DNA from: Armatimonadota bacterium
GTDB lineage: Bacteria; Armatimonadota; HRBIN16
Direction of reading: 5' to 3'
Length of the DNA stretch: 64,000 nt
Assembly (NCBI GenBank): GCA_026003175.1
Contig: BPGT01000002.1
Span: 868,001 to 932,000 of the forward strand
Positions 1 through 64,000 of the stretch are shown piece by piece. Both the position numbers and the translations under genes were made by a program. The notes under the pieces were generated by a model that was not told the origin of the DNA, did no database searches, and saw only the letters and a list, made by a program, of their open reading frames with translations. Every line of letters begins with the position of its first letter. Within the stretch, counting starts at the first letter, position 1.

Positions 1-358
1 TATCGGCGTCGATGGTAGCCACTATTTGGTGCGTGCCCAGCGTCAGGTACGTCGTGACCACCGCCCCCATCGGCTCAATCACGTCCACCATCGCCTTCAG
101 TGTATTTCCGTCGTGCGCGGCGGTAGTTGGTGCTAGCGCCTTGTCGAAGATGTCCTCTGGACGCACACCAAACACCACCTGCTTATCCACCCACGGCTGC
201 ACCTTATCGGCAGCGAACTTCGGCAAGCAGGAGCTTGAAATCGCCGCCGTCCACGTAGTAGTCCTCGCCGCTGCGCTTCAGCGTCACATCCAGGAAGTTC
301 ATCGGCGGCGTGCCGATGAAGCCGGCGACGAACATGTTCGCCGGATAGTGATAGATAT
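1..358 (-). pseudogene. Out-of-frame 3' remainder of the MalK/UgpC-type ABC ATPase, running off the window
   Basis: Downstream of the stop at 359-361 the minus strand still encodes MalK/UgpC-like protein, but in other frames. From 359 down to about 226 one frame reads [10 protein letters not shown] then AGFIGTPPMNF, the usual linker after the nucleotide-binding domain. That frame stops at CGA-TAA near 220. A third frame then carries VFGVRPEDIF, the regulatory TOBE-domain signature, and stays open to base 1. Two indels therefore separate the pieces, the first equal to -1 or +2 bases near 360. Either the gene is decayed or the assembly has two errors here. Protein similarity in all three frames argues that the gene was recently intact. 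Confidence 0.7.
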
Positions 359-1018
359 TCAAAGCGGTGTGTCCACCTGCTGCAAGACCCCGTCCTTAAT
401 GACCGCGATGCGGTCACCCATCGTCATCGCTTCTACCTGGTCGTGGGTGACGTAGATGGTGGTGACCGCCAGCCGCCGCTGCAGTTTGATGAGCTCGGCA
501 CGGGTCTGCACGCGAAGCTTGGCGTCGAGGTTGGAGAGCGGTTCGTCCATCAAGAACACCTGTGGCTCGCGTACGATAGCACGCCCTAGCGCCACACGCT
601 GCCGTTGACCGCCGGAGAGCTGTTTGGGCTTGCGGTCCAGCAGTCCTTCCAGCCCAAGCAGCTTCGCCGCTTCGTGCACCCGCCGCTGAATCTCCGCTTT
701 GGGGAACTTACGCATCCGCAGGGCAAACGCCATGTTATCGTACACCGTCATATGCGGGTACAATGCGTAGTTCTGGAACACCATAGCGATATCGCGGTCC
801 TTGGGTTGCACATCGTTTACCAGTCGGTCGCCGATGTAAATCTCCCCGGAGGTGACCTCCTCCAGCCCGGCGATCATGCGCAACGCGGTGGTCTTCCCGC
901 AGCCCGAAGGTCCCACCAACACGAGGAACTCTTTATCCTTGATTTCCAGATTCAGGTCGTTGACGGCAACGACGTTCTTGAAAACTTTGGTCAGGTGTTT
1001 TAACGTGACCGATGCCAC
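359..1018 (-). CDS. Sugar ABC transporter ATP-binding protein (MalK/UgpC/MsmX type), N-terminal part
   Basis: This is the ATPase that powers carbohydrate import ABC transporters from the cytoplasmic face of the membrane. The 219 visible residues hold Walker A GPSGCGKT near residue 38, a Q-loop at [11 protein letters not shown], signature [14 protein letters not shown], Walker [15 protein letters not shown] and the switch His in VTHDQVEAM. Family members are about 360 residues. This frame ends early at 359 because of a frameshift, and the rest follows in other frames. The start is GTG at 1018, with GGAGGG about nine bases upstream. It diverges from a LacI-type regulator, a common setting for sugar uptake genes. 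No permease or binding protein is in the window. ATPase identity is certain; the sugar cannot be told. Confidence 0.85.
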
Positions 1019-1161
1019 GGCTCACCGCCCTCCGTTCAGTGTTTGTCTACTATTCATCATACGGGAAATGGACTCCTGCTGTCAAGCGTTCGTTTGCCCT
1101 TGGGCGTCGATACCGAACTCCCAATTTTTCTCGTTGTTTTGCAGGTGAGACGAGAAAGGGC

Positions 1162-1190
1162 TTGCAATCTCTAAAACGCTCTGCTAAAAT
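1162..1190 (+). promoter_or_regulatory. Sigma-70-type promoter of the LacI-family regulator gene
   Basis: TTGCAA (1162-1167) and TAAAAT (1185-1190) are separated by 17 bases. The predicted transcription start is near 1197, giving a leader of only about 20-30 bases before the regulator's start codon. Confidence 0.6.
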
Positions 1191-1197
1191 AAAGATA

Positions 1198-1212
1198 GTT
1201 AACGTTAACGTT
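1198..1212. promoter_or_regulatory. Palindromic operator (GTTAACGTTAACGTT) over the regulator's transcription start
   Basis: The stretch contains perfect 12-bp palindromes, GTTAACGTTAAC and AACGTTAACGTT, with central CG spacing as in LacI/GalR-family sites. It lies directly after the -10 box and just before the regulator's start codon, so binding would block its own transcription. Autoregulation is inferred from position. Confidence 0.6.
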
Positions 1213-1219
1213 GATCGAG

Positions 1220-2308
1220 ATGGCGAAAATGCGCGTGACCATCAGACACATTGCGGAGGAGGTTGGCGTCTCCGCGATGACGGTCTCCCGAGCCTTGCGT
1301 AATGACAAGGGCGTTAGCGAAGCCTTGCGCCAGCGCATTTTGCAGGCAGCGGAACGGCTGAACTATCGTCCAAACCTGCTGGCGCGGGGTCTGGTATCGC
1401 AGCGCACTTATCTTATCGGCGTGCTTATCCCCAACCTGCGACACTCCTTCTGGCTGCACATGGTCATAGGTATCGAAGAGGTGGCTAAACGCGAAGGCTA
1501 CACGGTGCTGATATGTCACTCCGACGACGACCTTCAGGTAGAGCAGCAGGAAATCCGCTCGTTGATTAGCCGGCAAGTGGAAGCGCTGCTGATAGCCTCC
1601 TGTAATCCCGACCGTAATGCTTCCTTCCTGAGCACGCTGCAGCAGGAACATATCCCTGCCGTACTATTTGACCGTTACTCACAGGCACTGCATCTCCCTT
1701 ATGTGGGATGCGATGACCGTGCAGGTGCTCGGCTGGCAACGGAGCACCTGGTACGGTGCAAATACCGAAAAATCGCCCACCTGGCAGGCGACCAGTCGCT
1801 CAGTGTGGGACGTGACCGTTTACTAGGCTATCAGGAGGTGATGCAAGAAGCGGGGCAGCAACCCATCGTGGAAGTGTGCGGGTTCGGCGAGGATAACGGC
1901 TACAAAGGCTTCCGGCGTTTGTTTACCAAACACCGCCCGGATGCTATCTTTGCCTCCCACGACCCCGTAGCCATCGGCGCGATGCGCGCTGCCTTCGAAA
2001 TGGGACTAAGAATCCCCAACGATGTGGCTATTGTCGGCTTCGCGGACATGGATTGCGCGGAGCACCTCTGGGTTCCTTTGACCACTGTTTGGCAACCCAA
2101 GGAAGAGCTAGGGAGGGCGGCAGCAAACCTCGCCATGCGCCTGCTGAGTGGCGAAAACGGAGCGACGGATGAACACGTTACCCTGTCCACCCACCTTGTC
2201 GTGCGCCAGTCCTGTGGCGCGTTGCAGCGTGGCGTGCTGCTCCCGAAAGAGGCTGTCGTAGCATCCCACCAACCACTCTCACCTGAGAAGGAGGTATACC
2301 GACAGTGA
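1220..2308 (+). CDS. LacI-family transcriptional regulator
   Basis: This is a DNA-binding sugar-responsive regulator of about 362 residues, normal for the family. The N-terminal helix-turn-helix reads [20 protein letters not shown], followed by the hinge helix with [15 protein letters not shown] periplasmic-binding-protein-like effector domain follows, containing [22 protein letters not shown] and [17 protein letters not shown] at 1220 or 1229 are both possible; 1229 has a better-placed weak ribosome site. A palindromic operator overlaps its promoter. Its stop overlaps the GTG of the next gene by four bases (GTGA), so the pseudopilin is translationally coupled to it. The effector is unknown. 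The broken sugar ABC ATPase gene diverges upstream and could share the control region. Confidence 0.9.
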
Positions 2309-3135
2309 AACGCACAACGGCATTCACTCTGATCGAACTGCTGGTTGTGATAGCGATTATCGCTATCCTCGCAGCCATTCTGTTCCCGGTGTTCGCTCAG
2401 GCGCGTACCAAAGCTCGCCAGGCATCTGACATGAGCAACCTCAAGCAGATTGGGCTGGCACTGCAGATGTACGCGCAGGACTACGACGAGACCCTGGTGC
2501 CCGCCGGGTTCTTCATCTCACCACCTGACCCCGACACAGGCGGTACCTATACCCCCTGGATGGTGTTCATCTTCCCCTACCTGAAGAACAAGGGCATCCT
2601 CGTCTCCCCGCAGTTCGCACAGGTATGGACGATGACCGACGCCCGCAATCTGGGGTGGAACATCGGTCTGTGGCGGGATATTGTAGACGGCGTCGGTGAA
2701 GGGCGCGTCGTGCGGGTCTCATACGGTCTGAACAACTCCGACCCGTGGGACGCCTGGCGTACCTTGCCCTGGCCCGACGACCCATACAACCACTACGGTC
2801 CCGGCTTCTGGGCGCGCGGCGGTGTTAAACTAGCAGAGCTGGCACTGCCTGCTCAGACCATCTACGTGCTAAACGCGAAATACCCGGACCTCTGGTCGTC
2901 CTGCGACCGTGACCTGGTACTGAACGGCGCATTGCCCTGCGGGTTCACTTCGGTCGGAAAGGACTGGGTGTCTACCGACCCTAACGTGCAGGGATTCTTC
3001 AACCAGAGGCTGAACGTGCTGTGGACTGACGGACATGTGTCCACGCGACGCTGGGGAGACTACTGTCCGCACCTGTGGTCTGTGCAAGATGACCAGGCAA
3101 TAGACCCTATACCGGCATGCCGTACGGGCACGTAA
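2305..3135 (+). CDS. Prepilin-type N-terminal cleavage/methylation protein (pseudopilin-like, H-X9-DG family variant)
   Basis: The 276-residue protein starts with a type IV pilin-like leader: a short basic stretch, then [21 protein letters not shown], cut by prepilin peptidase before the Phe in this family. The hydrophobic helix is followed by [24 protein letters not shown]. The C-terminus has WTDGHV, the DG part of the H-X9-DG motif, but the residue ten before the D is Phe and not His. The start is GTG at 2305 with AAGGAGGT nine bases upstream. It overlaps the LacI-type regulator's stop by four bases. A small one-helix protein gene follows. Such proteins occur in large families in Planctomycetes and Armatimonadota; their role is not established. 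Export and assembly as a pseudopilin is inference. Confidence 0.88.
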
Positions 3136-3142
3136 CAATTCA

Positions 3143-3171
3143 GGGGACAGGGAGAAAATTATCCCTGCCCC
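3143..3171 (+). terminator. Hairpin between the pseudopilin and small-protein genes
   Basis: GGGG-A-CAGGGA (3143-3153) pairs with TCCCTGCCCC (3162-3171), ten base pairs with one bulged A. No T-run follows, so it may slow but not end transcription or may protect the upstream message. A hairpin sits in the same intercistronic place in the second module (45207-45238). Confidence 0.45.
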
Positions 3172-3204
3172 CTACTCTACTATCAGGCAGACAGGAGAAG
3201 GCAG

Positions 3205-3390
3205 ATGCGAAACCGAGAGGTCAACCCCGTTATCGCGGTAGTGTTGATCGTCGTCGTGCTGGCGATAGTGGGTTACATATTCTACACGCGCGGCGTCAAG
3301 AGAGAAGAAGCGCGCGGCGCACCGCCTGAGTTCTACCAGTACCAGCGACGTGGTGCCCCTGCGCCGTCGCAGCCCGTAATGCCGCGTTGA
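3205..3390 (+). CDS. Small single-helix membrane protein with Pro-rich tail (61 residues)
   Basis: I do not recognise the family. The protein has a short polar N-terminus, one membrane helix (about residues 9-27, VIAVVLIVVVLAIVGYIFY), a basic stop-transfer stretch RGVKREEAR and a Pro/Gln-rich tail. The start ATG at 3205 has AGGAGA nine bases upstream. It follows a pseudopilin gene by 69 bases. Similar one-helix or lipid-anchored proteins follow two other pseudopilin genes here (44990-45190 and 53750-53950), so it is probably a real, functionally linked partner. Partnership is inference from repeated neighbourhood. Confidence 0.65.
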   Translation: MRNREVNPVIAVVLIVVVLAIVGYIFYTRGVKREEARGAPPEFYQYQRRGAPAPSQPVMPR

Positions 3391-3424
3391 CGCCTCGGCA
3401 AACCAGCTCGCCCTGTGGATAAAG

Positions 3425-5440
3425 ATGCACAGAGGATATGCCAGAGGGAAGAAAGCCGGCGGCGAACGTGATATTTGCGGTATCGCGGAACAGGAAGTAA
3501 CGCAACACCCTTCCCGCCCGGTTGCTCCTCTGCGCCCAGCTGTGGCGATTCTTGTCGGCGCGGGCGGCGTCGCTTTTCTCTGCGCCGTTACCCCTTACAA
3601 CGACTATCACCTGAAAAACACGTTCCTGTACGGTAACCATCTGCCCATCGGCGCGCTCTGCTTGTTTACCCTGCTCGCATGGCTGCTGAATCCCCTTTTG
3701 CGTCGCTTGCGTCCCTCGCTGGCTTTGAATACGGCGGAGCTACTTATCGTATGGAGCATGTGGGCGACGGGAGCGAGCCTGGCGTCGTCAGGGCTGTGGA
3801 GATACCTGGGACCCATGGTGGTTGCTCCCGCATACTTCGCTAACGCCGGAAGGCGATGGATTAGCGCGTTCTCCAGCTCCCCAGATGCTCTGCTTCTGAG
3901 CAAGCACCCAGATTCCCCTCTTATTCGCTGGTTCTACGAGGGCATTCCGCCAGGCGTTCCCATCCCTTTCCCTGCTTGGATACCGGTGCTGGTGAGCTGG
4001 GGTGTTCTGTTCGCCCTGTTCACCACTCTGTTCATCGCCCTGTGTGCACTACTGCGCAAACAGTGGGTGGAACGGGAGCGGCTTACCTTCCCTCTGGCAG
4101 TGCTGCCGCTGGAGATTGCCGTAGAGCGAGCGGACCGAGCGCTTTACCGAAACCGGCTATTTTGGGCTGGAGTGCTGCTTGTTGTAGCGCATCACGGCAT
4201 TAACACCGCTCACGCGCTCAGCCCCTCGGTGCCGGCGTGGCTGGCTCCGGTGGACACAAATGCATGGTTTCCCGACCCACCGTGGAACGCGCTGGGCTTT
4301 GGGGTGATAGAACTGTTTTTCGCGGTCATCGGCGCGGTGTACCTGCTCCCCGCCGAGGTATCTTTCAGTTTGTGGTTTACGTTTCTTGTGCTTCACCTTG
4401 TGAGGGTGGTTCGTGTGCAGCTGGGAATGGACCCGCTAATGGTTGGTCCCTTGCATCATGAAGGGGCAATGGGCACAGGCGCGCTCATCGCATGGGCGCT
4501 GTGGATGTTGTGGACAGCTCGTGCGCACTGGCGGTATGTATGGCGTGTCCTCGCTGCTCAAGAACTACATGCCGACCAGCACGAGCCGATGGGCTACCGG
4601 ACGGCAGTAGCGCTGATTGGCCTTTGTCTGGCTGGTATCCTTGTATGGCTGCGCTGGGCAGGTATCCCCTTTCTTATTGCGATTACCGTCACCCTGCTGT
4701 TCATCCTGATTATGATAGTGCTGACGCGAGTAGTTGCAGAAGCAGGATTGCTGTTTGTGCAGACACCGTTTATCCCTACTGACGCTATGGCTTTCTTCGG
4801 CACCAGCTATTTCACTACACACACTGCCAGCGCCACGCTGCTGATGGAGGTTGTCATTATGCATGACCCGCGAGAGCATCCGATGCCAGCGGTCGCCAAT
4901 GCCTACAGTCTGGCACGTCCTTCGCTATTGCCCGCTCGCTGGTTGACCAGATCGCTGGCTCTGGCTCTATGCGTGGGGTTTACTGTGGGGTTCTTTGCCT
5001 TCGTAGGAGTGTCTTATCGCTACGGCAGCGTCACTCTGGACTACTACGGTACAAACATGGCGCCTCACTGGTCGCTGGACAGGGCGCTGGGCTACGGCGA
5101 ATCCCCCCTGCGTCCCCATCCCGGCGGTATTCTGGCAATGGGCATTGGAGGCGCGCTCTCCCTGTGGCTGGGCTGGATGCGAAGCCGGTACATCTGGTGG
5201 CAGATTAGCCCTATCGGTCTGGTGATGGCAAGCACCTACGCGATGGGGCGCATCTACTTTTCGGTCTTCCTGGGATGGCTACTCAGGTGGCTATGCGTGC
5301 GCCTGGGTGGATTACACAGCTACCGTCGCTATTTGCCCTTTTTTCTCGGTCTCCTGCTGGGTGAAGCGCTATACGGTGGGTTGGCTGCCCTGTTCAGCAC
5401 ACTGACCGGCGCCCCAGTGCCCCAGTTTCTGCCGAATTGA
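3425..5440 (+). CDS. DUF6785-type polytopic membrane protein
   Basis: This 671-residue integral membrane protein has around a dozen or more hydrophobic segments, for example VAILVGAGGVAFLCAV, IPVLVSWGVLFALFTTLFIAL and ITVTLLFILIMIVLTRVVAEAGL. The order and motifs (RERLTFPLAVLPLEI after TM 4-5, and EAGLLFVQTPF mid-protein) match a family I know as DUF6785, frequent in Armatimonadota and Planctomycetes. No biochemical function is established to my knowledge. The start ATG at 3425 lacks a strong ribosome site, and no better in-frame start is visible. It comes 34 bases after the small one-helix gene and probably belongs to the regulator/pseudopilin operon, so the module may serve transport or surface work. 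That last point is inference. Confidence 0.75.
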   Translation: MHRGYARGKKAGGERDICGIAEQEVTQHPSRPVAPLRPAVAILVGAGGVAFLCAVTPYNDYHLKNTFLYGNHLPIGALCLFTLLAWLLNPLLRRLRPSLALNTAELLIVWSMWATGASLASSGLWRYLGPMVVAPAYFANAGRRWISAFSSSPDALLLSKHPDSPLIRWFYEGIPPGVPIPFPAWIPVLVSWGVLFALFTTLFIALCALLRKQWVERERLTFPLAVLPLEIAVERADRALYRNRLFWAGVLLVVAHHGINTAHALSPSVPAWLAPVDTNAWFPDPPWNALGFGVIELFFAVIGAVYLLPAEVSFSLWFTFLVLHLVRVVRVQLGMDPLMVGPLHHEGAMGTGALIAWALWMLWTARAHWRYVWRVLAAQELHADQHEPMGYRTAVALIGLCLAGILVWLRWAGIPFLIAITVTLLFILIMIVLTRVVAEAGLLFVQTPFIPTDAMAFFGTSYFTTHTASATLLMEVVIMHDPREHPMPAVANAYSLARPSLLPARWLTRSLALALCVGFTVGFFAFVGVSYRYGSVTLDYYGTNMAPHWSLDRALGYGESPLRPHPGGILAMGIGGALSLWLGWMRSRYIWWQISPIGLVMASTYAMGRIYFSVFLGWLLRWLCVRLGGLHSYRRYLPFFLGLLLGEALYGGLAALFSTLTGAPVPQFLPN

Positions 5441-5553
5441 CCTTCCGTTGCCCAGAGACATACATGACTGGAGCGATGTTACTAACAGAACCAGTATGAC
5501 CCTCGAAAAATTCCATAAATTTTTCTGGAAAAATGGGAAAAAAACCCCGTTTG

Positions 5554-5569
5554 TGGTACGAATCTTGCA
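5554..5569 (+). promoter_or_regulatory. Sigma-54 (RpoN) promoter, TGGTACG-N4-TTGCA
   Basis: TGGTACGAATCTTGCA has GG and GC at the spacing of -24/-12 promoters, and the known consensus is TGGCACG-N4-TTGCW. The predicted start is near 5580, about 53 bases before the PEP-CTERM gene. A 24-base core around it is identical but for one base to the site at 23211. Confidence 0.8.
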
Positions 5570-5632
5570 GTATATAAATAGCGGAGAGATTCGGTACGCA
5601 ACCCCCTGTGTGGGATGAAAGGAGGTATCGCT

Positions 5633-6193
5633 GTGTCATTCAGCATCTATCGCCGGATAGGGCTGGTTCTTGGCTTGAGTCTGTTGCTGGTTCCTGCGGC
5701 GTACAGCTACACCCTGCTCAACTCTATCGTCTGGTCCGGGAACGGACACCTGTACCAGGTTTACGGAGGCTCTTCCTCCTGGCAGGACGCGGCAACCTTT
5801 GCCAGCACGGTTAGTGTGCCGGGCTTTTACAACGGCTACCTGGCAACCGTGCACAGTGCAGACGAGAATGCAGTTATTACCAGCTTGCTTACCCTCCCTG
5901 CGTGGTTGGGTGGCTTCCAGCCAGAGAATGAGACCGACCCAAATGCCAACTGGCAGTGGGTAACAGGTGAATCGTGGACTTACACCAACTGGTACCCTGG
6001 GCAGCCCAACGATAATCTGGGACCGGGTAGCGAGCAGTTTTTGGTCATCTACACGAACGGCATGTGGCACGACTACCCAAACGGCACTCGCCCCAGCTTC
6101 GTCGTGGAGCTGAACCCTGTGCCCGACCCGGCGAGCATCGTGGGACTGGGAGTCGGGTTGACAGGACTGTTCCTGCGCCGCCGGAAGCGCTGA
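5633..6193 (+). CDS. PEP-CTERM-anchored protein with C-type lectin-like domain
   Basis: This is an exported surface protein of about 186 residues. Its signal peptide runs IYRRIGLVLGLSLLLVPAAYS. The body (about residues 25-160) has the C-type lectin pattern: HLYQVYGGSSSWQDA, YLATVHSADENA, WLGGFQPE, WQWVTGESWTYTNWYPGQPND and WHDY. The C-terminus is a PEP-CTERM sorting signal: VPDPAS, a hydrophobic helix, then LRRRKR. In known systems exosortase cuts such tails. I chose GTG at 5633 because AAAGGAGGT (5617-5625) sits eight bases upstream; the earlier ATG at 5615 would overlap that site. Transcription is predicted from a sigma-54 promoter, consistent with the PrsK/PrsR-linked control reported for PEP-CTERM systems. 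No exosortase is in the window. The ligand is unknown. Confidence 0.88.
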   Translation: MSFSIYRRIGLVLGLSLLLVPAAYSYTLLNSIVWSGNGHLYQVYGGSSSWQDAATFASTVSVPGFYNGYLATVHSADENAVITSLLTLPAWLGGFQPENETDPNANWQWVTGESWTYTNWYPGQPNDNLGPGSEQFLVIYTNGMWHDYPNGTRPSFVVELNPVPDPASIVGLGVGLTGLFLRRRKR

Positions 6194-6277
6194 TAAGAGT
6201 GATAGTCAAGACTTGAGAGGTGCTCTGGTAGCAGTGTAACGACTGTCCTACCAGGGGAGGGGTGTTGTTGTTTCCAG

Positions 6278-6303
6278 AACCGGCAGATGAGCTTCTGCCG
6301 GTT
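6278..6303 (+). terminator. Perfect 10-bp hairpin downstream of the PEP-CTERM gene
   Basis: AACCGGCAGA (6278-6287) pairs with TCTGCCGGTT (6294-6303) around loop TGAGCT, followed only by TTC. It is probably the terminator of the lectin gene, but the T-run is weak. Confidence 0.5.
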
Positions 6304-6308
6304 TCACT

Positions 6309-7349
6309 ATGTACAGGAGGTTCACTTCGACAGCAGGATTCTCCATACCGTACCCGAACTTTCCTCCAGAGAAAGTTTTCTGTGGGAGAGACATCGTGTC
6401 GCAGGTATGGTTACCGTTTGCGAAGCGTCACCTGTGGGGATTTACACAGGGCATCCAGATTGCCATCGCACCGGATGAAGTGGAAGAAGGAGGACGTTCC
6501 CCACGCGGGCTGTTTCGCATCGGCTACCCTATTCTGGATAACGGCAAAAAAACGGGGCTGGTAAACTTCATTGCAGTAGAACCCACCGTGCGCGGGCAAA
6601 GAGGCTTTAGTGAACTGGAATGGAGCCAGACCGACCAGCAACAGGGTAAGAGGTTCTGGTGTTTAAGGGGTGACGAACCGGTATCTGAGCCACAACCCGG
6701 CGAGCGGTACAAACAGGGCAGAGTAGAGTACCTGAGGGTGCGCTTTCTGGTGGAACGATTCGAAAACGGCGCGGAGGTGACCGTCACAGCGACCTTCCGC
6801 AGCGACCGCCCAGACGAAGTGTGCCTAGTTGCCGAGCCTACCTCCAATAGCGCACCTCTTGACCAGTGCGTGCTTACCGCCACAATGGGCAATTACATCC
6901 GCGCACGGCAGCTCTGGCTCAGAGACGCCATGGTACACAGCCGCGAGCTATTCAGCGACTACCGGGGTGAGCATTTCGCCCCAGATACCTGCTTCCCTCT
7001 GGAACGCCTCCCGCGCAACCATGCGGGTGATATTGTAGTGTGCCTTACCACTGACGAAGCGGACCCCGGCAAAGAGCCTGCGGACCCGCGCGCTCCGTGG
7101 TGGCGATATCGTGGCTCTTTTCCCGTTACCCAGTACTGGCGTAAACCGAAGGGCACATGGAACCAGGACCTGCAAGTACGCGTGAACGCCCGCAGGGTGT
7201 ATTGGGCAAGCAAGGTGGAGATTCCGCACGGTATCGCCTACGAGAATTTTGACCTTGTCGAGCGGTTTCATAGCAATAGCCCGTTCTGTTTCGGCGTCAC
7301 CCGCAAGCCACCCGGCTCTCTCGCGATCCTGAGTTACCGGGCACGGTGA
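6309..7349 (+). CDS. Hypothetical protein, 346 residues
   Basis: I do not recognise it. The open frame from ATG 6309 has no signal peptide or membrane helix. Composition is that of a soluble beta-rich protein, with many Trp, Tyr and Arg and segments such as FRIGYPILDNGKKTGLVNFIAVEP and LRVRFLVERFENGAEVTVTATF. The start is doubtful: AGGAGG lies just after the ATG with no suitable start codon behind it, and the 6278-6303 hairpin comes right before. It sits alone between a PEP-CTERM gene and a TetR regulator on the same strand. The stretch 7350-7575 downstream has no gene; it holds a short palindrome around CGGTTAAATTGAACCG (near 7439-7454), a possible TetR operator. Confidence 0.6.
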   Translation: MYRRFTSTAGFSIPYPNFPPEKVFCGRDIVSQVWLPFAKRHLWGFTQGIQIAIAPDEVEEGGRSPRGLFRIGYPILDNGKKTGLVNFIAVEPTVRGQRGFSELEWSQTDQQQGKRFWCLRGDEPVSEPQPGERYKQGRVEYLRVRFLVERFENGAEVTVTATFRSDRPDEVCLVAEPTSNSAPLDQCVLTATMGNYIRARQLWLRDAMVHSRELFSDYRGEHFAPDTCFPLERLPRNHAGDIVVCLTTDEADPGKEPADPRAPWWRYRGSFPVTQYWRKPKGTWNQDLQVRVNARRVYWASKVEIPHGIAYENFDLVERFHSNSPFCFGVTRKPPGSLAILSYRAR

Positions 7350-7575
7350 ACACGTCGCCCGGCGGAAGCCTTTGCCCTGTCGCGAGAGTGATGATTCCCG
7401 CTCTCGTCTGACGAAGAGGCAGGATTACAGATACCCGACGGTTAAATTGAACCGGTGGATTCCGCCACAGGAATGAAGGCACTCCATGCAGCAAATCAAA
7501 CCTGCTGGATGAGAAAAACGGACGCAAAGTCGCTTCAGTGAATGTTGTGCAACCGGAAACTTTCGGAGGGAAAAC

Positions 7576-8181
7576 ATGCAAGAACCGCAAGTACCCAGTA
7601 AACGAGCAACCGCGCGTGACCGTATCATGCGAGCAGCAGAAGCGCTTTTTGCCGAACGAGGCTTTGAAGCCACCTCTATTGGCGAGATTGCCCTGCGTGC
7701 CCATGTGAATCGCGCGTTGCTGTACTACTACTTCGAGCACAAGGAAGACCTGTACCACCAGCTGCTGCAGGAAGGGGTAGAGAAGCTGCGTGCCACAGTA
7801 CTCGCCGCTGTCAACACAACCGGCTCCGCACGAGAGGCAATCCGCACCTTCCTGCAGGGATACCTGCAAATCGCCCATCATAACCCGGGGCTGGTGCGCA
7901 TCGTCTATCGTGAAATCGTCGGCGCGCAACGAGGCGATCAGGAAAGCCAGTCGCTGGTGCGCCAGTTCATGCAGACCATCGCCCAGATGGAGCAGGTGAT
8001 ACAAAGAGGTGTGCACAGCGGCGAACTGATACCTCACGATACCGGCAAAAGCGTGTATTTGCTACTGGGAATGGTGAACGTATTCGTCACGCTAACCTAC
8101 CTTGAGCAGGTGTCCTATCCAACGGATGAGATAGTGGAACATATTATGCACGTGTTCTTTGAAGGGCTAGGGAAAAGGTAA
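7576..8181 (+). CDS. TetR/AcrR-family transcriptional regulator
   Basis: This is a 201-residue repressor-type protein. The TetR helix-turn-helix lies at residues 14-60: RIMRAAEALFAERGFEATSI, then IALRAHVNRALLYYYFEHKEDLY. The C-terminal helical ligand domain is diverged, as usual. The start ATG at 7576 has CGGAGGG seven bases upstream. It converges with the four-GAF protein gene with only seven bases between stops and no terminator visible. A CGGTT/AACCG palindrome upstream could be its own site. Ligand and targets are unknown. Confidence 0.88.
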   Translation: MQEPQVPSKRATARDRIMRAAEALFAERGFEATSIGEIALRAHVNRALLYYYFEHKEDLYHQLLQEGVEKLRATVLAAVNTTGSAREAIRTFLQGYLQIAHHNPGLVRIVYREIVGAQRGDQESQSLVRQFMQTIAQMEQVIQRGVHSGELIPHDTGKSVYLLLGMVNVFVTLTYLEQVSYPTDEIVEHIMHVFFEGLGKR

Positions 8182-8188
8182 CCAGCTC

Positions 8189-10171
8189 TCACGTTTCTAG
8201 CACCAGTTCCGCCACGGTGCTGAGCAGTTCGGCATCGTGGCGGGTGAACTTACGGGGTTGCAAGGTATAGACCGCCAGCAGGCTGGTGGGCTTCTTCCCA
8301 CCGAGTGGGACTGCCAGACATGATGCCATTCCCTCGCGCTGAACAAAGGGGTCATCTCGGAAACGCACGTCGGACGACGCCTGATATACCAGCAGGGGGC
8401 GTCCTGTTTTTACCACCCATGCCATGCTGGAGGTTTCCTCCTCATCCAGCAGCGTCGCCATCCGGGAACCGCTTACCGCCATGGGTTTAATCCGATGCCC
8501 CTCTACCGCGTAGTATATCGCTCTATCCGCACGTAACACCTCTGCGGCGATGTTGGCGATAAGCTGCGGAACCTCTCCCTGCTTGACCGTACTGCCGATA
8601 GCCCGCGCTACCCGCAGGAAATACTGACGCAGGTCCTCCGACTTTTGCCGCTCCTCTTCGTAGCGCAGGGCGTTGTCGATAGCCACCGCCGCCTGATTGG
8701 CGATAGTATACAACAGCTCCATTTCCGCAATCGTAAATAGTCGCCGTCGGCTGCTCATTGCCAGTATTACGCCCATCGGCTCCATGCCCACCTGTAGCGG
8801 CACGCACGCCAGAGAGACCACCCCCTCGCGGTCCAGCGGAACCGCCGCGTTGCGTGGGTCAGCGGAAACATCCAGCACATAAACCGGGCTCTGAAACTCT
8901 AACACCCATCCGGGAATGCCCTGTCCCCTGGTAGGGCGCAGCCGATCAAAATACGCGGGGTCTACACCACGGCTGACGTGCGTGCGCAGCACACCTTCAT
9001 TGCTGTCGTAGAGCATCAGCGCAAACTTATCCACCTGCAACAACCGCAGCACGCTGTCCGCCACCAGGTCCAGCACACTCTGCAGCTCCAGTGAGGAGTT
9101 CACCGACTGTGAGAGCTCGTAAATAGAGGTCGCCTCTTCTGCGCGTCGGTGGGCATCTTCATAAAGCAGAGCGTTCTCGATGGCGATGCCTGCCTGTGAT
9201 GCCACACCGTTCAGTAGTTTCAGGTCTGCCTCCGTATAGGCGTTACGACTGGTGCTGGTGACCAAAAGCAAGCCAAGCGTTTTCGTGCGCGACTTCACCG
9301 GCGCATACAGAGCAGAGTGTATTCGCAGGCGCGGCACAAACTGTTCGACGCCGGGGTCCAGGTCGGCAGCGTTCACCAGGCGAGGCTCGCCGCTGCGCAA
9401 GACCTCTGCCTGCAAACCTTCGTCTGCCGCCAGCATCACCTCGCGCTCTTCTCCTTCCAGCCCGCGCTCCGCGGCAATAAACAGGTGCGTGCGTTCATCG
9501 GTTAACAGGAAAAGCGCGGCGAAGGCATGAGGCAGATGCGCAGCTACCTCGTCCACTACCGTGTCCAGCACCTGATTAAGGTTGAGGCTACTGCCGATAC
9601 TCTGGGCGGCATGGTACATCACGTCCAGCTCGCGTCGCAGCCGGTCGTTGCGCTGCTCCAGTTGCCGGCGTCGCCACAAGCTGGCGATATGTGAAGCCAG
9701 TATCTGCAAAGTGCGAACGTCGGAAGAGTCGAAGCGGGAGCCATCGCGTTTGTTCAGCACAGCCAGTGCACCCAGCATTTGCTGATCACACTGTATCGGC
9801 ACCACAGCAGCACCGCGCAGCCGCGTTCCACCTAGCAGGCTCTCCATCACCGGGTCTGGATGCACCGGATAAAAGGGGATAGCGTTTTCGCCGCGGCGTA
9901 CGGTGTTCTCCATCAGCGAGTTCTCCACGCGAAACACCGTACCGCGCAGGTCCTGCACCTCTTCTCCGGCTACTGCCGCCAATCGCAGCTTGGTCTCGCT
10001 TTCCGTCAGAAACGCTACGGCACTCGCGCTCGCGTCGGTCAGCAGGCAGGCTTCCTCTGCAATACGGCGCAGAGCTTCTTCCAGCGGCAAGGGGTCCACG
10101 GCGATCTGCGCTGCCCGGTGAAGCCCGGCAATCTGCTGTTCAATAGAAACGATGCTCCCTGCATCCATCAT
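8189..10171 (-). CDS. Four-GAF-domain protein without an output domain
   Basis: The 660-residue soluble protein is made almost wholly of GAF small-molecule sensor domains, at about 25-165, 195-340, 360-500 and 520-655. Each ends in the typical helix, for example LNGVASQAGIAIENALLYEDAHRRAEE or LYTIANQAAVAIDNALRYEEE. Short coiled-coil linkers separate them. Most family relatives carry a histidine kinase, GGDEF or PP2C domain after such an array, but this one stops 20 residues after the fourth GAF at LSTVAELVLET. No lesion is seen near the stop. It may act by binding a partner. The likely start is one of the two ATGs at 10171 and 10168. It is convergent with a TetR gene. Confidence 0.85.
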   Translation of the reverse strand: MMDAGSIVSIEQQIAGLHRAAQIAVDPLPLEEALRRIAEEACLLTDASASAVAFLTESETKLRLAAVAGEEVQDLRGTVFRVENSLMENTVRRGENAIPFYPVHPDPVMESLLGGTRLRGAAVVPIQCDQQMLGALAVLNKRDGSRFDSSDVRTLQILASHIASLWRRRQLEQRNDRLRRELDVMYHAAQSIGSSLNLNQVLDTVVDEVAAHLPHAFAALFLLTDERTHLFIAAERGLEGEEREVMLAADEGLQAEVLRSGEPRLVNAADLDPGVEQFVPRLRIHSALYAPVKSRTKTLGLLLVTSTSRNAYTEADLKLLNGVASQAGIAIENALLYEDAHRRAEEATSIYELSQSVNSSLELQSVLDLVADSVLRLLQVDKFALMLYDSNEGVLRTHVSRGVDPAYFDRLRPTRGQGIPGWVLEFQSPVYVLDVSADPRNAAVPLDREGVVSLACVPLQVGMEPMGVILAMSSRRRLFTIAEMELLYTIANQAAVAIDNALRYEEERQKSEDLRQYFLRVARAIGSTVKQGEVPQLIANIAAEVLRADRAIYYAVEGHRIKPMAVSGSRMATLLDEEETSSMAWVVKTGRPLLVYQASSDVRFRDDPFVQREGMASCLAVPLGGKKPTSLLAVYTLQPRKFTRHDAELLSTVAELVLET

Positions 10172-10371
10172 AACGCCCCTGTTCTCTGGGCAAACATTTT
10201 AACTGCACCATTATTGTTACTACATCTGTCGGTCTTTGTCAAGCAAAACCGGATCGTTACCACACTTCGTCGCCGCCGACCTCTTTCCTGCGGCAAGCAG
10301 GAATGGGCACTTTTTGTGGTAAAATATTAGTCAATCAAAGTGCGACATCCCGATGGTGAGGAGGGAATATC

Positions 10372-12351
10372 ATGAGCGACGGCATCGCAGAAGCAACCAG
10401 AGCACAGGCGGCAATCGAAGCCCTGTTGCGAGAGAATCGTACTTTCCCACCTTCCGAATCGTTCCGCGCGCAGGCGAACGTGAACGACCCACAGATATAC
10501 GAAACTGCTGCGAAAGACCCGGAAGCATTCTGGGCAGGTTTTGCCAGCGAACTGGAGTGGTTCGAACCCTGGCACAGGGTGTTAGAATGGAATCCGCCCC
10601 GTGCGCAATGGTTCGTCGGCGGGAAACTGAACGCCTCGGTGAACTGTATAGACAGACACCTGCGCACAGCCCGACGCAACAAAGCAGCTATCATCTGGGA
10701 GGGCGAGCCCGGCGAAGAGCGAGTGCTTACTTACTGGGACCTGTACCGCGAGGTGACCAAATTTGCCAATGTGCTAAAACGGCTTGGTGTACATCGCGGC
10801 GACCGGGTAGTTATCTATATGCCGATGGTGCCCGAAGCAGCGATAGCCATGCTTGCCTGCGCGCGTATTGGCGCGCCGCACTCGGTGGTATTTGGTGGCT
10901 TCTCGTCTGAAGCGCTGCGCGAACGCATCAACGACTGCGGCGCGAAGCTGGTCATCACCGCAGACGGAGGCTATCGACGCGGCAACATCGTGCAGCTGAA
11001 GCGCGCTACCGATGAAGCGGTAGAGCACTGCCCAACCGTACAACACGTTATCGTGCTCAACCGTGCGATGGACCCCACACACGTGCCCATGCTGGAGGGG
11101 CGCGACCACTGGTGGCACCGCCTGATGGAACACGCTCCTATGCACTGCGAGCCGGAAGCAATGGATTCGGAAGACCTGCTGTACATCCTGTACACCTCCG
11201 GCTCCACCGGCAAGCCCAAGGGCATTGCCCACACCACAGGCGGTTATCTCACGGGCGTTTATGCCACGACCAAATGGGTGTTCGACCTCAAAGAGGATGA
11301 TGTGTTCTGGTGCACCGCCGATATCGGTTGGGTTACCGGACACTCGTACGTGGTGTATGGTCCTCTTGCCAACGGCGCAACGGTGCTCATGTACGAAGGC
11401 GCACCAGACTACCCCGACCGCGACCGCTTCTGGGCGTTGGTCGAAAAATATCGGGTAACGATATTCTACACTGCGCCCACCGCCATCCGCGCCTTCATGA
11501 AGTGGGGACCGCAATACCCTCAACGACATGACCTTTCCAGCCTGCGCCTGCTGGGCAGCGTGGGAGAACCTATTAACCCTGAGGCGTGGATGTGGTATCA
11601 CGTATACATTGGCGGGCAGCGATGTCCCATCGTGGATACCTGGTGGCAGACCGAGACAGGGCATATCCTCATTACCCCGTTGCCCGGCATCACCACTACC
11701 AAGCCCGGCTCCGCCACGCGACCCTTCCCCGGTATCGAAGCGGATGTATTCAACGAGCAGGGCGAGTCGGTACCGCTGGGCGCAGGAGGCTATCTGGTTA
11801 TCAAAAAGCCCTGGCCCGGTATGTTGCGCACTATCTACGGCGACCCCGAGCGCTACGTACAGCAGTACTGGAGTCGCTTCCCCGGCATCTATTTCACCGG
11901 CGACGGCTGTAAACGCGATGAAGAGGGATACTACTGGCTGCTGGGGCGTGTCGATGACGTGATGAACGTGGCAGGACACCGCATCAGCACGATGGAAGTG
12001 GAATCCGCTCTCGTAGACCATCCAGCGGTCGCTGAGGCGGCGGTCATTGGCAAGTCGCATGAAATCAAGGGGCAGGCGATAGCTGCCTTCGTCACGCTGA
12101 AAGAAGGGCATCGCCCAAGCAGCGAAATGGTAGACGAGCTGAAAGAGCACGTGGTACAAAAGATTGGTCCCATCGCTCGCCCTGACGACATCCTCTTCAC
12201 AGCGGAACTGCCCAAGACCCGCTCCGGTAAAATCATGCGTCGCCTGCTACGCGACATCGCCGAAGGGCGCGCCCTGGGCGATACGACCACGCTGGCAGAC
12301 CCATCGGTCGTTGCCGCCCTGCGCCAGCAGTACGAGGAAAGCGAGACATAA
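10372..12351 (+). CDS. acsA: Acetyl-CoA synthetase (AMP-forming)
   Basis: It converts acetate, ATP and CoA to acetyl-CoA in the cytoplasm by way of acetyl-AMP. The length of 659 residues is normal. The adenylate-forming core motif [11 protein letters not shown] lies near 277, WWQTETGH near 425 and the hinge [23 protein letters not shown] near 505-530. The C-terminal [11 protein letters not shown] carries the Lys that is acetylated in the known regulation of Acs. The N-terminal [21 protein letters not shown] is typical of acetyl-specific members. ATG at 10372 has GAGGAGGG eight bases upstream. It stands alone and converges with the repeat protein gene at 12441 across a strong palindrome. Confidence 0.95.
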
Positions 12352-12390
12352 AGCCGATTGCGCGGTGGCAACCGGCTGTATTCACCTCTT

Positions 12391-12420
12391 GCTCCCCCTT
12401 CCCGCCAGGGAAGGGGGAGC
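12391..12420. terminator. Perfect 13-bp palindrome between convergent genes
   Basis: GCTCCCCCTTCCC (12391-12403) pairs with GGGAAGGGGGAGC (12408-12420) around GCCA. It lies between the stops of acsA and the 12441 gene and could end both transcripts, although no T-run follows. The core CCCCCTTCCC/GGGAAGGGGG recurs inside the MITEs at 47231 and 48158, so it may be a degenerate member of that repeat class. Confidence 0.5.
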
Positions 12421-12440
12421 ACATCATCCAGAGGGGCTCG

Positions 12441-14138
12441 CTACTGCTTCTCGCTTTGACGCGCCTGGCGGTCCTGGAGGGACTTCAGACGTGCAGCCCA
12501 CGCTTCAGCGGGGTTGGTACCAGCGGGCATTACCTCGTCCCACGAGTGATAGACCCGGAAGTCGCGATGCTCCTTGCGTACGGCTTCCACACGCCAATCA
12601 AACTCATAATTGCCACGCCCGTTCAGCAGCTCCACCACCTCAATACCGTTCAGGCTCACCCGCACGGCAGCCAAACCTTTCGATTCGGCGGAGCGTGGCG
12701 TCAGCTGGACGGTCATGCCCTGTTCGTCGGCGAGTTTGCGGAAGTGGTCGGGCAGTTCGATGTGGGCGCGCCCGTTGACCAATCGTGCCGTGCCACGCAC
12801 ATACATCGCGAGTTCGGGACCCTCGATGCAGCCGTAGTAGATGTCACGCGTGGCATCTTCAGGGTCAGGCACGCAGAAGAACTTGACATCTGCAATTATC
12901 ACTCCGTGGCCGGTGCCACTAACATACATACGGGCTTTAGGGGTACCGTTTGCATCGTGAACGCCCATCCAGCCGTGGTTTGGATAAGGGGTGCCATCGA
13001 CATGCGCCCACCCAAGACGTGTGTTCGAATTGCCGTTGGGTCCATAGGTCACTACGTTCCCCACGAAGTCGCTCCCGCCTACATTTTCTACGAAAGCTCC
13101 CACGCGACTCCAGGTTGGGTCGGTGCCACCTCCCAAAGTGAAGCGATTTCCTCCCACATGCAGGTTGCCCAGAACGCTCAGAGAGTCCCAAATGCCAATC
13201 ACGCCGTCGCCAGGGATCTCTAAAGTGGCAGCATCACTCGCCGTTTGATCAAACAGCCGGTTCGGCAGCACTTGGAGGGTGGTGGTACCCTGCGTGAAGA
13301 AGGCAGCACCATTCACATGCAACCGCGCTTGGGGATTGACCGTGCCAATCCCCACGTTGCCATTCGCTGCGATAAAGAGATCCGGACCGCCTGTCGCATC
13401 ACCGTACAATCTCAGGTCGTTGTATCCGACCAGCGAATCCAGCCCGAAGATACTGCGGTCATCCGCCAGACGAATGTTGCCGTTCACATGCAATCGCTCA
13501 CTCGGGTTGCTTGTGCCAATCCCCACATTGCCGTTGCCCAGAACGGTCATAATCTCGTTTCCATTCTGGGCATCCAGAAACGAGAAGCGGTTCGCAGGGT
13601 TATGCAGATGCAGACGAAACTGTCCCGGTCCGACGCCAAAGCCCATCACGCCTGACCCGCCGCCGTCCCAGATGGCGATCTTCGTGTTCGCGTTATCGCC
13701 TCCCAGCGACAACCGCACACTCGGACTGTTTGTGCCAATCCCCACGTACCCATCAGTGTAGAAGATATTGCTCCCCACCTTCTGCCACGGAAGTTGCGCA
13801 AACGCCGCATAGGGCGTTGGGGTAATCTTCACGCGCGGTGAGAGCGTGTTAGACCCGACCGTAATCTCCAGATAGCGGTCTTGTCCTGTCCATACCGCGC
13901 CGAAGTCCAGTTGCACGGTGAATAGCCCGTTCTGCACGGACACATTCTGGGTGATGGAAGAGCCAACTGGATTGCCCCCTGTGAGCGCGTCGTAGAGTTT
14001 GAAGGTCATGGAAAGCGTGGCGTTAACGGGAACGCCGTTCTGCTTAAGCATCCCCTGATAGGTGAATGGCTGGGCAAAAAGGCTCCCACTGCAGCAAAGA
14101 AGCAGGAGGAGCACCAGCATGTTGCGTTCGACACGCAT
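12441..14138 (-). CDS. Secreted protein with tail-fibre-like G-N-V-G-I-G-T repeats
   Basis: This exported protein has 565 residues, with a signal peptide to about residue 22 (LVLLLLLCCSGSLFAQ). The N-terminal domain (23-115) has FTYQGMLKQNGVPVNATLSM and TPTPYAAFA, a region shared by many secreted bacterial repeat proteins. Three repeats of the form G-x-V-G-I-G-T-x-x-P-x-x-R-L lie at about 129-147, 202-220 and 259-277, alternating with spacers. This resembles beta-stranded trimeric shafts of phage tail fibres. The C-terminal domain (about 420-540) includes YGCIEGPELAMYVRGTARL and IELPDHF, then a basic tail. ATG at 14138 has AAGGAGGG eight bases upstream. No phage genes are near, so it is probably a surface adhesin or filament. 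Function is inferred. Confidence 0.75.
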   Translation of the reverse strand: MRVERNMLVLLLLLCCSGSLFAQPFTYQGMLKQNGVPVNATLSMTFKLYDALTGGNPVGSSITQNVSVQNGLFTVQLDFGAVWTGQDRYLEITVGSNTLSPRVKITPTPYAAFAQLPWQKVGSNIFYTDGYVGIGTNSPSVRLSLGGDNANTKIAIWDGGGSGVMGFGVGPGQFRLHLHNPANRFSFLDAQNGNEIMTVLGNGNVGIGTSNPSERLHVNGNIRLADDRSIFGLDSLVGYNDLRLYGDATGGPDLFIAANGNVGIGTVNPQARLHVNGAAFFTQGTTTLQVLPNRLFDQTASDAATLEIPGDGVIGIWDSLSVLGNLHVGGNRFTLGGGTDPTWSRVGAFVENVGGSDFVGNVVTYGPNGNSNTRLGWAHVDGTPYPNHGWMGVHDANGTPKARMYVSGTGHGVIIADVKFFCVPDPEDATRDIYYGCIEGPELAMYVRGTARLVNGRAHIELPDHFRKLADEQGMTVQLTPRSAESKGLAAVRVSLNGIEVVELLNGRGNYEFDWRVEAVRKEHRDFRVYHSWDEVMPAGTNPAEAWAARLKSLQDRQARQSEKQ

Positions 14139-14329
14139 GGGATAATCCCTCCTTTATGTTTATGATATTATAGAAATAGAAGCTCAATAATGTGGGAGTT
14201 TTACTTTGAAGAGCAACGATGGAGGATGCGGAAACAGCCCTTCCAGAAAGCTTCCACATCTGCTTGAGCATAGAAATATTAGCATAGATAAACAATCTTT
14301 GTCAATACTTCTGGGATGAAAAACGGAGG

Positions 14330-14359
14330 TTGACGAGAATCGCCGCTTTGTGGTACTGT
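14330..14359 (+). promoter_or_regulatory. Probable promoter of tRNA-Ser
   Basis: TTGACG (14330-14335) and TACTGT (14354-14359), spacer 18, lie about 65 bases before the tRNA. The rest of 14139-14423 shows AT-rich sequence with no gene. Confidence 0.4.
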
Positions 14360-14423
14360 ATAAATCGCCGATAGCCGATGGATAAACGAGGTTTCATCTG
14401 AACCGATGAGAACAGACCTCAGC

Positions 14424-14510
14424 GGAGAGGTGGCCGAGTGGTTGAAGGCACCGGTCTTGAAAACCGGCAGGCGATGAGCCTCGTGGGTTCGAATCCCACC
14501 CTCTCCGCCA
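14424..14510 (+). tRNA. tRNA-Ser (anticodon TGA)
   Basis: The acceptor stem GGAGAGG (14424-14430) pairs with CCTCTCC (14500-14506). The anticodon stem CCGGT/ACCGG encloses CTTGAAA, giving anticodon TGA at 14458-14460. There is a variable arm of the type II class (AGGCGATGAGCCT region), and the T-arm is GTGGG-TTCGAAT-CCCAC. Discriminator G at 14507 and an encoded CCA (14508-14510) complete it. The PIG-L gene begins 40 bases downstream with no terminator between. Confidence 0.97.
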
Positions 14511-14549
14511 CCTGCTGATGGTTTGGTTCATTGGGGGACTGGTTCGCAC

Positions 14550-15920
14550 GTGGGGAAAAAAAGCACACTGAGATGGTTGTTCTGGCTTATATGGATCGCG
14601 GGTGGTTTGTACTTCGCCGATAAAGGTGCAAGCTACTATCGCGAGGCACGCGCTTTGCCCCGCTCGGTGATAGAAACTATCCCCGAGATGTCTCCTCATC
14701 GCGCGGGGGACCGCGTGCTGGTATTCGCCCCACATCCCGACGATGAAGCAATTGGTTGTGCCGGGATGATTCAACAAGCCGTAGCGGCGGGGGCACAAGT
14801 GTGGGTCGTGTACATGACCAACGGCGACGGCTTCCGGCTTGCTGTAGAGCAGCAGTACCGGTTACCGAAGCCCACCCCAGAACAACACATCCAGTTCGGG
14901 GAACTGCGCCAGCAGGAAGCGCGCCACGCCATGCGCTTACTGGGGCTGGCAGACTGGCGTACTATCTTTCTGGGCTATTCCGACAGAGGGCTCTATCTGC
15001 TCTGGAGTTCGAACTGGACGGTCTCCAACGCTTTGCGCTCCTATTACACTGGCACCGACTCGAACCCATACCGCGATACCCTCCGTCCGGGCGCGACTTA
15101 TTGCGGACAAAACGTGTTGCGCGACGTAGAGACCGTGCTGCGCCGCACTGTACCCACCCACGTGTACGTCACGCACCCTGCCGATGACCACTCCGACCAC
15201 GCGGCAACCGCCCTCTTTGTACAAACAGCACTGGCTCGCTTGCGTGAACAGGGTATCGGCTTTGCGCGCAGCGTAGTGCTAAGGCACTATTTGGTACACT
15301 GCGGAGACTGGCCTCAGCCGCAGGGAATGCACCCTGACGAACCACTTACTCCTCCTGTAGCTTTCCTCAATATTGGGCTGCACTGGAAACGGCTGACCTT
15401 GACCTCCCAGCAGCAAGCCACCAAGCTGAAAGCAATACAGGCTCATGCTTCTCAGATGCGGATGATGTCGCGCTTCTTGCAAAGCTTTGTGCGCGAGAAT
15501 GAGCTGTTTATCGAACAACCGGTAGCGTTGCAACTCGCTCCGGTGCAAGGCATTGTCTGGGAAGAGCCTGATGAGGAAGACTTGCTGCGTGAACTACAGG
15601 CACCCGGCGACTTCAGCTGGGGAAGACTGTACCTAGAGCATGGACGCCTGATAGTGCACCTGAGCACCCGGGGCAAACCGCGAACCGGCTTTACCTATAG
15701 CTGCACTGCACACGTATTGCTGCCAAATGACAATATTACCACTGTTACCCTGCGGGCAAAAGTGGGAAAGCACAACGCCTCGGCACAAGTGGACGAAGAC
15801 GGAGTCACCTTCCGGTTTCCTTCCTTCCCTAGCGGCTCTGTAGTCACGTTACACGCCCAATCACGCTTTGCGGGGTTGCCGGTGGACAAAAGCATCGGGC
15901 GTGTGGTGCGCCTGCCATGA
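14550..15920 (+). CDS. PIG-L family deacetylase, membrane-anchored
   Basis: This is a zinc-dependent N-acetylglucosamine-type deacetylase with about 456 residues. An N-terminal signal anchor reads TLRWLFWLIWIAGGLYFA. The catalytic domain (about 50-290) has the metal site VFAPHPDDEAIGC near residue 55 and the second His motif THPADDHSDHAA. A beta-rich C-terminal extension (about 340-456) is of unknown role. I prefer GTG at 14550, just before the basic residues of the anchor, with GGGGGA upstream; a TTG at 14523 is also open. It follows tRNA-Ser closely. The known family works on GlcNAc-PI, mycothiol and bacillithiol precursors or antibiotics. Here the substrate is unknown, and the exported topology suggests a glycan. 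Confidence 0.85.
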   Translation: MGKKSTLRWLFWLIWIAGGLYFADKGASYYREARALPRSVIETIPEMSPHRAGDRVLVFAPHPDDEAIGCAGMIQQAVAAGAQVWVVYMTNGDGFRLAVEQQYRLPKPTPEQHIQFGELRQQEARHAMRLLGLADWRTIFLGYSDRGLYLLWSSNWTVSNALRSYYTGTDSNPYRDTLRPGATYCGQNVLRDVETVLRRTVPTHVYVTHPADDHSDHAATALFVQTALARLREQGIGFARSVVLRHYLVHCGDWPQPQGMHPDEPLTPPVAFLNIGLHWKRLTLTSQQQATKLKAIQAHASQMRMMSRFLQSFVRENELFIEQPVALQLAPVQGIVWEEPDEEDLLRELQAPGDFSWGRLYLEHGRLIVHLSTRGKPRTGFTYSCTAHVLLPNDNITTVTLRAKVGKHNASAQVDEDGVTFRFPSFPSGSVVTLHAQSRFAGLPVDKSIGRVVRLP

Positions 15921-15930
15921 AACGATAAAA

Positions 15931-15955
15931 AGGCGCCGGTGGTCAGCCGGCGCCT
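15931..15955 (-). terminator. Intrinsic terminator of the 16001-16684 gene
   Basis: On the minus strand AGGCGCCGG/CCGGCGCCT (9 bp, loop of 7) is followed directly by TTTTTATCG. It lies 46 bases after the pseudopilin stop. Confidence 0.85.
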
Positions 15956-16000
15956 CGCGGGAGGAGAGGAGGAGGATGGTGCTAGGCGTTAAGCTGGTTG

Positions 16001-16684
16001 TTATGGCGTCTGCAGCGGGTTGAACTGGCTTGCCTTCCACGGGCTCTGCACCGCCAGCCTTATCCACCGCACGTGACCATCTGCAAACACGATGTTGTTT
16101 CCATCGTTGTGGCGAGGACGCTGCCACTGCGCTCGCTCACGGTACGACGACTCCCAGTTCGGGTGTCGCTCGGCAAGCTGGCCGGGCATCACGAACATCA
16201 TGTAACTGCCCATCGCACCGTTCAGATTGTTCACATTTGCTTGATTGTTAGGCGTGTCATACGCCAGAAATGTGTTGCTAGGTATTGTTATTGCGTCCAG
16301 AGCCAATCCACTGTATCCGTAAGCCGTGCCCATCAGGCGAGGAAACCCCAGAAACGTATTGTAAGCATAGCTGGGCACCGGCGTCGTGTTCTCAGGGCAT
16401 ACCCAGATTCGCGCATCTCTCACATACGGCTGCAGCGCTATCATCCATGCTCGTCCTGCCGGGGCGAGCGCTGTGTAGGGCATTGCTGCCGGCAGGTTGC
16501 CTTCCCAATCCTGTGCATACATAGCGAACGCCTGCCCAATCTGGCGCAGGTTGCTCACGCATGCCGTGCTGCGCGCTGCTGCACGAGCACGCCCAAACAC
16601 CGGCATCAGGACGGACGACAGTATCGCCACCACGGCGATAACCACCAGCAGTTCGACTAACGTAAAGCCTTTTCGCGTTCTCAT
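16001..16684 (-). CDS. Prepilin-type H-X9-DG protein (pseudopilin-like), sigma-54 promoter
   Basis: The protein has 227 residues. The class III leader MRTRKG precedes the helix FTLVELLVVIAVVAILSSVL, then MPVFGRARAAARSTACVSNLRQIG. Near the C-terminus RHNDGNNIVFADGHV gives an exact H-X9-DG motif. ATG at 16684 has AAGGAG nine bases upstream; the frame is open further up but has no better start. It is transcribed alone and ends in a good terminator (15931-15955). A sigma-54 promoter lies upstream at 16769-16784, a control shared with the two PEP-CTERM genes here. It is more diverged from the other four pseudopilins than they are from each other (SSVL and GRARAAARST). Role is not established. Confidence 0.88.
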   Translation of the reverse strand: MRTRKGFTLVELLVVIAVVAILSSVLMPVFGRARAAARSTACVSNLRQIGQAFAMYAQDWEGNLPAAMPYTALAPAGRAWMIALQPYVRDARIWVCPENTTPVPSYAYNTFLGFPRLMGTAYGYSGLALDAITIPSNTFLAYDTPNNQANVNNLNGAMGSYMMFVMPGQLAERHPNWESSYRERAQWQRPRHNDGNNIVFADGHVRWIRLAVQSPWKASQFNPLQTP

Positions 16685-16768
16685 GACACTCACTCCTTGA
16701 AGATAGTTTTTTCGCTCTGCCGGACACCGTCTCTTGCGGTGCCTCTTTTGCCTTGCACCCATATTAGT

Positions 16769-16784
16769 TGCAAAAAGCGTACCA
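16769..16784 (-). promoter_or_regulatory. Sigma-54 (RpoN) promoter, TGGTACG-N4-TTGCA
   Basis: On the minus strand TGGTACGCTTTTTGCA matches the -24/-12 pattern with the same 16-base length as the sites at 5554 and 23211. The predicted start is near 16758, a 74-base leader to the pseudopilin ATG. Confidence 0.75.
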
Positions 16785-16870
16785 ATGTCGTGATAAAATT
16801 ACCGGTTTTTGCCTCAAAAAGCGGGAAATTCTCCAGCTGATACTGAAGAAAATACAAGGGGGAGAGTAAG

Positions 16871-18133
16871 ATGCCGCGTGTGATCATAGAGGAAACTATT
16901 GCTACTTGCGAGCCACCCAACAACGGTTCGGGTCCGCTGTGGTGCTGGGGTGCACCACTTCTGATACGGGCAGGCGACGAAGTGTACGCCAGCGTCATGG
17001 AAACCGGCGCAGGTGTACCACCGTTGTGCAACACCCGCCCTCGCCTCTACCGCAAGCGGAGACACGATGGCTGGCAGATGGTATGGGCGCCGCCCGCCTT
17101 TCGAGAGCGTGAACCGTGTCCTCTGGTAACTTTACCGCAGGGCAAATTGTTCCTCTCCGTGAATGCCTCCGTGATGCCTCCGGGCACTCAATACGGCAAG
17201 TGCGAGCCACGTTTACTGGAGTTCTCGCGAAGCGTACTTTCTGAACCGAGAGACCATATCCCACCTTTCCCCCAAACCGCCACTTTCACCGATCACTCCT
17301 ATCGCGGCATCGCTGCCGATAGTCAGCGCGGTGAGATATTGCTGCTGCATATCGACGCTCGCACCAGCGAATACCACTACGCTTTGCTAAAAAGCGACGG
17401 ACAATGGGATGCGCCGGGCATCCTCTCCTTCCCCATCCGCGCCTGCTACCCGCAGGTAGCTCTGCGCAACCGAGCGGCGTACGTGCTTGCTATTGGCGAC
17501 ATTGTAGAGCCGGTCGAAGAGTGGCGACGATACAAACGTGAGAGGACACAGCGCGAATGGGACTATGTCTTCCGCAGGCTGTTCTTCACCTGGACGCCAA
17601 ACGTGCTCTCTGAGCCGTTCTGTTCGCCGATAGAGGTAGACAATGTGGATGCTACCGGTGGACATATCATCAACTTAGACCTCTGGCTGGATAGTCGAGG
17701 TATCGCTCATCTGCTGTATCTGCGCCAGCAGACCACCTCACTCCTGCGCGACAAGTACTTCCCCAACCTGCCCCTGCGTGCCACGCTACAGCACTGCACG
17801 GTGAAGGAAGGACATATTGTGCTGAGGCAAACACTGATGGAAGGTGGTGAGGGAGTGAACGCCCCGTACCCCCTCTACGCCCGCCTTCACTCGCCCGACG
17901 GCGAACAACTACTGGCAGTGTACGCGGCGTCCCGTGCCGACGGAACGCGGTTTAACGCGCTCTTTCCGCTACTGCCCCAACGTGGGGAATCGCAAACCAT
18001 CCCCCTACGCGAGCCGTTTAGCGTCTTCTTTACTGCGTGTGAGCGCGGAGGTAGCAAACCCTCGCGCACTGTGGACCTGTTCGGCATCGCGCAGGAACCA
18101 ACGGTTCTACGCTACGCGTGCGTACAGCTATGA
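16871..18133 (+). CDS. Hypothetical protein, probable beta-propeller (BNR/sialidase-like fold)
   Basis: I do not recognise a named family. The protein has 420 residues and no signal peptide. Repeated beta-strand blocks alternate with polar turns (LVTLPQGKLFLSVNASV, YRGIAADSQRGEILLLHIDA, HIINLDLWLDSRGIAHLLYL, LYARLHSPDGEQLLAVYAAS), the look of a six- or seven-bladed propeller. It stands next to, and convergent with, a clear sialidase-like gene; the stops are one base apart. ATG at 16871 has AAGGGGGAGAG upstream. A role in sugar or glycan handling is a guess from the neighbour. Confidence 0.65.
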   Translation: MPRVIIEETIATCEPPNNGSGPLWCWGAPLLIRAGDEVYASVMETGAGVPPLCNTRPRLYRKRRHDGWQMVWAPPAFREREPCPLVTLPQGKLFLSVNASVMPPGTQYGKCEPRLLEFSRSVLSEPRDHIPPFPQTATFTDHSYRGIAADSQRGEILLLHIDARTSEYHYALLKSDGQWDAPGILSFPIRACYPQVALRNRAAYVLAIGDIVEPVEEWRRYKRERTQREWDYVFRRLFFTWTPNVLSEPFCSPIEVDNVDATGGHIINLDLWLDSRGIAHLLYLRQQTTSLLRDKYFPNLPLRATLQHCTVKEGHIVLRQTLMEGGEGVNAPYPLYARLHSPDGEQLLAVYAASRADGTRFNALFPLLPQRGESQTIPLREPFSVFFTACERGGSKPSRTVDLFGIAQEPTVLRYACVQL

Positions 18134-18134
18134 A

Positions 18135-19223
18135 TCACCGGCGGAGGATGTCTTTCTCCTCGAACACCGCGTGGTAAATGACAGTGCGCTCCCTTGCGCT
18201 GAACACCAGATGGATTTTGCCGTCGTCAGTTTGGATCGCGCTCGGGTAGGCAAAGGCGTCCTCGCCCTCAAACAGATTGAAGCGGTACGGATAGCTCTTA
18301 TCGTCATCCGTCGAAACCGCAACGGTGAGCGGGGTACGCTCCGAGGTGGAATCGTTGTAAATCAGCAGCAGATGTCCGTTGCGCAGGCGCAGAAACTCCA
18401 CTGACGCATTGGGGTTTTTGAATTCGGTCTCTTTGCCTTCGCTCCAAGTACGCCCGCCGTCGCGCGACTCCGCCCTGACGATGCGCCTGTCGGGGGTGTC
18501 CTCGTAGCTGCCTCCTGCCCGGCAGTAACACACCAGATAGTCACCCGACAGAGCCACCACCGCCGGCTGCAGGTTCCCCAGCCGCGAGCGGATGCGATTC
18601 GTCTCCGTCCATGTGTGTTTTTGGGCATCGTAGATAAAGAACAGCGAACAGGTCTCCGGCGAGACAAACTCAGGGTCTTCCCCTACTTCATAGTAAGCAG
18701 GCAGCAGGATATCGCCGTTGGGCAGGGCAAGAGGGTGATTGCGCACCATCATACCCTGGGTCAGGCTTACTATCATCGGGTCGGACCAGGTTTTTGCGCC
18801 ATCGGTAGAGATTTTCGCCTGAATGATAGATTTGCTCCATGTTGCTCCATAGCGCACCACGTAAAATAGCCACACCTTGCCGTCGGGCGCCTGCCAGACA
18901 ACGGGGTTGCCCTCTGGACGGTTAGGCGCGTCGGCAATGGCAACCGGTGTTGTCCACTCCTTACTGCCTTTGGGCAGACGTGCACCATAGATGGCGGTAT
19001 CTTCGGCATACTCATCCGAGCCTGCGTAGAACACCAAATACAGGTCGCCATTGGATAGCTGTGTGATGGAAGGAGCATGCTTGTATCGTCCACCCGGATG
19101 CTCGGGACCGAACACGCGCTGCACGGGGACGTTGGCTTTCATCGTCGTTGGTGCCTCCTGTGCGCTTGTCCATAAAGACAACAAGAAGACTGCACCCATC
19201 ACCCACCCCATAGAAAAAGACAT
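18135..19223 (-). CDS. Exported sialidase-like (BNR repeat) glycosidase
   Basis: The 362-residue exported protein has a signal peptide (GWVMGAVFLLSLWTSAQ). Asp-box (BNR) motifs S-x-D-x-G-x-T-W appear as STDGAKTWS near 143 and SRDGGRTWS near 255, with a weaker one at STDDDKSY. PSITQLSNGDLYLVFYAGS and NHPLALPNGDILLPAYYE are typical of six-bladed sialidase propellers. The family cleaves sialic acid or related sugars, but many environmental members have unknown glycan targets. Arg residues that could form the catalytic triad are present, but I cannot assign them surely. The next gene on the strand (upstream, 19304-20341) is a sugar isomerase-like protein, consistent with carbohydrate use. Confidence 0.82.
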   Translation of the reverse strand: MSFSMGWVMGAVFLLSLWTSAQEAPTTMKANVPVQRVFGPEHPGGRYKHAPSITQLSNGDLYLVFYAGSDEYAEDTAIYGARLPKGSKEWTTPVAIADAPNRPEGNPVVWQAPDGKVWLFYVVRYGATWSKSIIQAKISTDGAKTWSDPMIVSLTQGMMVRNHPLALPNGDILLPAYYEVGEDPEFVSPETCSLFFIYDAQKHTWTETNRIRSRLGNLQPAVVALSGDYLVCYCRAGGSYEDTPDRRIVRAESRDGGRTWSEGKETEFKNPNASVEFLRLRNGHLLLIYNDSTSERTPLTVAVSTDDDKSYPYRFNLFEGEDAFAYPSAIQTDDGKIHLVFSARERTVIYHAVFEEKDILRR

Positions 19224-19254
19224 GTCGGTTCCTCCGTCTACTCCCCTACCCCAA

Positions 19255-19281
19255 TGCCCCTCCCCCGGTGGGAGAGGGGCA
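19255..19281. repeat. Palindromic GC-rich intergenic repeat
   Basis: TGCCCCTC and GAGGGGCA arms with an imperfect CCCC/GGGA extension form a hairpin between the sugar isomerase-like gene and the sialidase-like gene. The same sort of CCCCTC/GAGGGG boilerplate occurs in the MITEs and at 30730-30750 in shorter form. Confidence 0.45.
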
Positions 19282-19303
19282 AGGAGAGAGGATCACTGTT
19301 GCG

Positions 19304-20341
<1,038 letters not shown>

Positions 20342-20484
20342 AGCGAATCCCTCCTTCAGCAAGGTTTTCACCCATTGATTCGCCTTGGGATGCCACCTTC
20401 CTGCTTACGTCTCCCTGCGTTACGACAACGTGATGGGTCTTCATACGAGCCTGCACTACAGACTCTGCGAAAGCGGGAAAGCAT

Positions 20485-20850
20485 TCACGCCGACTGCAGT
20501 GAGAACCACTTTGCCTCACGCTCGATATGCTGCGCGAAATATCCTTCTCGAAGCATCTTTTCCCATTCGGCTTGCGTATATACCAGCAGGTCAGTGGAAA
20601 GAGGCAGGTCAGAGGTGTCAAAATGACGTGCGCGCTCGATGAAGGGGATGGTCGTGTCACGCATGATGATCACGAGGTCAATATCACTGCCCACACCCCA
20701 GTCGCCGCGCGCGTAGGAGCCAAACAGCCCGATGCGTACCACCTCTGGATGCTTAGCGAAAACGCACTCAGCCCACATTCTCACCGCCTCAAGAACGCTC
20801 TCGGCATCGATCCATTTCAGCACGGGCGAACTCAAGGATCTCACGGGCAT
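20485..20850 (-). CDS. Minimal nucleotidyltransferase (MNT) domain protein
   Basis: The roughly 121-residue protein has the pol-beta-type nucleotidyltransferase signature FGSYARGDWGVGSDIDLVI, with the two catalytic Asp residues in SDID and a third acidic residue expected later (STDLLVY). It pairs with the HEPN gene just upstream, overlapping it by 62 bases from the preferred ATG at 20850; GTG at 20823 would also serve. MNT/HEPN pairs of the HI0073/HI0074 type are widespread, and some act as toxin-antitoxin modules in which the MNT part adenylylates the HEPN partner. Here the pair sits between a TIM-barrel gene and SdpI/NamZ genes. Confidence 0.85.
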   Translation of the reverse strand: MPVRSLSSPVLKWIDAESVLEAVRMWAECVFAKHPEVVRIGLFGSYARGDWGVGSDIDLVIIMRDTTIPFIERARHFDTSDLPLSTDLLVYTQAEWEKMLREGYFAQHIEREAKWFSLQSA

Positions 20851-21193
20851 AGCGTATCGCCTCTTCGCTTTGTCTTCGGGTGTAATACTCGTAGGGCGCA
20901 CCTTCCGCGAACCCATTGGGATAGCGTGGCGGGATGTAGTAGGCGTCCAGTACGCCAGCAATCTCTTCCAGTTCGCGCGGCACCTCTATCTGTTCGGGCA
21001 GCTGTTGCAGTAGTTTTAGCACAGAATGTCCCCATGCATCCTGTCCCAGCTGCAGGTGCAACGCCTTGACCGCTTTCTCCGCAGCCTGCTGTGCCGCGAA
21101 ACATGCCCACTCGTGCACCTCGTTCTGCAAGCTAATCTGCGCCTGATACAGGTCGCGCTCTGCCTGACGCAACCAGTCCTCTGCACGGTTCAT
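20789..21193 (-). CDS. HEPN domain protein, partner of the MNT
   Basis: This 134-residue all-helical protein belongs to the HEPN superfamily: DWLRQAERDLYQAQISLQ, WACFAAQQAAEKAVKALHL, GHSVLKLLQQLP, YIPPRYPNGFAEGAPYEYY and then a final helix AIRYAREILEFARAEM. The RX4-6H motif of HEPN ribonucleases is not present in the last helix, which has no His. It therefore resembles the HI0074-like binding class more than active RNase toxins. It is the upstream gene of the pair and overlaps the MNT gene. Confidence 0.87.
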   Translation of the reverse strand: MNRAEDWLRQAERDLYQAQISLQNEVHEWACFAAQQAAEKAVKALHLQLGQDAWGHSVLKLLQQLPEQIEVPRELEEIAGVLDAYYIPPRYPNGFAEGAPYEYYTRRQSEEAIRYAREILEFARAEMDRCRERS

Positions 21194-21241
21194 CCCACTC
21201 GCCTCCTGCTCTCATTATAACATGAGCACAAGCCGACTATA

Positions 21242-21886
21242 TCATGCCCCCTTCTCCACCTGTTTATACAGCACCAGCGAGTAAACCACCGGCACGAACA
21301 CCAGCACCATGAACACTACGAAGCAAATCGCAGGAGGCGCGCCCAACCAGACCGCCACGGCACCCAGCACGCCAGTTACGAAGTACAGCCGTGCCGAAAG
21401 CTGGTGCGTTCTATCCCATACGGTTTCGCTGGCGAGCGTCCACGGCGTGCGCACACCTACCCAGAAGTTGCGCTTCACCCGATTGAGCAGCACCCCGATG
21501 CTACCGAACAGCAGGAAGATACCGCCAATCAACGCCCGGGACACGTCCAGACGGGGATGCAATGCTGCCTGCAGGGTAACAACGTGAATGTACGCCATCA
21601 ACGCAAGCACTAACACCACGATGAGGTTATAGGTAGAGCGGAAAGGTTCCACCTGAAAACCTTTGGGCGACAGCCAGGGCAAAGCCAGAAAGAGCAGAAA
21701 CAGCCCCGCCGACATGCTGGGCACGAAGAAGGAACCGAATGACCTGCTGCTCCACCCGTCTACCTCGCCCTTCCAGTTCCAGTGTGTGGGTATCCTCTCC
21801 GGCAGAGATGGATAGAACCACAGTGAGTACGCCAGCATAGCTCCCACAAGCAACACGCTGCAGAGAATCATGGTGCGAGTTCTCAT
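21242..21886 (-). CDS. SdpI/DUF1648-family membrane protein
   Basis: The 214-residue protein has six hydrophobic segments. The N-terminal DUF1648 region contains YPSLPERIPTHWNWKGEVDGWSSR, in which a helix is followed by the conserved IPTHWN(x)xGxVDxW. The C-terminal part with VKRNFWVGVRTPWTLASETVWDRTHQLSARL is the SdpI signature. In Bacillus SdpI gives immunity to the SdpC toxin and signals to a repressor; most homologues are uncharacterised. ATG at 21886 has GGAGGT seven bases upstream; a GTG three codons earlier overlaps that site. It follows the NamZ-like gene on the same strand by 57 bases. Confidence 0.87.
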   Translation of the reverse strand: MRTRTMILCSVLLVGAMLAYSLWFYPSLPERIPTHWNWKGEVDGWSSRSFGSFFVPSMSAGLFLLFLALPWLSPKGFQVEPFRSTYNLIVVLVLALMAYIHVVTLQAALHPRLDVSRALIGGIFLLFGSIGVLLNRVKRNFWVGVRTPWTLASETVWDRTHQLSARLYFVTGVLGAVAVWLGAPPAICFVVFMVLVFVPVVYSLVLYKQVEKGA

Positions 21887-21943
21887 GGTAAACACCTCCA
21901 GATAAAAAGACCCCCACAGTGATCTTTGGGTTGCACCTGCTCC

Positions 21944-23077
21944 CTACTCGTAAAGCAAATACCTCCCCCTCTTGCGTCGGAAGGACGACGCCTGGCGTTG
22001 CATGTACTCCCACACCTCATCCGCATCACCGCCGCGCACAATCATCTCATACGCCTTGCCGTCGGTCAGCAAGGTCATCAGTCGCTCGTATTCCCACTCG
22101 CGCGGGTGCAGACGCCGCAGGGCGCAGGCAAGCTCCACCCCCAAACGCACCGGCTGGAACCGCTTGCGGTCTACCACCGTAAAGCGCAAACCGTGACATG
22201 TTTCGCCGGCGAACCTACTGGTGCTGGGCGTAAACTGCAGAGGCATACAGGCGAAGCCTGGTAGGCGGCGCTTCAGCAGATGCTGAGCCAGCGCATCGGC
22301 ATTTAGCCAGGGCGCACCGAACAGTTCGAAGGGGGCATCGGTTCCTCTTCCCACCGATACATTGGTAAACTCCAGCATCCCCACGCCCGGATACAGCGTT
22401 GCTGCCGTCAGACTACGCATATTCGGAGAAGGGTTCACCCAGCGCAAGCCCGTCTGGTCATACCACATTTCGCGCTTCCAGCCCGAACAGGGTATCACCT
22501 GCAGGTCGCATCTCGGCGCGCGCTCTGCCTGAAACAGCCTCGCTAATTCGCCCACCGTCATGCCGTGCCGCAGTGGGATGGAGTGATACGCCACAAACGA
22601 ACGCTTATCGGCGTCGGTCAAGCTCCCTTCCACCGCTACCCCATTGATGGGATTCACCCTGTCCAGTACCACCATGTGCACGCTGTGCCGCGCTGCCGCT
22701 TCCATCGCCAGTCCCAAGGTGGAGATATACGTGTAAAACCGGCAGCCGATGTCCTGAATATCGAACACCAGTGCGTCCACCCCGCGCAACATCTCTCCGG
22801 TGGGCGACTTGTGTTCCCCATACAGGCTGTAAATCGGTAGTCCTGTTTCAGGATGGCGCGCGTCCTTCACCGGCTCGTCCACAATGCCTGCGAAGCCATG
22901 CTCCGGGCTGAACAGCGCGGTCACCTTCACGCCCGCGTCCAGCAGCACGCGCCATGTTGGTTTACCCTCGCGCGTCATGCCGGTATGGTTAGTAATCACC
23001 CCTACTCGCATTCCTTTTAGGGGCTGACATCCCTGTTGCAGCAGTACGTCGATACCGTTTTGAACCTGTGTAGACAT
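21944..23077 (-). CDS. DUF1343 protein, probable exo-beta-N-acetylmuramidase (NamZ-like)
   Basis: The 377-residue protein matches the DUF1343 family throughout: VGVITNHTGMTREG, LFSPEHGFAG, IYSLYGEHKSPT, LVFDIQDIGCRFYTYISTL, VVLDRVNPINGVAVEG and NPSPNMRSLTAATLYPGVGMLE. Characterised members (NamZ of Bacillus) release N-acetylmuramic acid from the non-reducing end of peptidoglycan fragments. I see no signal peptide, so this copy may work inside the cell. A 15-bp palindrome lies 38 bases before the start and may be a regulator site. The SdpI-like gene follows. Confidence 0.87.
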   Translation of the reverse strand: MSTQVQNGIDVLLQQGCQPLKGMRVGVITNHTGMTREGKPTWRVLLDAGVKVTALFSPEHGFAGIVDEPVKDARHPETGLPIYSLYGEHKSPTGEMLRGVDALVFDIQDIGCRFYTYISTLGLAMEAAARHSVHMVVLDRVNPINGVAVEGSLTDADKRSFVAYHSIPLRHGMTVGELARLFQAERAPRCDLQVIPCSGWKREMWYDQTGLRWVNPSPNMRSLTAATLYPGVGMLEFTNVSVGRGTDAPFELFGAPWLNADALAQHLLKRRLPGFACMPLQFTPSTSRFAGETCHGLRFTVVDRKRFQPVRLGVELACALRRLHPREWEYERLMTLLTDGKAYEMIVRGGDADEVWEYMQRQASSFRRKRGRYLLYE

Positions 23078-23114
23078 GGCTAACCTCTTACCAGTAGTCT
23101 GTCAAACGTGTCTT

Positions 23115-23129
23115 TGGTTATCATAACCA
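23115..23129. promoter_or_regulatory. 15-bp palindrome upstream of the NamZ-like gene
   Basis: TGGTTATCATAACCA is a perfect inverted repeat (7-1-7), 38 bases upstream of the NamZ-like start codon and 82 bases before the divergent sigma-54 site. The form is typical of GntR/LacI-type operators. Regulator unknown. Confidence 0.4.
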
Positions 23130-23132
23130 CAC

Positions 23133-23157
23133 GGAGGGCGAGGCTCCGCCCGAGCCG
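23133..23157. repeat. 25-bp intergenic repeat, copy 1
   Basis: It begins GGAGGGCGAGGCTCC and ends GAGCCG, and is itself partly palindromic (GGCTC/GAGCC). The second copy is at 60693-60717, differing by a CCGCCCG/CCCGCCG rearrangement. Confidence 0.6.
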
Positions 23158-23210
23158 GTTATGAGAAACTTCCAAATTTTTTCGCCCCAAAACCCTCTAA
23201 CCCCTGTTTG

Positions 23211-23226
23211 TGGTACGATTCTTGCA
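23211..23226 (+). promoter_or_regulatory. Sigma-54 (RpoN) promoter, TGGTACG-N4-TTGCA
   Basis: TGGTACGATTCTTGCA has the -24 GG and -12 GC at correct spacing. The predicted start is near 23237, about 49 bases before the PEP-CTERM ATG. The flanks GTTTG and GTA are shared with the site at 5554. Confidence 0.82.
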
Positions 23227-23285
23227 GTACATTTATGTGGATGATGACCCCTACTTCCTATAGAAGCAAAAGGAGGACTGTACAA

Positions 23286-24071
23286 ATGAGGAGCCTGACA
23301 CATGCGTGCATCGTTGGAGTAGCGATGGCGCTGGCTTTGTTGCCCGCCGCGCAGGCACAGACGTGGGTGCCAGTGGGCACAGCGACCGGCGGTGTCGCCG
23401 TGTACTTCAATGACACCAACGAAGTGTCGACCAATGTCTCGTACCTGCGGGTGCAGTACGCTAACTCCACTACTAACGTGAACGGCGCTTCCGTCAGCAT
23501 GTTCACACCATTTAATGACGTCTTCGGTGACCTGGGGCAGTATGGATTTGACGCTATCGCCGTCGCGCCAACGAATACCAACCCTGCTCCACCAGTACTG
23601 TATGCCTACGATTGGAATGGCACTACACCTGTGCAGGGACCGCCTGTGCTGTGGGCAACGAATGTGTACAGCAACTGGACACAGGGTCCCAAGGACCCCA
23701 GTGCCTACGTGCTGAACAGCACTCTGCGTGGCAACTCTGCCACTGTGCTGAACTTTACTTTGACACCGCTAGGAGGAGGATCTTGGCAGGCGTTTGTAGA
23801 TGTAGTGCTGGACAGCGACGGGTTCATCCACTGGTACACCCCGAGCTTTCCGGACACACCTTTCCTGCCTAACGTATATCCCTTCAACGGCAAGTTCCGC
23901 GTAACGGGTACCCTGACATACGACAAAAACCAGGATACCACGCCAGGAATGGACTTTTATGCCGGCACGTTAAACCTGTACGCCCAGGCTATCCCGGATG
24001 CCTCCACCGTCACGTTGTTCGTGGCAGGCTTGTTGCCAGCGGCGATGCTATTGCGCCGGCGCAAGGTTTAA
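23286..24071 (+). CDS. PEP-CTERM-anchored exported protein
   Basis: The 261-residue protein has a signal peptide (ACIVGVAMALALLPAAQAQ) and a beta-rich body with no family I recognise (TGGVAVYFNDTNEV, VSYLRVQYANSTTNVNG, TLTPLGGGSWQAFVDVVL). The C-terminal sorting signal is IPDAST, a hydrophobic helix VTLFVAGLLPAAMLL, then RRRKV. Exosortase is expected to process this tail. ATG at 23286 has AAAGGAGG nine bases upstream; the frame is open upstream but the promoter position makes an earlier start impossible. Expression is predicted from the sigma-54 promoter at 23211, nearly identical to that of the lectin PEP-CTERM gene. A strong terminator follows. Confidence 0.87.
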   Translation: MRSLTHACIVGVAMALALLPAAQAQTWVPVGTATGGVAVYFNDTNEVSTNVSYLRVQYANSTTNVNGASVSMFTPFNDVFGDLGQYGFDAIAVAPTNTNPAPPVLYAYDWNGTTPVQGPPVLWATNVYSNWTQGPKDPSAYVLNSTLRGNSATVLNFTLTPLGGGSWQAFVDVVLDSDGFIHWYTPSFPDTPFLPNVYPFNGKFRVTGTLTYDKNQDTTPGMDFYAGTLNLYAQAIPDASTVTLFVAGLLPAAMLLRRRKV

Positions 24072-24086
24072 CGCAGAACCTTTCCG

Positions 24087-24119
24087 CCCCCTGCGGCAGC
24101 TGCTGCAGGGGGTTCTCTT
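24087..24119 (+). terminator. Intrinsic terminator of the PEP-CTERM gene
   Basis: CCCCCTGC-G-GCAG pairs with CTGC-T-GCAGGGGG (24087-24112), followed by TTCTCTTTT. It lies 15 bases after the stop. Confidence 0.85.
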
Positions 24120-24161
24120 TTGGTAAACTACTTGATAGACAACACGCTTCAGGAGGACAGG

Positions 24162-24575
24162 ATGAAATCCGCTACCAGGTATCTCTGGTTTCACACCGCT
24201 AAACGGCGCGAATATATCAACATCACCGACGAGGTGGAACAGTTCGTGCGCGAGAGCGGCATTCAGGAGGGATTCGTGCTGGTGAGTGCGATGCACATCA
24301 CCGCAGGCGTGTATGTGAACGACGCCGAGAGCGGGCTGATTGCCGATATCGACGAGTGGCTGGAGAAGCTGGCGCCCTATCGCCCCGACTACCGTCACCA
24401 CCGCACAGGCGAAGACAACGGCGATGCGCACCTTAAGAGCTTGCTCATCCACCACGAGGTCATCGTGCCCATCACGAATGGTAAATTAGACCTCGGTCCC
24501 TGGCAGCAGATATACTACGCCGAGTTTGACGGACAGAGGCGCAAACGGGTAATATTAAAGGCGATAGGAGAGTGA
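24162..24575 (+). CDS. YjbQ / UPF0047 family protein
   Basis: This 137-residue cytoplasmic protein has the family motifs [44 protein letters not shown] and [28 protein letters not shown]. These carry the conserved His residues of the presumed active site. E. coli YjbQ has weak thiamine-phosphate synthase activity, but the physiological role of the family is unsettled. ATG at 24162 has CAGGAGGA seven bases upstream. It is followed by a structured leader and an acyl-CoA synthetase gene on the same strand. Confidence 0.92.
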
Positions 24576-24588
24576 GAGGAGCCGAGCT

Positions 24589-24679
24589 CTACCCTGGTGG
24601 GGCTTATGCCTCACCACGGGCAAGGGAGGCTTGCCTGTATCGGGCAGCCGAGGGGCTGCCATGCCAAACGATGGGGTAG
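24589..24679 (+). ncRNA. Candidate structured cis-regulatory RNA (four-way junction) before the acyl-CoA synthetase
   Basis: CTACCC (24589-24594) can pair with GGGTAG (24674-24679) and enclose three perfect or near-perfect hairpins. These are TGGTGGGGC/GCCTCACCA with loop TTAT (24595-24616), GGCAAG/CTTGCC (24619-24635) and GGCAGCC/GGCTGCC with loop GAGG (24643-24660). The closing strand overlaps the ribosome site TAGGAGG of the next gene, so folding could mask it. A stack of dispersed palindromic repeats is the alternative explanation. Confidence 0.4.
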
Positions 24680-24688
24680 GAGGAAAAG

Positions 24689-26473
24689 ATGTATCGCAAC
24701 CTCTGTACCGTGTTCGCTGAGGTCGCGGACAGACAGTCTCAGCATACCGCGTTGGTTCGCATCCTGAAAGGTAAAACCGTTCCCCTGACGTACGGTGATT
24801 ATCTCCAGCGCGTTATCCACCTCAGCGCAGGGCTACAGGCAACGGGTGTCTCCTTTGGCGACCGCGTGCTACTGCTCTCGGAGAACCGCCCTGAGTGGGC
24901 TATTGCCGATTATGCCTTGCTCTCGTTGGGCGCGATCGTTGTGCCTGTGTACCCTTCCCTACCTGCCAACCAGATAGAGTATCTGGCGCGCGACAGCGGC
25001 GCAAGGGTGATTATCGTTTCCGATGAGAAGCAGTACCGCAAAGCAGTAGAGGTCAGCAAAGCCGTTCCCCACATGGAAACTATCGTCATCATGGAACCAC
25101 CTGCCGACCTCGCCAGCAACGCCATTAGCTTTGCCGATGTCGAGCGACGTGGTGCAGAGGAGCCCAGTGCTGAGCAACAATTCAGAGAACGTATCACGCA
25201 AATACCGCCCGACCATATCGCCACGTTCATCTACACCAGCGGCACCACCGGTGAACCAAAGGGCGCGATGCTCACGCACCGCAACTTGCTATCGAACGTG
25301 GACGCCTGCCTGCAAATCATCGACGCAGGACCCGACGACGTCTTCCTCTCCTTCCTGCCTCTCAGTCACGTGTTCGAGCGCATGGGCGGACACTTCACTG
25401 CCGTTGCCTGCGGCGCGACCGTATACTACTGCGAAACGCTCTTTACTATCGCCCGCGATATGCAGATTGCCCATCCGACGGTGATGCTGGCAGTGCCTCG
25501 CCTCTTCGAGAGCATTCGTGACCGCATCATGGAGAACGTCACTAAACAGCCTCCACTCCGACGACGCATCTTTCACTGGGCGTTCCGCAACGCCTCTAAA
25601 GCAGCGCAGGCAGTGCGTGGCGAGCGACGGTGGACACCATGGCTGCGCCTCAAGTACCGCCTGGCAGACCGCCTGGTGCTTCACAAAGTGCACGAGTTGA
25701 CCGGAGGGCGCCTTCGTTTTTTCGTGTCGGGTGGCGCAGCGCTGGGCAAACACAATGCCGAGTTCTTCCACGCCTTCGGTATCCTGATACTGGAAGGCTA
25801 CGGATTAACTGAAACCTCGCCGGTGGTCGCCGTGAACCGCCCGAACGACTACCGGTTCGGCACAGTGGGTAAGCCGATCCCGGGGGTGGAGGTGCGTATC
25901 GCGGAAGACGGCGAGATACTGGTGCGTGGACCGAACGTCATGCTGGGTTATTACAACAAACCCGCTGAGACCGCCGAAGCGATTGATCCTGAAGGCTGGT
26001 TTCACACCGGCGACCTGGGCTCGCTGGACGCCGACGGGTTTCTGCGCATCACCGGGCGTAAGAAGGACATCATCGTGTTGGCGAACGGTAAAAACGTTGC
26101 CCCAGTGCCCATCGAGGAACAGTTGAAAACCAGTCCCTACATCTCCGAAGCGGTGCTGTTCGGCGACGAGCAGGATGTGATTACCGCGCTCATCGTGCCC
26201 AACTTCGAGCGCACGCGCGAGTGGGCGAAGATGCAGGGCTTACTGGTGCACAGCGACGCTGATCTGGTTGCCCTGCCGGAGGTGAAGCAGCTCATCAAGC
26301 AGGAGATCGAACGCCTGACCTCCTACCTCGCCGACTTCGAGAAGGTGCGCCGTTTTACCCTGCTGGACCATCCCTTCAGCATCGAGACAGGCGAACTGAC
26401 CCCCACGCTGAAGGTGCGCAGGCACTTTGTCAAACAGCGCTACGCGAAGGAGCTGGAGGCGATGCGCCGATGA
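24689..26473 (+). CDS. Long-chain acyl-CoA synthetase (AMP-dependent ligase)
   Basis: The 594-residue cytoplasmic or membrane-associated enzyme forms fatty acyl-CoA from fatty acid, ATP and CoA. Motifs include FIYTSGTTGEPKGAMLTHRNL near 175, FLPLSHVFERMGG, LEGYGLTETSPVVAVN near 365 and GWFHTGDLGSLDADGFLRITGRKKDIIVLANGKNVAP near 430-465. This is the FAA1-like group with a short C-terminal domain (TPTLKVRRHFVKQRYAKEL). ATG at 24689 has AGGAGG six bases upstream inside a possible RNA structure. Its 3' end overlaps the convergent lipid kinase gene by 44 bases. Neighbours (lipid kinase, PAP2) suggest lipid metabolism. Confidence 0.92.
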   Translation: MYRNLCTVFAEVADRQSQHTALVRILKGKTVPLTYGDYLQRVIHLSAGLQATGVSFGDRVLLLSENRPEWAIADYALLSLGAIVVPVYPSLPANQIEYLARDSGARVIIVSDEKQYRKAVEVSKAVPHMETIVIMEPPADLASNAISFADVERRGAEEPSAEQQFRERITQIPPDHIATFIYTSGTTGEPKGAMLTHRNLLSNVDACLQIIDAGPDDVFLSFLPLSHVFERMGGHFTAVACGATVYYCETLFTIARDMQIAHPTVMLAVPRLFESIRDRIMENVTKQPPLRRRIFHWAFRNASKAAQAVRGERRWTPWLRLKYRLADRLVLHKVHELTGGRLRFFVSGGAALGKHNAEFFHAFGILILEGYGLTETSPVVAVNRPNDYRFGTVGKPIPGVEVRIAEDGEILVRGPNVMLGYYNKPAETAEAIDPEGWFHTGDLGSLDADGFLRITGRKKDIIVLANGKNVAPVPIEEQLKTSPYISEAVLFGDEQDVITALIVPNFERTREWAKMQGLLVHSDADLVALPEVKQLIKQEIERLTSYLADFEKVRRFTLLDHPFSIETGELTPTLKVRRHFVKQRYAKELEAMRR

Positions 26474-27353
26474 CCCGGAGGGCGCGAGGTAGAACATGAA
26501 CATTCATCGGCGTCTCGCCCACCAGTTCCCCATCGCACTGCACAGGTTGCACAGAAGAGGCTTCCACATGCACCGATTGAGCGCGGGCGAAGCGCAGGTA
26601 GGGACATTTTGCCGCCCCACCTCCAAAAACATCCCACAACACCCGCCATATCCTCCTTCGCCAGCAGGCATCGGCAGCAAACCACACGATATCCAGTTCG
26701 CCGTCGTCGGTGCGTGCGGAGGGGGCGATCACCGTAAACCATCCGTAGCGCGAAGTGTTGGATACCACCAGCAATACCGCTTCTATCTCTAGCGTCTCCG
26801 CCCCGGCGATCACACGGTAGCGGGTCGGCTGATAGCTTCTCAGCTCACGCAGTCCTGTCCAGATGAAAGCGAAAACTCCCCACCGCTTCTTCAGATCCTC
26901 GGGAACACGGGGCAGCACGTATGCATCGAACCCTGTGCTCGCCATCAACGCAAACGGACGACCATTGACTATGCCCACGTCCATCTGCCGAACCTCGCCT
27001 GTTCGCAAAGCCTGCAGGCACCCCTGCAACGCCCTGCGCCCCAGCGGATAGCCTAGCTCCCGTGCCAACACGTTGCTCGTGCCCAGAGGCAACAACGCTA
27101 GCGCAGTAGAGGTATTCACCAGCGCAGGCAACACTGCATGCACGCTACCGTCTCCCCCCGCTACCACCAGCACTCCGCCATCGCTCTGGCAGAATTGTGA
27201 AGCATGGAACAAAGCATCCTCTGGGGACTGTGATACCACCACCTGACAGCGCGCATCGAGGGCAGCACGTACCTTCTGCCAGTCAACGTGTCCTGCCCGC
27301 CCTCCGCCCGCCCGCGGGTTGACAAGGAAGAGTATCTCTGGATAGGCTATCAT
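26430..27353 (-). CDS. Diacylglycerol/lipid kinase family protein (YegS/BmrU type)
   Basis: The 307-residue soluble protein belongs to the DAGK catalytic superfamily. ILFLVNPRAGGGRAG near residue 8, VVAGGDGSVHAVLPAL near 65 (GGDG nucleotide loop) and ALLPLGTSNVLARELG near 90 are diagnostic. GELDIVWFAAD and QCDGELVGETP mark the C-terminal beta-domain. It phosphorylates a lipid such as diacylglycerol or a long-chain base; the substrate is unknown. I start at ATG 27353 because homologous sequence begins there; the frame stays open upstream into repeat-like sequence. It overlaps the acyl-CoA synthetase tail by 44 bases, tail to tail. Confidence 0.87.
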   Translation of the reverse strand: MIAYPEILFLVNPRAGGGRAGHVDWQKVRAALDARCQVVVSQSPEDALFHASQFCQSDGGVLVVAGGDGSVHAVLPALVNTSTALALLPLGTSNVLARELGYPLGRRALQGCLQALRTGEVRQMDVGIVNGRPFALMASTGFDAYVLPRVPEDLKKRWGVFAFIWTGLRELRSYQPTRYRVIAGAETLEIEAVLLVVSNTSRYGWFTVIAPSARTDDGELDIVWFAADACWRRRIWRVLWDVFGGGAAKCPYLRFARAQSVHVEASSVQPVQCDGELVGETPMNVHVLPRALRVIGASPPAPSRSAV

Positions 27354-27444
27354 TTGGTACTCTACCACACTTTGAGCATAGAGAGCATTCGGAAACAGGG
27401 CAGCCACAGGGAATAAGCACCACAATGCTCCATTGCAAAGATGC

Positions 27445-27485
27445 GGTGGGAGACTGCTTCGGTCACTAATCTCCCTCGCAATGAC
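27445..27485. repeat. Degenerate TCATTGCGAG-type dispersed repeat
   Basis: GGGAGA (27448-27453) and TCTCCC (27470-27475) flank CTGCTTCGGTCACTAA, followed by CTCGCAATGAC. This matches the widespread bacterial boilerplate GTCATTGCGAGG...GAAGCAGTCTCCC on the minus strand. It fills part of the gap between the lipid kinase and PAP2 genes; no gene is seen there. Confidence 0.5.
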
Positions 27486-27573
27486 ACGATGCATGTTGTC
27501 TGGTGCCATTACGCAGCACGCATTGTTGAAGCAATCCCCTCTGATAAAATGTTCGCAACAGAGCAGGCCAAAA

Positions 27574-28137
27574 TTAATCGTTGTCCTTCCCTCTTCGTAT
27601 GAGGGCAGATAACCTTCTGTGTCCCCACACTATTGCCAACGCACATAATGCCCCGATCACCGCTCCACCTAGCACGTCGGAGGGATAATGCAGCCCTAAA
27701 TAGACACGAGAATAAGAAACTATTGCCGCTAGCCCGAACGCGACCCAGGGTACCCAGCGACGGTAGAAAAGGGCAAACAGCGTCGCGGCGGCAAAGGTGT
27801 TCACCGCATGCGAAGAAGGAAACGACAGGCTGTGCCGACAGCCGTCTATCGCCCGCACACCCTGCAACGCCTCGCAGGGGCGCACCCTGCCGAACAGCTC
27901 TTTCAGCACGTGACTGCTCAGCTGGTCGGTGAGCAGGATAAGGGGAATAAGTAGCAACGCAACGGTTCTACCCCTCGCCCCACCTTTCCACAAGAGCCCT
28001 ATCCACACCACCAGCAGCAAAATACCCGTGCGCTTGATGTCGGTGGCAAAAAGCATCACCGCGTCCAGCAGCGGATGATGAGCGCGGTTCACCGCGTAGA
28101 GCAGAGAGATGTCTATCTGAGATAGGGCGTTGAACAT
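27574..28137 (-). CDS. PAP2-family membrane phosphatase
   Basis: This 187-residue protein has about five membrane helices and the three phosphatase motifs of the PAP2 superfamily: KELFGRVRP (KX6RP), SFPSSHAVNTF (PSxH type) and SYSRVYLGLHYPSDVLGG (SRX5HX3D). The family dephosphorylates phosphatidic acid, undecaprenyl diphosphate or related lipids at the membrane. The start is ATG at 28137. It lies next to a lipid kinase gene in the same direction with a 220-base gap. Confidence 0.92.
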   Translation of the reverse strand: MFNALSQIDISLLYAVNRAHHPLLDAVMLFATDIKRTGILLLVVWIGLLWKGGARGRTVALLLIPLILLTDQLSSHVLKELFGRVRPCEALQGVRAIDGCRHSLSFPSSHAVNTFAAATLFALFYRRWVPWVAFGLAAIVSYSRVYLGLHYPSDVLGGAVIGALCALAIVWGHRRLSALIRRGKDND

Positions 28138-28162
28138 GGCAACCGTTTACCGTACATTGTAA

Positions 28163-28258
28163 GTGGACCTCAACAGCGTGCTGGTCAAGGTCAATCCGCA
28201 GGGCAAGCTGGAGTGGATGCGCGCGTATGACAGCAATTTACAAAGGGTGCAGTGGTGA
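28163..28258 (+). pseudogene. Possible remnant of a SBBP/beta-propeller gene
   Basis: A 31-codon open stretch ends in TGA at 28256-28258 and reads NSVLVKVNPQGKLEWMRAYD in its middle, the pattern of a bacterial beta-propeller (SBBP/PQQ-like) repeat. A TAA lies directly before it in frame. It looks like the last repeat of a deleted gene. Short length makes this uncertain. Confidence 0.3.
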
Positions 28259-28260
28259 TC

Positions 28261-29760
28261 TCATCGTCTCACCGTCTGCACCACACGTACCACGCCTTTC
28301 GCCGCCTGTTGTGCCTGATCCCACCCGAGCGGATATAGCCCGAAGAGCAGGCTGCCGATCATACACAACGCTATCGCCAGCTGCAGACCGAAACCGGGCT
28401 GGGGCAATGCGGGCAGTTCCGCAGGATGGAAATACATCACCACAATCAGCCGCAGGTAGTAGAACGCGGAGATAACGCTGTTCACTGCCAGCACAATCGC
28501 CAGCAGTAACCCCAGCGCGCCCTGTTGGAGCGCGGCGTTGAACAGGAAGAACTTGCCCAGGAAGCCCGCCGTTGCGGGGATGCCAGCCAACGACAGCATA
28601 AACACCGTCATCATCGCCGCCGCGTGTGGACTGCGTGTACCCAGCCCAGCGAGTTCCTCTATCAGATTGCTCTCCCTGCCCTCATGCGCCATCAACGACG
28701 CCACCGCGAACGCTCCCATCGTCATCAGCGCGTAGGCGATGAAATAGTATAACACGGCACTGATGCCTGCCTGTGCTGACGCGAGGTTGCTAATAGCCAC
28801 CACGCCTACCAGCAGATAGCCCGCATGGGCGATGCTTGAGTACGCCAGCATTCGCTTTAGGTTCGTCTGCGCCAGCGCGAGCAGGTTGCCTACGCTCATT
28901 GTCAGGATAGCCAGCACTGCTAACACCGTCACCCACAACGTGCTTGCAGGTTGGAACGCTATCGCCACCCGAATGAACGCGGCGAACGCCGCCGTCTTCG
29001 CTGCGGAAGCCATGAATGCTGCAGCTGCGGTTGGCGCGCCCTCATACACGTCGGGCGTCCAAACGTGGAACGGAACCAGAGCCGCTTTGAAACCCAGTCC
29101 CACCAGCAACAGCGCCAAACCGCCATATAACAGCAACCGCTGCTCCGGCGAGGGTGAGAAGAGTGCAGGCATCAGCTCGTTCAAGTTCGTCGTGCCCGAT
29201 GCACCGTAAATCAGTGCGATACCGTAAAGCAAGAAACCCGACGCGAACGCTCCCAGCAGGAAGTATTTCAACGCCGCCTCCTCAGAGCGCGTCTCGGTGC
29301 GAGCCAGCCCTGCCATCACGTACATCGACAGCGAAAGTATCTCCAACCCGATGAACAGTACCATCAGGTTCTGCGCTGCCGCCATGACCATCCCGCCCGC
29401 TGTGGAAAACAGCACCAGTGCGAAGTACTCAGGGAAAGCGATGCGCTTCTCTCGCAGATACGGTTCCGCCATCAGCACCGCGAGTGACGCAATACCCAGC
29501 AATATCAGGCGTACCACCTGCGCGAACTGGTCGCTGAGAACGGTAGATGCGAAAGCCTGTCGCGACTGCCCCCAGAAGGCAACCGCAAACCCAGCACTGA
29601 TCGCAGTGCCAATCAGGCTCAGCACCACCAGCGGCGTGTACGACCGGTATCGCAGCGATAAGCCCAGTAGCAAAACAACCGTTGCTGCCAGCGTTAATAC
29701 CAGTTCGGGCGCAATCGCCGCGAACCAGATATCCGATGGCAATGGCGGATAACCCGTCAT
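28261..29760 (-). CDS. nuoN: NADH-quinone oxidoreductase subunit N
   Basis: This antiporter-like membrane subunit of complex I has 499 residues and about 14 helices. Segments typical of NuoN include LNELMPALF, PFHVWTPDVYEGAPTAAAAFMASAAKTAAFAAFIR, with the conserved TM7-8 Lys, and LKRMLAYSSIAHAGYLLVG. It is the last gene of the nuo operon, and its ATG at 29760 comes two bases after the stop of a UROD-family gene, with GGGAGGAG upstream. Normally nuoN follows nuoM directly. Confidence 0.94.
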   Translation of the reverse strand: MTGYPPLPSDIWFAAIAPELVLTLAATVVLLLGLSLRYRSYTPLVVLSLIGTAISAGFAVAFWGQSRQAFASTVLSDQFAQVVRLILLGIASLAVLMAEPYLREKRIAFPEYFALVLFSTAGGMVMAAAQNLMVLFIGLEILSLSMYVMAGLARTETRSEEAALKYFLLGAFASGFLLYGIALIYGASGTTNLNELMPALFSPSPEQRLLLYGGLALLLVGLGFKAALVPFHVWTPDVYEGAPTAAAAFMASAAKTAAFAAFIRVAIAFQPASTLWVTVLAVLAILTMSVGNLLALAQTNLKRMLAYSSIAHAGYLLVGVVAISNLASAQAGISAVLYYFIAYALMTMGAFAVASLMAHEGRESNLIEELAGLGTRSPHAAAMMTVFMLSLAGIPATAGFLGKFFLFNAALQQGALGLLLAIVLAVNSVISAFYYLRLIVVMYFHPAELPALPQPGFGLQLAIALCMIGSLLFGLYPLGWDQAQQAAKGVVRVVQTVRR

Positions 29761-29762
29761 AT

Positions 29763-30698
29763 TCACGCTCCTCCCACTTCCAGAACGGCTTCCCGAATCG
29801 CCAATAGCAGCTCCGGTGGCGTGTCGGTTGGCACGGCGCACCCCGGCGCAACAATAACGCCCCTGCCGCGCGTCTGCTCGATGGTTTCACGCACCTGCTG
29901 CTTGACCTGCTCTACCGTCAGGCTTTTGATATTCACCTCGTCCACACCCGCCATGATGCAACCGGTGTACTTCAACCGCGCTTCGGGGATAGACGGAGCG
30001 GTGATACGGTTGCTCCACGAAAGCACGTGCGCCTTAGCGGTCAGCGGAAGCAGAAGATCAAAGTAGATGTTCTCGCCATGAATGTGCAGCACGTTGACCG
30101 GCGCTCCCTGTGCGGCGTCCAGCACCATTTCATCCAGCGGCAGAAAATATCGCTCGTACTCCTCCGGCGTCGCCAGGTCAGCGCTCGCGCCAGATACCGC
30201 CAGATACGTGCCGATGCCCTCTTCCGCCAGCTTCCTCGCATAGCCAGCCAGCGATTGCGCGATGCGCTCCAATCCCAGTCGCACCGCGTCCGGGTTTTGA
30301 CGCAGGTGGTTCAGCAGTTGCTGCTGCGAAATCTTCTGTGCGTAGGCAAACACGTTGAACACCGTGTCCACCATCGGTGCGTCGTCACCTTTGCGTCGCT
30401 GGATGATGCGCAGAGCCGCCAGCTGCTCACCAAAGTTGCCCTTATCAGGCGCCAGCACCGGCAGCTTTGCCCAATCCTCTATGGAATGAACGGAGGCCAT
30501 ACCCCGGGGCATCTCATACGGGATGTCGTGCATTACCTTGAGCAGGTCGGGGTCGTATTTAGCGTAGAACTCCAGTTCCGCGTTCGCCAGCGTCTCACCA
30601 GCCGGCGGATTCAGCCGGAAGTGATACCACAGGCTGTACGGCACACGGTCTACCGATTCGCCCCGTATCGCTGCCTGAATGCGTTCGAACTTGGTCAT
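29763..30698 (-). CDS. Uroporphyrinogen decarboxylase (UROD) superfamily protein
   Basis: The 311-residue protein has a UROD-type TIM barrel: VDRVPYSLWYHF, YDPDLLKVMHD, VLHIHGENIYFDLLLPL, HVLSWSNR and IVAPGCAVPTDTPPELLLA. It lacks the substrate-Arg motif (RPVWxMRQAGRY) of HemE, so haem synthesis is unlikely. It resembles the methyltransferase-like branch (MtbA/CmuA relatives), in which His and Cys bind zinc; HIHGE and APGCAVP fit that. ATG at 30698 has AAGGAGGG seven bases upstream. It sits inside the complex I operon between nuoM and nuoN, an unusual place, preceded by a short palindromic repeat (30730-30750). Substrate unknown. Confidence 0.85.
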   Translation of the reverse strand: MTKFERIQAAIRGESVDRVPYSLWYHFRLNPPAGETLANAELEFYAKYDPDLLKVMHDIPYEMPRGMASVHSIEDWAKLPVLAPDKGNFGEQLAALRIIQRRKGDDAPMVDTVFNVFAYAQKISQQQLLNHLRQNPDAVRLGLERIAQSLAGYARKLAEEGIGTYLAVSGASADLATPEEYERYFLPLDEMVLDAAQGAPVNVLHIHGENIYFDLLLPLTAKAHVLSWSNRITAPSIPEARLKYTGCIMAGVDEVNIKSLTVEQVKQQVRETIEQTRGRGVIVAPGCAVPTDTPPELLLAIREAVLEVGGA

Positions 30699-30757
30699 CT
30701 GTTCGCCCTCCTTGTATAACCTCTCCCCCATCCTCTCTCCTACCTGAGAGGGTAGGG

Positions 30758-32311
30758 TTAACGCATCGTCACCGTTTTTACCGTTTCACCCATCTGCACC
30801 AGCCATGCCGCGCTGGCGTCGCCGTTCACCTGCCGAATCAGGTTCTCTACTGATGCTTTCATGGCGTCCGTGAACGTGCTCGGGTATAAGCCAATCCAGA
30901 AGATAAGCACCACAATCGGCACGAGTATCGCGATTTCGCGCAGGTTCAGGTCGGGCAGGCTGGCATTTTTCTCCGAAGGCTCACCATAAAACACCCGCTG
31001 AAACATCCATAACAGATACACCGCCGCCAGAATCACGCCCGATGCGGCGATAACGGTCAGCGGAATATCTGCCGCGAAACCGCCAAGCAGGGTCAAGAAC
31101 TCGCCAACGAAGCCGTTGGTAGAAGGCAACCCCACCGACGACAGCATCACCAGCAGGAAGAACGCTGCATAGACGGGCATCACTCGCTTCAGTCCACCGA
31201 ACTCGGCGATCAGGCGCGTGTGTCTGCGCTCATAAATCATGCCTACCAGCAGGAACAGCGCGCCCGTGCTAATACCGTGATTCACCTGCTGCAGGATACT
31301 GCCCGTTAACCCCTGTGCGTTCAGGGCAAACAACCCCAGCATCACAAAGCCCAGGTGGCTCACGCTGGAATAGGCGACCAGCTTCTTCACATCAGGTTGC
31401 ACTGCCGCCACAATCGCTCCATAGACGATACCGAGGACCGCCAGGGTCAGCATCAGGGGCGCGGCAATCTGCGAAGCATCAGGAAACAACGGCAAGCAGA
31501 AACGCAGGAAGCCGTACGTGCCCATCTTCAGCAGCACGCCAGCCAGAATGACCGAACCCGCCGTAGGCGCCTCTACGTGTGCGTCGGGCAACCAAGTATG
31601 GAAAGGAAACATGGGCACTTTAATCGCAAAAGCCAGCGCGAACGCCGCGAATAGCCACAACTGCGTGTTCAAGCCCAGCGGACTGGTTGCCAGCGCATTC
31701 TGGATTTTCAGCAGGTCAAAGGTGGCGACGCCCGTCATGTCGCGGTGCAGATAGTACAACGCGACAATCGCCACCAGCATCAGGACGCTGCCGAAAAAGG
31801 TAAACAGGAAGAACTTAATTGCCGCGTAGATGCGCCGCTCGCCACCCCACATGCCAATCAAGAAGTACATCGGCACCAGCATCGCTTCCCAGAACACATA
31901 AAACAGCACCAGGTCCAGAGCGCAAAACACACCCAGCATCCCCGTCTCCAGCAGCAGCATAAAGAACATGTACTCTTTTACACGTTCCTCTACTACCCAC
32001 GAGAACGCCACCGCCAGCACCGATAGGAAAGTGGTCAACAGCACTAACCACAGGCTGATGCCGTCGATGCCCAGGTGATAGTGAATGCCGAACTGAGGCA
32101 TCCACAGCGCGAACTCGCGGAACTGCATCCCCGCGCTTTTCGGATTGAACCCCAGTACCAGCTTCAGCGATAGCACAAAGACCAGCACGGTCACTGCCAG
32201 TGTGAACCAGCGGATGGTCTCTTTGCTCTCGCGCGGCACCAGTAGTAAAACCAGCGCGCCCGCCAGAGGCAGGAATATGATAAGCGTCAGCAACCCGGGT
32301 GTCGTCTCCAT
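30758..32311 (-). CDS. nuoM: NADH-quinone oxidoreductase subunit M
   Basis: This 517-residue antiporter-like proton-pumping subunit has about 14 helices. Motifs include FRYGIDG-like FGIHYHLGIDGISLWLVLLTTF, FYVFWEAMLVPMYFLIGMWGGE with the TM5 Glu, and PMFPFHTWLPDAHVEAPTAGSVILAGVLLKMGTYGFLRF with the TM7/8 Lys. VKKLVAYSSVSHLGFVMLG follows. ATG at 32311 comes three bases after the nuoL stop. Confidence 0.96.
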   Translation of the reverse strand: METTPGLLTLIIFLPLAGALVLLLVPRESKETIRWFTLAVTVLVFVLSLKLVLGFNPKSAGMQFREFALWMPQFGIHYHLGIDGISLWLVLLTTFLSVLAVAFSWVVEERVKEYMFFMLLLETGMLGVFCALDLVLFYVFWEAMLVPMYFLIGMWGGERRIYAAIKFFLFTFFGSVLMLVAIVALYYLHRDMTGVATFDLLKIQNALATSPLGLNTQLWLFAAFALAFAIKVPMFPFHTWLPDAHVEAPTAGSVILAGVLLKMGTYGFLRFCLPLFPDASQIAAPLMLTLAVLGIVYGAIVAAVQPDVKKLVAYSSVSHLGFVMLGLFALNAQGLTGSILQQVNHGISTGALFLLVGMIYERRHTRLIAEFGGLKRVMPVYAAFFLLVMLSSVGLPSTNGFVGEFLTLLGGFAADIPLTVIAASGVILAAVYLLWMFQRVFYGEPSEKNASLPDLNLREIAILVPIVVLIFWIGLYPSTFTDAMKASVENLIRQVNGDASAAWLVQMGETVKTVTMR

Positions 32312-32314
32312 CGT

Positions 32315-34333
32315 TTACCTCGCCAAACCTGCACTTGCTCCTCGCACCAGAAGCCAGATTAGCAGCACAATTGCGCCTGCCAGAATGGTAAAGGCGTAGT
32401 TGCGTACGTAGCCCGTCTGCATACGCCGCAGGCTGTTACCCACCCAACCGGTGAAGCCCGCAATGCCGTTCACCAAGCCATCGATGATGCGCACGTCTAT
32501 GAACTGCCACATCCAGTTGGCTATCTTGCCGCCCAACCACAGCCCGATACCCTTGACCATCAGCCAGTCATAGTAGTACTGGTTGTATAGCACTTTGCGC
32601 ACTCCAGCCAGCTCACGTTCGTTTTCCGGCAAGCCTGCACGATAGCGTGCCCAGCCAAACCAGATGCCCAGCACCGCAGCCGCTACCGACGCAACCACCA
32701 ATATCCACTCGATGTCCACAGGCAAATGCCCGACAGCTTCCCCACCAAGCACTTTTAACCCGGCAGATGGCTCCAGGAACGCCTCGAAACGGTTTGGAAT
32801 GTGCAACGGCGCAAACCCGCCGATGAATCCGCCAACCACCGATAGCACCGCCAGTATCATCAGCGGAACGGTCATGCTCGGCGGCGACTCCTGCGGTTCG
32901 CCATGATGCCCATGAGACTCGTCCTTGCCGTGATGGGCGTGCGCGGTTGCCCAGCGCGGTTCGCCCCAGAAGGTTAAGCCCATCAAGCGCGTCATGTAGA
33001 AAGCGGTCAGTAACGCGGTCAGCAATCCCACCGCCCAAAGAATCTGCCCCACGCTGACAGGCAAGGCATGTGTGCCAAAGGCAGATGCCAGAATCTCGTC
33101 TTTGGAGAAGAAGCCAGCCAGTGGTGGGATACCCGAAATCGCCAACCACCCCACCAGCATCGTCCAGTAGGTGATAGGCAGATACTTCGCCAAGCCCCCC
33201 ATGCGCCGCATGTCCTGCTCGTGGTGCAGCGCCAGTATTACCGAACCTGAACCAAGGAACAGCAGCGCCTTGAAGAAAGCGTGCGTGGTCACATGGAACA
33301 TGCCTGAGGCAAACGCGCCCACTCCGCAGCCTAAAAACATGTAACCCAGCTGGCTCACGGTAGAGTACGCCAGCACACGCTTGATGTCCACCTGCGCCAG
33401 AGCAATAGTGGCTGCAAAGATGGCAGTGAAAACACCGATAATCGCCACCACCAGCATCGCTGCCGGAGCCAGCTCGAAGAACACATGGCATCGCGTTACC
33501 ATCACCACGCCAGCGGTGACCATCGTCGCAGCGTGAATCAGCGCGGAAACAGGAGTCGGTCCCGCCATCGCATCGGGCAACCACATATACAGCGGAAACT
33601 GCGCTGACTTCCCTGTTGCCCCTACGAACAGCAGCAGGGCTATCGCCGTGATAACGGTGGGCGAGAGCATATTCGCCGCTTTCAGGTCGATAGCCCTCTG
33701 GAACATATTGCCGTCGCCGGCGAAGCTCAGCGTGCCGAACGTCCAGAAAGCCAGTATCACCGCCAGCGTGAAGCCCCAATCACCGATGCGGTTGACGATG
33801 AACGCCTTATTCGCCGAATCGGTATTCACCTTGTCCTTGTACCAAAAGCCGATGAGCAGATAGGAGCACAGCCCGACACCTTCCCAACCCACAAACATCA
33901 TCAACAGATTATTGCTGAGCACCAGCGTGAGCATGAACACGATGAACAGGTTCATGTAGGTAAAGAAGCGCGAGTAGTCTTCATCGTCCGCCATATAGCC
34001 TGTAGAATACAGGTGAATTAGCCCACCAACACCGGTTACTATCAGCGCCATCAGCAGAGATAACGGATCTACCAGCGCTTCAAACGAGACACGAAAGCTG
34101 CCAGCCTCTATCCATCGCCACAACGTGCTGAGCACCTGCTGTTCTTCGGCGTGAAGTTTCAGCAGCTCCAGCAACAGGTATACCGAAAGGGCGAACGCCC
34201 CCAGCACCACCGCCGTGCCGACGGTACCGACCACCTTCTTGCCCACACGCTTCCCCAAGAAGGCGTGGAACAGGAAGCCCGCCAACGGCAAGGCGATAAC
34301 TATCCATACCAAGTCAAAGACATTGTTTGCCAA
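32315..34333 (-). CDS. nuoL: NADH-quinone oxidoreductase subunit L
   Basis: This is the 672-residue distal antiporter-like subunit with a long C-terminal lateral helix region. Motifs include TGVGGLIHLYSTGYMADDEDYSRFFTYMNLF, FVGWEGVGLCSYLLIGFW (TM5 Glu), QFPLYMWLPDAMAGPTPVSALIHAATMVTAGV and DIKRVLAYSTVSQLGYMFLG. A His-rich loop (AHAHHGKDESHGHHGE) lies near residue 465. The start is TTG at 34333, with GGAGGG nine bases upstream. The 65-base gap to nuoK shows no feature. Confidence 0.96.
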   Translation of the reverse strand: MANNVFDLVWIVIALPLAGFLFHAFLGKRVGKKVVGTVGTAVVLGAFALSVYLLLELLKLHAEEQQVLSTLWRWIEAGSFRVSFEALVDPLSLLMALIVTGVGGLIHLYSTGYMADDEDYSRFFTYMNLFIVFMLTLVLSNNLLMMFVGWEGVGLCSYLLIGFWYKDKVNTDSANKAFIVNRIGDWGFTLAVILAFWTFGTLSFAGDGNMFQRAIDLKAANMLSPTVITAIALLLFVGATGKSAQFPLYMWLPDAMAGPTPVSALIHAATMVTAGVVMVTRCHVFFELAPAAMLVVAIIGVFTAIFAATIALAQVDIKRVLAYSTVSQLGYMFLGCGVGAFASGMFHVTTHAFFKALLFLGSGSVILALHHEQDMRRMGGLAKYLPITYWTMLVGWLAISGIPPLAGFFSKDEILASAFGTHALPVSVGQILWAVGLLTALLTAFYMTRLMGLTFWGEPRWATAHAHHGKDESHGHHGEPQESPPSMTVPLMILAVLSVVGGFIGGFAPLHIPNRFEAFLEPSAGLKVLGGEAVGHLPVDIEWILVVASVAAAVLGIWFGWARYRAGLPENERELAGVRKVLYNQYYYDWLMVKGIGLWLGGKIANWMWQFIDVRIIDGLVNGIAGFTGWVGNSLRRMQTGYVRNYAFTILAGAIVLLIWLLVRGASAGLAR

Positions 34334-34398
34334 TCTTTCTTTCCCTCCGTTGCTTCCTTGTCATGCTTCGCTTGCTTTCAGCATAACAAGAAATCCCG

Positions 34399-34719
34399 CT
34401 AAAATTTCAGCAGGTTCATCTCGTCCACGTTGATAGTATCGCGCAATCGGTAGATAGCGACAATAATGCCTAATCCAATGGCCACCTCCGCCGCAGCCAC
34501 CGCCATCACCAGAATAGCGTATACCTGCCCGGCAGCCTGCGCTCCCAGCTGCGCCTGTTGCCGCGCGAAGGCAAGGAACGCCAGATTTGCCGCGTTTAGC
34601 ATCAGCTCGATGCACATGAATATCACGATGGGATTACGCTTGATGATCACGCCCGTTACGCCCATCGCGAACATGAACGCACTGAGAATAAGATACCAGC
34701 TTATCGGCACAGCATCCAT
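34399..34719 (-). CDS. nuoK: NADH-quinone oxidoreductase subunit K
   Basis: This 106-residue three-helix subunit has the conserved membrane Glu pair region [23 protein letters not shown]. It is normal in length. ATG at 34719 has GGAGG eight bases upstream, lying within the end of the preceding 28-codon gene. Together with NuoJ it forms the membrane link between the antiporter subunits and the Q-module. Confidence 0.95.
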
Positions 34720-34721
34720 CC

Positions 34722-34808
34722 CTACAGCCTCCGAGTTACCCTGAAAATAAAACCCAGAGCCACTGCTACCACAAAGATAACCAGCAGTTCCTTCCAGCCG
34801 ATTACCAT
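34722..34808 (-). CDS. 28-residue single-helix micro-protein between nuoJ and nuoK
   Basis: This open frame has no family name known to me. The product is [12 protein letters not shown], then a helix through [10 protein letters not shown], ending RVTRRL: one amphipathic-to-hydrophobic helix with a basic C-terminus, reminiscent of the start of TatA. It fits exactly: two bases separate the nuoJ stop from its ATG and two bases separate its stop from the nuoK ATG. A ribosome site (GGAG, nine bases upstream) lies in the end of nuoJ, just as nuoK's lies in its own end. Such tight packing argues that it is translated. It may be a small accessory subunit of complex I or an assembly factor; that is inference. 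Confidence 0.7.
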
Positions 34809-34810
34809 GG

Positions 34811-35305
34811 CTACAGTCTCCGTTTCGCCATCACAATCGCGCCGACGATGGCAATCAGCAACAGTATCGACGTCAACTCGAACGGATACACCCAGTCGGT
34901 GAACAGGAATTTGCCCACCATCTGCACCGTGCCGAGGTCGTCTGCAGCGGGTTGCGCCTTTCCCAAACGGACAAACACGCCTCCCGCCAGCACGATCACG
35001 AACAGCAACGCCAACCCCCACGTGACAGGACGCTTGATCTCACCGCGCTCCGACAACTCTGATGGTGAACCGAGATTCAGCAGCATGATGGTAAACAGGA
35101 ACAGCACCATAATCGCGCCTGCATACACGATAATCTGCACTGCCGCCACGAACTGCGCGTACAGAAACAGATACAGCACCGCCAGCGCGAAGAAGTTCGC
35201 CACCAGGTTTAACGCACTGCGCACCGGATTGCGCACCGCCACCACCCCGATGGATGTAACCACTATCACCAGCGCCATGATGGCAAACAGTATCTGTCCG
35301 AACAT
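34811..35305 (-). CDS. nuoJ: NADH-quinone oxidoreductase subunit J
   Basis: The 164-residue membrane subunit has five helices. [59 protein letters not shown] is the family core, including the TM3 pi-bulge region. nuoJ normally follows nuoI, but here it follows nuoH by nine bases and nuoI is missing. Its stop is two bases before the micro-gene. Confidence 0.95.
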
Positions 35306-35314
35306 TTTCCCCCC

Positions 35315-36340
35315 TTACTTTTGCCACCAGAGAATAATCGCTACCAGAAACAGGTTCACCAGAGCAGCCGGTAACAGCCTGAGCCAGCCCAGCTTCATCA
35401 ACATATCGTAGCGCAGGCGAGGCAGCGTCGCCCGCACCCAGATGAAGAAGTAGATGAATACCCCCAGCTTGATGAGGAACCACAGCGGACCGGGTATCCA
35501 CGTGAATGGCGCGAACGGCAGCGGCGACAACCACCCTCCGAAGAACAGCGTGACCATCACCGCCGAGATGGTAACCATGCTGGCATACTCGCCCATGAAG
35601 AACATAGCGAACTTCATACTGCTGTACTCAGTGTGGTAACCTGCAATAAGCTCCGTCTCCGCCTCGGGCAGGTCAAAGGGCGCACGGTTGGTCTCCGCCA
35701 GCATGGCTACTAAGAAGATGCTCGTTGCTATCAACCCCAGCGGGAAGAAGCGGAATACATGCCAGTTTAGCAGCCCTAAACCGCCCTGCTGATTGAGCAC
35801 CATATCGCGCATAGATAGCGAACCCGTCAGTAATACTACCGAAATGATAGATAAACCCATCGCCAGCTCGTATGAGATGGTCTGTGCTGAGGCACGCAAT
35901 CCGCCCAGCAGCGAGTACTTGTTGTTGGACGACCAGCCCGCCAGCACGATGCCGTACACCGTCAGCGAGGTCATCGCTAGCAGAAACAGAATGCCGATGT
36001 TCACATCTGCAATGGGTGTCAGCCGGTCATCCGGTCCCCACGGTATCACCGCAGGCGCACATAGCACAGGTATCAGAAATCCCGCCGGTGCGAGGAAGTA
36101 GATGAACCGGTCCACCCGCTCCGGCAGAACATCTTCTTTGAAGAAAAGCTTGATGCCGTCCGCGATGGGCTGTAACAACCCAGCAGGACCCACCCGGTTG
36201 GGACCCTTGCGTATCTGCATGAGCGCAAGCACACGCCGCTCGACCCACGTCAGCACTGGCACCGCTGTCAGAACAAAGCCGACCACGATAATTATCCTGA
36301 GTGGTATCACTATCCACGCATTGCTGAGTAGCTCTTCCAC
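35315..36340 (-). CDS. nuoH: NADH-quinone oxidoreductase subunit H
   Basis: This 341-residue subunit has eight helices and helps form the quinone chamber. Conserved loops are present: VERRVLALMQIRKGPNRVGPAGLLQPIADGIKLFFKED, LLAGWSSNNKYSLLGGLRASAQTISYELAMGL and AETNRAPFDLPEAETELIAGYHTEYSSMKFAMFFMGEY. LPRLRYDMLMKLGW is near the end. A 117-base gap to nuoG shows no gene. Confidence 0.96.
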   Translation of the reverse strand: MEELLSNAWIVIPLRIIIVVGFVLTAVPVLTWVERRVLALMQIRKGPNRVGPAGLLQPIADGIKLFFKEDVLPERVDRFIYFLAPAGFLIPVLCAPAVIPWGPDDRLTPIADVNIGILFLLAMTSLTVYGIVLAGWSSNNKYSLLGGLRASAQTISYELAMGLSIISVVLLTGSLSMRDMVLNQQGGLGLLNWHVFRFFPLGLIATSIFLVAMLAETNRAPFDLPEAETELIAGYHTEYSSMKFAMFFMGEYASMVTISAVMVTLFFGGWLSPLPFAPFTWIPGPLWFLIKLGVFIYFFIWVRATLPRLRYDMLMKLGWLRLLPAALVNLFLVAIILWWQK

Positions 36341-36457
36341 GCCCTCCAGTACCTCACTCTGTATTCAAAGTTTGTCGCACCAAACGCAGCTGCAGCAATG
36401 GTGATACACCTGCCCACCGTAGCCAACGCAACCTGAAGGTTACGGCTACAGTGATGA

Positions 36458-38773
36458 TTAACCTGCAGGCACCTCCATCGGAACAGGCACCAATCGTGGC
36501 AATGGCACGGCAGAGGCTTGCACACGAATCCCCTCCGCAGGCATACTGTCGTAACGGCACGCCGCATACGCCGGAAACACCTGACCGATTTCCTCCATCA
36601 CCTGCTCTGCAGAGAAGAAGGGTATCGGCTTGCCCAGATATACCGCCAGCTCGGTAAAGATGTCCAGGTCGGGCTTCACATCCGGCGAAGGTGAGTTGAA
36701 CGCCTTCCAGAACCGTTGCACGCGCCGTTCAGTGTTAGTGAAAGTCCCCTCCTTCTCCGCCACGCTTGCCGCAGGCAGCACCACATCCGCATACTGCGCG
36801 CTCTCGGTCAGGAACAGGTCTTGCACGATAACAAACCCTGCGTTCTCGAGAGCACGCTGTGCCAGTTCGGCATCATGGTACTTCTGTGCCGGGTCTTCGC
36901 CCACGATATACAGCACCTGCATCTGTCCCCGCGCAGCGGCTTCCAGCATCGCCTGCGTGTTCATGCCGGGTTCGGCTGGCAATACCTCCTTCCAGAGACC
37001 TTCTATCCGTTGGCGAGCCACATCATCGTTTACCGGAGCATACCCGGGCAACACGTCGGGTAGTACGCCCATATCTGCCGCACCGTGCGAGTTCACTTCG
37101 GGCAGCAGAATGTTCAACCCGCCGTTGTCACGCTCAGCATTGCCCGTCAGAATGGTCAGGTTCGCCAGCGCATGAACGAGCCTGGCGCAGTCGGGGTGAT
37201 TACGCACTTTCGTCCCGCACAGGATTATCGTGCCCTCGCCCAGCAGTTCTGCCGCCTCGCGCAGGTATTCGAAGGAGACACCGGTTATCTCCTTCACTTT
37301 CTCCGGCGTGTACTCACGCAGCGTTTCTCGTAGCGCATGCACTTCATCCCGGACAATTCCATCGGGCATCGCCTTACCCGAACTCAGTATCAGGTGAAGC
37401 AACCCGTTGACAAGCGCGATCTCGGTTCCCTCACGATAGCGCAGCACCATCGGCTCGTCGAAGCGCAGTTCGGTTTCGGTGACCTCAGGATATGCGATAA
37501 TGGCTCTTGCTCCGTGGCGAAACCATGCTTTGCGTGCGCGCAGGAACACGATGGGTTGTTCGTCCACCAGCTCCGAGCCGAAGATAAATATCGTCTTCGC
37601 CTTCTCGATGTCGACGATGGCGTTTTGGGTGAATGGCACTCCAAACCGGCTGAATAGCCCATCTGTCGCCTCTGACTGGTTGCGCTCCAGGCGATGGTCG
37701 ATGTTGTTTGTGCCTACTGCTGTGCGCATCAGTTTCTGCAGCACGTACGCCTCCTCATTGGAGAGGTGCGCCCCGCCGATAGCACCAACCGACCCGGCGC
37801 CGTGCTCCCGCACTGCCTGCCGGATGCGTGAGGCGATAAGCTGGTACGCTTCCACCCAGCTTGCGGTCACGAACCTGCCGTCCTTGCGTATTAGCGGGCT
37901 GAGCAGCCGCCGGTCGCTGTTGATATACTCATGCCCGAACTTGCCCTTGTCGCAAGTCCACTCCTCGTTCACAGCCTCGTTTTCGCGCCCCAACACACGC
38001 ACCAGACGGTTTGGGCGGTAATCCAGCCAGATATTACAGCCGTTGGAACAGCGCGTGCAGACGCTCTTTTGCGATTTCATGTCCCACGGACGAGCGCGGA
38101 AGCGGTACACGCGGCTGGTTAACGCGCCCACCGGACACAGTTCGATAGTGTTCCCCGAAAAGCGTGAAGTAAACTCGGTATCATAAAAAGTGCTGACCAT
38201 CATGTCCGCGCCGCGCTTCAGGAAGTCCAGCTGGGCATCACCGGAAATCTCTTGGGAGAACCGCGTGCAACGGGCGCAATGGATGCACCGCTCACGGTCT
38301 AACACCACGTAGTCGCTAATCGGGAAGGCTTTGGGCAGATGGCGTTTCTCCTCTACGAAGCGCGATACACCTGGTCCGTAGAACAGCGTGTTGTTCTGCA
38401 GAGGGCACTCACCGCCGCGGTCGCATATCGGGCAGTCCAACGGGTGGTTAATTAGCAAAAACTCCAGAATGCCCCTCCGTGCCTTTTGAATGGCTACTGT
38501 ATCGGTGAAGACCACCAGTCCCTGGCTGGCAGGCAGGGTACATGATGTTTGCGGCTTGGGCATCATGCGCACCGAGCCGTCGGGCTGTTTGGTACCCGCT
38601 TCCACCAGACACATGCGACAGTTCGCCGCCTGTCCCTTGCCCAAGCGAGGGTGATAGCAGAAGAAGGGGATGTCCACGCCGATGCGCTTGGCAGACTCGA
38701 TAATCATCTCCCCCTTGGGCACTTGCAGTTCGATGCCGTTTATCTCAATGGTTACCAGTTCCTGTTCCGCCAT
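36458..38773 (-). CDS. nuoG: NADH-quinone oxidoreductase subunit G
   Basis: This is the large Fe-S subunit of the peripheral arm, 771 residues from ATG 38773 (GGGAGG upstream; the frame is open further up). The N-terminal 2Fe-2S ferredoxin (N1b) has FFCYHPRLGKGQAANCRMC and a later Cys in TSCTLPA. HPLDCPICDRGGEC supplies the His/Cys3 site (N5). CIHCARC with CPVGAL supplies N4. CX2CX3CX27C beginning VCTRCSNGC is the extra N7 site seen in Thermus and E. coli. The molybdopterin-oxidoreductase-like domain follows, with no cofactor role in complex I. Confidence 0.95.
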   Translation of the reverse strand: MAEQELVTIEINGIELQVPKGEMIIESAKRIGVDIPFFCYHPRLGKGQAANCRMCLVEAGTKQPDGSVRMMPKPQTSCTLPASQGLVVFTDTVAIQKARRGILEFLLINHPLDCPICDRGGECPLQNNTLFYGPGVSRFVEEKRHLPKAFPISDYVVLDRERCIHCARCTRFSQEISGDAQLDFLKRGADMMVSTFYDTEFTSRFSGNTIELCPVGALTSRVYRFRARPWDMKSQKSVCTRCSNGCNIWLDYRPNRLVRVLGRENEAVNEEWTCDKGKFGHEYINSDRRLLSPLIRKDGRFVTASWVEAYQLIASRIRQAVREHGAGSVGAIGGAHLSNEEAYVLQKLMRTAVGTNNIDHRLERNQSEATDGLFSRFGVPFTQNAIVDIEKAKTIFIFGSELVDEQPIVFLRARKAWFRHGARAIIAYPEVTETELRFDEPMVLRYREGTEIALVNGLLHLILSSGKAMPDGIVRDEVHALRETLREYTPEKVKEITGVSFEYLREAAELLGEGTIILCGTKVRNHPDCARLVHALANLTILTGNAERDNGGLNILLPEVNSHGAADMGVLPDVLPGYAPVNDDVARQRIEGLWKEVLPAEPGMNTQAMLEAAARGQMQVLYIVGEDPAQKYHDAELAQRALENAGFVIVQDLFLTESAQYADVVLPAASVAEKEGTFTNTERRVQRFWKAFNSPSPDVKPDLDIFTELAVYLGKPIPFFSAEQVMEEIGQVFPAYAACRYDSMPAEGIRVQASAVPLPRLVPVPMEVPAG

Positions 38774-38805
38774 CTGTTGCTGATCTGCCTCCCGATGAAC
38801 GTTCC

Positions 38806-40092
38806 TCAGGTTTGAATAGATTGCTGCGCTTCCACCATCGAGCGTCCATGCTGGATGTAATACTCGTACTCGTGCCGATAGTGCTTGATGCTGGCGCGGA
38901 TGGGCCATGCCGCCGCATCACCCAGCGCACAGTACGAGCGTCCGTCTATCTGATCGCAGATGTCCAGCAGCAAGTCGATATCTTCCATACGTCCACCGCC
39001 CGCCAGGATGCGGTCAAAAATCTTCACCATCCACCGCGTGCCTTCCCGGCAGGGCGTGCACTTGCCACAGGACTCGTGCGCGTAGAAAGCAGCTGTGCGC
39101 CGCATGAACTTCACGATGCACACCGTATCGTTCAGCACCATGAAGCCCCCGGACCCCAGCATCGTGCCCGCTGCCTGGAGCGATTCATAGTCCAGATTCA
39201 CGTCGCACTTCTCGGCGGGCAGGATAGGCACGGACGAGCCACCAGGTATCACCGCCTTCAGTTTGCCCTTCACACCGCCTGCCAGCTCCAGCAGTTCCAT
39301 CAACGGCGTGCCCATCTCCACCTCGTAGTTGCCCGGCTTGTTCACGTGCCCGCTCACGGAGAAGATTTTGGTACCCGTGCTTTTCTCGGTGCCCATGGAG
39401 GCGTACCATGCGCCGCCGTTGCGGATAATGGCAGGCACACACGAAAGCGTTTCCACATTGTTAATCAGCGTCGGGCAGTCCCACAATCCGGCGATGGTAG
39501 GCAGGGGCGCGTGTGGAAATTTCAGACGAGGCTGCCCACGCTCGCCCATAATGGAGCTCATCATTGCCGATTCCTCACCGCACTCGTAAGAGCCCGCGCC
39601 CATGTGGATGTAGAGGTCAAAATCCACCCCGCTACCGAGTATATTTTTGCCCAGATAACCGGCGCGATATGCCTCGTCGATGGCTCGGCGCATCACCCGG
39701 GCGGGTTCGGTGTACTCTCCGCGAATGTAGATGTAGCCCACCTTAGACAGGGTGGCGTAGCCCGCGATGATGATGCCCTCGATGAGCTGGTGAGGATGGC
39801 GCATCATCAGCTCGCGGTCCTTAAAGGTACCCGGCTCGCCCTCATCCGCGTTGCACTGCACGTAGTGCGGCTTGCTTTCATCTTTCGGGATACCATTCCA
39901 CTTAATCCACGCGGGGAATCCTGCACCGCCGCGCCCGCGCAATCCCGACGCTTTCACTTCGTCAATCACCTGTTGGCGAGTCATGCCCAGCGCCTTGCGC
40001 AGTGCGCTGTAGCCACCATGCCGTTCGTACACCTCCAGCGTCTGGATACCCGGCACATCGATATCCTGAAACAGCACTTTCAACTCAGCCAT
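38806..40092 (-). CDS. nuoF: NADH-quinone oxidoreductase subunit F
   Basis: This 428-residue subunit binds NADH, FMN and the N3 cluster. SGLRGRGGAGFPAWIKW is the FMN/NADH glycine-rich loop. YVQCNADEGEPGTFKDRELM and HMGAGSYECGEESAMMSSIMGERGQPRLK follow. ESCGKCTPCREGTRWM with a later Cys (GRSYCALGDAA) binds 4Fe-4S cluster N3. Its start overlaps the end of nuoE by eight bases. Confidence 0.96.
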   Translation of the reverse strand: MAELKVLFQDIDVPGIQTLEVYERHGGYSALRKALGMTRQQVIDEVKASGLRGRGGAGFPAWIKWNGIPKDESKPHYVQCNADEGEPGTFKDRELMMRHPHQLIEGIIIAGYATLSKVGYIYIRGEYTEPARVMRRAIDEAYRAGYLGKNILGSGVDFDLYIHMGAGSYECGEESAMMSSIMGERGQPRLKFPHAPLPTIAGLWDCPTLINNVETLSCVPAIIRNGGAWYASMGTEKSTGTKIFSVSGHVNKPGNYEVEMGTPLMELLELAGGVKGKLKAVIPGGSSVPILPAEKCDVNLDYESLQAAGTMLGSGGFMVLNDTVCIVKFMRRTAAFYAHESCGKCTPCREGTRWMVKIFDRILAGGGRMEDIDLLLDICDQIDGRSYCALGDAAAWPIRASIKHYRHEYEYYIQHGRSMVEAQQSIQT

Positions 40093-40765
40093 CCCGTCTG
40101 TCCTGCCTTGCCTCGTTCGTTGCCTGCGCGTTTGCCAGAGCGCGCTCGATGTCCTGCCGTTCGCTCTCCGATAGATGGCACTTCACCACGGTATCGGCGA
40201 GCTGCACCACGGTATGCTTATCACCCTGCTTCAGCTCCTCCAGCAGAGCATCTATCTTCTCCGGGGTGAGGTTGCCGAAGTAGCGGTCACCCACCTGCAT
40301 TACCGGCGCGTTTCCGCAGTCGTTCAGGCACTCCACCTCCGTCAGGGTGAATTGCCCATCGGGCGTGGTTTCGCCTACCCGGATGCCTAGCTTTTGCTCC
40401 AGATAGCGTAGTATCTCATAGCCACCACATATCGAGCAGGTAAGATTGGTGCATACCTCCAGCATCACCCGCCCTACCGGTCGTTTATTGTACATCGTGT
40501 AGAAAGTGGCAACACCTTCCACCACAGCATAAGATGTTCCCAACCGATACGCCACTTCCATCAACGCCTCCGGAGGCAGGTAGCCGCCGTATTCACGTTG
40601 CGCTATCCATAGTGCGGGTAACATCGCCGCGCGTTTGTTCGGATAATGACGTTTGATGCGCTCCAGCTCCTGCACCGCCTGTTCGGAGAAGCGCAGCTCG
40701 GGCGGTTGCTTCTCGTCGATACGCCGCACGCGGGGATATTCGCTCAACCGTATCGCCTCACTCAT
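40085..40765 (-). CDS. nuoE: NADH-quinone oxidoreductase subunit E
   Basis: This 226-residue thioredoxin-fold subunit carries the 2Fe-2S cluster N1a: EVCTNLTCSICGG (C-x4-C) and VECLNDCGNAPVMQV (C-x3-C). The helical N-terminal part contains GYLPPEALMEVAYRLG and VATFYTMY. It is longer than the usual 160-180 residues because of a charged C-terminal tail (about 185-226) rich in Gln, Arg and Glu. Its ATG overlaps the nuoD stop by four bases (ATGA). Confidence 0.95.
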   Translation of the reverse strand: MSEAIRLSEYPRVRRIDEKQPPELRFSEQAVQELERIKRHYPNKRAAMLPALWIAQREYGGYLPPEALMEVAYRLGTSYAVVEGVATFYTMYNKRPVGRVMLEVCTNLTCSICGGYEILRYLEQKLGIRVGETTPDGQFTLTEVECLNDCGNAPVMQVGDRYFGNLTPEKIDALLEELKQGDKHTVVQLADTVVKCHLSESERQDIERALANAQATNEARQDRRDG

Positions 40766-41970
40766 CGGTCAATCTCCCCCAGCACGATATCGATGCTTCC
40801 GATAATGGCCACGATGTCCGCCACCATGTGCCCTTTGCTCATTAGGGGCAGCGCCTGCAGGTTCATGAAGCAGGGTGGTCGTGTTTTCACCCGCCATGGG
40901 CGGTTGCTGCCGTCGCTCACCACATAATAGCCGATTTCCCCTTTGGGTCCTTCTATCGGCACGTACGCCTCACCCTCAGGGGGACGGAACCCCTCTGTCC
41001 ACAGCTTGAAGTGGTGTATCAACGACTCCATGCTGTTATCCAGCTCCTCACGCGGCGGCGGAACCACCTTCCGGTCCTCGCTGCTCACTGGTCCCTCAGG
41101 AATACGTTCAATGCACTGCTTGACAATGCGCGCTGCCTGTCGCATCTCCTCCACACGCACAAGGAATCGGTCATACACATCGCCTACTGTGCCCGTTGGG
41201 ATGTCGAACTCCACCTGGTCGTAGTAGAGATAAGGATTGGCTTTGCGCAGGTCGAAGGCGTAACCGCTTCCACGCAGGATGGGTCCGTTAATGCCCAGCG
41301 CGATGCATTCATCCGCCGTGATGATGCCGATGTTACGGGTGCGCTCTATCCATATCGGGTTCTCGGTCAACAGCCCCTCGTAGTCGTCCACCCTGGCGGG
41401 AAACTCTTCCACAAACTTCGCGATTTTCTCCAGTAACCCCTCGGGCATATCTGCACGCCAGCCGCCAACTTGTATCCACGAGGGGAACATGCGCACACCG
41501 GAAAGATGTTCGAACATATCCAGAATACGCTCGCGCTCGCGGAAGCAGTAGAAGAAGGGGGTCATCGCGCCAATGTCCAGGGCGTGTGTGCCCAGCCACA
41601 CCAGATGGCTGGCGATGCGTTGCAGTTCGCTGAAAATCATGCGCATCCACACACCGCGTGGAGGCACCTCAATATCCAGCAGTTTTTCCACCGACAGCAC
41701 GAACGCCAGCGAGTTGTTCATCGCGGAGAGGTAGTCCATCCGCTCCACTAGCGGGATACACTTCTGGTACTGTTCGTACTCGCAGGTCTTCTCTATGCCC
41801 GTGTGCAGGTAGCCGATATGCGGAACCACGTCCACAATGGTCTCGCCATCCAGCTCCACCACCAGACGCAACACTCCGTGCGTGCTGGGGTGTTGTGGTC
41901 CCATATTGATAACCATCGAGCCTTCGGCAGCTCCGGGCAATATCTCCATCTGTTCCGGTGTGATGCTCAT
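40762..41970 (-). CDS. nuoD: NADH-quinone oxidoreductase subunit D
   Basis: This 402-residue subunit (49-kDa type) helps form the quinone site. MGPQHPSTHGVLRLVVELDGE includes the quinone-site His. VPHIGYLHTGIEKTCEYEQYQKCIPLVERMDYLS and RPWRVKTRPPCFMNLQAL are family marks. It is not fused to NuoC. ATG 41970 follows the nuoC stop by 15 bases. Confidence 0.96.
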   Translation of the reverse strand: MSITPEQMEILPGAAEGSMVINMGPQHPSTHGVLRLVVELDGETIVDVVPHIGYLHTGIEKTCEYEQYQKCIPLVERMDYLSAMNNSLAFVLSVEKLLDIEVPPRGVWMRMIFSELQRIASHLVWLGTHALDIGAMTPFFYCFRERERILDMFEHLSGVRMFPSWIQVGGWRADMPEGLLEKIAKFVEEFPARVDDYEGLLTENPIWIERTRNIGIITADECIALGINGPILRGSGYAFDLRKANPYLYYDQVEFDIPTGTVGDVYDRFLVRVEEMRQAARIVKQCIERIPEGPVSSEDRKVVPPPREELDNSMESLIHHFKLWTEGFRPPEGEAYVPIEGPKGEIGYYVVSDGSNRPWRVKTRPPCFMNLQALPLMSKGHMVADIVAIIGSIDIVLGEIDR

Positions 41971-41985
41971 GCTCCCCTCCGCGTT

Positions 41986-42573
41986 CTACTCCCGACTGGA
42001 AAGCCCCGTCTTTCCGAAGAAGGACTCGCCCGGGTGCGGCGTTTGCACTTCCGCAATGGACGGACCCAGCGTGCCCTGGTCAAAGACTACCTCTTCACCG
42101 CCCAGCGGAAAGTCCTTGCGTAGCGGATGCCCTACCCAATCATCCGGCATCAGGATGCGGCGCAAATCGGGATGCCCCTCGAACACGATGCCGAACATAT
42201 CGTACACCTCGCGTTCGGGGAAATTGGCGCCGGGATAGACGCCGGTGAGGGAAGGAACGGTCTCCCCTTCATCTACGCACACCTTCAGAAACAGGCGGGT
42301 AAACGTGCGGAACGAGTAGAGGTTGTACACTATCTCAAAGCGCGGTTGGCGGCGCCCCAGCTGGTCTATCCCCACAATGTCCGAAAGGAAACGATAGCTC
42401 AATTCCGGTTCGTCGCGCAGGAAACGGCAAACATCAGGCAAATACTGTTTGTTCAGGATAACCCATGTATCTCCCCGGAAGGTAATGACCTCGCGCACCG
42501 CGTCGGGAAATCGCTCACGGATACGCGCCACCTCCGGGCGTTCCGGCATCTCTTGTGCGGTAGTCTCGCTCAT
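41986..42573 (-). CDS. nuoC: NADH-quinone oxidoreductase subunit C
   Basis: This 195-residue subunit (30-kDa type) of the peripheral arm has the signature [43 protein letters not shown] at 42573 has GGAGAGGAG seven bases upstream. It follows nuoA by ten bases, leaving no room for nuoB, which usually lies between them. Confidence 0.95.
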
Positions 42574-42583
42574 GCTCCTCTCC

Positions 42584-43045
42584 TCAGCGCGGCAAAACCG
42601 CCTCCTCTCGCGAATCTGGACCCAGTTTTTCAGCAACCGCCTTCAAGATCACACGCCGAGGCTGCACTCGCTCGGACTCCTCCCACTCCAGCGCGCGCGT
42701 GCCCAGCATGTAAAAATAGCCTGCAAACAGAATAGCAATGAACACGCCCATCTCTACCAGGTTGAACGCCTGCACCGCTTTCGGAGCATCCTTAAAGGTG
42801 ACTGCCCACGGATATAGGAAGATGGTCTCCACATCGAAAATGATAAACAACATCGCCACCAGAAAGAACTTCACGGGGAATCGTTCCCGCGCGGAGCCAA
42901 CAGGGGTCACCCCGCACTCATAAGGAGCCACCTTGCGGTAGTCCGGCCGCTTGGGCCCCAACAAGAAAGAGAGAACTATCATGCCGACAGCCAGCACCGC
43001 CGCCAGCACCGCTAACACCAGCACAGGAATGTAACTGTCCAGCAT
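42584..43045 (-). CDS. nuoA: NADH-quinone oxidoreductase subunit A
   Basis: This 153-residue subunit has three helices. Conserved parts are [10 protein letters not shown], with the TM1-2 loop Cys, [24 protein letters not shown] and [26 protein letters not shown]. The length is above the usual 120-140 because of a basic C-terminal tail. ATG at 43045 has AAGGAAAAGAAGG upstream. It is the first gene of the operon; promoter elements upstream (43046-43150) are not clear, although TAAAAT and TATAGA occur at about 43095-43105. Confidence 0.95.
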
Positions 43046-43153
43046 CCCCTTCTTTTCCTTTATCGTGAACGAATTCACAAGGCTCAGTAAATCGTCTATA
43101 TTTTACCCCAATAAACAGTGTTTTGGGTAGAGATAACGAGGATTTTGAGGATT

Positions 43154-43233
43154 AATTCGCGGCGCAGGCAAGCGAATCCTCCTCGCTTGCTCTCTCCAGC
43201 CAAGTCGGCTTGGCAGGCTGGTGCTCCCGAATT
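43154..43233. repeat. Palindromic intergenic element with nested hairpins
   Basis: AATTCG (43154-43159) and CGAATT (43228-43233) enclose two perfect hairpins, GCAAGCGA/TCGCTTGC (43168-43190) and GCCAAG-TCGG-CTTGGC (43199-43214). It lies between nuoA and the divergent TPM-like gene. It could be a mobile palindromic unit or a leader structure. Confidence 0.35.
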
Positions 43234-43326
43234 CGTAACCGGAGAACATATCCTGCAACTTTCTGCCCTGCTGATATGTCATAATACAGGAGATCTACTC
43301 TTCGGGGCAGCAGAGGAGAACTCAGA

Positions 43327-44823
43327 ATGCGCATTGTGATTACGATATTGCTCGTGTCCCTTGCTATCCTGCCAGCGTTAGCACAGACGCCACAGCGTGC
43401 GGAAGACGTAGTGATAGATGCACTCACGCGCTCTGACGTGTATGTTGCACCGGAGCTGTCCGGTGTAGTAGACGAAGCGCGCCTGCAACAGGTTGCGCAA
43501 GGGCTGCGTCCCTTCACCGTGAAATTTGTCGTCGTGCCCCTGCGCGACAGGCAGACCAGGGGCAGGTGGGCGTCCGCATTGCGCAGGTACCTGAACATCG
43601 ACGAGGGGGCAGTTATCGTCATGGTGCCCAAAATTGGGCAACTGCGCGGAGGTGTTTCTGCAAGTAGCGGCGTGATCCCTGCTCGGCAGGTAGACCAGAT
43701 TGTTGATTCACACCTCAAGGTCTTTTCCACACAGGGCTATACGCAGGGGCTGGAGCAATTGGCACGGGCGCTGCGCGACCACTATGCCGCCGAGCGACGC
43801 AGTTCCACTCTGGGCGCGGTAGCATTGTTCGGTATTCCCGCCGTTTTGGTGCTGGGTGGTGTGGCATGGGTCATTCGCCGAAGAGCGCAGGAGGTCGCCC
43901 GACTGAAAGCACGTCTGCAGGGTTTGCGGGCGCAGGTGCTGGAAGGCATTGAGTACCTAGACGGCTACATCGATGTGCTGCCGGAGGGCGAGGATGCCAG
44001 CCGTGCTCGCGAGCATCGCCAAAAAGCTGCTGAACTGCAGGCGCAGGCGGTGGAGATGATGGAAAACGCGAAGCGACCGGAAGACCTATGGCGGGCAGAG
44101 CACCTGCTGGACAAGGCGCAAATGAGTATAGAAAAGGCGAAGAAATACATCCTGAGAGCGGCAGGAGACACCAGTATCCATGTGGAGGAAGAGCCCGAAG
44201 AGCCGGTTGCGCGGGAAGCAGTCGTACACATCCGCCCAAACGATCGCACATACGCCTGCTTCTTCTGTTCCAAACCGCCCACGCTCAGCGATCTACAGCC
44301 CGTAGAGGTTACCGTTGGTGAACAAACCCAAAAGGTTTGGGCATGTGAAGAGTGCGCGGCACAGCTACGACGCGGTGAAACGCCTGCCGTGCGCGTGTTC
44401 CGCGACGGCGACCGTACCCGCCCATGGTACGACGTGCCCGATTACGACCCCTATCGCGACTACGGCAGACCATACCCGGGTATGGACTGGGTCAGTTTGC
44501 TTCTGCTGGGGAGTATCCTTTCGCACCCAGCGCCGGTGATTATCCATGAGCATGAACCCGTGAACGTGGGGGGAGAGAACCCCGAAGTGGACGCCGGAGG
44601 CGGCGATTTCTTTGACAGCAACTTCGGCGAATCCGCGACAACAAGCGATACCGATGTCGGTGGCGGAGACTTCTTCGACAGCATGTTCGGATGGGGTGGA
44701 ACGAGTGATACCGATACTGGCGGCGGAGACTTCTTCGACAGCATGTTTGGCGGGTTCGATGCAGGCGATGTGGATGCCGGTGGAGGAGACTTCGGCGGCG
44801 ACGCAGGCGGCGGCGATTTTTAA
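43327..44823 (+). CDS. TPM-domain-like membrane protein with zinc-ribbon and GGGDF repeats
   Basis: The 498-residue exported protein has a signal peptide (IVITILLVSLAILPALAQ). An extracytoplasmic domain (21-155) resembles TPM-type domains (LQQVAQGLRPFTVKFVVVPLRDRQ, IDEGAVIVMVPK). A membrane helix lies at 161-183, with a charged coiled-coil segment (185-280) after it. A two-CxxC knuckle sits at 311-314 (CFFC) and 340-343 (CEEC), likely zinc-binding. A second hydrophobic patch (388-400) precedes a tail with five copies of GGGDF, three of them as GGGDFFDS-F/M-FG blocks about 20 residues apart. The protein ends exactly on GGGDF. TPM proteins often end in Gly-rich tails. Function unknown; the family in plants and bacteria includes phosphatase and photosystem-repair proteins. 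Confidence 0.7.
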   Translation: MRIVITILLVSLAILPALAQTPQRAEDVVIDALTRSDVYVAPELSGVVDEARLQQVAQGLRPFTVKFVVVPLRDRQTRGRWASALRRYLNIDEGAVIVMVPKIGQLRGGVSASSGVIPARQVDQIVDSHLKVFSTQGYTQGLEQLARALRDHYAAERRSSTLGAVALFGIPAVLVLGGVAWVIRRRAQEVARLKARLQGLRAQVLEGIEYLDGYIDVLPEGEDASRAREHRQKAAELQAQAVEMMENAKRPEDLWRAEHLLDKAQMSIEKAKKYILRAAGDTSIHVEEEPEEPVAREAVVHIRPNDRTYACFFCSKPPTLSDLQPVEVTVGEQTQKVWACEECAAQLRRGETPAVRVFRDGDRTRPWYDVPDYDPYRDYGRPYPGMDWVSLLLLGSILSHPAPVIIHEHEPVNVGGENPEVDAGGGDFFDSNFGESATTSDTDVGGGDFFDSMFGWGGTSDTDTGGGDFFDSMFGGFDAGDVDAGGGDFGGDAGGGDF

Positions 44824-44834
44824 AGCGGACTGAA

Positions 44835-44961
44835 GGAGGGACACGCTCCGTCACATCCCCAAATGTCATGCTGGCGTGAGCGAGGCATCTCAGTGTGTCG
44901 TTACAACAAGGTTGCTTGCTTCGCCCAAGATGACAAGCATCGTGACGGAGCGTGTCCCTCC
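44835..44961. mobile_element. 127-bp MITE-like element with perfect 20-bp terminal inverted repeats
   Basis: The left end GGAGGGACACGCTCCGTCAC (44835-44854) is the exact reverse complement of the right end (44942-44961). The inside has a TGTCAT...ATGACA boilerplate repeat (near 44864-44937). No coding sequence is inside. A related end, CGGAGCGTGACCCCCCAGAAG, occurs at 49303-49323. No clear target duplication was found. Confidence 0.6.
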
Positions 44962-44989
44962 AGAAGATGGAATACGCCTGCCCGGTTGT

Positions 44990-45190
44990 CTATCGCCCCG
45001 ATGGAGCCGGCGCAGGAGATGGTGCGCCGGTTGGCGCGCCTGCTCCAAACCATGGCGGGGGTTGCGTCGGCAATGTGCTTTGCTTCTCCTTCTGCTGTTT
45101 GTTCCACTGCAGCCCAATCACTACCAACGCGATAACGATAAGAACTACTGCGATCACGCCCATGAGGGTACGCTTACCTTGTTTCTCCAT
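44990..45190 (-). CDS. Small single-helix membrane protein with Pro-rich tail (66 residues)
   Basis: No named family. It has a basic N-terminus (MEKQGKRT), one membrane helix (about 9-28, LMGVIAVVLIVIALVVIGLQW), a charged stretch NKQQKEKQ and then a Pro/Ala/Gly-rich tail. The layout matches the 3205-3390 product, which also follows a pseudopilin. ATG at 45190 has AAGGAGGAG upstream. A 12-bp hairpin separates it from the pseudopilin stop, as in the first module. Sequence identity between the two small proteins is limited mostly to the helix. Confidence 0.65.
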   Translation of the reverse strand: MEKQGKRTLMGVIAVVLIVIALVVIGLQWNKQQKEKQSTLPTQPPPWFGAGAPTGAPSPAPAPSGR

Positions 45191-45206
45191 CTTCTCCTCC
45201 TTCGGT

Positions 45207-45238
45207 GAGGTCAGGCAGCTTGTGGCTGCTGCCCGACC
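45207..45238 (-). terminator. Hairpin between pseudopilin and small-protein genes (second module)
   Basis: On the minus strand AGGTCGGGCAGC pairs with GCTGCCTGACCT (12 bp, one G-T wobble, 8-base loop). It sits just after the pseudopilin stop and just before the small gene's ribosome site, with no T-run, so partial termination or message processing is possible. Confidence 0.45.
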
Positions 45239-45245
45239 TCCGGTT

Positions 45246-46019
45246 TCAGTCTATGTCCCAGCCCTGAGCAGGATCCCAAGTGTTGCCGCGGCTGTCCGTG
45301 ACAAACCAGTGGGGGTCGTAGTTGGCGCAGGGATAACCTGCCGTCTCCCACACACGCAGTTTCACGAATCGGTGATTGCCCACCAGGATGTATCGAGCGT
45401 GACCGTCTACAAACGTGGCGTTCATACCCATGCGGGTGAAACTCACCGGGTCGGTGCACGACCAGAACGGCACGCTTTTTTCCGCGTGGATGGGGCTGTT
45501 CTCATACGCTACGAACGTCTGAGCTGGTTTGTCGATGCTGGCAAGCTTTGCTCCGCATCGCGCCGCTACAGCAAGAGCGAGCTTGAAATCGTAAGACAGC
45601 CCCTTGAACCCTGCTGGGGGCCAGGGATTGTAGCAATCGGTGTAAATCCAGCCGCCCCACTTCCAGAAGTTATCCGGGTAGGAGGGGCAGAGGAACATCT
45701 GCGTGTTCTTGATGTATGGTTGAGTGAGTATCGCCCATCGGAAGAAAGCTATCTCGGTGTCGCTGCCGCACTTGCCCGGCGGCACAATATTGCCGAACGG
45801 GTCGTGGGCACACTGGTCACTCCATGCAGGAAACTTCTCGTCGTAGTCCTGCAGGTACATTGAGATAGCTAGACCAATCTGCTTCATATTGCTGAGACAG
45901 CTGGTCTTGCGCGCCTGTTCGCGCGCGCGGGCGAACACAGGGAACAGAATCGCTGCCAGTATCGCGATAATCGCGATGACCACAAGCAGCTCGATGAGGG
46001 TAAACGCTCGGTTTTTCAT
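45246..46019 (-). CDS. Prepilin-type N-terminal cleavage/methylation protein (pseudopilin-like)
   Basis: The 257-residue protein has leader MKNR, then [20 protein letters not shown], then [39 protein letters not shown]. Cys pairs are frequent in the globular part. Near the C-terminus [11 protein letters not shown] keeps the DG of H-X9-DG, but the residue ten before it is Thr. The start ATG at 46019 overlaps the GntR-type regulator's stop by four bases, as in the LacI-linked module at 2305, so it is translationally coupled. The small one-helix gene follows. Confidence 0.9.
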
Positions 46020-47146
46020 CGTTCTTCCTCCTTGCGATGAAGTTCAAGTGTTTTGTAGTGAAGTGGCCTCCTGCGCAAAATGCGCTCTGCAGGATAAAAA
46101 CTTGCCAGTGTGGTAATCACCTCCGATGGCATCACCTCCCCTTCGATACGACGTTGTAAACGGATGGCAGCGGTACGTCCCATGGTGTACGTCTGCTGTA
46201 CCAGGCGGTGCACCGATCGTGTCACGCGTGTCATCAGCGGTGGAGCGTCTGCAAAGCTGAGCACCTCCAGCTGTTCGGGCACCGCCACGCCTATCCGATC
46301 GCAAGCTTCCAGTACCGCTGCCATGTAGTAATCGTGCAGACAGAACACAGCGGTAATCGGACGAGGCTGGTGCAGCAGGGTAAACAGCGCGTCATGCACT
46401 ACCTGCACCAGATAGTCCAGATTCGGGCTCTCGCGCAGCGCGAACAATCTCACCAACGGGGCAACCTCTTTGCAGCCCACCTCTTGCATCGCCTGCAGGT
46501 ACGCTTCGTACCGCTCTCGAATGGAGGACACATAAAGTGCGTCATCCGTGAAATGTGCGATGACACGATGCCCTCTCTCTACCAGATAGCGCAACCCAAT
46601 CAAGCTGGAACGGTAGTTATCGGTCATCACTACATCGCATGGCACCCCCTCCGGCTGGCGGTCCAAACAGACCACCGGCTTGCCGCTATCCAGAATGCGC
46701 TGGAGCAAAGAGGTTATTTTGGGATCACAGGTTGGATAGCAGATAATGCCGTCTGCCTCGTGTTGCATCCGGCGTAAGTACTGTGCTTCCCGGTGAGGAT
46801 CATTATGGGTTTCGCAAAGTAACAAGTTATACTGGTCGGGCAACGCGCTGCGGATGCCGCGCAGATACTCTACCTGAGGATAGTCATGCATATAGGGAAA
46901 AATCGCTGCAACAAAAACGGGCTTTGCTGGTGGAGGCTTTGCAACAAAAGTGCCCGCCTTGCGCTTGCGCACCACTAGCCCCAGCCTTTGCAGTTCAAAC
47001 ATCGCACGGTGTGCCGTTACGCGACACACACCATACCGCCTGGCCAGTTCGGTTTCCGAAGGCAGCAGCGTTCCTGGAGCAAGCCCTCCACACTCGATCT
47101 GGGCGCGGATGTCATCCGCGATATGCTTCCATTTCACGAAAGACAT
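46016..47146 (-). CDS. GntR-type regulator with LacI-like effector domain
   Basis: The 376-residue regulator has an N-terminal GntR winged helix (about 1-70): YAHIADDIR-type start [16 protein letters not shown], then [28 protein letters not shown] and the wing GTFVAKP. A periplasmic-binding-protein-like sugar domain follows ([63 protein letters not shown]). This architecture is that of AraR-like regulators, which respond to sugars. The start is ATG 47146 without a strong ribosome site. A good promoter with a palindrome over its -35 box lies upstream, suggesting autoregulation. Its stop overlaps the pseudopilin start. Confidence 0.9.
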
Positions 47147-47193
47147 GGCGCTATTACCACATGGTTAAGCTCAATCAATGCTATGGTATTCTT

Positions 47194-47222
47194 AGTATAA
47201 TCCTTTGACAAGGCTTTGTCAA
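47194..47222 (-). promoter_or_regulatory. Promoter and palindromic operator of the GntR-type regulator
   Basis: On the minus strand TTGACA (47222-47217), a 17-base spacer and TATACT (47199-47194) form a near-consensus promoter. The palindrome TTGACAA-N4-TTGTCAA (47205-47222) covers the -35 box and spacer. A MITE target duplication begins at the edge of the -35 box. Confidence 0.7.
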
Positions 47223-47230
47223 GTCCTCCT

Positions 47231-47416
47231 GAGGGTGTTCGAGAATTGTTGAGAAGTTGGTTGTAGCGCAAGGAGAGAGGCGTTCTTGCTATCCCTGCCT
47301 TACCTCACCCCCGTCCCCTCTCCTACGAGGAGAGGGGCGTTCCCCCTTCCCTTGCAGGGAAGGGGGCAAGGGGGTTAGGTTATCTATCCATTCAACCAGC
47401 AATTTCGAACACCCTC
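47231..47416. mobile_element. MITE, copy 1 (186 bp)
   Basis: Its ends are inverted repeats (GAGGGTGTTCGAGAATTG left; the right end reads GAGGGTGTTCGAAATTG in reverse). It is flanked by a perfect 9-bp direct repeat AGTCCTCCT (47222-47230 and 47417-47425), a target-site duplication. Inside are nested palindromes CCCCTCTCC...GGAGAGGGG and CCCCCTTCCC...GGGAAGGGGG. It has no coding capacity. It is nearly identical to the copy at 48158. Confidence 0.85.
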
Positions 47417-47578
47417 AGTCCTCCTGCGTGCTCCACGTTGATTTGTTATAGCAAAGGAAGGTATCATTGCTTTGTCTCGGAATAACTGCTGGGCACGTCA
47501 AGCGTCATCCTTGATGTAGCTGCGGGCTGCAGCTGCGTCTCGGCTCGGTGGGACCCCGCCCTGCCTGGAGGTGCACTG

Positions 47579-48115
47579 ATGAACCGTCTGATGGTTACCA
47601 TCGTTTTTCTACTGGCAGCGGGTGGAATCGCTATCTGGAAGCTGGCGACATACGACCCAGTAGCGAACCAGCCTGCGCCTGATCTGAGCAGCCTCTCTAC
47701 GTGGGAGCCGACCACTGTCCAGATCCGCGGTCAGTTGGATGCTGATGCCTCCCCTCTTGAACGCAAGCAGCAGTATGGGCGTCTTTTCCGAAGTCGCTAT
47801 CGCGCTAAGAGTATGGCGGTTAACCTGCGTGTGGACAGAAACGGAATATTCTACCTGGAGTGTGCCGCCACCATCCCCACGTGGGATAAAGCGCTGATTG
47901 CCCATCAGGCGTGGGCGGAAATCCGCGAGCTGTTCGGAGGAAGCCCGCGAGTACTTATCTACGAGTCCTATATCGGAACGGTCTCGCGCCGGGTGGGTGA
48001 AGCGCGAGCGAATGCCCAAAATTCCTCTATCCCAGAAGTGGTGTTCGACACCGGCTGGCATCTGCGCCGCAAACCACAACGCACCGATTACCTCGGCAGG
48101 CTACCGGGAGGCTAA
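47579..48115 (+). CDS. Hypothetical protein with N-terminal membrane anchor (178 residues)
   Basis: No recognised family. A hydrophobic N-terminal segment (about 4-23, LMVTIVFLLAAGGIAIWKLA) is likely an uncleaved signal anchor. The rest is a soluble, Arg-rich domain with SMAVNLRVDRNGIFYLECAATIPTWDKALIAHQAWAEIRELFGG, then VLIYESYIGTVSRRVGEARANA. ATG at 47579 has GGAGGT six bases upstream. It lies between two MITE copies, but each MITE has its own target duplication, so the gene is not cargo. Confidence 0.65.
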   Translation: MNRLMVTIVFLLAAGGIAIWKLATYDPVANQPAPDLSSLSTWEPTTVQIRGQLDADASPLERKQQYGRLFRSRYRAKSMAVNLRVDRNGIFYLECAATIPTWDKALIAHQAWAEIRELFGGSPRVLIYESYIGTVSRRVGEARANAQNSSIPEVVFDTGWHLRRKPQRTDYLGRLPGG

Positions 48116-48157
48116 ATGCCCCATGATGAAATTTCACCGGCGACGGGGAGAAACACT

Positions 48158-48344
48158 GAGGGTGTTCGAGAATTGTTGAGAAGTTGGTTGTAGCGCAAGG
48201 AGAGAGGCGTTCTTGCTATCCCTGCCTTACCTCACCCCCGTCCCCTCTCCTACGAGGAGAGGGGCGTTCCCCCCTTCCCTTGCAGGGAAGGGGGCAAGGG
48301 GGTTAGGTTATCTATCCATTCAACCAGCAATTTCGAACACCCTC
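48158..48344. mobile_element. MITE, copy 2 (187 bp)
   Basis: It is identical to copy 1 except for an extra C in the CCCCC run and the same orientation. The flanks GAGAAACACT (left) and GAAAAACACT (right) are a 10-base duplication with one change, so it inserted independently. Its right end is nine bases from the -35 box of the next pseudopilin gene. Confidence 0.85.
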
Positions 48345-48353
48345 GAAAAACAC

Positions 48354-48381
48354 TTGACATCTCCGGCGTGCTCGTTATAGA
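48354..48381 (+). promoter_or_regulatory. Sigma-70-type promoter of the 48439 pseudopilin gene
   Basis: TTGACA (48354-48359) and TATAGA (48376-48381) are 16 bases apart; TAGAAT at 48378 gives an 18-base alternative. The leader is about 50 bases. Confidence 0.6.
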
Positions 48382-48438
48382 ATGTATCCAGAGGTTACTC
48401 GTATAACCCAAGTGAAATTTGTCAGAGGAGGTTACACC

Positions 48439-49203
48439 ATGAAACGCGCGTTTACGCTAATTGAGTTGCTGGTAGTTATCGCGATAATCGCGATACTGGC
48501 AGCGATTCTGTTCCCTGTGTTTGCCAGGGCACGAGAGAAAGCCAGACAAACCAGCTGCCTGAGCAACATGAAACAGATGGGAACTGCTTCCATGATGTAT
48601 GTTCAGGACTACGATGAGCGATTTCCCCTGAGCTACTACCTGGTAACCAATGTTTCCAACCAGCCCTGTGCGTTCACATTCCTTGCTGCCATAGAGCCCT
48701 ACGTGAAAAACCGCCAGATCTACCAGTGTCCTTCCGAGCCCAAAGCGATGGATATCGACGCGGGCTTCAGGAGCGTCGGAGTACCTGGCGGAGAATGTGG
48801 CGGTTTCACATGGGCCAGCTACAATTTCAACTATGCCATAACTAACATTGGTGCGGCAATCGCAGCTATCGAGTTTCCAGCGGAGACCGCACTGGCTTCG
48901 GATGGCAATCTCGCCCTGCCCGGCGCTTGCAACTTTAACCTGTTCGACTCGCCGGTACAGGCTCGCCACAATGACATCGTGAACGCCACCTACGCGGACG
49001 GACACGCCAAGACCTTCACCGCGAAGCTGTCGGGTTGCACGGGCACCAATATCAACGGCAACGCGCTACGGCAGTACTGCGTGACCTCTGGCGCGTATAC
49101 CCGCTGGTGCGGACAGCAACCTGCGCCGGACGTGTGCCGCGACGAACTGTGGGGCTTTGCTAAACAGGACCAGTGGGGCTGGTGCACTCAGGGCGCCCCG
49201 TAA
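48439..49203 (+). CDS. Prepilin-type H-X9-DG protein (pseudopilin-like)
   Basis: The 254-residue protein has leader MKRA before [19 protein letters not shown], then [57 protein letters not shown] near residue 195 is a complete H-X9-DG. Several Cys residues follow in the C-terminal 60 residues. ATG at 48439 has GAGGAGG eight bases upstream. It has its own promoter, placed just beyond a MITE end, and no small partner gene follows. Confidence 0.9.
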
Positions 49204-49239
49204 CCTGACGAAATCAGCCCATCAAGTGCGATTCGTGAC

Positions 49240-49267
49240 GTAGCCGCAGGCTAAAGCCTGCGGCTAC
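49240..49267. repeat. Perfect 13-bp inverted repeat between convergent genes
   Basis: GTAGCCGCAGGCT and AGCCTGCGGCTAC are separated by AA. It lies between the pseudopilin and glyS stops and may terminate both; the motif also looks like a dispersed palindromic repeat, followed by a copy of the 44961-type end. Confidence 0.55.
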
Positions 49268-49332
49268 TGAGGGGTGCGTTTCGTCGCACCCGTAAGGTCG
49301 CAACGGAGCGTGACCCCCCAGAAGGTTTCTGT

Positions 49333-51441
49333 CTATACAACGAGCTTGCTGAAATCCCCGATATAGCGATATAGCGCGTCCACGCCAGCCAGCAGGCACA
49401 GGCGGTTACGCCGTATTGCCTCTTCTGGCGCCATGACCAGCACCGCATCGAAGAACCTGTTGACCGGTTCGGTAAAGGACTCCAGCAGGGAAAACACCTC
49501 TTCACTGCGGAAACACATCACCGCCTCGATAATTTGTTGCTGGCTTTGCAGAACCATCTCGTACAGGACGCGTTCTTCCTCTTGCTGGAAGAGCGCCGTG
49601 TCTACTTGTCCAAGCCACTCTAAAGGCGGACGCAGGGTAGCGGTGGGTACCAGTTTAACCGCCTCGCCTGCTTTGAGGATATTGCGTACGCGCGTCGCCG
49701 CCAGCGCAACGGGGGTCAGCTGCTCCATCGGCAGGGCGTTCAGCATCCGCGCATTTGCCCTCGTTGCAAACGGTTCAACACGCTCCTCCGCCAGCACTGC
49801 CTGCACCACATCATAGCGGATGCCTTCGTCTTCCAGAAAAGCCTCGATTCGCCCTGCAAACACCTGCGCCAGCAGGTGCAATCCCTCCTCGTCTACACTC
49901 ACGCCCTGATTCTCGTAGGCGCGCACTACTGCCTCCACGAACGTCCACAGGCGGGGCATCCCCTCTACCGTTGCCAGAATCTGCACCACGCCCTGTGCTG
50001 CGCGTCGCAAACCAAACGGGTCGCCCGAACCGGTCGGTACAATCTGCAGCGCGCCGATATAACCCACCAGTGTATCCACACGGTCGCACACCGCTAACAG
50101 CCGCCCCAGCGGACTTTCGGGAAGAGCATCCCCTGCGAAGCGGGGCATGTAGTGTTCGGCAATTGCCTGAGCGACCGCTTCGTTCTCACCTGATAGCATA
50201 GCGTACTCCCTGCCCATAACGCCTTGCAGCGCAGGTAGTTCCATGACCACCTCGGTGGCAAGGTCGGCTTTGCAGAGAGTGGCAGCGCGTCCTGCCAGCG
50301 AGGGGTCTACGCCCGCCTGTTCTGCTACTCCGCGCATTACCGCCGCCAGGCGCACGGCTTTATCCGCCATGGTGCCAAGCTTCTCTTGAAACACTATGCG
50401 CTTCAAATCGCCCACAAACGCCTCTAGCGGTTGCTGGCGGTCGCGCTCGTAAAAGAAGTGTGCATCGTTAAAGCGGGCGGTCAAGACGCGCTCATTGCCC
50501 TCACGCACCACGTCCAGCCGGTAATCGTTGCCGTTGCGTACCGCCACGAAGTAAGGCAACAGTTTGCCCTGACCGTCTACCACCGCGAAGAACCGTTGAT
50601 GCTTCTTCATGGCGGTAATCAGTATCGGCTCCGGCAGGCTTAGGAAGGCAGGGTCAAAACGCCCCAGCAAGGCAGTGGGATATTCTACCAGGTGCGTCAC
50701 CTCATCCAGCAGGGCATCATCCCACAAGATGCCCCCTCCAACCTGCTCCGCCAGGCGATTTGCCTGCTCTCGGATCACCTCACGGCGGCGGCGATGGTCA
50801 TAGAGCACGTATCGCTCGTCCAGCTGGCGGAACAGTTCGGCGGGGCTTCCCACCTCGAACTCTTCGGGGGCAAGGAATCGATGCCCGCGCGAGCGGTTAC
50901 CGCTGTGGATACCATCCAGTTCAAACGGCACCACCTCTCCATCGTACAACGCCAGCAGCCAGCGTATCGGACGGCAGAAGCGCAGGTTGCCGCCGCCCCA
51001 GCGCATCATCTTGGGAAAGGTCAAGGAGCGGATGGCTTCGGGAAAGATATTCGCCACCACCTCGACCGTGCGCTTGCCGCGCTCGAACACCCTCGCCATC
51101 ACATAATCGCCCTGCGGGGTATGCACCACCTCCAGGTCGCTCACATCCACGCCCTGCTTACGGGCGAACCCCTGTGCAGCAGGAGTCGGGTTGCCCTGCG
51201 CGTCGAAAGCCACGTTCGCAGCAGGCCCGCGCACCTCACGCACCACGTCGGTTTGGCTTTGTGCCACATCATGGACGAGCAGAATCAACCTGCGCGGCGT
51301 GCCGAACGTTTCCGCCTGACCAAAAGCGATGCGCGCATCTTGCAGCCGTTGCGTGATCGCAGCCTGCAATTGCTCCAGGGCGTTTTCCACCACGCCAGCG
51401 GGCAACTCTTCCGTTCCGATTTCGAGCAACAGGTCCGCCAA
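49333..51441 (-). CDS. glyS: Glycyl-tRNA synthetase beta subunit
   Basis: This 702-residue subunit of the alpha2beta2 enzyme charges tRNA-Gly. Marks are DLLLEIGTEELPAG at the N-terminus, FPKMMRWGGGNLRFCRPIRWLLALYDG, ITAMKKHQRFFAVVDGQGKLLPYFVAVRNG, an HD-like region and VMAPEEAIRRNRLCLLAGVDALYRYIGDFSKLVV at the C-terminus. The start is probably TTG at 51441: AGGAGGG lies five bases upstream and homology begins there; a GTG at 51465 is also open. It follows the signal peptidase gene in an operon with glyQ. Confidence 0.96.
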   Translation of the reverse strand: MADLLLEIGTEELPAGVVENALEQLQAAITQRLQDARIAFGQAETFGTPRRLILLVHDVAQSQTDVVREVRGPAANVAFDAQGNPTPAAQGFARKQGVDVSDLEVVHTPQGDYVMARVFERGKRTVEVVANIFPEAIRSLTFPKMMRWGGGNLRFCRPIRWLLALYDGEVVPFELDGIHSGNRSRGHRFLAPEEFEVGSPAELFRQLDERYVLYDHRRRREVIREQANRLAEQVGGGILWDDALLDEVTHLVEYPTALLGRFDPAFLSLPEPILITAMKKHQRFFAVVDGQGKLLPYFVAVRNGNDYRLDVVREGNERVLTARFNDAHFFYERDRQQPLEAFVGDLKRIVFQEKLGTMADKAVRLAAVMRGVAEQAGVDPSLAGRAATLCKADLATEVVMELPALQGVMGREYAMLSGENEAVAQAIAEHYMPRFAGDALPESPLGRLLAVCDRVDTLVGYIGALQIVPTGSGDPFGLRRAAQGVVQILATVEGMPRLWTFVEAVVRAYENQGVSVDEEGLHLLAQVFAGRIEAFLEDEGIRYDVVQAVLAEERVEPFATRANARMLNALPMEQLTPVALAATRVRNILKAGEAVKLVPTATLRPPLEWLGQVDTALFQQEEERVLYEMVLQSQQQIIEAVMCFRSEEVFSLLESFTEPVNRFFDAVLVMAPEEAIRRNRLCLLAGVDALYRYIGDFSKLVV

Positions 51442-51498
51442 GATAGCCCTCCTGTAGTCCGTCACACCCGACCTGTCAAATTGGGTTGTGTCGCGTTA

Positions 51499-52017
51499 TC
51501 ATCGCACCGTTTCAAAGCGCCACGGCAGTTGGTAGCGACACCACACGCGCGCCATCACGTTGCGCACGGGCAGAAAGCCCCAGTCGCGGCTGTCGTTGCT
51601 AACATCGCGGTTATCGCCCATGACAAACAGCATCCCCTCGGGCACCTTTTTCTCGCGCATGAAGTAGTGCATTTCGTAGCGGCGATACGGCTCGGGCAGA
51701 AGGCGACCGTTGATATACACCTCGTTGTTGCGTATACTGATACGCTCGCCCGGCAGAGCGATAACTCGCTTCACCATCAGGTCGTTGGTACCGTCGGGCA
51801 CTCGAAACACCACCACGTCACCGCGCCGGGGTTGTCGCCACCAGTAGCTGACCTTCTCGGTCAGCACGCGCTCTCCATGATGCAAATTGGGTTCCATGCA
51901 TCGTCCATCCACACGGAACCCCTGTCCCACGAAGTTTACCGTCAGCAAAAATACGAGGACGCTGACCACCGCTACTCGCATGGCGGAAGAAAGCCACGCG
52001 AGTAGCATCATTTTCAT
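51499..52017 (-). CDS. lepB: Type I signal peptidase with Cys at the nucleophile position
   Basis: This 172-residue membrane-bound protease is of the S26 family. One N-terminal helix (about 12-30) anchors it. The usual S-M-x-P-T box reads RCMEPNL: Cys40 (codon TGC) replaces the catalytic Ser. The general base Lys83 in [11 protein letters not shown] is present, and [17 protein letters not shown] (134-150) is intact. An engineered Ser-to-Cys E. coli LepB is known to keep activity, so this may be functional. The start ATG overlaps the glyQ stop by four bases. Placement between glyQ and glyS is unusual. Confidence 0.88.
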
Positions 52018-52904
52018 GCGACGGTCAGCGCCTCCTGTGCTTTCAACAGCGGGAAGCCCATCTCTTCTCGCTGCTTCAGATACTGTACACAACACTTCCG
52101 CGCCAGCGCACGCACGCGGTTAATGTAGCTGGCGCGTTCAGTGACCGAGATACTGCCACGCGCATCCAGCAGATTGAACACATGCGAGCACTTCAGCGCG
52201 TAGTCGAACGCTGGATGCGTGTATCCCAGGTTCACGATGCGATGCCCCTCCGCCTCGAACATTTCGAACAGGCGGAACAGCATCTGCACATCCGCATGGT
52301 CAAAGTTGTAGTAGTTATGCTCGATTTCGGCGTGGCGGTCTACCTCGCCATAGGTGATACCGTGCGCCCATTCGAGCTCCCAAAAACTCTCCTTCTTCTG
52401 CAGGCACATCGCCAGCCGCTCAGGACCATAGGTAATCTCGGCACAAACGGGGCGACATTCGATACCCCCCATCTGCTGGAAGTAGGTGAACTGCGTGATT
52501 TCGGTGCCGTCCAGCCATACCTCCCAGCCCACGCCGGACGCACCCAGGGTGGGAGCCTCCCAGTCGTCCTCCACGAAGCGAATGTCGTGCTCCAGCGGGT
52601 CGATGTCCAGCGCGCGCAAGCTGTCCAGATACAGGTCTACCACGTTCTCCGGCGACGGTTTGAGGATGACCTGATACTGGTAGTAGTGCTGCACGCGCAT
52701 GGGATTGCGCCCGTAGCGACCGTCGGCGGGACGACGAGAAGGCTGCACGTACGCCACGTTCCACGGCTCTGGTCCGAGGCTACGCAATGCCGTACCTGGC
52801 GCCATGGTGCCTGCCCCTACCTCTACATCGTAGGGTTGCAAAATCAAGCACCCATGCTGTGCCCAGAACTGTTCTAATCTTAGCAGTAGTTCCTGAAAGG
52901 TCAT
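52014..52904 (-). CDS. glyQ: Glycyl-tRNA synthetase alpha subunit
   Basis: This 296-residue subunit carries the class II catalytic core of the heterotetrameric enzyme. The sequence follows the family closely: [68 protein letters not shown], then [22 protein letters not shown] and [12 protein letters not shown] at 52904 comes six bases after the sigma-factor stop; its stop overlaps the lepB start. Confidence 0.97.
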
Positions 52905-52910
52905 AGCACC

Positions 52911-53588
52911 TCAGTTGTTCATGAAGAGTTCGCGCAGGTCGGCTTTGCCCAGAGGCAATCCCGCTACCTTGCGCTTGATTCGCGCCAGGGCGTTATCTAC
53001 CGACTTCGTTTTGCACTGCAACGCCTCGGCGATCTCCCGATACGACTTGCCAAAGTGGTAGTGCATCAGCACGCGCCATTCGAAGTCGCTCAGCAGTTGC
53101 TGAAGCGTCCGCTGCAGCTGGCGGGTGTCTTCGGCTCGAAGCAACCGTTCCTCCGGGTCGCTGCTCGGTTCGGCGGGCAGCATATCCGCCAGGCTCCAGT
53201 CAGAATCCTCATCGTCTACCGTTACCTCCAGCGATAGGGAGGTATTCAACGGCATCTGCTTCTGGCGCGTCGCCGCTTTGATGGCGGTAATGATGTGGCG
53301 CTGGATGCACACTTTGGCAAACGCCGGGAACGAAATGGGCTTATCCGTCCGATAGTCGAGGATAGCCTGCCACAGCCCAATCATGCCTACCTGTAGCAGG
53401 TCCTCCCGCTCTGCGCCCAACAGGAAATACGATTTAACTTTGGTGCGAACCAGATTGCGATACTTATACAGCAGGAACTCCGCAGCTTGCTCGTCGCCCT
53501 TTTGCGCCTGCTCTACGATTTCGCGGTCGGTCATCTGCATGTAGCGACGGTAGCTGCGCTTGACGTGCGATTCACCTTCCGTGAACAC
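52911..53588 (-). CDS. SigH-like sigma-70 family RNA polymerase sigma factor
   Basis: The roughly 225-residue sigma factor resembles the SigH/Spo0H group. Region 2 has DREIVEQAQKGDEQAAEFLLYKYRNLVRTKVKSYFLLGAEREDLLQVGMIGLWQAILDYR, with FPAFAKVCIQRHIITAIKAATR. Region 4 has LQQLLSDFEWRVLMHYHFGKSYREIAEALQCKTKSVDNALARIKRKV. A GTG at 53651 is in frame, but the predicted promoter places the transcript start at or after it, so I prefer GTG 53588 with GAGG upstream; ATG 53540 is also possible. It leads the glyQ-lepB-glyS operon. No sporulation genes are seen. Confidence 0.88.
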   Translation of the reverse strand: MFTEGESHVKRSYRRYMQMTDREIVEQAQKGDEQAAEFLLYKYRNLVRTKVKSYFLLGAEREDLLQVGMIGLWQAILDYRTDKPISFPAFAKVCIQRHIITAIKAATRQKQMPLNTSLSLEVTVDDEDSDWSLADMLPAEPSSDPEERLLRAEDTRQLQRTLQQLLSDFEWRVLMHYHFGKSYREIAEALQCKTKSVDNALARIKRKVAGLPLGKADLRELFMNN

Positions 53589-53653
53589 TGTTAGTCCAAT
53601 CCTCACCCGGTATAGAGTGGGCGGCTGCGCAATTGCAGCCGTGTTCTGCACTC

Positions 53654-53682
53654 ATCATACCAAAATCGCGCGAAAAAGGCAA
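53654..53682 (-). promoter_or_regulatory. Sigma-70-type promoter of the sigma factor/glyQ/lepB/glyS operon
   Basis: On the minus strand TTGCCT (53682-53677), a 17-base spacer and TATGAT (53659-53654). The predicted start near 53647 rules out the in-frame GTG at 53651 as translation start. Confidence 0.6.
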
Positions 53683-53712
53683 GGGGGGCGTCTGCAAACA
53701 GGTATACTGTGT

Positions 53713-53743
53713 GGGGCATGTTGGAATGTATCCAACATGCCCC
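53713..53743. terminator. Perfect 12-bp hairpin after the lipoprotein gene
   Basis: GGGGCATGTTGG pairs with CCAACATGCCCC around AATGTAT. It follows the lipoprotein stop (53750) by seven bases on the minus strand and precedes the sigma-factor promoter. No T-run. Confidence 0.6.
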
Positions 53744-53749
53744 AACGCG

Positions 53750-53950
53750 CTATTTCCCTGCACGGTTATCCGCTGTTCCACCACGAGGCAGTACCAGCGT
53801 ACCGCCTCGGCTGCGTGCCTCTTCCATGCCCGGATAAGGTTTCGGGTTTTGAGGTGTAGGTGCTGTGGAAATCGTTTCCCTTTTGCTGCATCCGACAGTC
53901 AACAACGCTATGAAGAGCGACAGCAAGCACCACAACCACAGTTTCCTCAT
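53750..53950 (-). CDS. Small lipoprotein following a pseudopilin gene (66 residues)
   Basis: The signal MRKLWLWCLLSLFIALLTVGC ends in a lipobox (TVGC), so Cys21 is probably lipidated. The mature part is short, polar and rich in Pro, Arg and Gly (SKRETISTAPTPQNPKPYPG). ATG at 53950 has GGAGGA five bases upstream and starts 12 bases after the pseudopilin stop. It is the third small anchored protein directly downstream of a pseudopilin in this window, here with a lipid anchor in place of a helix. Function unknown. Confidence 0.75.
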   Translation of the reverse strand: MRKLWLWCLLSLFIALLTVGCSKRETISTAPTPQNPKPYPGMEEARSRGGTLVLPRGGTADNRAGK

Positions 53951-53961
53951 GGGGGTCCTCC

Positions 53962-54804
53962 TCAGTTGGGCCACCACTGTGCACCCAGCGCGTTCAGGTT
54001 GGCATTAGTCAGCAGGGTGCCGCAGGGTTGGTCAGGCAGCCCATAACCCGCCGCTGTGAGGGGCAGGATGGCTGCCGGGTCGGCACACCACTTCGCTCGG
54101 TCAGCCTCGATAGCCGGCACAGCAAAGCGGTGTCCGCCGATGGTGAAACCTATCCACAGCATATTCTTCACATGCCCATCTGCAAAGGTGACGTTGAACC
54201 TACCTCCATGTCGCAAACTGCTGTTTTTGGCAGGACCTCTGTAGGAGTCGAGGATCCAGTCGGTCCCCATCGTGGGGCGATACGTGTCGTAGCTATCGCT
54301 GTGTACAAACACCTCGGCCGGTGCAACGAGAGCCGACATCGGCTTGCCAGCCTGGTAAGATTGGCCAAATGGTGTCCTTTGCTCAGGTTCTAGGATACCA
54401 CCTCCTGCGTAGATGAGTGGTCCCCAGTTATAACCATAGTTCACCTTCTGGCCAGGGGGCGGCACACCGAGCGCCGCAGCAATATTGGGACGCCAGGTAT
54501 CGCACTCCGATTCCGAAGCCGAAGGGCATCTCCACACCTGTGTGTTCTTGATGTACGGATACAACAGCAGGTACTCCGCGGCACGCTCCAGGTTGCCGTA
54601 CCCACCGTACACCATCGGGAATCGTTCGTCGTAGTCCTGAGTGTACATCATCACGGAGTTAGCCATCTGTTTCAGGTTCGACAGGCAACTCGCCTGACGA
54701 GCCTTCTCGCGGGCCTGGGCGAACACGGGAAACAGTATCGCCGCCAGTATCGCGATGATGGCTATCACCACGAGTAGCTCGATCAGCGTGAACGCGCGTT
54801 TCAT
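53962..54804 (-). CDS. Prepilin-type H-X9-DG protein (pseudopilin-like)
   Basis: The 280-residue protein has leader MKRA, then [19 protein letters not shown], then [57 protein letters not shown] near residue 215 is a complete H-X9-DG. ATG at 54804 has AAAGGAGGG eight bases upstream. A small lipoprotein gene follows with 12 bases between. No regulator gene precedes it; the 167-base gap to the cupin gene holds a short AAGCC-TGT/ACA-GGCTT hairpin near 54860. Confidence 0.9.
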
Positions 54805-54971
54805 GTGTTTACCCTCCTTTGGCAGACTGTGCAATCTTGTTGTGTGCGATGCATGTTAAGCCCGTGTGAAAACAGGCTTCACAGCGCTTGAGGATGTCCT
54901 CTCCACCATCCGAATATTTGTTTATTTCCCTCATATCACCCCCTTGTCTTACGGAGGATACACCTGCGGTA

Positions 54972-55394
54972 TTATCGCTCGAAGGGACGTTGCTGTCTAC
55001 CGGTATCGGCTCGGTATCTGTCCACAGGTATTTTCTCTACCTTCAGCACGGGGAGATAGCCTTCCTTCTCCATGTAATAGTGCCCATAGGGGTGTGAGCC
55101 TTCGGGTATGGTGCCGGGGAACGGGAAAATGGCTACCCCTTCTTCCAGCGCGACACAGCCATGCTCTGTCCCCGCCTCGATCATCCAGATGTCACCCTTT
55201 TCCAGGATGAACTCGTGGTACTGCCCTTCTCGGTCTATCATGTACGCCTTTGCCCTGCCGTCCATGATGACCCACGTCTCATCGTGGTCGTGGAAGTGTT
55301 TCTCTACCACCTCACCGGGCGGATGATAATTCGGTTTGGGGTTCTTGTAGATCGCCAACGGGTTCACCTCCATTAGCGGATTCGCGACAGGCAT
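54972..55394 (-). CDS. Cupin-domain protein
   Basis: The 140-residue single-domain cupin has motif 1 KHFHDHDETWVIMDGRAKAYM (G-x5-H-x-H-x3-E type) and motif 2 KGDIWMIEAGTEHGCVAL. The His and Glu residues can bind a metal. Such small cupins act as sugar isomerases, dioxygenases or simple ligand-binding proteins; substrate unknown. ATG at 55394 has CAGGAGA upstream; ATG 55373 is an alternative. It stands apart from the neighbours and is divergent from the RRM gene. Confidence 0.85.
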   Translation of the reverse strand: MPVANPLMEVNPLAIYKNPKPNYHPPGEVVEKHFHDHDETWVIMDGRAKAYMIDREGQYHEFILEKGDIWMIEAGTEHGCVALEEGVAIFPFPGTIPEGSHPYGHYYMEKEGYLPVLKVEKIPVDRYRADTGRQQRPFER

Positions 55395-55461
55395 CCCGTC
55401 TCCTGCATGAAAGCGCTGACGGTTTTTTTGAAAAAAAATATTCCAGACGCCCCCAAACCCC

Positions 55462-55489
55462 TTGTTTTACCCTGCATTTATGGTATACT
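55462..55489 (+). promoter_or_regulatory. Promoter of the RRM-protein gene
   Basis: TTGTTT (55462-55467), a 16-base spacer and TATACT (55484-55489). The predicted start near 55496 gives an untranslated leader of about 137 bases. Confidence 0.55.
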
Positions 55490-55506
55490 ACCATTGTTCG
55501 GTGTTC

Positions 55507-55569
55507 GTTGCACGCAACGGTTCGGGTCCGAGGTCCGTAAGCCTCATGTGAGGAGACCGCGTTCGAGCC
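55507..55569 (+). ncRNA. Candidate structured 5' leader of the RRM-protein mRNA
   Basis: A hairpin GTTG-CACG-CAAC (55507-55518) is followed by a nested three-part stem: GGTTCG (55519-55524) with CGAGCC (55564-55569), inside it GGTC (55532-55535) with GACC (55555-55558), and inside that CCTCA-TG-TGAGG (55542-55553). Long structured leaders are common for cold-shock and RNA-binding protein genes, which often control themselves. Confidence 0.4.
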
Positions 55570-55632
55570 TGTCGGCAGCACCGTAACAGAAATCCGGGAG
55601 GCAGGACGCTTCCCAGCATGAGGTAAAAAAAC

Positions 55633-55938
55633 ATGTCGCAAACCACTTCGTTGTTCGTAGGAAATCTTTCCTACGCCACCACCGCAGAGCAACTGCGTGA
55701 TCTGTTCGCCCCGTGGGGTCCCGTCGAGGATGCCCGTGTCGTCGAAGGACGCGGTTTTGGCTTCGTGGACATCCCCAGCGAGAACATGCAGGCGGCGATT
55801 GACGCCACCAATGGTCAGGTGTTCATGGGCAGAACCATCACCGTCAATCAGGCACGTCCCCGCACCGAGCGGCGCGAGGGCGGCTTCCGCAGCGACCGCG
55901 GCGGTTACGGCTCCGGGCGACGCGATAGACGCTGGTAA
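55633..55938 (+). CDS. RRM-type RNA-binding protein
   Basis: This 101-residue protein has a single RNA recognition motif (5-80): RNP2 LFVGNL, RNP1 RGFGFVDI, and the final strand RTITVNQARPR. An Arg/Gly-rich tail (RREGGFRSDRGGYGSGRR) follows. Glycine-rich RRM proteins of this size occur in cyanobacteria and other phyla, and several are cold-induced. The ATG at 55633 has only a weak ribosome site (ATGAGGT), reached through a long structured leader. It converges with mutS2 across a terminator. Confidence 0.93.
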   Translation: MSQTTSLFVGNLSYATTAEQLRDLFAPWGPVEDARVVEGRGFGFVDIPSENMQAAIDATNGQVFMGRTITVNQARPRTERREGGFRSDRGGYGSGRRDRRW

Positions 55939-55960
55939 GCCCGAACCACAAACAACGTGC

Positions 55961-55986
55961 AACGGCACGCCGTACGGCGTGCCGTT
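55961..55986. terminator. Bidirectional terminator between the RRM gene and mutS2
   Basis: AACGGCACGCCG and CGGCGTGCCGTT form a perfect 12-bp stem around TA, flanked by AAAC on one side and TTTGTGCTTTC on the other. Confidence 0.7.
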
Positions 55987-55999
55987 TGTGCTTTCTACC

Positions 56000-58327
56000 C
56001 TACCGGAAGGTAACTACAGTCACCCCATCTCCGCCTTCAGCAGGCTCTGCGCTGCGATAAGAAGCCACCAGTGGATGGGTCCTTAAGTACTCTCGCACCG
56101 CCTGTCTCAATGTGCCTGTACCTTTACCGTGGATGACGCGCACCTGCTCTAATCCCGCCGCGTACGCCTCATCCAGATAACGCTCCAGATTGGCGAGAGC
56201 CTCTTCCACCCTCTGCATCCTCAGCATGATTTCGGGCGAGATACTCGCCGTGCGAGCGAGGTTGACAGGCACAGATACCACAGGACGGGCTGTGGGCTTT
56301 TCCTCAACCCGACGCAACGCCTCGCGCGGAACCGTCACCCGAATGGCTCCCGCCTGCACCACCGCCTCTTTTTCTGTCATCTGTAACACCGTGCCCGTGA
56401 CGTTGAGCGTGGTGACGCGGACGATGTCGCCTTCGCGTATCTCGGCGCGAACAGGGGCGGGAGCGGGAGAAGTGAGCAGACGTTTCATCTGCTCGGCAGC
56501 CTGACGCACCTGCTGACGTGCTTCCTGCGCTTGCCGGTTCTCACGCGGCTGCTCGCGCAGGCGACGGTACGCCTCCTCCGCTTGCTGCAGTATCTGCTGG
56601 AGACGCTCTTGCACCTCCTGCGCTACCTGCTCGCGCAGCCGCTGGCGTTCCTCCTCCAGCTTTTCCAGCCGTTGCTGGAGCTGCGTGCGCAGGTTTTCCA
56701 CTTCCTGACGCTCTCTATCGACAGTGAAACGGTCCTGCTCGAGAGCACGCTGTTCCTCTTCCAGCCGACGCATGATACTGGCCGCCTCCGTTTCGCGCCC
56801 AGCAAGGCGCGCCCGAGCAGTCTCTATCACGGACTGGGGCAACCCCAGCCTCTGCGCAATCACTATCGCATGGCTGGAACCTGGCGTGCCGATGCGCAGG
56901 TGATACGTCGGGCGCAGGGTCTGGATGTCGAACTCCACCGAGGCGTTCTGCACCCCTTGCCGCGCGTAGGCGTAGCTTTTCAACTCGCCGTAGTGGGTGG
57001 TCGCCATCACGCGCGAACGGCGCGCCAGCAGATAGTCCAGTATCGCCTGCGCCAGCGCGGCGCCTTCAGCAGGGTCGGTACCCGCGCCCAGTTCGTCCAG
57101 CAGCACCAGCGTGCGCTCGTCGCAGTGCGGAAGCGTTCCGGCGATGTTGGTGATATGACCGGAGAAGGTAGATAGCGACTGCTCGATGCTCTGCTCGTCG
57201 CCGATGTCGGCAAAGACCTTTTCAAACACCGCCGTCTCCGTTCCCGAGTCGGCGGGTACGTGCAGCCCCGACTGCATCATCAGCGTCAGTAAGCCCACCG
57301 TTTTGAGCGTCACCGTCTTGCCACCCGTGTTGGGTCCTGTGATGAGCAAGATGCGAAACCGCTCACCCAGCTCCACATCAATGGGCACGACGGGTGGTTT
57401 GAGCAGAGGATGGCGTGCTTTGCGCAGGCGGATTTTGCCCTGCGTGTTCAGAGCAGGCTCCACCGCATCCCACTCCGCGCTGAGGAGGGCGCGTGCGTTG
57501 ATGAAATCCAGCTCGCCCAGAGCGTCGCAGGTCAGCAGAAGCGCATCGCACTGCTTGCCCACCAGCGCGCTCAACTCCGCCAGAATACGTTCTACCTCGT
57601 TCTGCTCGGCAATCTGTGCCTCGCGAATCTGGTTGCCGAGGTCTACCACCTCCTGCGGCTCCATGAACAGCGTGGCTCCCGACGCGCTCACGTCATGCAC
57701 GATTCCGCCGAACTGCACGCGATACTCCGCTTTGACAGGCAGACAGTAGCGGTCGCCGCGCATGGTGATGACCGGCTCCTGCAGCATGTTGCGGATGCGC
57801 GCGGAGTTGAGCGTCGCTTGCAGGCGTTCGGTAATGCGGGAGTGCAGATGCCGAAGGCGCTGGCGGATTCGCGTCAGCTCCGCGCTGGCACTGTCGTCAA
57901 CGGTAGCATCCTCGCGCAGACAACGACGGATTTCACTCACCACATCGGGTAAAGGCTCCAGCTGCCGCGCCAGCACACACAACGCAGGGCACTGCTCCTC
58001 CCGCGCCAGCAGGAACACACGCAAACGCCTGGCTGTCTCCAGAGTGTCAGCGATAGATAGAAGCACTTCTGGAGTTAACACTCCCCCCGCGCGCGCCAGT
58101 GACACCGCCGAGCGCACATCCTGTGCTCCACGCAAAGACATCTCCTCCGCCAGGTCTATCAGCCGACGCGCCTCAGAGGTCTGCTGCAAACGCAGGCGAA
58201 TGAGGTCGATGTCGGTAGAGGGAGATACCTGACGCGCTCGCTCCGCGCCCATCGGCGTGGCGCAATGTGCCGCCAGCTTCTGCCGGATAGCGTCGTACTC
58301 CAGAACCTTGAGGGTGTGTGTGTTCAT
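56000..58327 (-). CDS. mutS2: Endonuclease MutS2
   Basis: The 775-residue MutS-family ATPase lacks the mismatch-recognition domain. In other bacteria it suppresses recombination or rescues collided ribosomes. Walker A ITGPNTGGKTVTLKTVGLL lies near 330 and Walker B TLVLLDELGAGTDPAEG near 410. A long coiled coil (about 510-620) precedes a KOW-like segment and the C-terminal Smr domain (about 700-775). In Smr the usual L-D-L-R/H-G motif reads IMLRMQ before RVEEAL, losing the acidic residue, while HGKGTGTLR is intact. ATG at 58327; a TATAAT box lies at 58447-58452 on this strand. Confidence 0.94.
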   Translation of the reverse strand: MNTHTLKVLEYDAIRQKLAAHCATPMGAERARQVSPSTDIDLIRLRLQQTSEARRLIDLAEEMSLRGAQDVRSAVSLARAGGVLTPEVLLSIADTLETARRLRVFLLAREEQCPALCVLARQLEPLPDVVSEIRRCLREDATVDDSASAELTRIRQRLRHLHSRITERLQATLNSARIRNMLQEPVITMRGDRYCLPVKAEYRVQFGGIVHDVSASGATLFMEPQEVVDLGNQIREAQIAEQNEVERILAELSALVGKQCDALLLTCDALGELDFINARALLSAEWDAVEPALNTQGKIRLRKARHPLLKPPVVPIDVELGERFRILLITGPNTGGKTVTLKTVGLLTLMMQSGLHVPADSGTETAVFEKVFADIGDEQSIEQSLSTFSGHITNIAGTLPHCDERTLVLLDELGAGTDPAEGAALAQAILDYLLARRSRVMATTHYGELKSYAYARQGVQNASVEFDIQTLRPTYHLRIGTPGSSHAIVIAQRLGLPQSVIETARARLAGRETEAASIMRRLEEEQRALEQDRFTVDRERQEVENLRTQLQQRLEKLEEERQRLREQVAQEVQERLQQILQQAEEAYRRLREQPRENRQAQEARQQVRQAAEQMKRLLTSPAPAPVRAEIREGDIVRVTTLNVTGTVLQMTEKEAVVQAGAIRVTVPREALRRVEEKPTARPVVSVPVNLARTASISPEIMLRMQRVEEALANLERYLDEAYAAGLEQVRVIHGKGTGTLRQAVREYLRTHPLVASYRSAEPAEGGDGVTVVTFR

Positions 58328-58490
58328 TACACGGCTGGATAGATGATTTTTCTTCCTCTATGATGCCGGTTGCACTACCGGACGGTTAAGCATCCTGCCT
58401 GGGGTTGACGTCTAACAGTCTACCACCGTCACGCATCACCATCGTTATTATAGCAGATGGCGCTCCACACGATGAACCCCCTGCGTGCGC

Positions 58491-58522
58491 CAGAGGGGCA
58501 GACGCTGACGTCTGCCCCTCTG
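58491..58522. terminator. Perfect 14-bp hairpin after the chemoreceptor gene
   Basis: CAGAGGGGCAGACG and CGTCTGCCCCTCTG surround CTGA. It lies 35 bases after the chemoreceptor stop and upstream of mutS2. No T-run; it may be a palindromic repeat used as terminator. Confidence 0.55.
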
Positions 58523-58557
58523 TGATGTGTCCTGTGCACCTTCGCAGAAGTGAGCGG

Positions 58558-60550
58558 TTACGCCGCTAAACGCAGGTGTGCTCGGCTGTCCGTCTCCTCG
58601 TAGCGGAATCGGCTCACCAGCTGCTGCAACTGTTGCGCCATGTTCGCCAGCTCCTGCGCCGCCGCGGCGACCTCTTCAGACGAGGCGTTCAACTCCTCTG
58701 CACTCGCCGCTGCCTGCTCGCTGATGCTCGCCACCGACGCAATCGCCGAAGACACCTGCTCCGAACCCGATACCATCTCTAACGCCGCACGGGCGTTCTC
58801 CTGCGCACTCTGCAACACCGTGCTCACCGTCGCCAGAACCTGCTGCACGCTCGCCGACATCTGCTCCGCCACCGCTGTCACCGACTGCACCTCGCCTGCT
58901 ACTTGCTGCGCCGACTCCACAATCTGCACCAGCGCAGAACCCACCTGCTCACTGCGCGCAAAGCCGTCGGAGACCATTTTGCCTGTGGTACGGATGGCGT
59001 TGACCGTCTCTTCCACCCCCGCTCGCACATTGCCAATCAGAGCCGCTATCTCCTTGGTGGCAGCACCTGCCTGCTCCGCCAACTTGCGCACCTCATCCGC
59101 CACCACCGCGAAACCTCTGCCGTGCTCCCCAGCACGAGCCGCCTCTATCGCCGCGTTCAACGCCAGCAGGTTCGTCTGCTCCGCTATCTGTTCTATCGTC
59201 TGCACGATGTTGCCTATCTGCTGACCCAGCTGGTCTAACTGCGCCACCTTCTGGGCGGAGGCTTCTGCCTGCTCCTGAATCTGGCGCATGGTGTGTAGCA
59301 TCTCCTGCACCGACTGTCCACCCTGCTGGGCGATAGCGCTGGCTTGCTAGGCGGAGGCAGCCATCTGCTGGGCGGAGCGTGCGACCTCTTCCACCGCCTG
59401 GGCAGCCTGTTTCATGCCATCTTCCGCTTGCTGGGCGGCTTCGCGTTGCGTTTCGCTGCCCTGTTGCACGGTGCGGATGGCTCGGTCGAGGTTGTCCATC
59501 GCCTGAGCGGCTTCAGTGGCTTGCTGGGCGAGTTGTTCGCTGCCTCTGGCGATTTCATTGGAGGCTTGTCCTGACTGCTCGGTAGACGCCGCCAGCTGCT
59601 GGCTGGTGCTGGAGACGAAATGGGCGTTTTGGGCGATTTGCGCCACCGCATCTCGCAGGGAAACTTGCGCTTGCCGGTAGCCGTCCATCATGGCGCGCAG
59701 CTGTTCCACCATACCGTTGAAGGTCTTTGCCAGCACGCCAAACTCATCCTTTGTGTCCAGCGAGATGGTCTGGGCGGTGGATTGTACGCTGGCGGTCAGG
59801 TCGCCGTTGCCCATCGCCTGCATCGCCTGCTGCAGGCTGGTGATGTCGCCCGTGCGCAGAGTTTCCATTCGCTCCACCACCTGCGCCAGTGTGCCCGTGA
59901 TATAACGGGCGATGAACCAGCTAAGCAGCACGCCGATCAACACGGCAGCCAGCATCGCGCCGAGGATCAAAAGCCGTGACTGGGTATAGGTGCGACCAGC
60001 CTGCGCAGAAAGTTGCTTGCCGTAACTCTCTTTCCAGTCCAGCATTCTCTTCAGCGCGGGTACAATCTCGCCGAGGAAGATGTTCTTCATCTCGTTGTTA
60101 ATCAGCGATTCCGCCTGGTTACCTTTGCCCTGCCTGTCCAGTTCTACCAGCCGGGCGTGCCGCTGCAGGTATCGCTCCCACGACTGCTTCAGCTGGCTGA
60201 AGTTCTGGCGATCGTCTTCAAGGTGGATGGACGCCTCGTACTCTTTCAGGTGCTCTTCAATTTTGGACAGGCTCTCGCTCATCGCCTGCTCGATATCCTG
60301 AAGCAGAACAGGCTGTCCCGCCGCCAGGACATGGTTGAACTCGTAGAGGCGGAACTGACGCATCTCCCCGTTGATGGTGCCTATCGCGATGCTGCCCGGC
60401 AACGGGTCAGAGACGATGGTAATGGTTACTTTATCCATCTGTCCAAGCCGACTAATTGCAAACACACCTAACGCCAGCATCAGCAACCAGACAGGCTCCA
60501 AAGCCCGCTGCCAGCTTTGCTCTGGTGCTGAGGTTATAGAACCAGCTCAT
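58558..60550 (-). pseudogene. Methyl-accepting chemotaxis protein, broken by a frameshift and an amber codon
   Basis: A transmembrane chemoreceptor is encoded in three pieces. The true start is ATG 60550 with AAGGAGG ten bases upstream, giving MSWFYNLSTRAKLAAGFG. An extra base near 60485-60495 within TM1 shifts the frame to LMLALGVFAISRLGQMD. The next piece (60501 to 59347) has the periplasmic four-helix-bundle region, TM2 (LLILGAMLAAVLIGVLLSWFIARYI) and HAMP/linker helices. It stops at TAG (59349-59347) where CAG is expected. The same frame continues to 58558 with the signalling hairpin [36 protein letters not shown]. Single-base origin for both lesions suggests recent inactivation or sequence errors. 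Confidence 0.85.
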
Positions 60551-60692
60551 TGAGTACGCGCCTCCTTAGCAAGGGTGTCTTATGTTTCACCGTGCTGGAT
60601 TATCGGTCAAATCCCTCTGTTCTTCAGGTATTAACGACAGTTTGACATGCGCGACGCTTCTCGCCGGGGAGGGGATGGCTGCCTTACCCTGT

Positions 60693-60717
60693 GGAGGGCG
60701 AGGCTCCCGCCGAGCCG
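60693..60717. repeat. 25-bp intergenic repeat, copy 2
   Basis: Starts GGAGGGCGAGGCTCC and ends GAGCCG. Near-copy of 23133-23157, here in the gap before the outer-membrane protein gene. The gap 60551-60874 otherwise shows no gene. Confidence 0.6.
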
Positions 60718-60874
60718 TTGGTGTCATGCCCCTCTCTACCTAACCCTCTGCCCTTTTCACCATAATGACGGTGCAGAATCCGGTATTTGCTGCAGTATGA
60801 CAGACGCGGAAGAACGCCAAGAATCTTCCCTGCATACCTGCTTAGCAGGACAGGCAAAAGGAGGAAAAGGCCGG

Positions 60875-61612
60875 ATGCGCTTCGGCGTAGCTATAGCATG
60901 TGTTATTGTTATAGCCGTCTGTGTGCATGTCTCGCCCTCACATGCTCAGGTGAACACATGTGGAGCCTACACGCTGAGCTCCAAATACGTCTCGCGCGGC
61001 GTCAATACGGTGAACAACTGGGTGCTCCAGCAGAACACCGGCATCCAGCTGGGCAACCTGACCGCCTCAGCATGGGGCAACATGGAGCTGACCAACCACA
61101 ACGGCTCCCAATACGTGCGCAGTAAACCCGCCGGAACCTTCACCGAGTGGGACTTCAGCATAGAGTACGCCACCTCGTGGAAGAGCCTGCAAGTCGCGCT
61201 GGGCTGGATAGACTACCAGTATCCGGGCACCGGTTGGGAACGCACCCGCGAGGTATACCTGTCGCTCAGCAGCGATAGCACCTTGTCGCCGAGCCTGACC
61301 GTGTACCGGGATGTGCACGCCGCGAAGGGAACCTACATTACCGCTGGAATGGAACTGCCTCTGCAGGAGCAGCTCCGGCTGAGCGCGCAGGTCGGTTACG
61401 GTTGCCCGAAGTTTAACGGCTACTACTACGGCTGCGAGGCAGCATCATGGGTAGACCTGACGTTGGGGTTAAGCACTGCGCTGGATGTGGGCAAGGGATG
61501 GCAGATAAAACCCACCGTGTGGTACAGCACCTTGCTGGATAAACGCCTGATAGCTGACGCGCCCAACCGTCAGAACGTGTGGCTCAGTGTGGAGCTGTGT
61601 CGGGGGAAGTAA
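60875..61612 (+). CDS. Outer-membrane beta-barrel-like protein
   Basis: The 245-residue exported protein has a signal peptide (FGVAIACVIVIAVCVHVSPSHAQ). The mature part alternates amphipathic strands with short turns (AYTLSSKYVSRGV, GIQLGNLTASAWGNMELT, DFSIEYATSWKSLQVALGWIDYQY, EVYLSLSSDSTLSPSLTVYRDV), ending WLSVELCRGK. SKYVSRG near the N-terminus is typical of a bacterial conserved barrel family (Gcw_chp type). This points to a diderm envelope. ATG at 60875 has AGGAGG about ten bases upstream; the frame is open much further up without signal-like sequence. Its 3' end overlaps the convergent 61584 gene by 29 bases. Confidence 0.8.
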   Translation: MRFGVAIACVIVIAVCVHVSPSHAQVNTCGAYTLSSKYVSRGVNTVNNWVLQQNTGIQLGNLTASAWGNMELTNHNGSQYVRSKPAGTFTEWDFSIEYATSWKSLQVALGWIDYQYPGTGWERTREVYLSLSSDSTLSPSLTVYRDVHAAKGTYITAGMELPLQEQLRLSAQVGYGCPKFNGYYYGCEAASWVDLTLGLSTALDVGKGWQIKPTVWYSTLLDKRLIADAPNRQNVWLSVELCRGK

Positions 61613-64000
61613 TCTGAACCACCGCCGCCTGTTCCGCTTCCAGCTTCAGGCTTACCTGAAGCTGGCTCCCATCCCTCTCCCAGCGCAACGGCAACCCACG
61701 TACCAGCTCTACCGGTTGTTTCACCGCATCGGCTGAGAGTTTCAGGGCGTGCAAGTCGAACCTTATCTGCACTTCGCGCTCTTTGCTGTCGGGGTTGAAC
61801 ACGGTAAACAAGTCATTGCCGTAGCGTTCCACCCAGCCGCCCTCGGCAGTGGCGTATGTGATGGGTTGCCAACCCGCCTCGGCAACACGCCGAATCAGCG
61901 GAATATATTTTTTGAACAGTTCGCGGTCGCGATTGTACCAGTTCGGGTTGCGCCAGTAGGGGTTATCGGCGGCGTTGTAGCTGAACATGCTGGGGTAGAT
62001 ACCCCAGAAAAGGCATCGCTGGAAGTAACGCTCCACCTGCCCGCCGAAGGTTTCAAAATCAGTGTTCATCAACAGCAGATAGGATTTCTGATAGCTCATA
62101 CTGCGCCACATATCCATCTGCGCAGGTGACACAGGTTTCCATGCACCGTTTTGCCACCAGTTGGTCTCCGTGCCCGACACGTCCAGCTGCGCCATCATAA
62201 AGGGGAACCGCCAGCCGACCGCGTTCGCGAACAGCCACTTACCTCGCTGACGCATTTCGCCCGCAAGGTAGCGTGTGTATTCCCATGTGCTGAATACCTG
62301 CAAGATAGCCGGGCGCAGACTGCTGGTGTCGAACACCAGCGGTACGTCCACCGTAGCGAAATGCTCCTCGCGGAAGTTCAGCATCTCGCCTCCCATCTCT
62401 AACGAGTCGAGATACTCGCCGTCCAGTCCCTCTGTACCTGGCTTAGCATACGCACGTCGGGCGTGCTCGGGCGGAAAGTTGAGGGTGGCTTTGGAAGGGC
62501 TGTCTGGCATGGAGGGGATATCGGGGTCGGGATTGAGCAGGAACATCGCGCCGTCGTTCCACGGGGCGACGGTGATGTAGCGATACAGTTTGCCACTGGC
62601 ATCGGTAATGATGCCGCACTTGAGGGTCGCTCGTGCCTGCGCCCTTTGCCATGCATCGCCGAGTTTGCCCTGCGCATATTGCTGCAGGCAGTCGTCTACG
62701 CCTGAGTCGGTACGGGGGAACTCCTTCGGCATGGGCATCCAGTAGCTCATCGGTTCGGTGTAGCGGAAGCTGAGGATACCCAGCTGGTCATCTTCGGCAA
62801 CGCTGTTGTCGCCTTCATGGAAGGCGATGCCGAAGTCCTGCACGTTCTGTACCGTATGCGGCGCAGTGAAGGGCATCCAGATACCCTGCTTGGGCACACG
62901 GGTGCGGAACCAGTCGGGGAAGCCGTCAATATAGCGCTGCAACGCGGAGCGAAAGCCCCACCGCGGCTCCGCCGACCATAACAGCAGGTGAAACTGCGCC
63001 TGATAGGGGAACTTGCGCGTCTTGCCGGTGAGCACGCAGTCGTACGCCGCACACGCCCATCCCCACTGCGGGTTCGCAAACAGGCGCACCAGTCGCGGCG
63101 CATCCATCCGCCATCCCCACGCAAGGCTCCAATCCTTGCCCGTCAGGCACGCCAGCGGGTAGAGGCTCATCATGCCGTTTGCACCGCAGTTAACCCGAAT
63201 CAGGTACGCCTTCTCGTTGCCTGCCGCGCCCACCGATTGGCGGATATCGTCATGCCAGAGCGCATCCTGCATTTGCACTGGCATCGCCCATATCAGGCTT
63301 ACCGCGCGGTCGGACGAGCCTTCGGAGGTGCGCAGGGTCGCGGTGGCTTGAAGGAGGTTGCCCTGTTGCTCGTACTTCACTTCTATCTGCACATCCTTTG
63401 CCTTGCCCGTCCACACGGGGGGTTGGCGGCTCGTCCACCTGCCGGTAAAAGGTATCAGATCTTCCGGGTGTTGCATGTCGCGCAGGAACCAGCCACCGGG
63501 TAGATTTGCCTTCGGCAGAGGCTTGCCGCCGGATAGCACGCCGGTGACGAACCCTGCATCGTCGAACTGCACCTGCAGGCCGTCGACGTCACCCCAGGTA
63601 ACGGTGGCTTTGCCTGCCCGCAGGGTCGGCTGACGGGTGGTCTGCATATCCAGTACCTGTAGCCCCTCCAGTACTTCCAGCTGTACATCGTCAAACCACG
63701 CTGTGCCGGAATGATTGCGTAGCAGCAGATGCACGTACACTTTGCCCACCGGCTTGCGAGGGACTACCAGCACTTCGCGCCGTTCCCAGTCGTGTACGCC
63801 GGTGCTGAAGGGGGCAATCAAACCCCATTCGGGCGTGCCGTCAGTGTAGTAGAGGTCCAGGTATAGCGAGTAGCCGGAGTCTGCGCTGCCGGACACATCC
63901 TGCGCTTTACTCCAGGCGGTTACGCGGAATGGTGTCGGCTTCGGCTGATTCAGCTCCACCACATGTATGACCCCACTGCGCAGTTCGGCAGTGGGGTTGT
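61584..64000 (-). CDS. Large secreted carbohydrate-active-like protein, 5' end beyond the window
   Basis: At least 805 residues are open up to base 64000; the start lies outside. The N-terminal visible part (about 1-110) looks like a beta-sandwich carbohydrate-binding module (FRVTAWSKAQDVSGS, YLDLYYTDGTPEWG, VYVHLLLRNHSGTAWFDDVQLEVLEG). The centre has aromatic-rich segments found in glycoside-hydrolase-like proteins: WHDDIRQSVGAAGNEKAYLIRVN, FHEGDNSVAEDDQLGILSFRYTEPMSYWMP, EYLDSLEMGGEMLNFREEHFATVDVPLVF, FSYNAADNPYWRNPNWYNRDRELFKKYIPLIRRV. The C-terminus is a beta domain (NDLFTVFNPDSKEREVQIRFD). I cannot name a GH family or catalytic residues. Confidence 0.75.
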   Translation of the reverse strand, partial: NPTAELRSGVIHVVELNQPKPTPFRVTAWSKAQDVSGSADSGYSLYLDLYYTDGTPEWGLIAPFSTGVHDWERREVLVVPRKPVGKVYVHLLLRNHSGTAWFDDVQLEVLEGLQVLDMQTTRQPTLRAGKATVTWGDVDGLQVQFDDAGFVTGVLSGGKPLPKANLPGGWFLRDMQHPEDLIPFTGRWTSRQPPVWTGKAKDVQIEVKYEQQGNLLQATATLRTSEGSSDRAVSLIWAMPVQMQDALWHDDIRQSVGAAGNEKAYLIRVNCGANGMMSLYPLACLTGKDWSLAWGWRMDAPRLVRLFANPQWGWACAAYDCVLTGKTRKFPYQAQFHLLLWSAEPRWGFRSALQRYIDGFPDWFRTRVPKQGIWMPFTAPHTVQNVQDFGIAFHEGDNSVAEDDQLGILSFRYTEPMSYWMPMPKEFPRTDSGVDDCLQQYAQGKLGDAWQRAQARATLKCGIITDASGKLYRYITVAPWNDGAMFLLNPDPDIPSMPDSPSKATLNFPPEHARRAYAKPGTEGLDGEYLDSLEMGGEMLNFREEHFATVDVPLVFDTSSLRPAILQVFSTWEYTRYLAGEMRQRGKWLFANAVGWRFPFMMAQLDVSGTETNWWQNGAWKPVSPAQMDMWRSMSYQKSYLLLMNTDFETFGGQVERYFQRCLFWGIYPSMFSYNAADNPYWRNPNWYNRDRELFKKYIPLIRRVAEAGWQPITYATAEGGWVERYGNDLFTVFNPDSKEREVQIRFDLHALKLSADAVKQPVELVRGLPLRWERDGSQLQVSLKLEAEQAAVVQITSPDTAPH

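What the first reader, a model, noticed from the sequence alone, without database searches (positions are those of the whole stretch)
5554..23226. Three matching sigma-54 promoters drive two PEP-CTERM genes and one pseudopilin gene
TGGTACG-N4-TTGCA occurs at 5554 (+), 23211 (+) and 16784-16769 (-). Each lies 49-74 bases upstream of a start codon, and I found no other intergenic match. Two are identical over 23 of 24 bases. PEP-CTERM systems are known to be linked to PrsK/PrsR and sigma-54. The new element is a lone H-X9-DG pseudopilin in the same apparent regulon, suggesting that pseudopilins and exosortase-sorted proteins are made together at the surface.
Basis: partly seen in the sequence, partly recalled or inferred. 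Interest (0 to 1): 0.75.

Follow-up and report, generated by a model that had tools for sequence, protein, structure and literature searches.

The report
Sigma-54 surface regulon with small RNA
In an uncultured bacterial genus related to hot-spring isolates, one switch (the sigma-54 transcription factor and a single activator) appears to turn on exosortase-sorted surface proteins, polysaccharide export and one pilin-like protein, together with a small RNA that matches the ribosome-binding sites of that pilin-like gene and of exosortase-operon genes, so two independent layers of control seem to tie them together.

Summary
The three sites are real and far beyond chance (3 seen, 0.01 expected). 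The whole genome has 30 hits against 3 for the reversed pattern, one rpoN and one strong sigma-54 activator. About 24 hits sit where promoters should: PEP-CTERM genes, exosortase, EPS export, a REC-PilZ regulator, YD-repeat/dockerin-like secreted proteins, and the pseudopilin. H-X9-DG genes as a family are not enriched (1 of 30 read of 33 found), and the pseudopilin site scores lowest of 24. Yet its core is kept in 7 of 8 genus orthologs (own included), with 10 of 10 defining bases invariant against 48 of 123 other upstream bases. The activator is not a true PrsR: below that cut-off and without a DNA-binding domain. New: three sigma-54 sites precede no ORF but candidate small RNAs. One, R26 (9 of 10 genus genomes), has an invariant 12-mer whose complement occurs only three other times in the 4.1 Mb genome, two of them the ribosome-binding sites of the pseudopilin and the exosortase-operon kinase. 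All is sequence inference.

The parts
5554..5569 (+). sigma-54 (-24/-12) promoter site TGGTACGAATCTTGCA with the full extended consensus (AAAAACCCCGTTTG upstream, GTATATA downstream)
   Evidence: (leave-one-out PWM 55.8); E 2.6e-11 with model R1, of which it is a training site
5633..6193 (+). PEP-CTERM protein, tail VPDPASIVGLGVGLTGLFLRRRKR (an upstream in-frame ATG lies at 5615)
   Evidence: TIGR02595 21.8 bits, cut-off 16; orthologs with a site in L197, L220 and L247; the G002 ortholog (L217) has no exact site
16769..16784 (-). sigma-54 site TGGTACGCTTTTTGCA of the pseudopilin; flanks diverge from the regulon consensus, but the defining core bases are invariant in 7 orthologs
16685..16698 (-). 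AAGGAGTGAGTGTC: ribosome-binding site of the pseudopilin and 14-nt perfect complement of small RNA R26
16001..16684 (-). H-X9-DG pseudopilin, 227 aa, apparently single-gene
   Evidence: TIGR02532 31.8 bits (cut-off 16.3), TIGR04294 24.2 bits (cut-off 19); neighbours
23211..23226 (+). sigma-54 site TGGTACGATTCTTGCA
   Evidence: leave-one-out 40.5; training site
23286..24071 (+). PEP-CTERM-like protein, tail IPDASTVTLFVAGLLPAAMLLRRRKV; not listed by TIGR02595
   Evidence: ortholog with a site in L198
5505..5525 (.). AT-rich dyad GAAAAATTCCATAAATTTTTC upstream of the 5554 site; similar A/T tracts precede many other regulon promoters (candidate bend or factor site, weak evidence)

Best explanation
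The three sites are promoters of one sigma-54 regulon of about 24 transcription units, controlled by the genome's only strong sigma-54 activator. A histidine kinase with GAF and PAS domains phosphorylates a REC-AAA+ activator that has no DNA-binding domain; the activator acts from solution on RNA polymerase-sigma-54 waiting at -24/-12 sites, most of which carry an unusually long conserved flank. The regulon makes exosortase and EPS operons, a subset of PEP-CTERM proteins, large secreted YD-repeat/dockerin-like proteins, a REC-PilZ regulator and one conserved H-X9-DG pseudopilin, plus three candidate small RNAs. One small RNA, R26, presents a 12-mer (CACUCACUCCUU) that pairs with the Shine-Dalgarno regions of the pseudopilin, the exosortase-operon kinase and, more weakly, the exosortase itself, and of some PEP-CTERM genes outside the sigma-54 set. 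The likely effect is to limit their translation while the regulon is on (an incoherent feed-forward loop). Shown by sequence: sites, activator domains, conservation, terminators, complementarity. Inferred: transcription, phosphorylation, pairing and the direction of control.
For: 30 genome hits against 3 for the reversed pattern, and more hits than that control in each of 10 genus genomes. One rpoN; one activator at 254.8 bits, two further PF00158 matches only 31.1 and 30.5. Activator REC + Sigma54_activat + lid, 397 aa, stop 38 nt before the next sigma-54 site; its C-terminal end is also without HTH in G002 and G004, the two others looked at. Exosortases at C4 and C2, one about 110 nt behind a site, the other in the cluster headed by a Wza-like gene with a site. 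Pseudopilin core: 10 of 10 defining positions invariant in 7 orthologs against 48 of 123 elsewhere, Fisher p 1.5e-4; 3 of the 6 Y, W and N positions vary. Five-site cluster syntenic in G004. R26: sigma-54 site + RNA + terminator-like hairpin; in 9 of 10 genus genomes at E 3.5e-26 or better, 8 of them being the model's own training sequences and G005 the independent one; a 36-nt block invariant in 8 species; CACUCACUCCUU is exactly the stretch left unpaired between two helices in the consensus fold. AAGGAGTGAGTG: 30 places in 10 genomes against 2 for the control: 8 R26 itself, 7 exosortase-operon kinase, 5 pseudopilin, 5 one PEP-CTERM family, 5 other. Pseudopilin ranks 2nd and kinase 3rd of 413 gene starts by duplex energy of the core. 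Hfq present, 100.7 bits.
Against: No transcript data. The pseudopilin site scores lowest of 24 with negative flanks (the exosortase site also has negative flanks, -4.4), and model R1 did not list it (only 150 of 1102 first-look candidates were scored). The G008 ortholog (80% identity) has neither site nor complement; its contig begins 222 nt upstream. R26 was not found in G009. The R26 consensus fold has no compensatory change (0 of 26 pairs, covariation term +0.57); in single-sequence folds 7-12 of the 12 core bases are unpaired, mean probability 0.57 (this genome, the lowest) to 0.92. Part of the complement is the generic Shine-Dalgarno; the 414 and 413 gene starts come mostly from regulon, pseudopilin and PEP-CTERM loci, and a start outside the regulon (in L089) has a 12-nt match. 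In one search the reversed-core control's best is -21.4 and also puts the kinase third. L090 (the best duplex) and the L087 PEP-CTERM family lack a clear sigma-54 site, so the R26 target set is not simply the regulon. The exosortase itself ranks only 10th, and its G004 ribosome-binding site (AAGGGGTGGAGTG) pairs less well.
Confidence: 0.72

Rival explanations
1. The regulon is real, but the pseudopilin site is a chance core match, and its conservation reflects another element of the intergenic region shared with the divergent gene at 16871.
For: Lowest PWM score of 24 with negative flanks; 6 of the 30 genome hits lie in long open frames and look like chance; a divergent gene shares the region in the orthologs, and other blocks of the region are conserved too.
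Against: All 10 defining positions invariant in 7 orthologs while Y and W vary as sigma-54 sites allow; no sigma-70-like promoter found in 16650-16900; independent R26 complement at the same gene.
Confidence: 0.15
2. R26, R11 and R23 are not trans-acting RNAs but leaders, attenuators or coding transcripts of neighbouring genes.
For: A 67-aa ORF follows R26 by about 300 nt with conserved synteny; one R26 frame is open for 73 aa in the window's genome.
Against: A terminator-like hairpin lies between R26 and the ORF (3 such hairpins found there, 0.7 expected in shuffles); frames break between the 8 R26 orthologs, whose middle is unalignable while the core is invariant; R11 and R23 face a convergent gene.
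Confidence: 0.15
3. R26 is a generic anti-Shine-Dalgarno or sponge RNA without specific targets.
For: Its core includes CUCCUU, complementary to any AAGGAG.
Against: The extended 12-mer occurs only 3 non-self times in 4.1 Mb, 2 of them regulon ribosome-binding sites; across the genus 17 of 22 non-self places fall at three gene families; a 16S-like control tail gives other top genes, best -23.2.
Confidence: 0.15
4. A canonical PrsK/PrsR system transferred from Proteobacteria.
For: Kinase and activator genes in tandem; TIGR02915 matches at 412.7 bits.
Against: Below both equivalog cut-offs, AtoC and NtrC models score higher, no Fis domain; TTTACA in 3 of 18 upstream regions against 1.6 in shuffles.
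Confidence: 0.07

Closest known systems
PrsK/PrsR sigma-54 control of PEP-CTERM genes in Proteobacteria (Haft 2006, PMC1569441: section 7 and passages read; Aquincola pepA, PMC9850573: passages read)
   Same: A -24/-12 site upstream of PEP-CTERM genes, a two-component kinase/activator pair in tandem, link to EPS genes; the mean of 71 nt from motif to start reported there is close to the window's distances
   Different: Haft found the motif, among the PEP-CTERM species discussed, only in Proteobacteria; here another phylum. Activator lacks the Fis domain and misses the family cut-off; no TTTACA excess; the regulon also holds a pseudopilin, YD-repeat/dockerin-like proteins and candidate RNAs
Activators without a DNA-binding domain: Chlamydia CtcC and Helicobacter FlgR (type Ic; PMC7482065 and PMC3162934, passages read)
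   Same: Activator without a DNA-binding domain (recalled: also the sole activator in those organisms)
   Different: Linked here to exosortase/EPS/PEP-CTERM genes rather than flagella or the chlamydial developmental cycle
CJnc230 (FlmE) of Campylobacter jejuni (PMC11187230, passages read, some from the abstract)
   Same: RpoN-linked small RNA with a 12-nt single-stranded stretch holding an anti-Shine-Dalgarno between two stem-loops, repressing targets at their ribosome-binding site
   Different: Processed from the flgE mRNA; R26 has its own sigma-54 site and matches exosortase-related genes; no sequence relation tested
Qrr RNAs under LuxO and sigma-54 in Vibrio (recalled; PMC3352281 seen in a search listing only)
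   Same: Two-component activator, sigma-54, trans-acting small RNAs
   Different: Other targets, other sequence; the activator here has no DNA-binding domain

Membership tests
PrsK/PrsR PEP-CTERM regulatory system | sigma-54 site upstream of PEP-CTERM genes | tested here: met
   5 of 30 TIGR02595 matches (one a GGGTACG variant) plus 5 PEP-CTERM-like genes not among the 30
PrsK/PrsR PEP-CTERM regulatory system | PrsR equivalog TIGR02915 over cut-off | tested here: not met
   412.7 bits, cut-off 502.6
PrsK/PrsR PEP-CTERM regulatory system | PrsK equivalog TIGR02916 over cut-off | tested here: not met
   109.9 bits, cut-off 300, for the kinase next to the activator; the rest of the genome was not searched for PrsK
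PrsK/PrsR PEP-CTERM regulatory system | Fis-type DNA-binding domain on the activator | tested here: not met
   Pfam shows REC, AAA+ and lid models only; the protein ends at 397 aa
PrsK/PrsR PEP-CTERM regulatory system | Motif 1 (ending TTTACA) upstream of the sigma-54 site | tested here: inconclusive
   TTTACA in 3 of 18 upstream regions, 1.6 in shuffles; the full 17-nt motif was not tested
PrsK/PrsR PEP-CTERM regulatory system | PrsT TPR lipoprotein | not tested
   no search made
Sigma-54 activators without a DNA-binding domain (type Ic) | REC-AAA+ architecture without HTH | tested here: met
   C-terminal end the same in G002 and G004
Sigma-54-dependent trans-acting small RNA | sigma-54 site and intrinsic terminator around a non-coding stretch | tested here: met
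   (R26)
Sigma-54-dependent trans-acting small RNA | conserved region complementary to target ribosome-binding sites | tested here: met
   (prediction only)
Sigma-54-dependent trans-acting small RNA | that region single-stranded | tested here: inconclusive
   unpaired in the consensus fold, but without covariation support, and 7-12 of 12 bases unpaired in single folds
Sigma-54-dependent trans-acting small RNA | Hfq in the genome | tested here: met
   PF17209 100.7 bits, cut-off 27
Sigma-54-dependent trans-acting small RNA | expression and effect on target translation | not testable with these tools
   needs RNA-seq and reporters
Known RNA family (Rfam 15) | match to a covariance model | tested here: not met
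   0 matches at E <= 1 in L101 6100-6500 and in L011, L023, L026, L200, L230
H-X9-DG pseudopilin | TIGR02532 N-terminus and TIGR04294 H-X9-DG domain over cut-off | tested here: met
   31.8 and 24.2 bits

The most novel reading that the evidence does not exclude
A sigma-54-driven small RNA and the exosortase regulon form an incoherent feed-forward loop, and one H-X9-DG pseudopilin out of 33 paralogs is a dedicated part of the exosortase/EPS surface pathway, dosed together with the exosortase operon by the same promoter type and the same small RNA. I know of no earlier small RNA tied to exosortase (the listings show none; one search listed 10 of its 37 papers), and it would be a first system-level clue to what an H-X9-DG pseudopilin does.
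Probability: 0.38. Interest if true: 0.85.

Novelty: new variant of a known kind. Interest (0 to 1): 0.68.

Why it matters
Sigma-54 control of PEP-CTERM genes was seen only in Proteobacteria in the 2006 survey (PMC1569441, section 7 read). This adds another phylum with a simpler wiring: one sigma-54, one strong activator without a DNA-binding domain, and about 24 promoters that can be read off the sequence. It gives an H-X9-DG pseudopilin, one of a large paralog family whose function I believe to be unknown (recalled), a functional neighbourhood resting on two independent kinds of evidence. It also proposes a small RNA that acts on an exosortase operon, with exact bases to mutate.

Tried and rejected
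Enrichment of H-X9-DG genes: rejected, 1 of 30 read. Dismissing the pseudopilin site as chance (my first view): given up after ortholog conservation. True PrsK/PrsR: rejected on cut-offs and domains. Upstream enhancer: TTTACA not in clear excess; only AT-rich stretches stood out, 7-mer AAAATTT in 8 of 18 upstream regions (shuffle mean of maxima 4.8, highest 6), weak (six near-duplicate sites of the 24 dropped beforehand). Small-RNA targets by unrestricted duplex energy: uninformative, pseudopilin rank 56 of 414; replaced by longest exact match, a 12-mer search of whole genomes and core-only duplexes. R11 and R23 targets: nothing above controls. R26 beyond the genus: 4 weak hits among 141 other genomes, E 2.8e-4 to 7.3e-3, three of the four places 37-39 nt long, scored with stricter filters; not followed. 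Rfam: none. Exosortase ribosome-binding sites: 5 of 7 loci given to one search yielded one; G006 and G008 did not.

Rows dropped: six hits in long open frames (L008, L009, L010, L028, L029, L030) before the PWM; L001, L012 and L019 also before the PWM; L001, L019 and the six before model R1. Three of 33 H-X9-DG matches had no locus and were not read.


Full report
What was checked. The motif is present at the three stated places and nowhere else in the window, against 0.01 expected. The window is G000:C2:868001-932000 of a 4.107 Mb genome in 7 contigs, 97.5% complete. Its pseudopilin is 91% identical to one in Bacterium HR16 (isolate HRbin16), and another relative is titled Chthonomonadia bacterium. 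I take the phylum to be Armatimonadota and the genus HRBIN16; these two names, and the hot-spring origin, are recalled.

TGGYACG-N4-TTGCW gives 30 hits against 3 for the reversed pattern, and more hits than that control in each of the 10 genus genomes, from 25 against 2 (G003) down to 6 against 3 (G007). I sorted the 30 by what follows, by eye except where a family search is named. Nine precede PEP-CTERM or PEP-CTERM-like genes (L004, L007, L013, L016, L017 truncated, L018, L020, L021, L025). One precedes the exosortase operon (L024). One precedes a Wza-like export gene that heads the cluster with the second exosortase (L015; TIGR03027 150.4 bits, cut-off 180). One precedes a REC-PilZ protein (L003). 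Seven precede YD-repeat, dockerin-like or subtilase secreted proteins (L001, L005, L006, L012, L014, L022, L027; family searches were made for L014 and L027 only). One precedes a cold-shock-like protein (L002), one the pseudopilin (L019), and three no ORF (L011, L023, L026). Six lie in long open frames and look like chance. The extended consensus is AAAAACCCCGTTTG-TGGTACGATTCTTGCA-nTATATA. A profile search adds a GGGTACG variant upstream of a PEP-CTERM gene, two further sites before dockerin-like and YD-repeat-like ORFs, and one weak in-gene hit.

Machinery. There is one rpoN. Of three Sigma54_activat matches only one is strong (254.8 bits; the others 31.1 and 30.5). That protein is REC-AAA+-lid, 397 aa, without HTH; its stop codon lies 38 nt before the next sigma-54 site, so there is no room for a Fis domain, and the C-terminal end is the same in G002 and G004. 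It follows an 881-aa kinase with two GAF stretches, PAS, HisKA and HATPase. TIGR02915 and TIGR02916 match below their cut-offs. The system works like PrsK/PrsR but is not a member by those tests.

The pseudopilin. TIGR04294 finds 33 H-X9-DG genes; of the 30 with a locus, only the window's gene has a site (PWM 15.4; the best of the rest -2.2). As a family they are not in the regulon. By leave-one-out score the pseudopilin site is the worst of 24 (14.8, flanks -5.5), which at first suggested chance; the exosortase site, too, has poor flanks (-4.4). Orthologs change that: 8 of 10 genus genomes, this one included, have one, and 7 of the 8 carry the site, with 84-90 nt from the -12 GC to the start codon. 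Over the 7, all 10 defining bases are invariant and 3 of the 6 Y, W and N positions vary, while 48 of 123 other upstream positions are invariant (Fisher p 1.5e-4). The eighth (G008) lacks it. The site lies in a cluster of five sigma-54 sites over 27 kb that is syntenic in G004; on the matching contig of G002 three exact sites were found.

Candidate small RNAs. The three sites without ORF are followed by conserved stretches ending in a hairpin and T run. R23 (C3:335166; 5 species) has 8 pairs with changes on both sides. R11 (C1:1522606; 6 species: G000, G001, G002, G004, G006, G009) keeps UCCCCCC in the terminator loop. R26 (RNA about C5:44496-44633) is found in 9 of 10 genus genomes, 8 of them used to build the model. 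Eight R26 sequences share an invariant 36-nt block, TTTCCGTTCAGACACTCACTCCTTCATTCCTGCGTT, while the middle is scrambled. The consensus fold leaves CACUCACUCCUU unpaired between two helices, but has no compensatory change, and single-sequence folds leave 7 to 12 of these 12 bases unpaired. Frames break between orthologs. Rfam has no match. Hfq is present.

R26 and the pseudopilin. Among 414 gene starts read in this genome, the longest exact complements to R26 are the pseudopilin (14 nt), the exosortase (14 nt) and the exosortase-operon kinase (13 nt), then a start in L089 outside the known regulon (12 nt); reversed, sense and complement controls reach 10-11. The set is biased towards regulon and paralog loci, so I searched AAGGAGTGAGTG in ten whole genomes: 30 places against 2 for the control. 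Eight are R26 itself, 7 the kinase, 5 the pseudopilin, 5 one PEP-CTERM family (L087 in this genome, itself with a 1-base change) and 5 others, one of them GalT-like by recall. In this genome there are four: R26, pseudopilin, kinase and a place before a 10-aa ORF. G003 and G009 pseudopilins differ by one base that keeps a G-U pair; the G005 R26 core differs by one base, also G-U compatible. By duplex energy of the core, a PEP-CTERM gene (L090) ranks 1st, the pseudopilin 2nd, the kinase 3rd, the GalT-like gene 5th and the exosortase 10th of 413; the reversed core's best is -21.4 against -29.7, -26.0 and -24.8 for the first three, and the kinase is third there too.

Mechanism and limits. The most economical reading is one sigma-54 switch that turns on the exosortase/EPS/PEP-CTERM set and the pseudopilin, together with an RNA that restrains translation of key members. 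Restraint is inferred from Shine-Dalgarno occlusion, as shown for CJnc230 in Campylobacter (passages read). Nothing here measures a transcript. What the pseudopilin does for exosortase clients is unknown; a secretion or surface-anchoring role is a guess.

Literature. Haft 2006 (section 7 read) states that among the PEP-CTERM species discussed there only Proteobacteria share the motif. Searches for sigma-54 small RNAs in Armatimonadetes (0 papers), anti-SD/sigma-54/EPS (10 of 37 listed), exosortase with small RNA (3 listed) and PEP-CTERM with sRNA (2 listed) showed no such system by title and abstract start; the library holds open-licence papers only.

Mended: distances to start codons, the call numbers for the G001 ortholog, the fact that 8 of 9 R26 hits trained their own model, the lack of covariation and the partial pairing of the R26 core, the reversed-core control, the L089 match, and some coordinates.

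Noticed in passing
L026 1527-1664 (genome C5:44496-44633 +): R26: candidate sigma-54-dependent small RNA with an invariant anti-Shine-Dalgarno core, in 9 of 10 genus genomes.
   Followed up: yes
L023 1527-1730 (genome C3, site at 335166 +): R23: structured RNA of about 200 nt behind a sigma-54 site, between an alaS-like gene (by eye) and a ferritin/VIT1 gene; 8 pairs with changes on both sides in 5 species, no Rfam match.
   Followed up: partly
L011 1527-1637 (genome C1, site at 1522606 +): R11: short RNA behind a sigma-54 site whose terminator loop keeps UCCCCCC in 6 species, like C-rich pairing loops of other small RNAs (recalled).
   Followed up: partly
L099 3128-4321: The genome's only strong sigma-54 activator lacks a DNA-binding domain and sits 38 nt before a sigma-54 site driving a REC-PilZ gene.
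   Followed up: partly
L109 8211-12491; L214, L216, L226, L231, L242, L245: Many regulon products end in a dockerin-like domain (DLDGDxEVTLFDFGxLVxNFG), a second class of client beside PEP-CTERM proteins.
   Followed up: no
L106 4930-4937 and L107 4107-4115: In two YD-repeat/dockerin-like loci a long C tract near the likely start puts that start out of frame with the long ORF: phase-variable or assembly error.
   Followed up: no
L087, L090: Two PEP-CTERM genes without a clear sigma-54 site have ribosome-binding sites complementary to R26; the L087 family shares a TTGCTGTCTAA upstream block of unknown type.
   Followed up: partly
L060 and L282: A GalT-like gene start (galactose-1-phosphate uridylyltransferase by recall) is complementary to the R26 core in this genome and in G004.
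   Followed up: no
window 5505-5525 and upstream of other regulon sites: AT-rich dyads or A/T tracts roughly 25-50 bases upstream of the -24 box.
   Followed up: partly
window 2305-3135: A second pseudopilin-like gene directly behind a LacI-type regulator (both by eye); no sigma-54 site.
   Followed up: no

What the first reader, a model, noticed from the sequence alone, without database searches (positions are those of the whole stretch)
34722..34808. A 28-codon gene for a single-helix peptide fitted between nuoJ and nuoK
The frame encodes a helix with a basic end. It is spaced two bases from both neighbours, with ribosome sites lying in the end of each preceding gene. Such packing in a tight operon is unlikely by chance and would be missed by most gene callers. 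It may be a new small subunit or assembly factor of complex I.
Basis: partly seen in the sequence, partly recalled or inferred. Interest (0 to 1): 0.68.

Follow-up and report, generated by a model that had tools for sequence, protein, structure and literature searches.

The report
Tiny membrane-peptide gene inside complex I operon
Between two genes for the respiratory enzyme complex I, some species of one bacterial genus carry a real 28-codon gene for a single-helix membrane peptide, kept by natural selection but missing from close relatives, so it is probably an optional helper subunit rather than an essential part.

Summary
On the minus strand at 34808-34722 lies ATG...[31 protein letters not shown], two bases after nuoJ and two before nuoK, with GGAG-type ribosome sites in both preceding gene ends. 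It is a real gene by comparative evidence. Four of seven informative congeners (Armatimonadota) have the same 28-codon ORF at the same junction, 64-75% identical to it, with start (ATG/GTG) and stop (TAG/TAA) codons exchanged but kept. Pairwise dN/dS is 0.11-0.52. A neutral simulation at the ORF's own divergence reproduced frame and protein conservation in 0.17% of runs; at the neighbours' synonymous rate, in none of 20,000. Three congeners lack it, one of them sister to a carrier, with a scar that fits deletion between short repeats, and it is not elsewhere in their genomes. No homologue was found in 291 genomes of the phylum, Pfam, NCBIfam or PDB. Best explanation: a young, dispensable single-helix accessory peptide of complex I (N-out, basic C-terminus in), working like CydX, KdpF or NdhP. 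Association with complex I is inferred from operon position only. An unexpected lead: the helix resembles the TatA/TatB membrane anchor more than shuffles do, without the hinge or amphipathic helix. New lineage-specific member of a known kind.

The parts
34722..34808 (-). 28-codon ORF, single-helix membrane peptide [28 protein letters not shown]
34811..35305 (-). nuoJ (164 aa, PF00499); its last codons carry the GGAG ribosome site for the ORF
34399..34719 (-). nuoK (106 aa, PF00420), starts 2 nt after the ORF
34811..34822 (-). first copy of the 12-nt near-repeat cggagRctgtag at the nuoJ 3' end (ribosome site for the ORF, possible deletion end point)
34722..34733 (-). second copy of the near-repeat, CGGAGGCTGTAG, at the ORF 3' end (ribosome site for nuoK)

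Best explanation
It is a true protein-coding gene for a 28-residue single-pass membrane peptide, translated from the nuo mRNA between NuoJ and NuoK. By the positive-inside rule its short N-terminus faces out and its R-x-x-R-R end faces the cytoplasm. It most likely packs against the NuoH/J/K part of the membrane arm as an optional accessory helix, helping assembly or filling a lipid-facing groove, in the way CydX, KdpF, NdhP or the subunit IIa helix serve their complexes. It arose (or entered) near the base of this Armatimonadota genus and has been lost at least twice, once with a scar that fits deletion between the short repeats at the ends of nuoJ and of the ORF. Shown: sequence, position, protein-level selection, presence/absence. 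Inferred: translation, topology, binding to complex I, helper role, number of gains and losses, repeat-mediated deletion.
For: The ORF is intact at the same junction in window, G003, G009, G004 and G002, spaced 0-2 nt on both sides. All 28 codons align without indels and 14 columns are invariant. Pairwise dN/dS is 0.11-0.52, and variable sites by codon position 1/2/3 are 10/7/18. Its dN (0.07-0.23) is below the synonymous divergence of nuoJ/nuoK in the same pairs (dS 0.25-1.43). In a neutral simulation, frame kept in all five plus observed identity occurred in 0.0017 of runs at its own divergence and 0 of 20,000 at the neighbour rate. Column-reassignment null: 0 of 2000. No promoter-like match between the genes and ribosome sites in the preceding gene ends, so co-transcription with nuo is likely. 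Small single-helix peptides encoded with respiratory complexes and bound to them are an established kind (NdhP: PMC4131877; subunit IIa: PMC3128077; TorE/NapE: PMC6134056; CydX: PMC4325964, PMC6005532).
Against: Three congeners (G001, G005, G007) have nuoJ running 2 nt to nuoK with no ORF there and none elsewhere in the genome, so complex I presumably works without it. No residue of NuoH/J/K separates carriers from non-carriers; the few such columns in NuoL/M are not convincing. No similarity to any known complex I accessory subunit was detected by sequence. Nothing here shows that the peptide is made or binds complex I. Only five sequences exist, so the selection test rests on a small sample.
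Confidence: 0.55

Rival explanations
1. The peptide is real but its partner is not complex I. Its helix works like the TatA/TatB membrane anchor (N-out, short helix, acidic residue near the start), so it could touch TatC or the Tat translocase, or it is a decayed tatA fragment parked in the nuo operon.
For: Residues 3-16 match NCBIfam tatB in all five members (best E 0.007) and Pfam TatA_B_E (0.12), both below the curated cut-offs. Topology-preserving shuffles score as well as the ORF against the genome's own TatA in 0.1% of trials, and none of 1000 against two other TatA proteins (those two were picked because the profile hit them). Profile searches of the phylum hit TatA proteins more often than their share of genes would predict (L127, L180, G051).
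Against: The F-G hinge and the amphipathic helix that define TatA/B are absent. The genome already has two full TatA/B genes, as do nearly all congeners whether or not they carry the ORF. E-values are individually not significant, and hydrophobic helices invite convergence. The position in the nuo operon is unexplained.
Confidence: 0.15
2. The ORF is mainly a translation-coupling spacer: ribosomes moving through it re-initiate on nuoK, and the peptide itself is a by-product.
For: Its last codons hold the GGAGG site for nuoK, and spacing to both neighbours is 0-2 nt in all carriers.
Against: In non-carriers the nuoJ end itself holds the site and nuoK follows directly, so a spacer is not needed. 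The amino-acid sequence is under selection.
Confidence: 0.12
3. A free membrane peptide with a separate role (stress peptide or toxin-like small membrane protein) that rides on the nuo promoter.
For: Patchy presence within one genus; size and hydrophobicity are in the range of such peptides.
Against: No antitoxin or regulator at the site; always co-directional and closely packed with nuoJ/nuoK in five species.
Confidence: 0.1
4. Chance ORF in a spacer.
For: Only 28 codons; absent in three congeners.
Against: Neutral simulations and dN/dS; exact fit between the neighbours in five species, while most long nuoJ-nuoK gaps in other lineages hold no fitting ORF.
Confidence: 0.05

Closest known systems
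NdhP / NdhQ of cyanobacterial NDH-1L (PMC4131877, PMC7021789)
   Same: Under 5 kDa, single transmembrane helix, accessory peptides of a complex I relative; NdhP is needed for stable assembly
   Different: They sit at the distal NdhD1/F1 module; no sequence match to the ORF was found in PDB chains
CydX (cytochrome bd), KdpF (Kdp ATPase), subunit IIa of ba3 oxidase (PMC4325964, PMC3128077; KdpF from general knowledge)
   Same: Very short one-helix proteins encoded next to the genes of the membrane complex they join, often missed by annotation
   Different: Other complexes; no sequence similarity seen in the family scans
TorE/NapE small membrane proteins (PMC6134056)
   Same: Operon-encoded small membrane helpers that improve the efficiency of a respiratory system
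   Different: They bind c-type cytochromes of alternative respiratory systems; no sequence match
NDUFA1 (MWFE), mitochondrial complex I
   Same: One helix near ND1/ND6 with W-x-E at the N-terminus
   Different: 70 aa with an outer domain; alignment no better than shuffles (p 0.10-0.35)
TatA/TatB membrane anchor
   Same: N-terminal [IV]-G-W-[KR]-E-L-L-V-[IV] helix, probable N-out topology
   Different: No F-G hinge, no amphipathic helix; below family cut-offs

Membership tests
Protein-coding gene (versus chance ORF) | Frame kept in relatives with protein-level constraint | tested here: met
Complex I accessory subunit | Encoded with complex I genes | tested here: met
   between nuoJ and nuoK in five species
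Complex I accessory subunit | Physically bound to purified complex I | not testable with these tools
   no proteomics or structure available
Complex I accessory subunit | Sequence match to a known accessory subunit (NDUFA1, or others in PDB, Pfam or NCBIfam) | tested here: not met
TatA/TatB/TatE family (PF02416, TIGR01410) | Score above the curated cut-off | tested here: not met
   12.1 bits against 21 (Pfam), 16.2 against 56.5 (tatB)
TatA/TatB/TatE family (PF02416, TIGR01410) | N-terminal membrane helix followed by F-G hinge and amphipathic helix | tested here: not met
   helix resembles; hinge and amphipathic helix absent in all five sequences
CydX/KdpF-type small operon-encoded subunits (by manner of working) | Under 50 aa, single helix, within the operon of the partner complex | tested here: met
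CydX/KdpF-type small operon-encoded subunits (by manner of working) | Deletion impairs the partner complex | not testable with these tools
   needs genetics; three natural nulls exist

The most novel reading that the evidence does not exclude
Some species of one Armatimonadota genus have added a peptide-sized membrane subunit to bacterial complex I, seated by NuoJ/NuoK and recruited from (or converged on) a TatA-type membrane anchor, while sister species discarded it: a natural present/absent pair for testing what single-helix accessory subunits do.
Probability: 0.12. Interest if true: 0.6.

Novelty: new member of a known kind. Interest (0 to 1): 0.42.

Why it matters
Bacterial complex I is usually described as a minimal 14-subunit enzyme with few accessory subunits known (three in Paracoccus plus a methyltransferase, one in Mycobacterium: PMC11522691; Nqo16 in Thermus: PMC8762328). 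A selected, operon-embedded single-helix peptide with natural nulls among congeners would show how accessory membrane helices start: lineage-specific, optional, easily gained and lost. It also shows that genes under 30 codons inside tightly packed respiratory operons can be found by comparing junctions between species.

Tried and rejected
Partial duplication of the nuoJ tail: the ORF aligns to NuoJ no better than shuffles (p 0.59); only the last 12 nt are shared, which also form the ribosome site. Homology to NDUFA1 because of W-x-E: not significant. A longer 99-aa version starting at GTG 35021: not conserved. N-terminal extension of nuoK or C-terminal extension of nuoJ: in the window the ORF is out of frame with both, and the spacing changes between species. 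Wider distribution: profile searches of 61 and 291 phylum genomes gave only the five carriers and weak chance-level hits. An apparent start in G008 (L137, MVIGWRE then stop) is unrelated sequence. Coupled residues in NuoH/J/K between carriers and non-carriers: none. The wobble signal alone does not fix the coding strand (one reverse frame has the same ratio); the start, stop and ribosome sites do.

Full report
Observation. The finding gives no strand; the ORF is on the minus strand. Reverse-complement translation of 34722-34808 is [28 protein letters not shown]. The ORF upstream is nuoJ (34811-35305, PF00499) and the one downstream nuoK (34399-34719, PF00420). The surrounding ORFs are nuoC, D, E, F, G, H upstream and nuoL, M, N downstream. 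Spacers are 2 nt on both sides, and GGAG/GGAGG sites lie in the last codons of nuoJ and of the ORF.

Is it more than chance? A search of relatives with NuoJ covered nine congeners, seven of them with this nuoJ-nuoK junction. Four (G003, G009, G004, G002) carry an ORF of exactly 28 codons, 0-2 nt from both neighbours; three (G001, G005, G007) have nuoJ running 2 nt to nuoK. The peptides are 64-75% identical to the window's, with 14 of 28 columns invariant, W5, E7, L8, L9, F20, R23, R26 and R27 among them. Start codons alternate ATG/GTG and stop codons TAG/TAA. Pairwise dN/dS is 0.11-0.52, against neighbour synonymous divergences of 0.25-1.43. Starting from the observed ORFs and evolving without selection, all five frames stayed open with at least the observed protein identity in 0.17% of runs at the ORF's own divergence and in 0 of 20,000 at the neighbour rate (the branch lengths were set by hand from the nuoJ/nuoK dS values). 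The other forward frames have pN/pS above 1; one reverse frame shows the same wobble pattern, so the start, stop and ribosome sites are what fix the strand. I conclude it is a protein-coding gene under purifying selection, weaker than on nuoJ or nuoK.

History. On nuoHJKLM trees the non-carrier G007 is sister to the carrier G002 (support 94 protein, 100 DNA); the genus root is poorly resolved. Other Armatimonadota families and distant phyla lack the ORF at this junction, and profile searches of up to 291 phylum genomes found only the five carriers. One gain and at least two losses is the simplest reading that does not require the same peptide to arise or arrive twice. The nuoJ end and the ORF end share cggagRctgtag. 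In G007 the junction reads gcgaagcggaggctgtagGCATGGA, which is what joining the nuoJ end of a G002-like ancestor (gcgaagcggagg) to its ORF end (CGGAGGCTGTAGGCATGGA) through the shared CGGAGG would give. This fits deletion between short direct repeats. Outgroup nuoJ genes also end in similar codons, so the scar is suggestive, not proof.

What it is. One very hydrophobic stretch (residues 8-22, GRAVY 3.3-3.6 in all five) followed by R-x-x-R-R. By the positive-inside rule (general knowledge) the C-terminus is cytoplasmic. The R-R pair is encoded by CGG AGG, the ribosome site for nuoK, so this part of the 'basic end' is partly imposed by translation; R23, outside the ribosome site, is also invariant. 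No family in Pfam or NCBIfam reaches its cut-off and no PDB chain matches credibly.

TatA/TatB lead. All five sequences weakly match TatB/TatA over residues 3-16 (best E 0.007). Against the genome's own TatA (MYFGWQEALPIIVIIVVLFGARRLPEL...) only 0.1% of shuffles that keep helix and flanks score as high; against two TatA proteins chosen because the profile hit them, none do. In profile searches of the phylum at loose thresholds, several of the off-target hits are TatA proteins (L127, L180, G051). The hinge and amphipathic helix that define the family are missing, so it is not a TatA member. Shared ancestry of the helix or convergence on an N-out anchor are both open.

How it most likely works. 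Operon position, size, topology and mild but real selection fit an accessory helix of complex I. Known precedents are NdhP, needed for stable NDH-1L (PMC4131877); subunit IIa of ba3 oxidase, missed in annotation (PMC3128077); CydX (PMC4325964, PMC6005532); TorE/NapE (PMC6134056); and single-helix accessory subunits of mitochondrial complex I that wedge beside ND1/ND6 or hold lipids (PMC8762328). Since three congeners do without it, the role must be conditional or compensable. I put 0.55 on 'complex I accessory peptide', 0.15 on a Tat-related or other-partner role suggested by the helix, 0.12 on a coupling spacer, 0.10 on a free peptide and 0.05 on chance.

Comparison with what is known. Known bacterial accessory subunits are few (PMC11522691, PMC12361115, PMC8762328), and none found here is an operon-embedded peptide of this size at nuoJ-nuoK; my paper searches were limited to open-licence papers. 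The junction is not always empty elsewhere: one Armatimonadota genome of another family (G046) has an unrelated 67-aa ORF with two hydrophobic stretches filling the same gap, not found in 84 relatives apart from one weak partial hit.

Noticed in passing
window 29763-30731 (-): A 322-aa uroporphyrinogen-decarboxylase-like ORF (PF01208, E 4e-24) sits between nuoM and nuoN, overlapping the longest form of the nuoN ORF (28261-29841).
   Followed up: no
window 35306-35314: nuoH is followed directly by nuoJ: nuoI is missing from this place. A NuoI homologue above the family cut-off lies elsewhere in the genome (G000:C3:378827-379213), and another just below the cut-off sits with the second nuoJ-nuoK copy (C1, 759-760 kb).
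   Followed up: partly
L002 (G000:C1, about 759 kb): A second, divergent nuoJ-nuoK pair (about 32% and 42% identity) with no ORF between the two genes.
   Followed up: partly
L114 9908-10732 (G003): In congener G003 the nuoK-nuoL gap is about 820 nt and holds a GIY-YIG-like ORF (by eye) with arrays of short repeated sequence, an insertion absent from the other species.
   Followed up: no
L097 / L183 (G046:C25:41066-41266): An unrelated 67-aa ORF with two hydrophobic stretches exactly fills the nuoJ-nuoK gap in one genome of another Armatimonadota family; among 84 relatives only one weak partial hit.
   Followed up: partly
L009, L031, L046, L062, L066: Candidatus Poribacteria have nuoJ-nuoK gaps of 39-229 nt with repeat-like sequence and no fitting ORF.
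   Followed up: no
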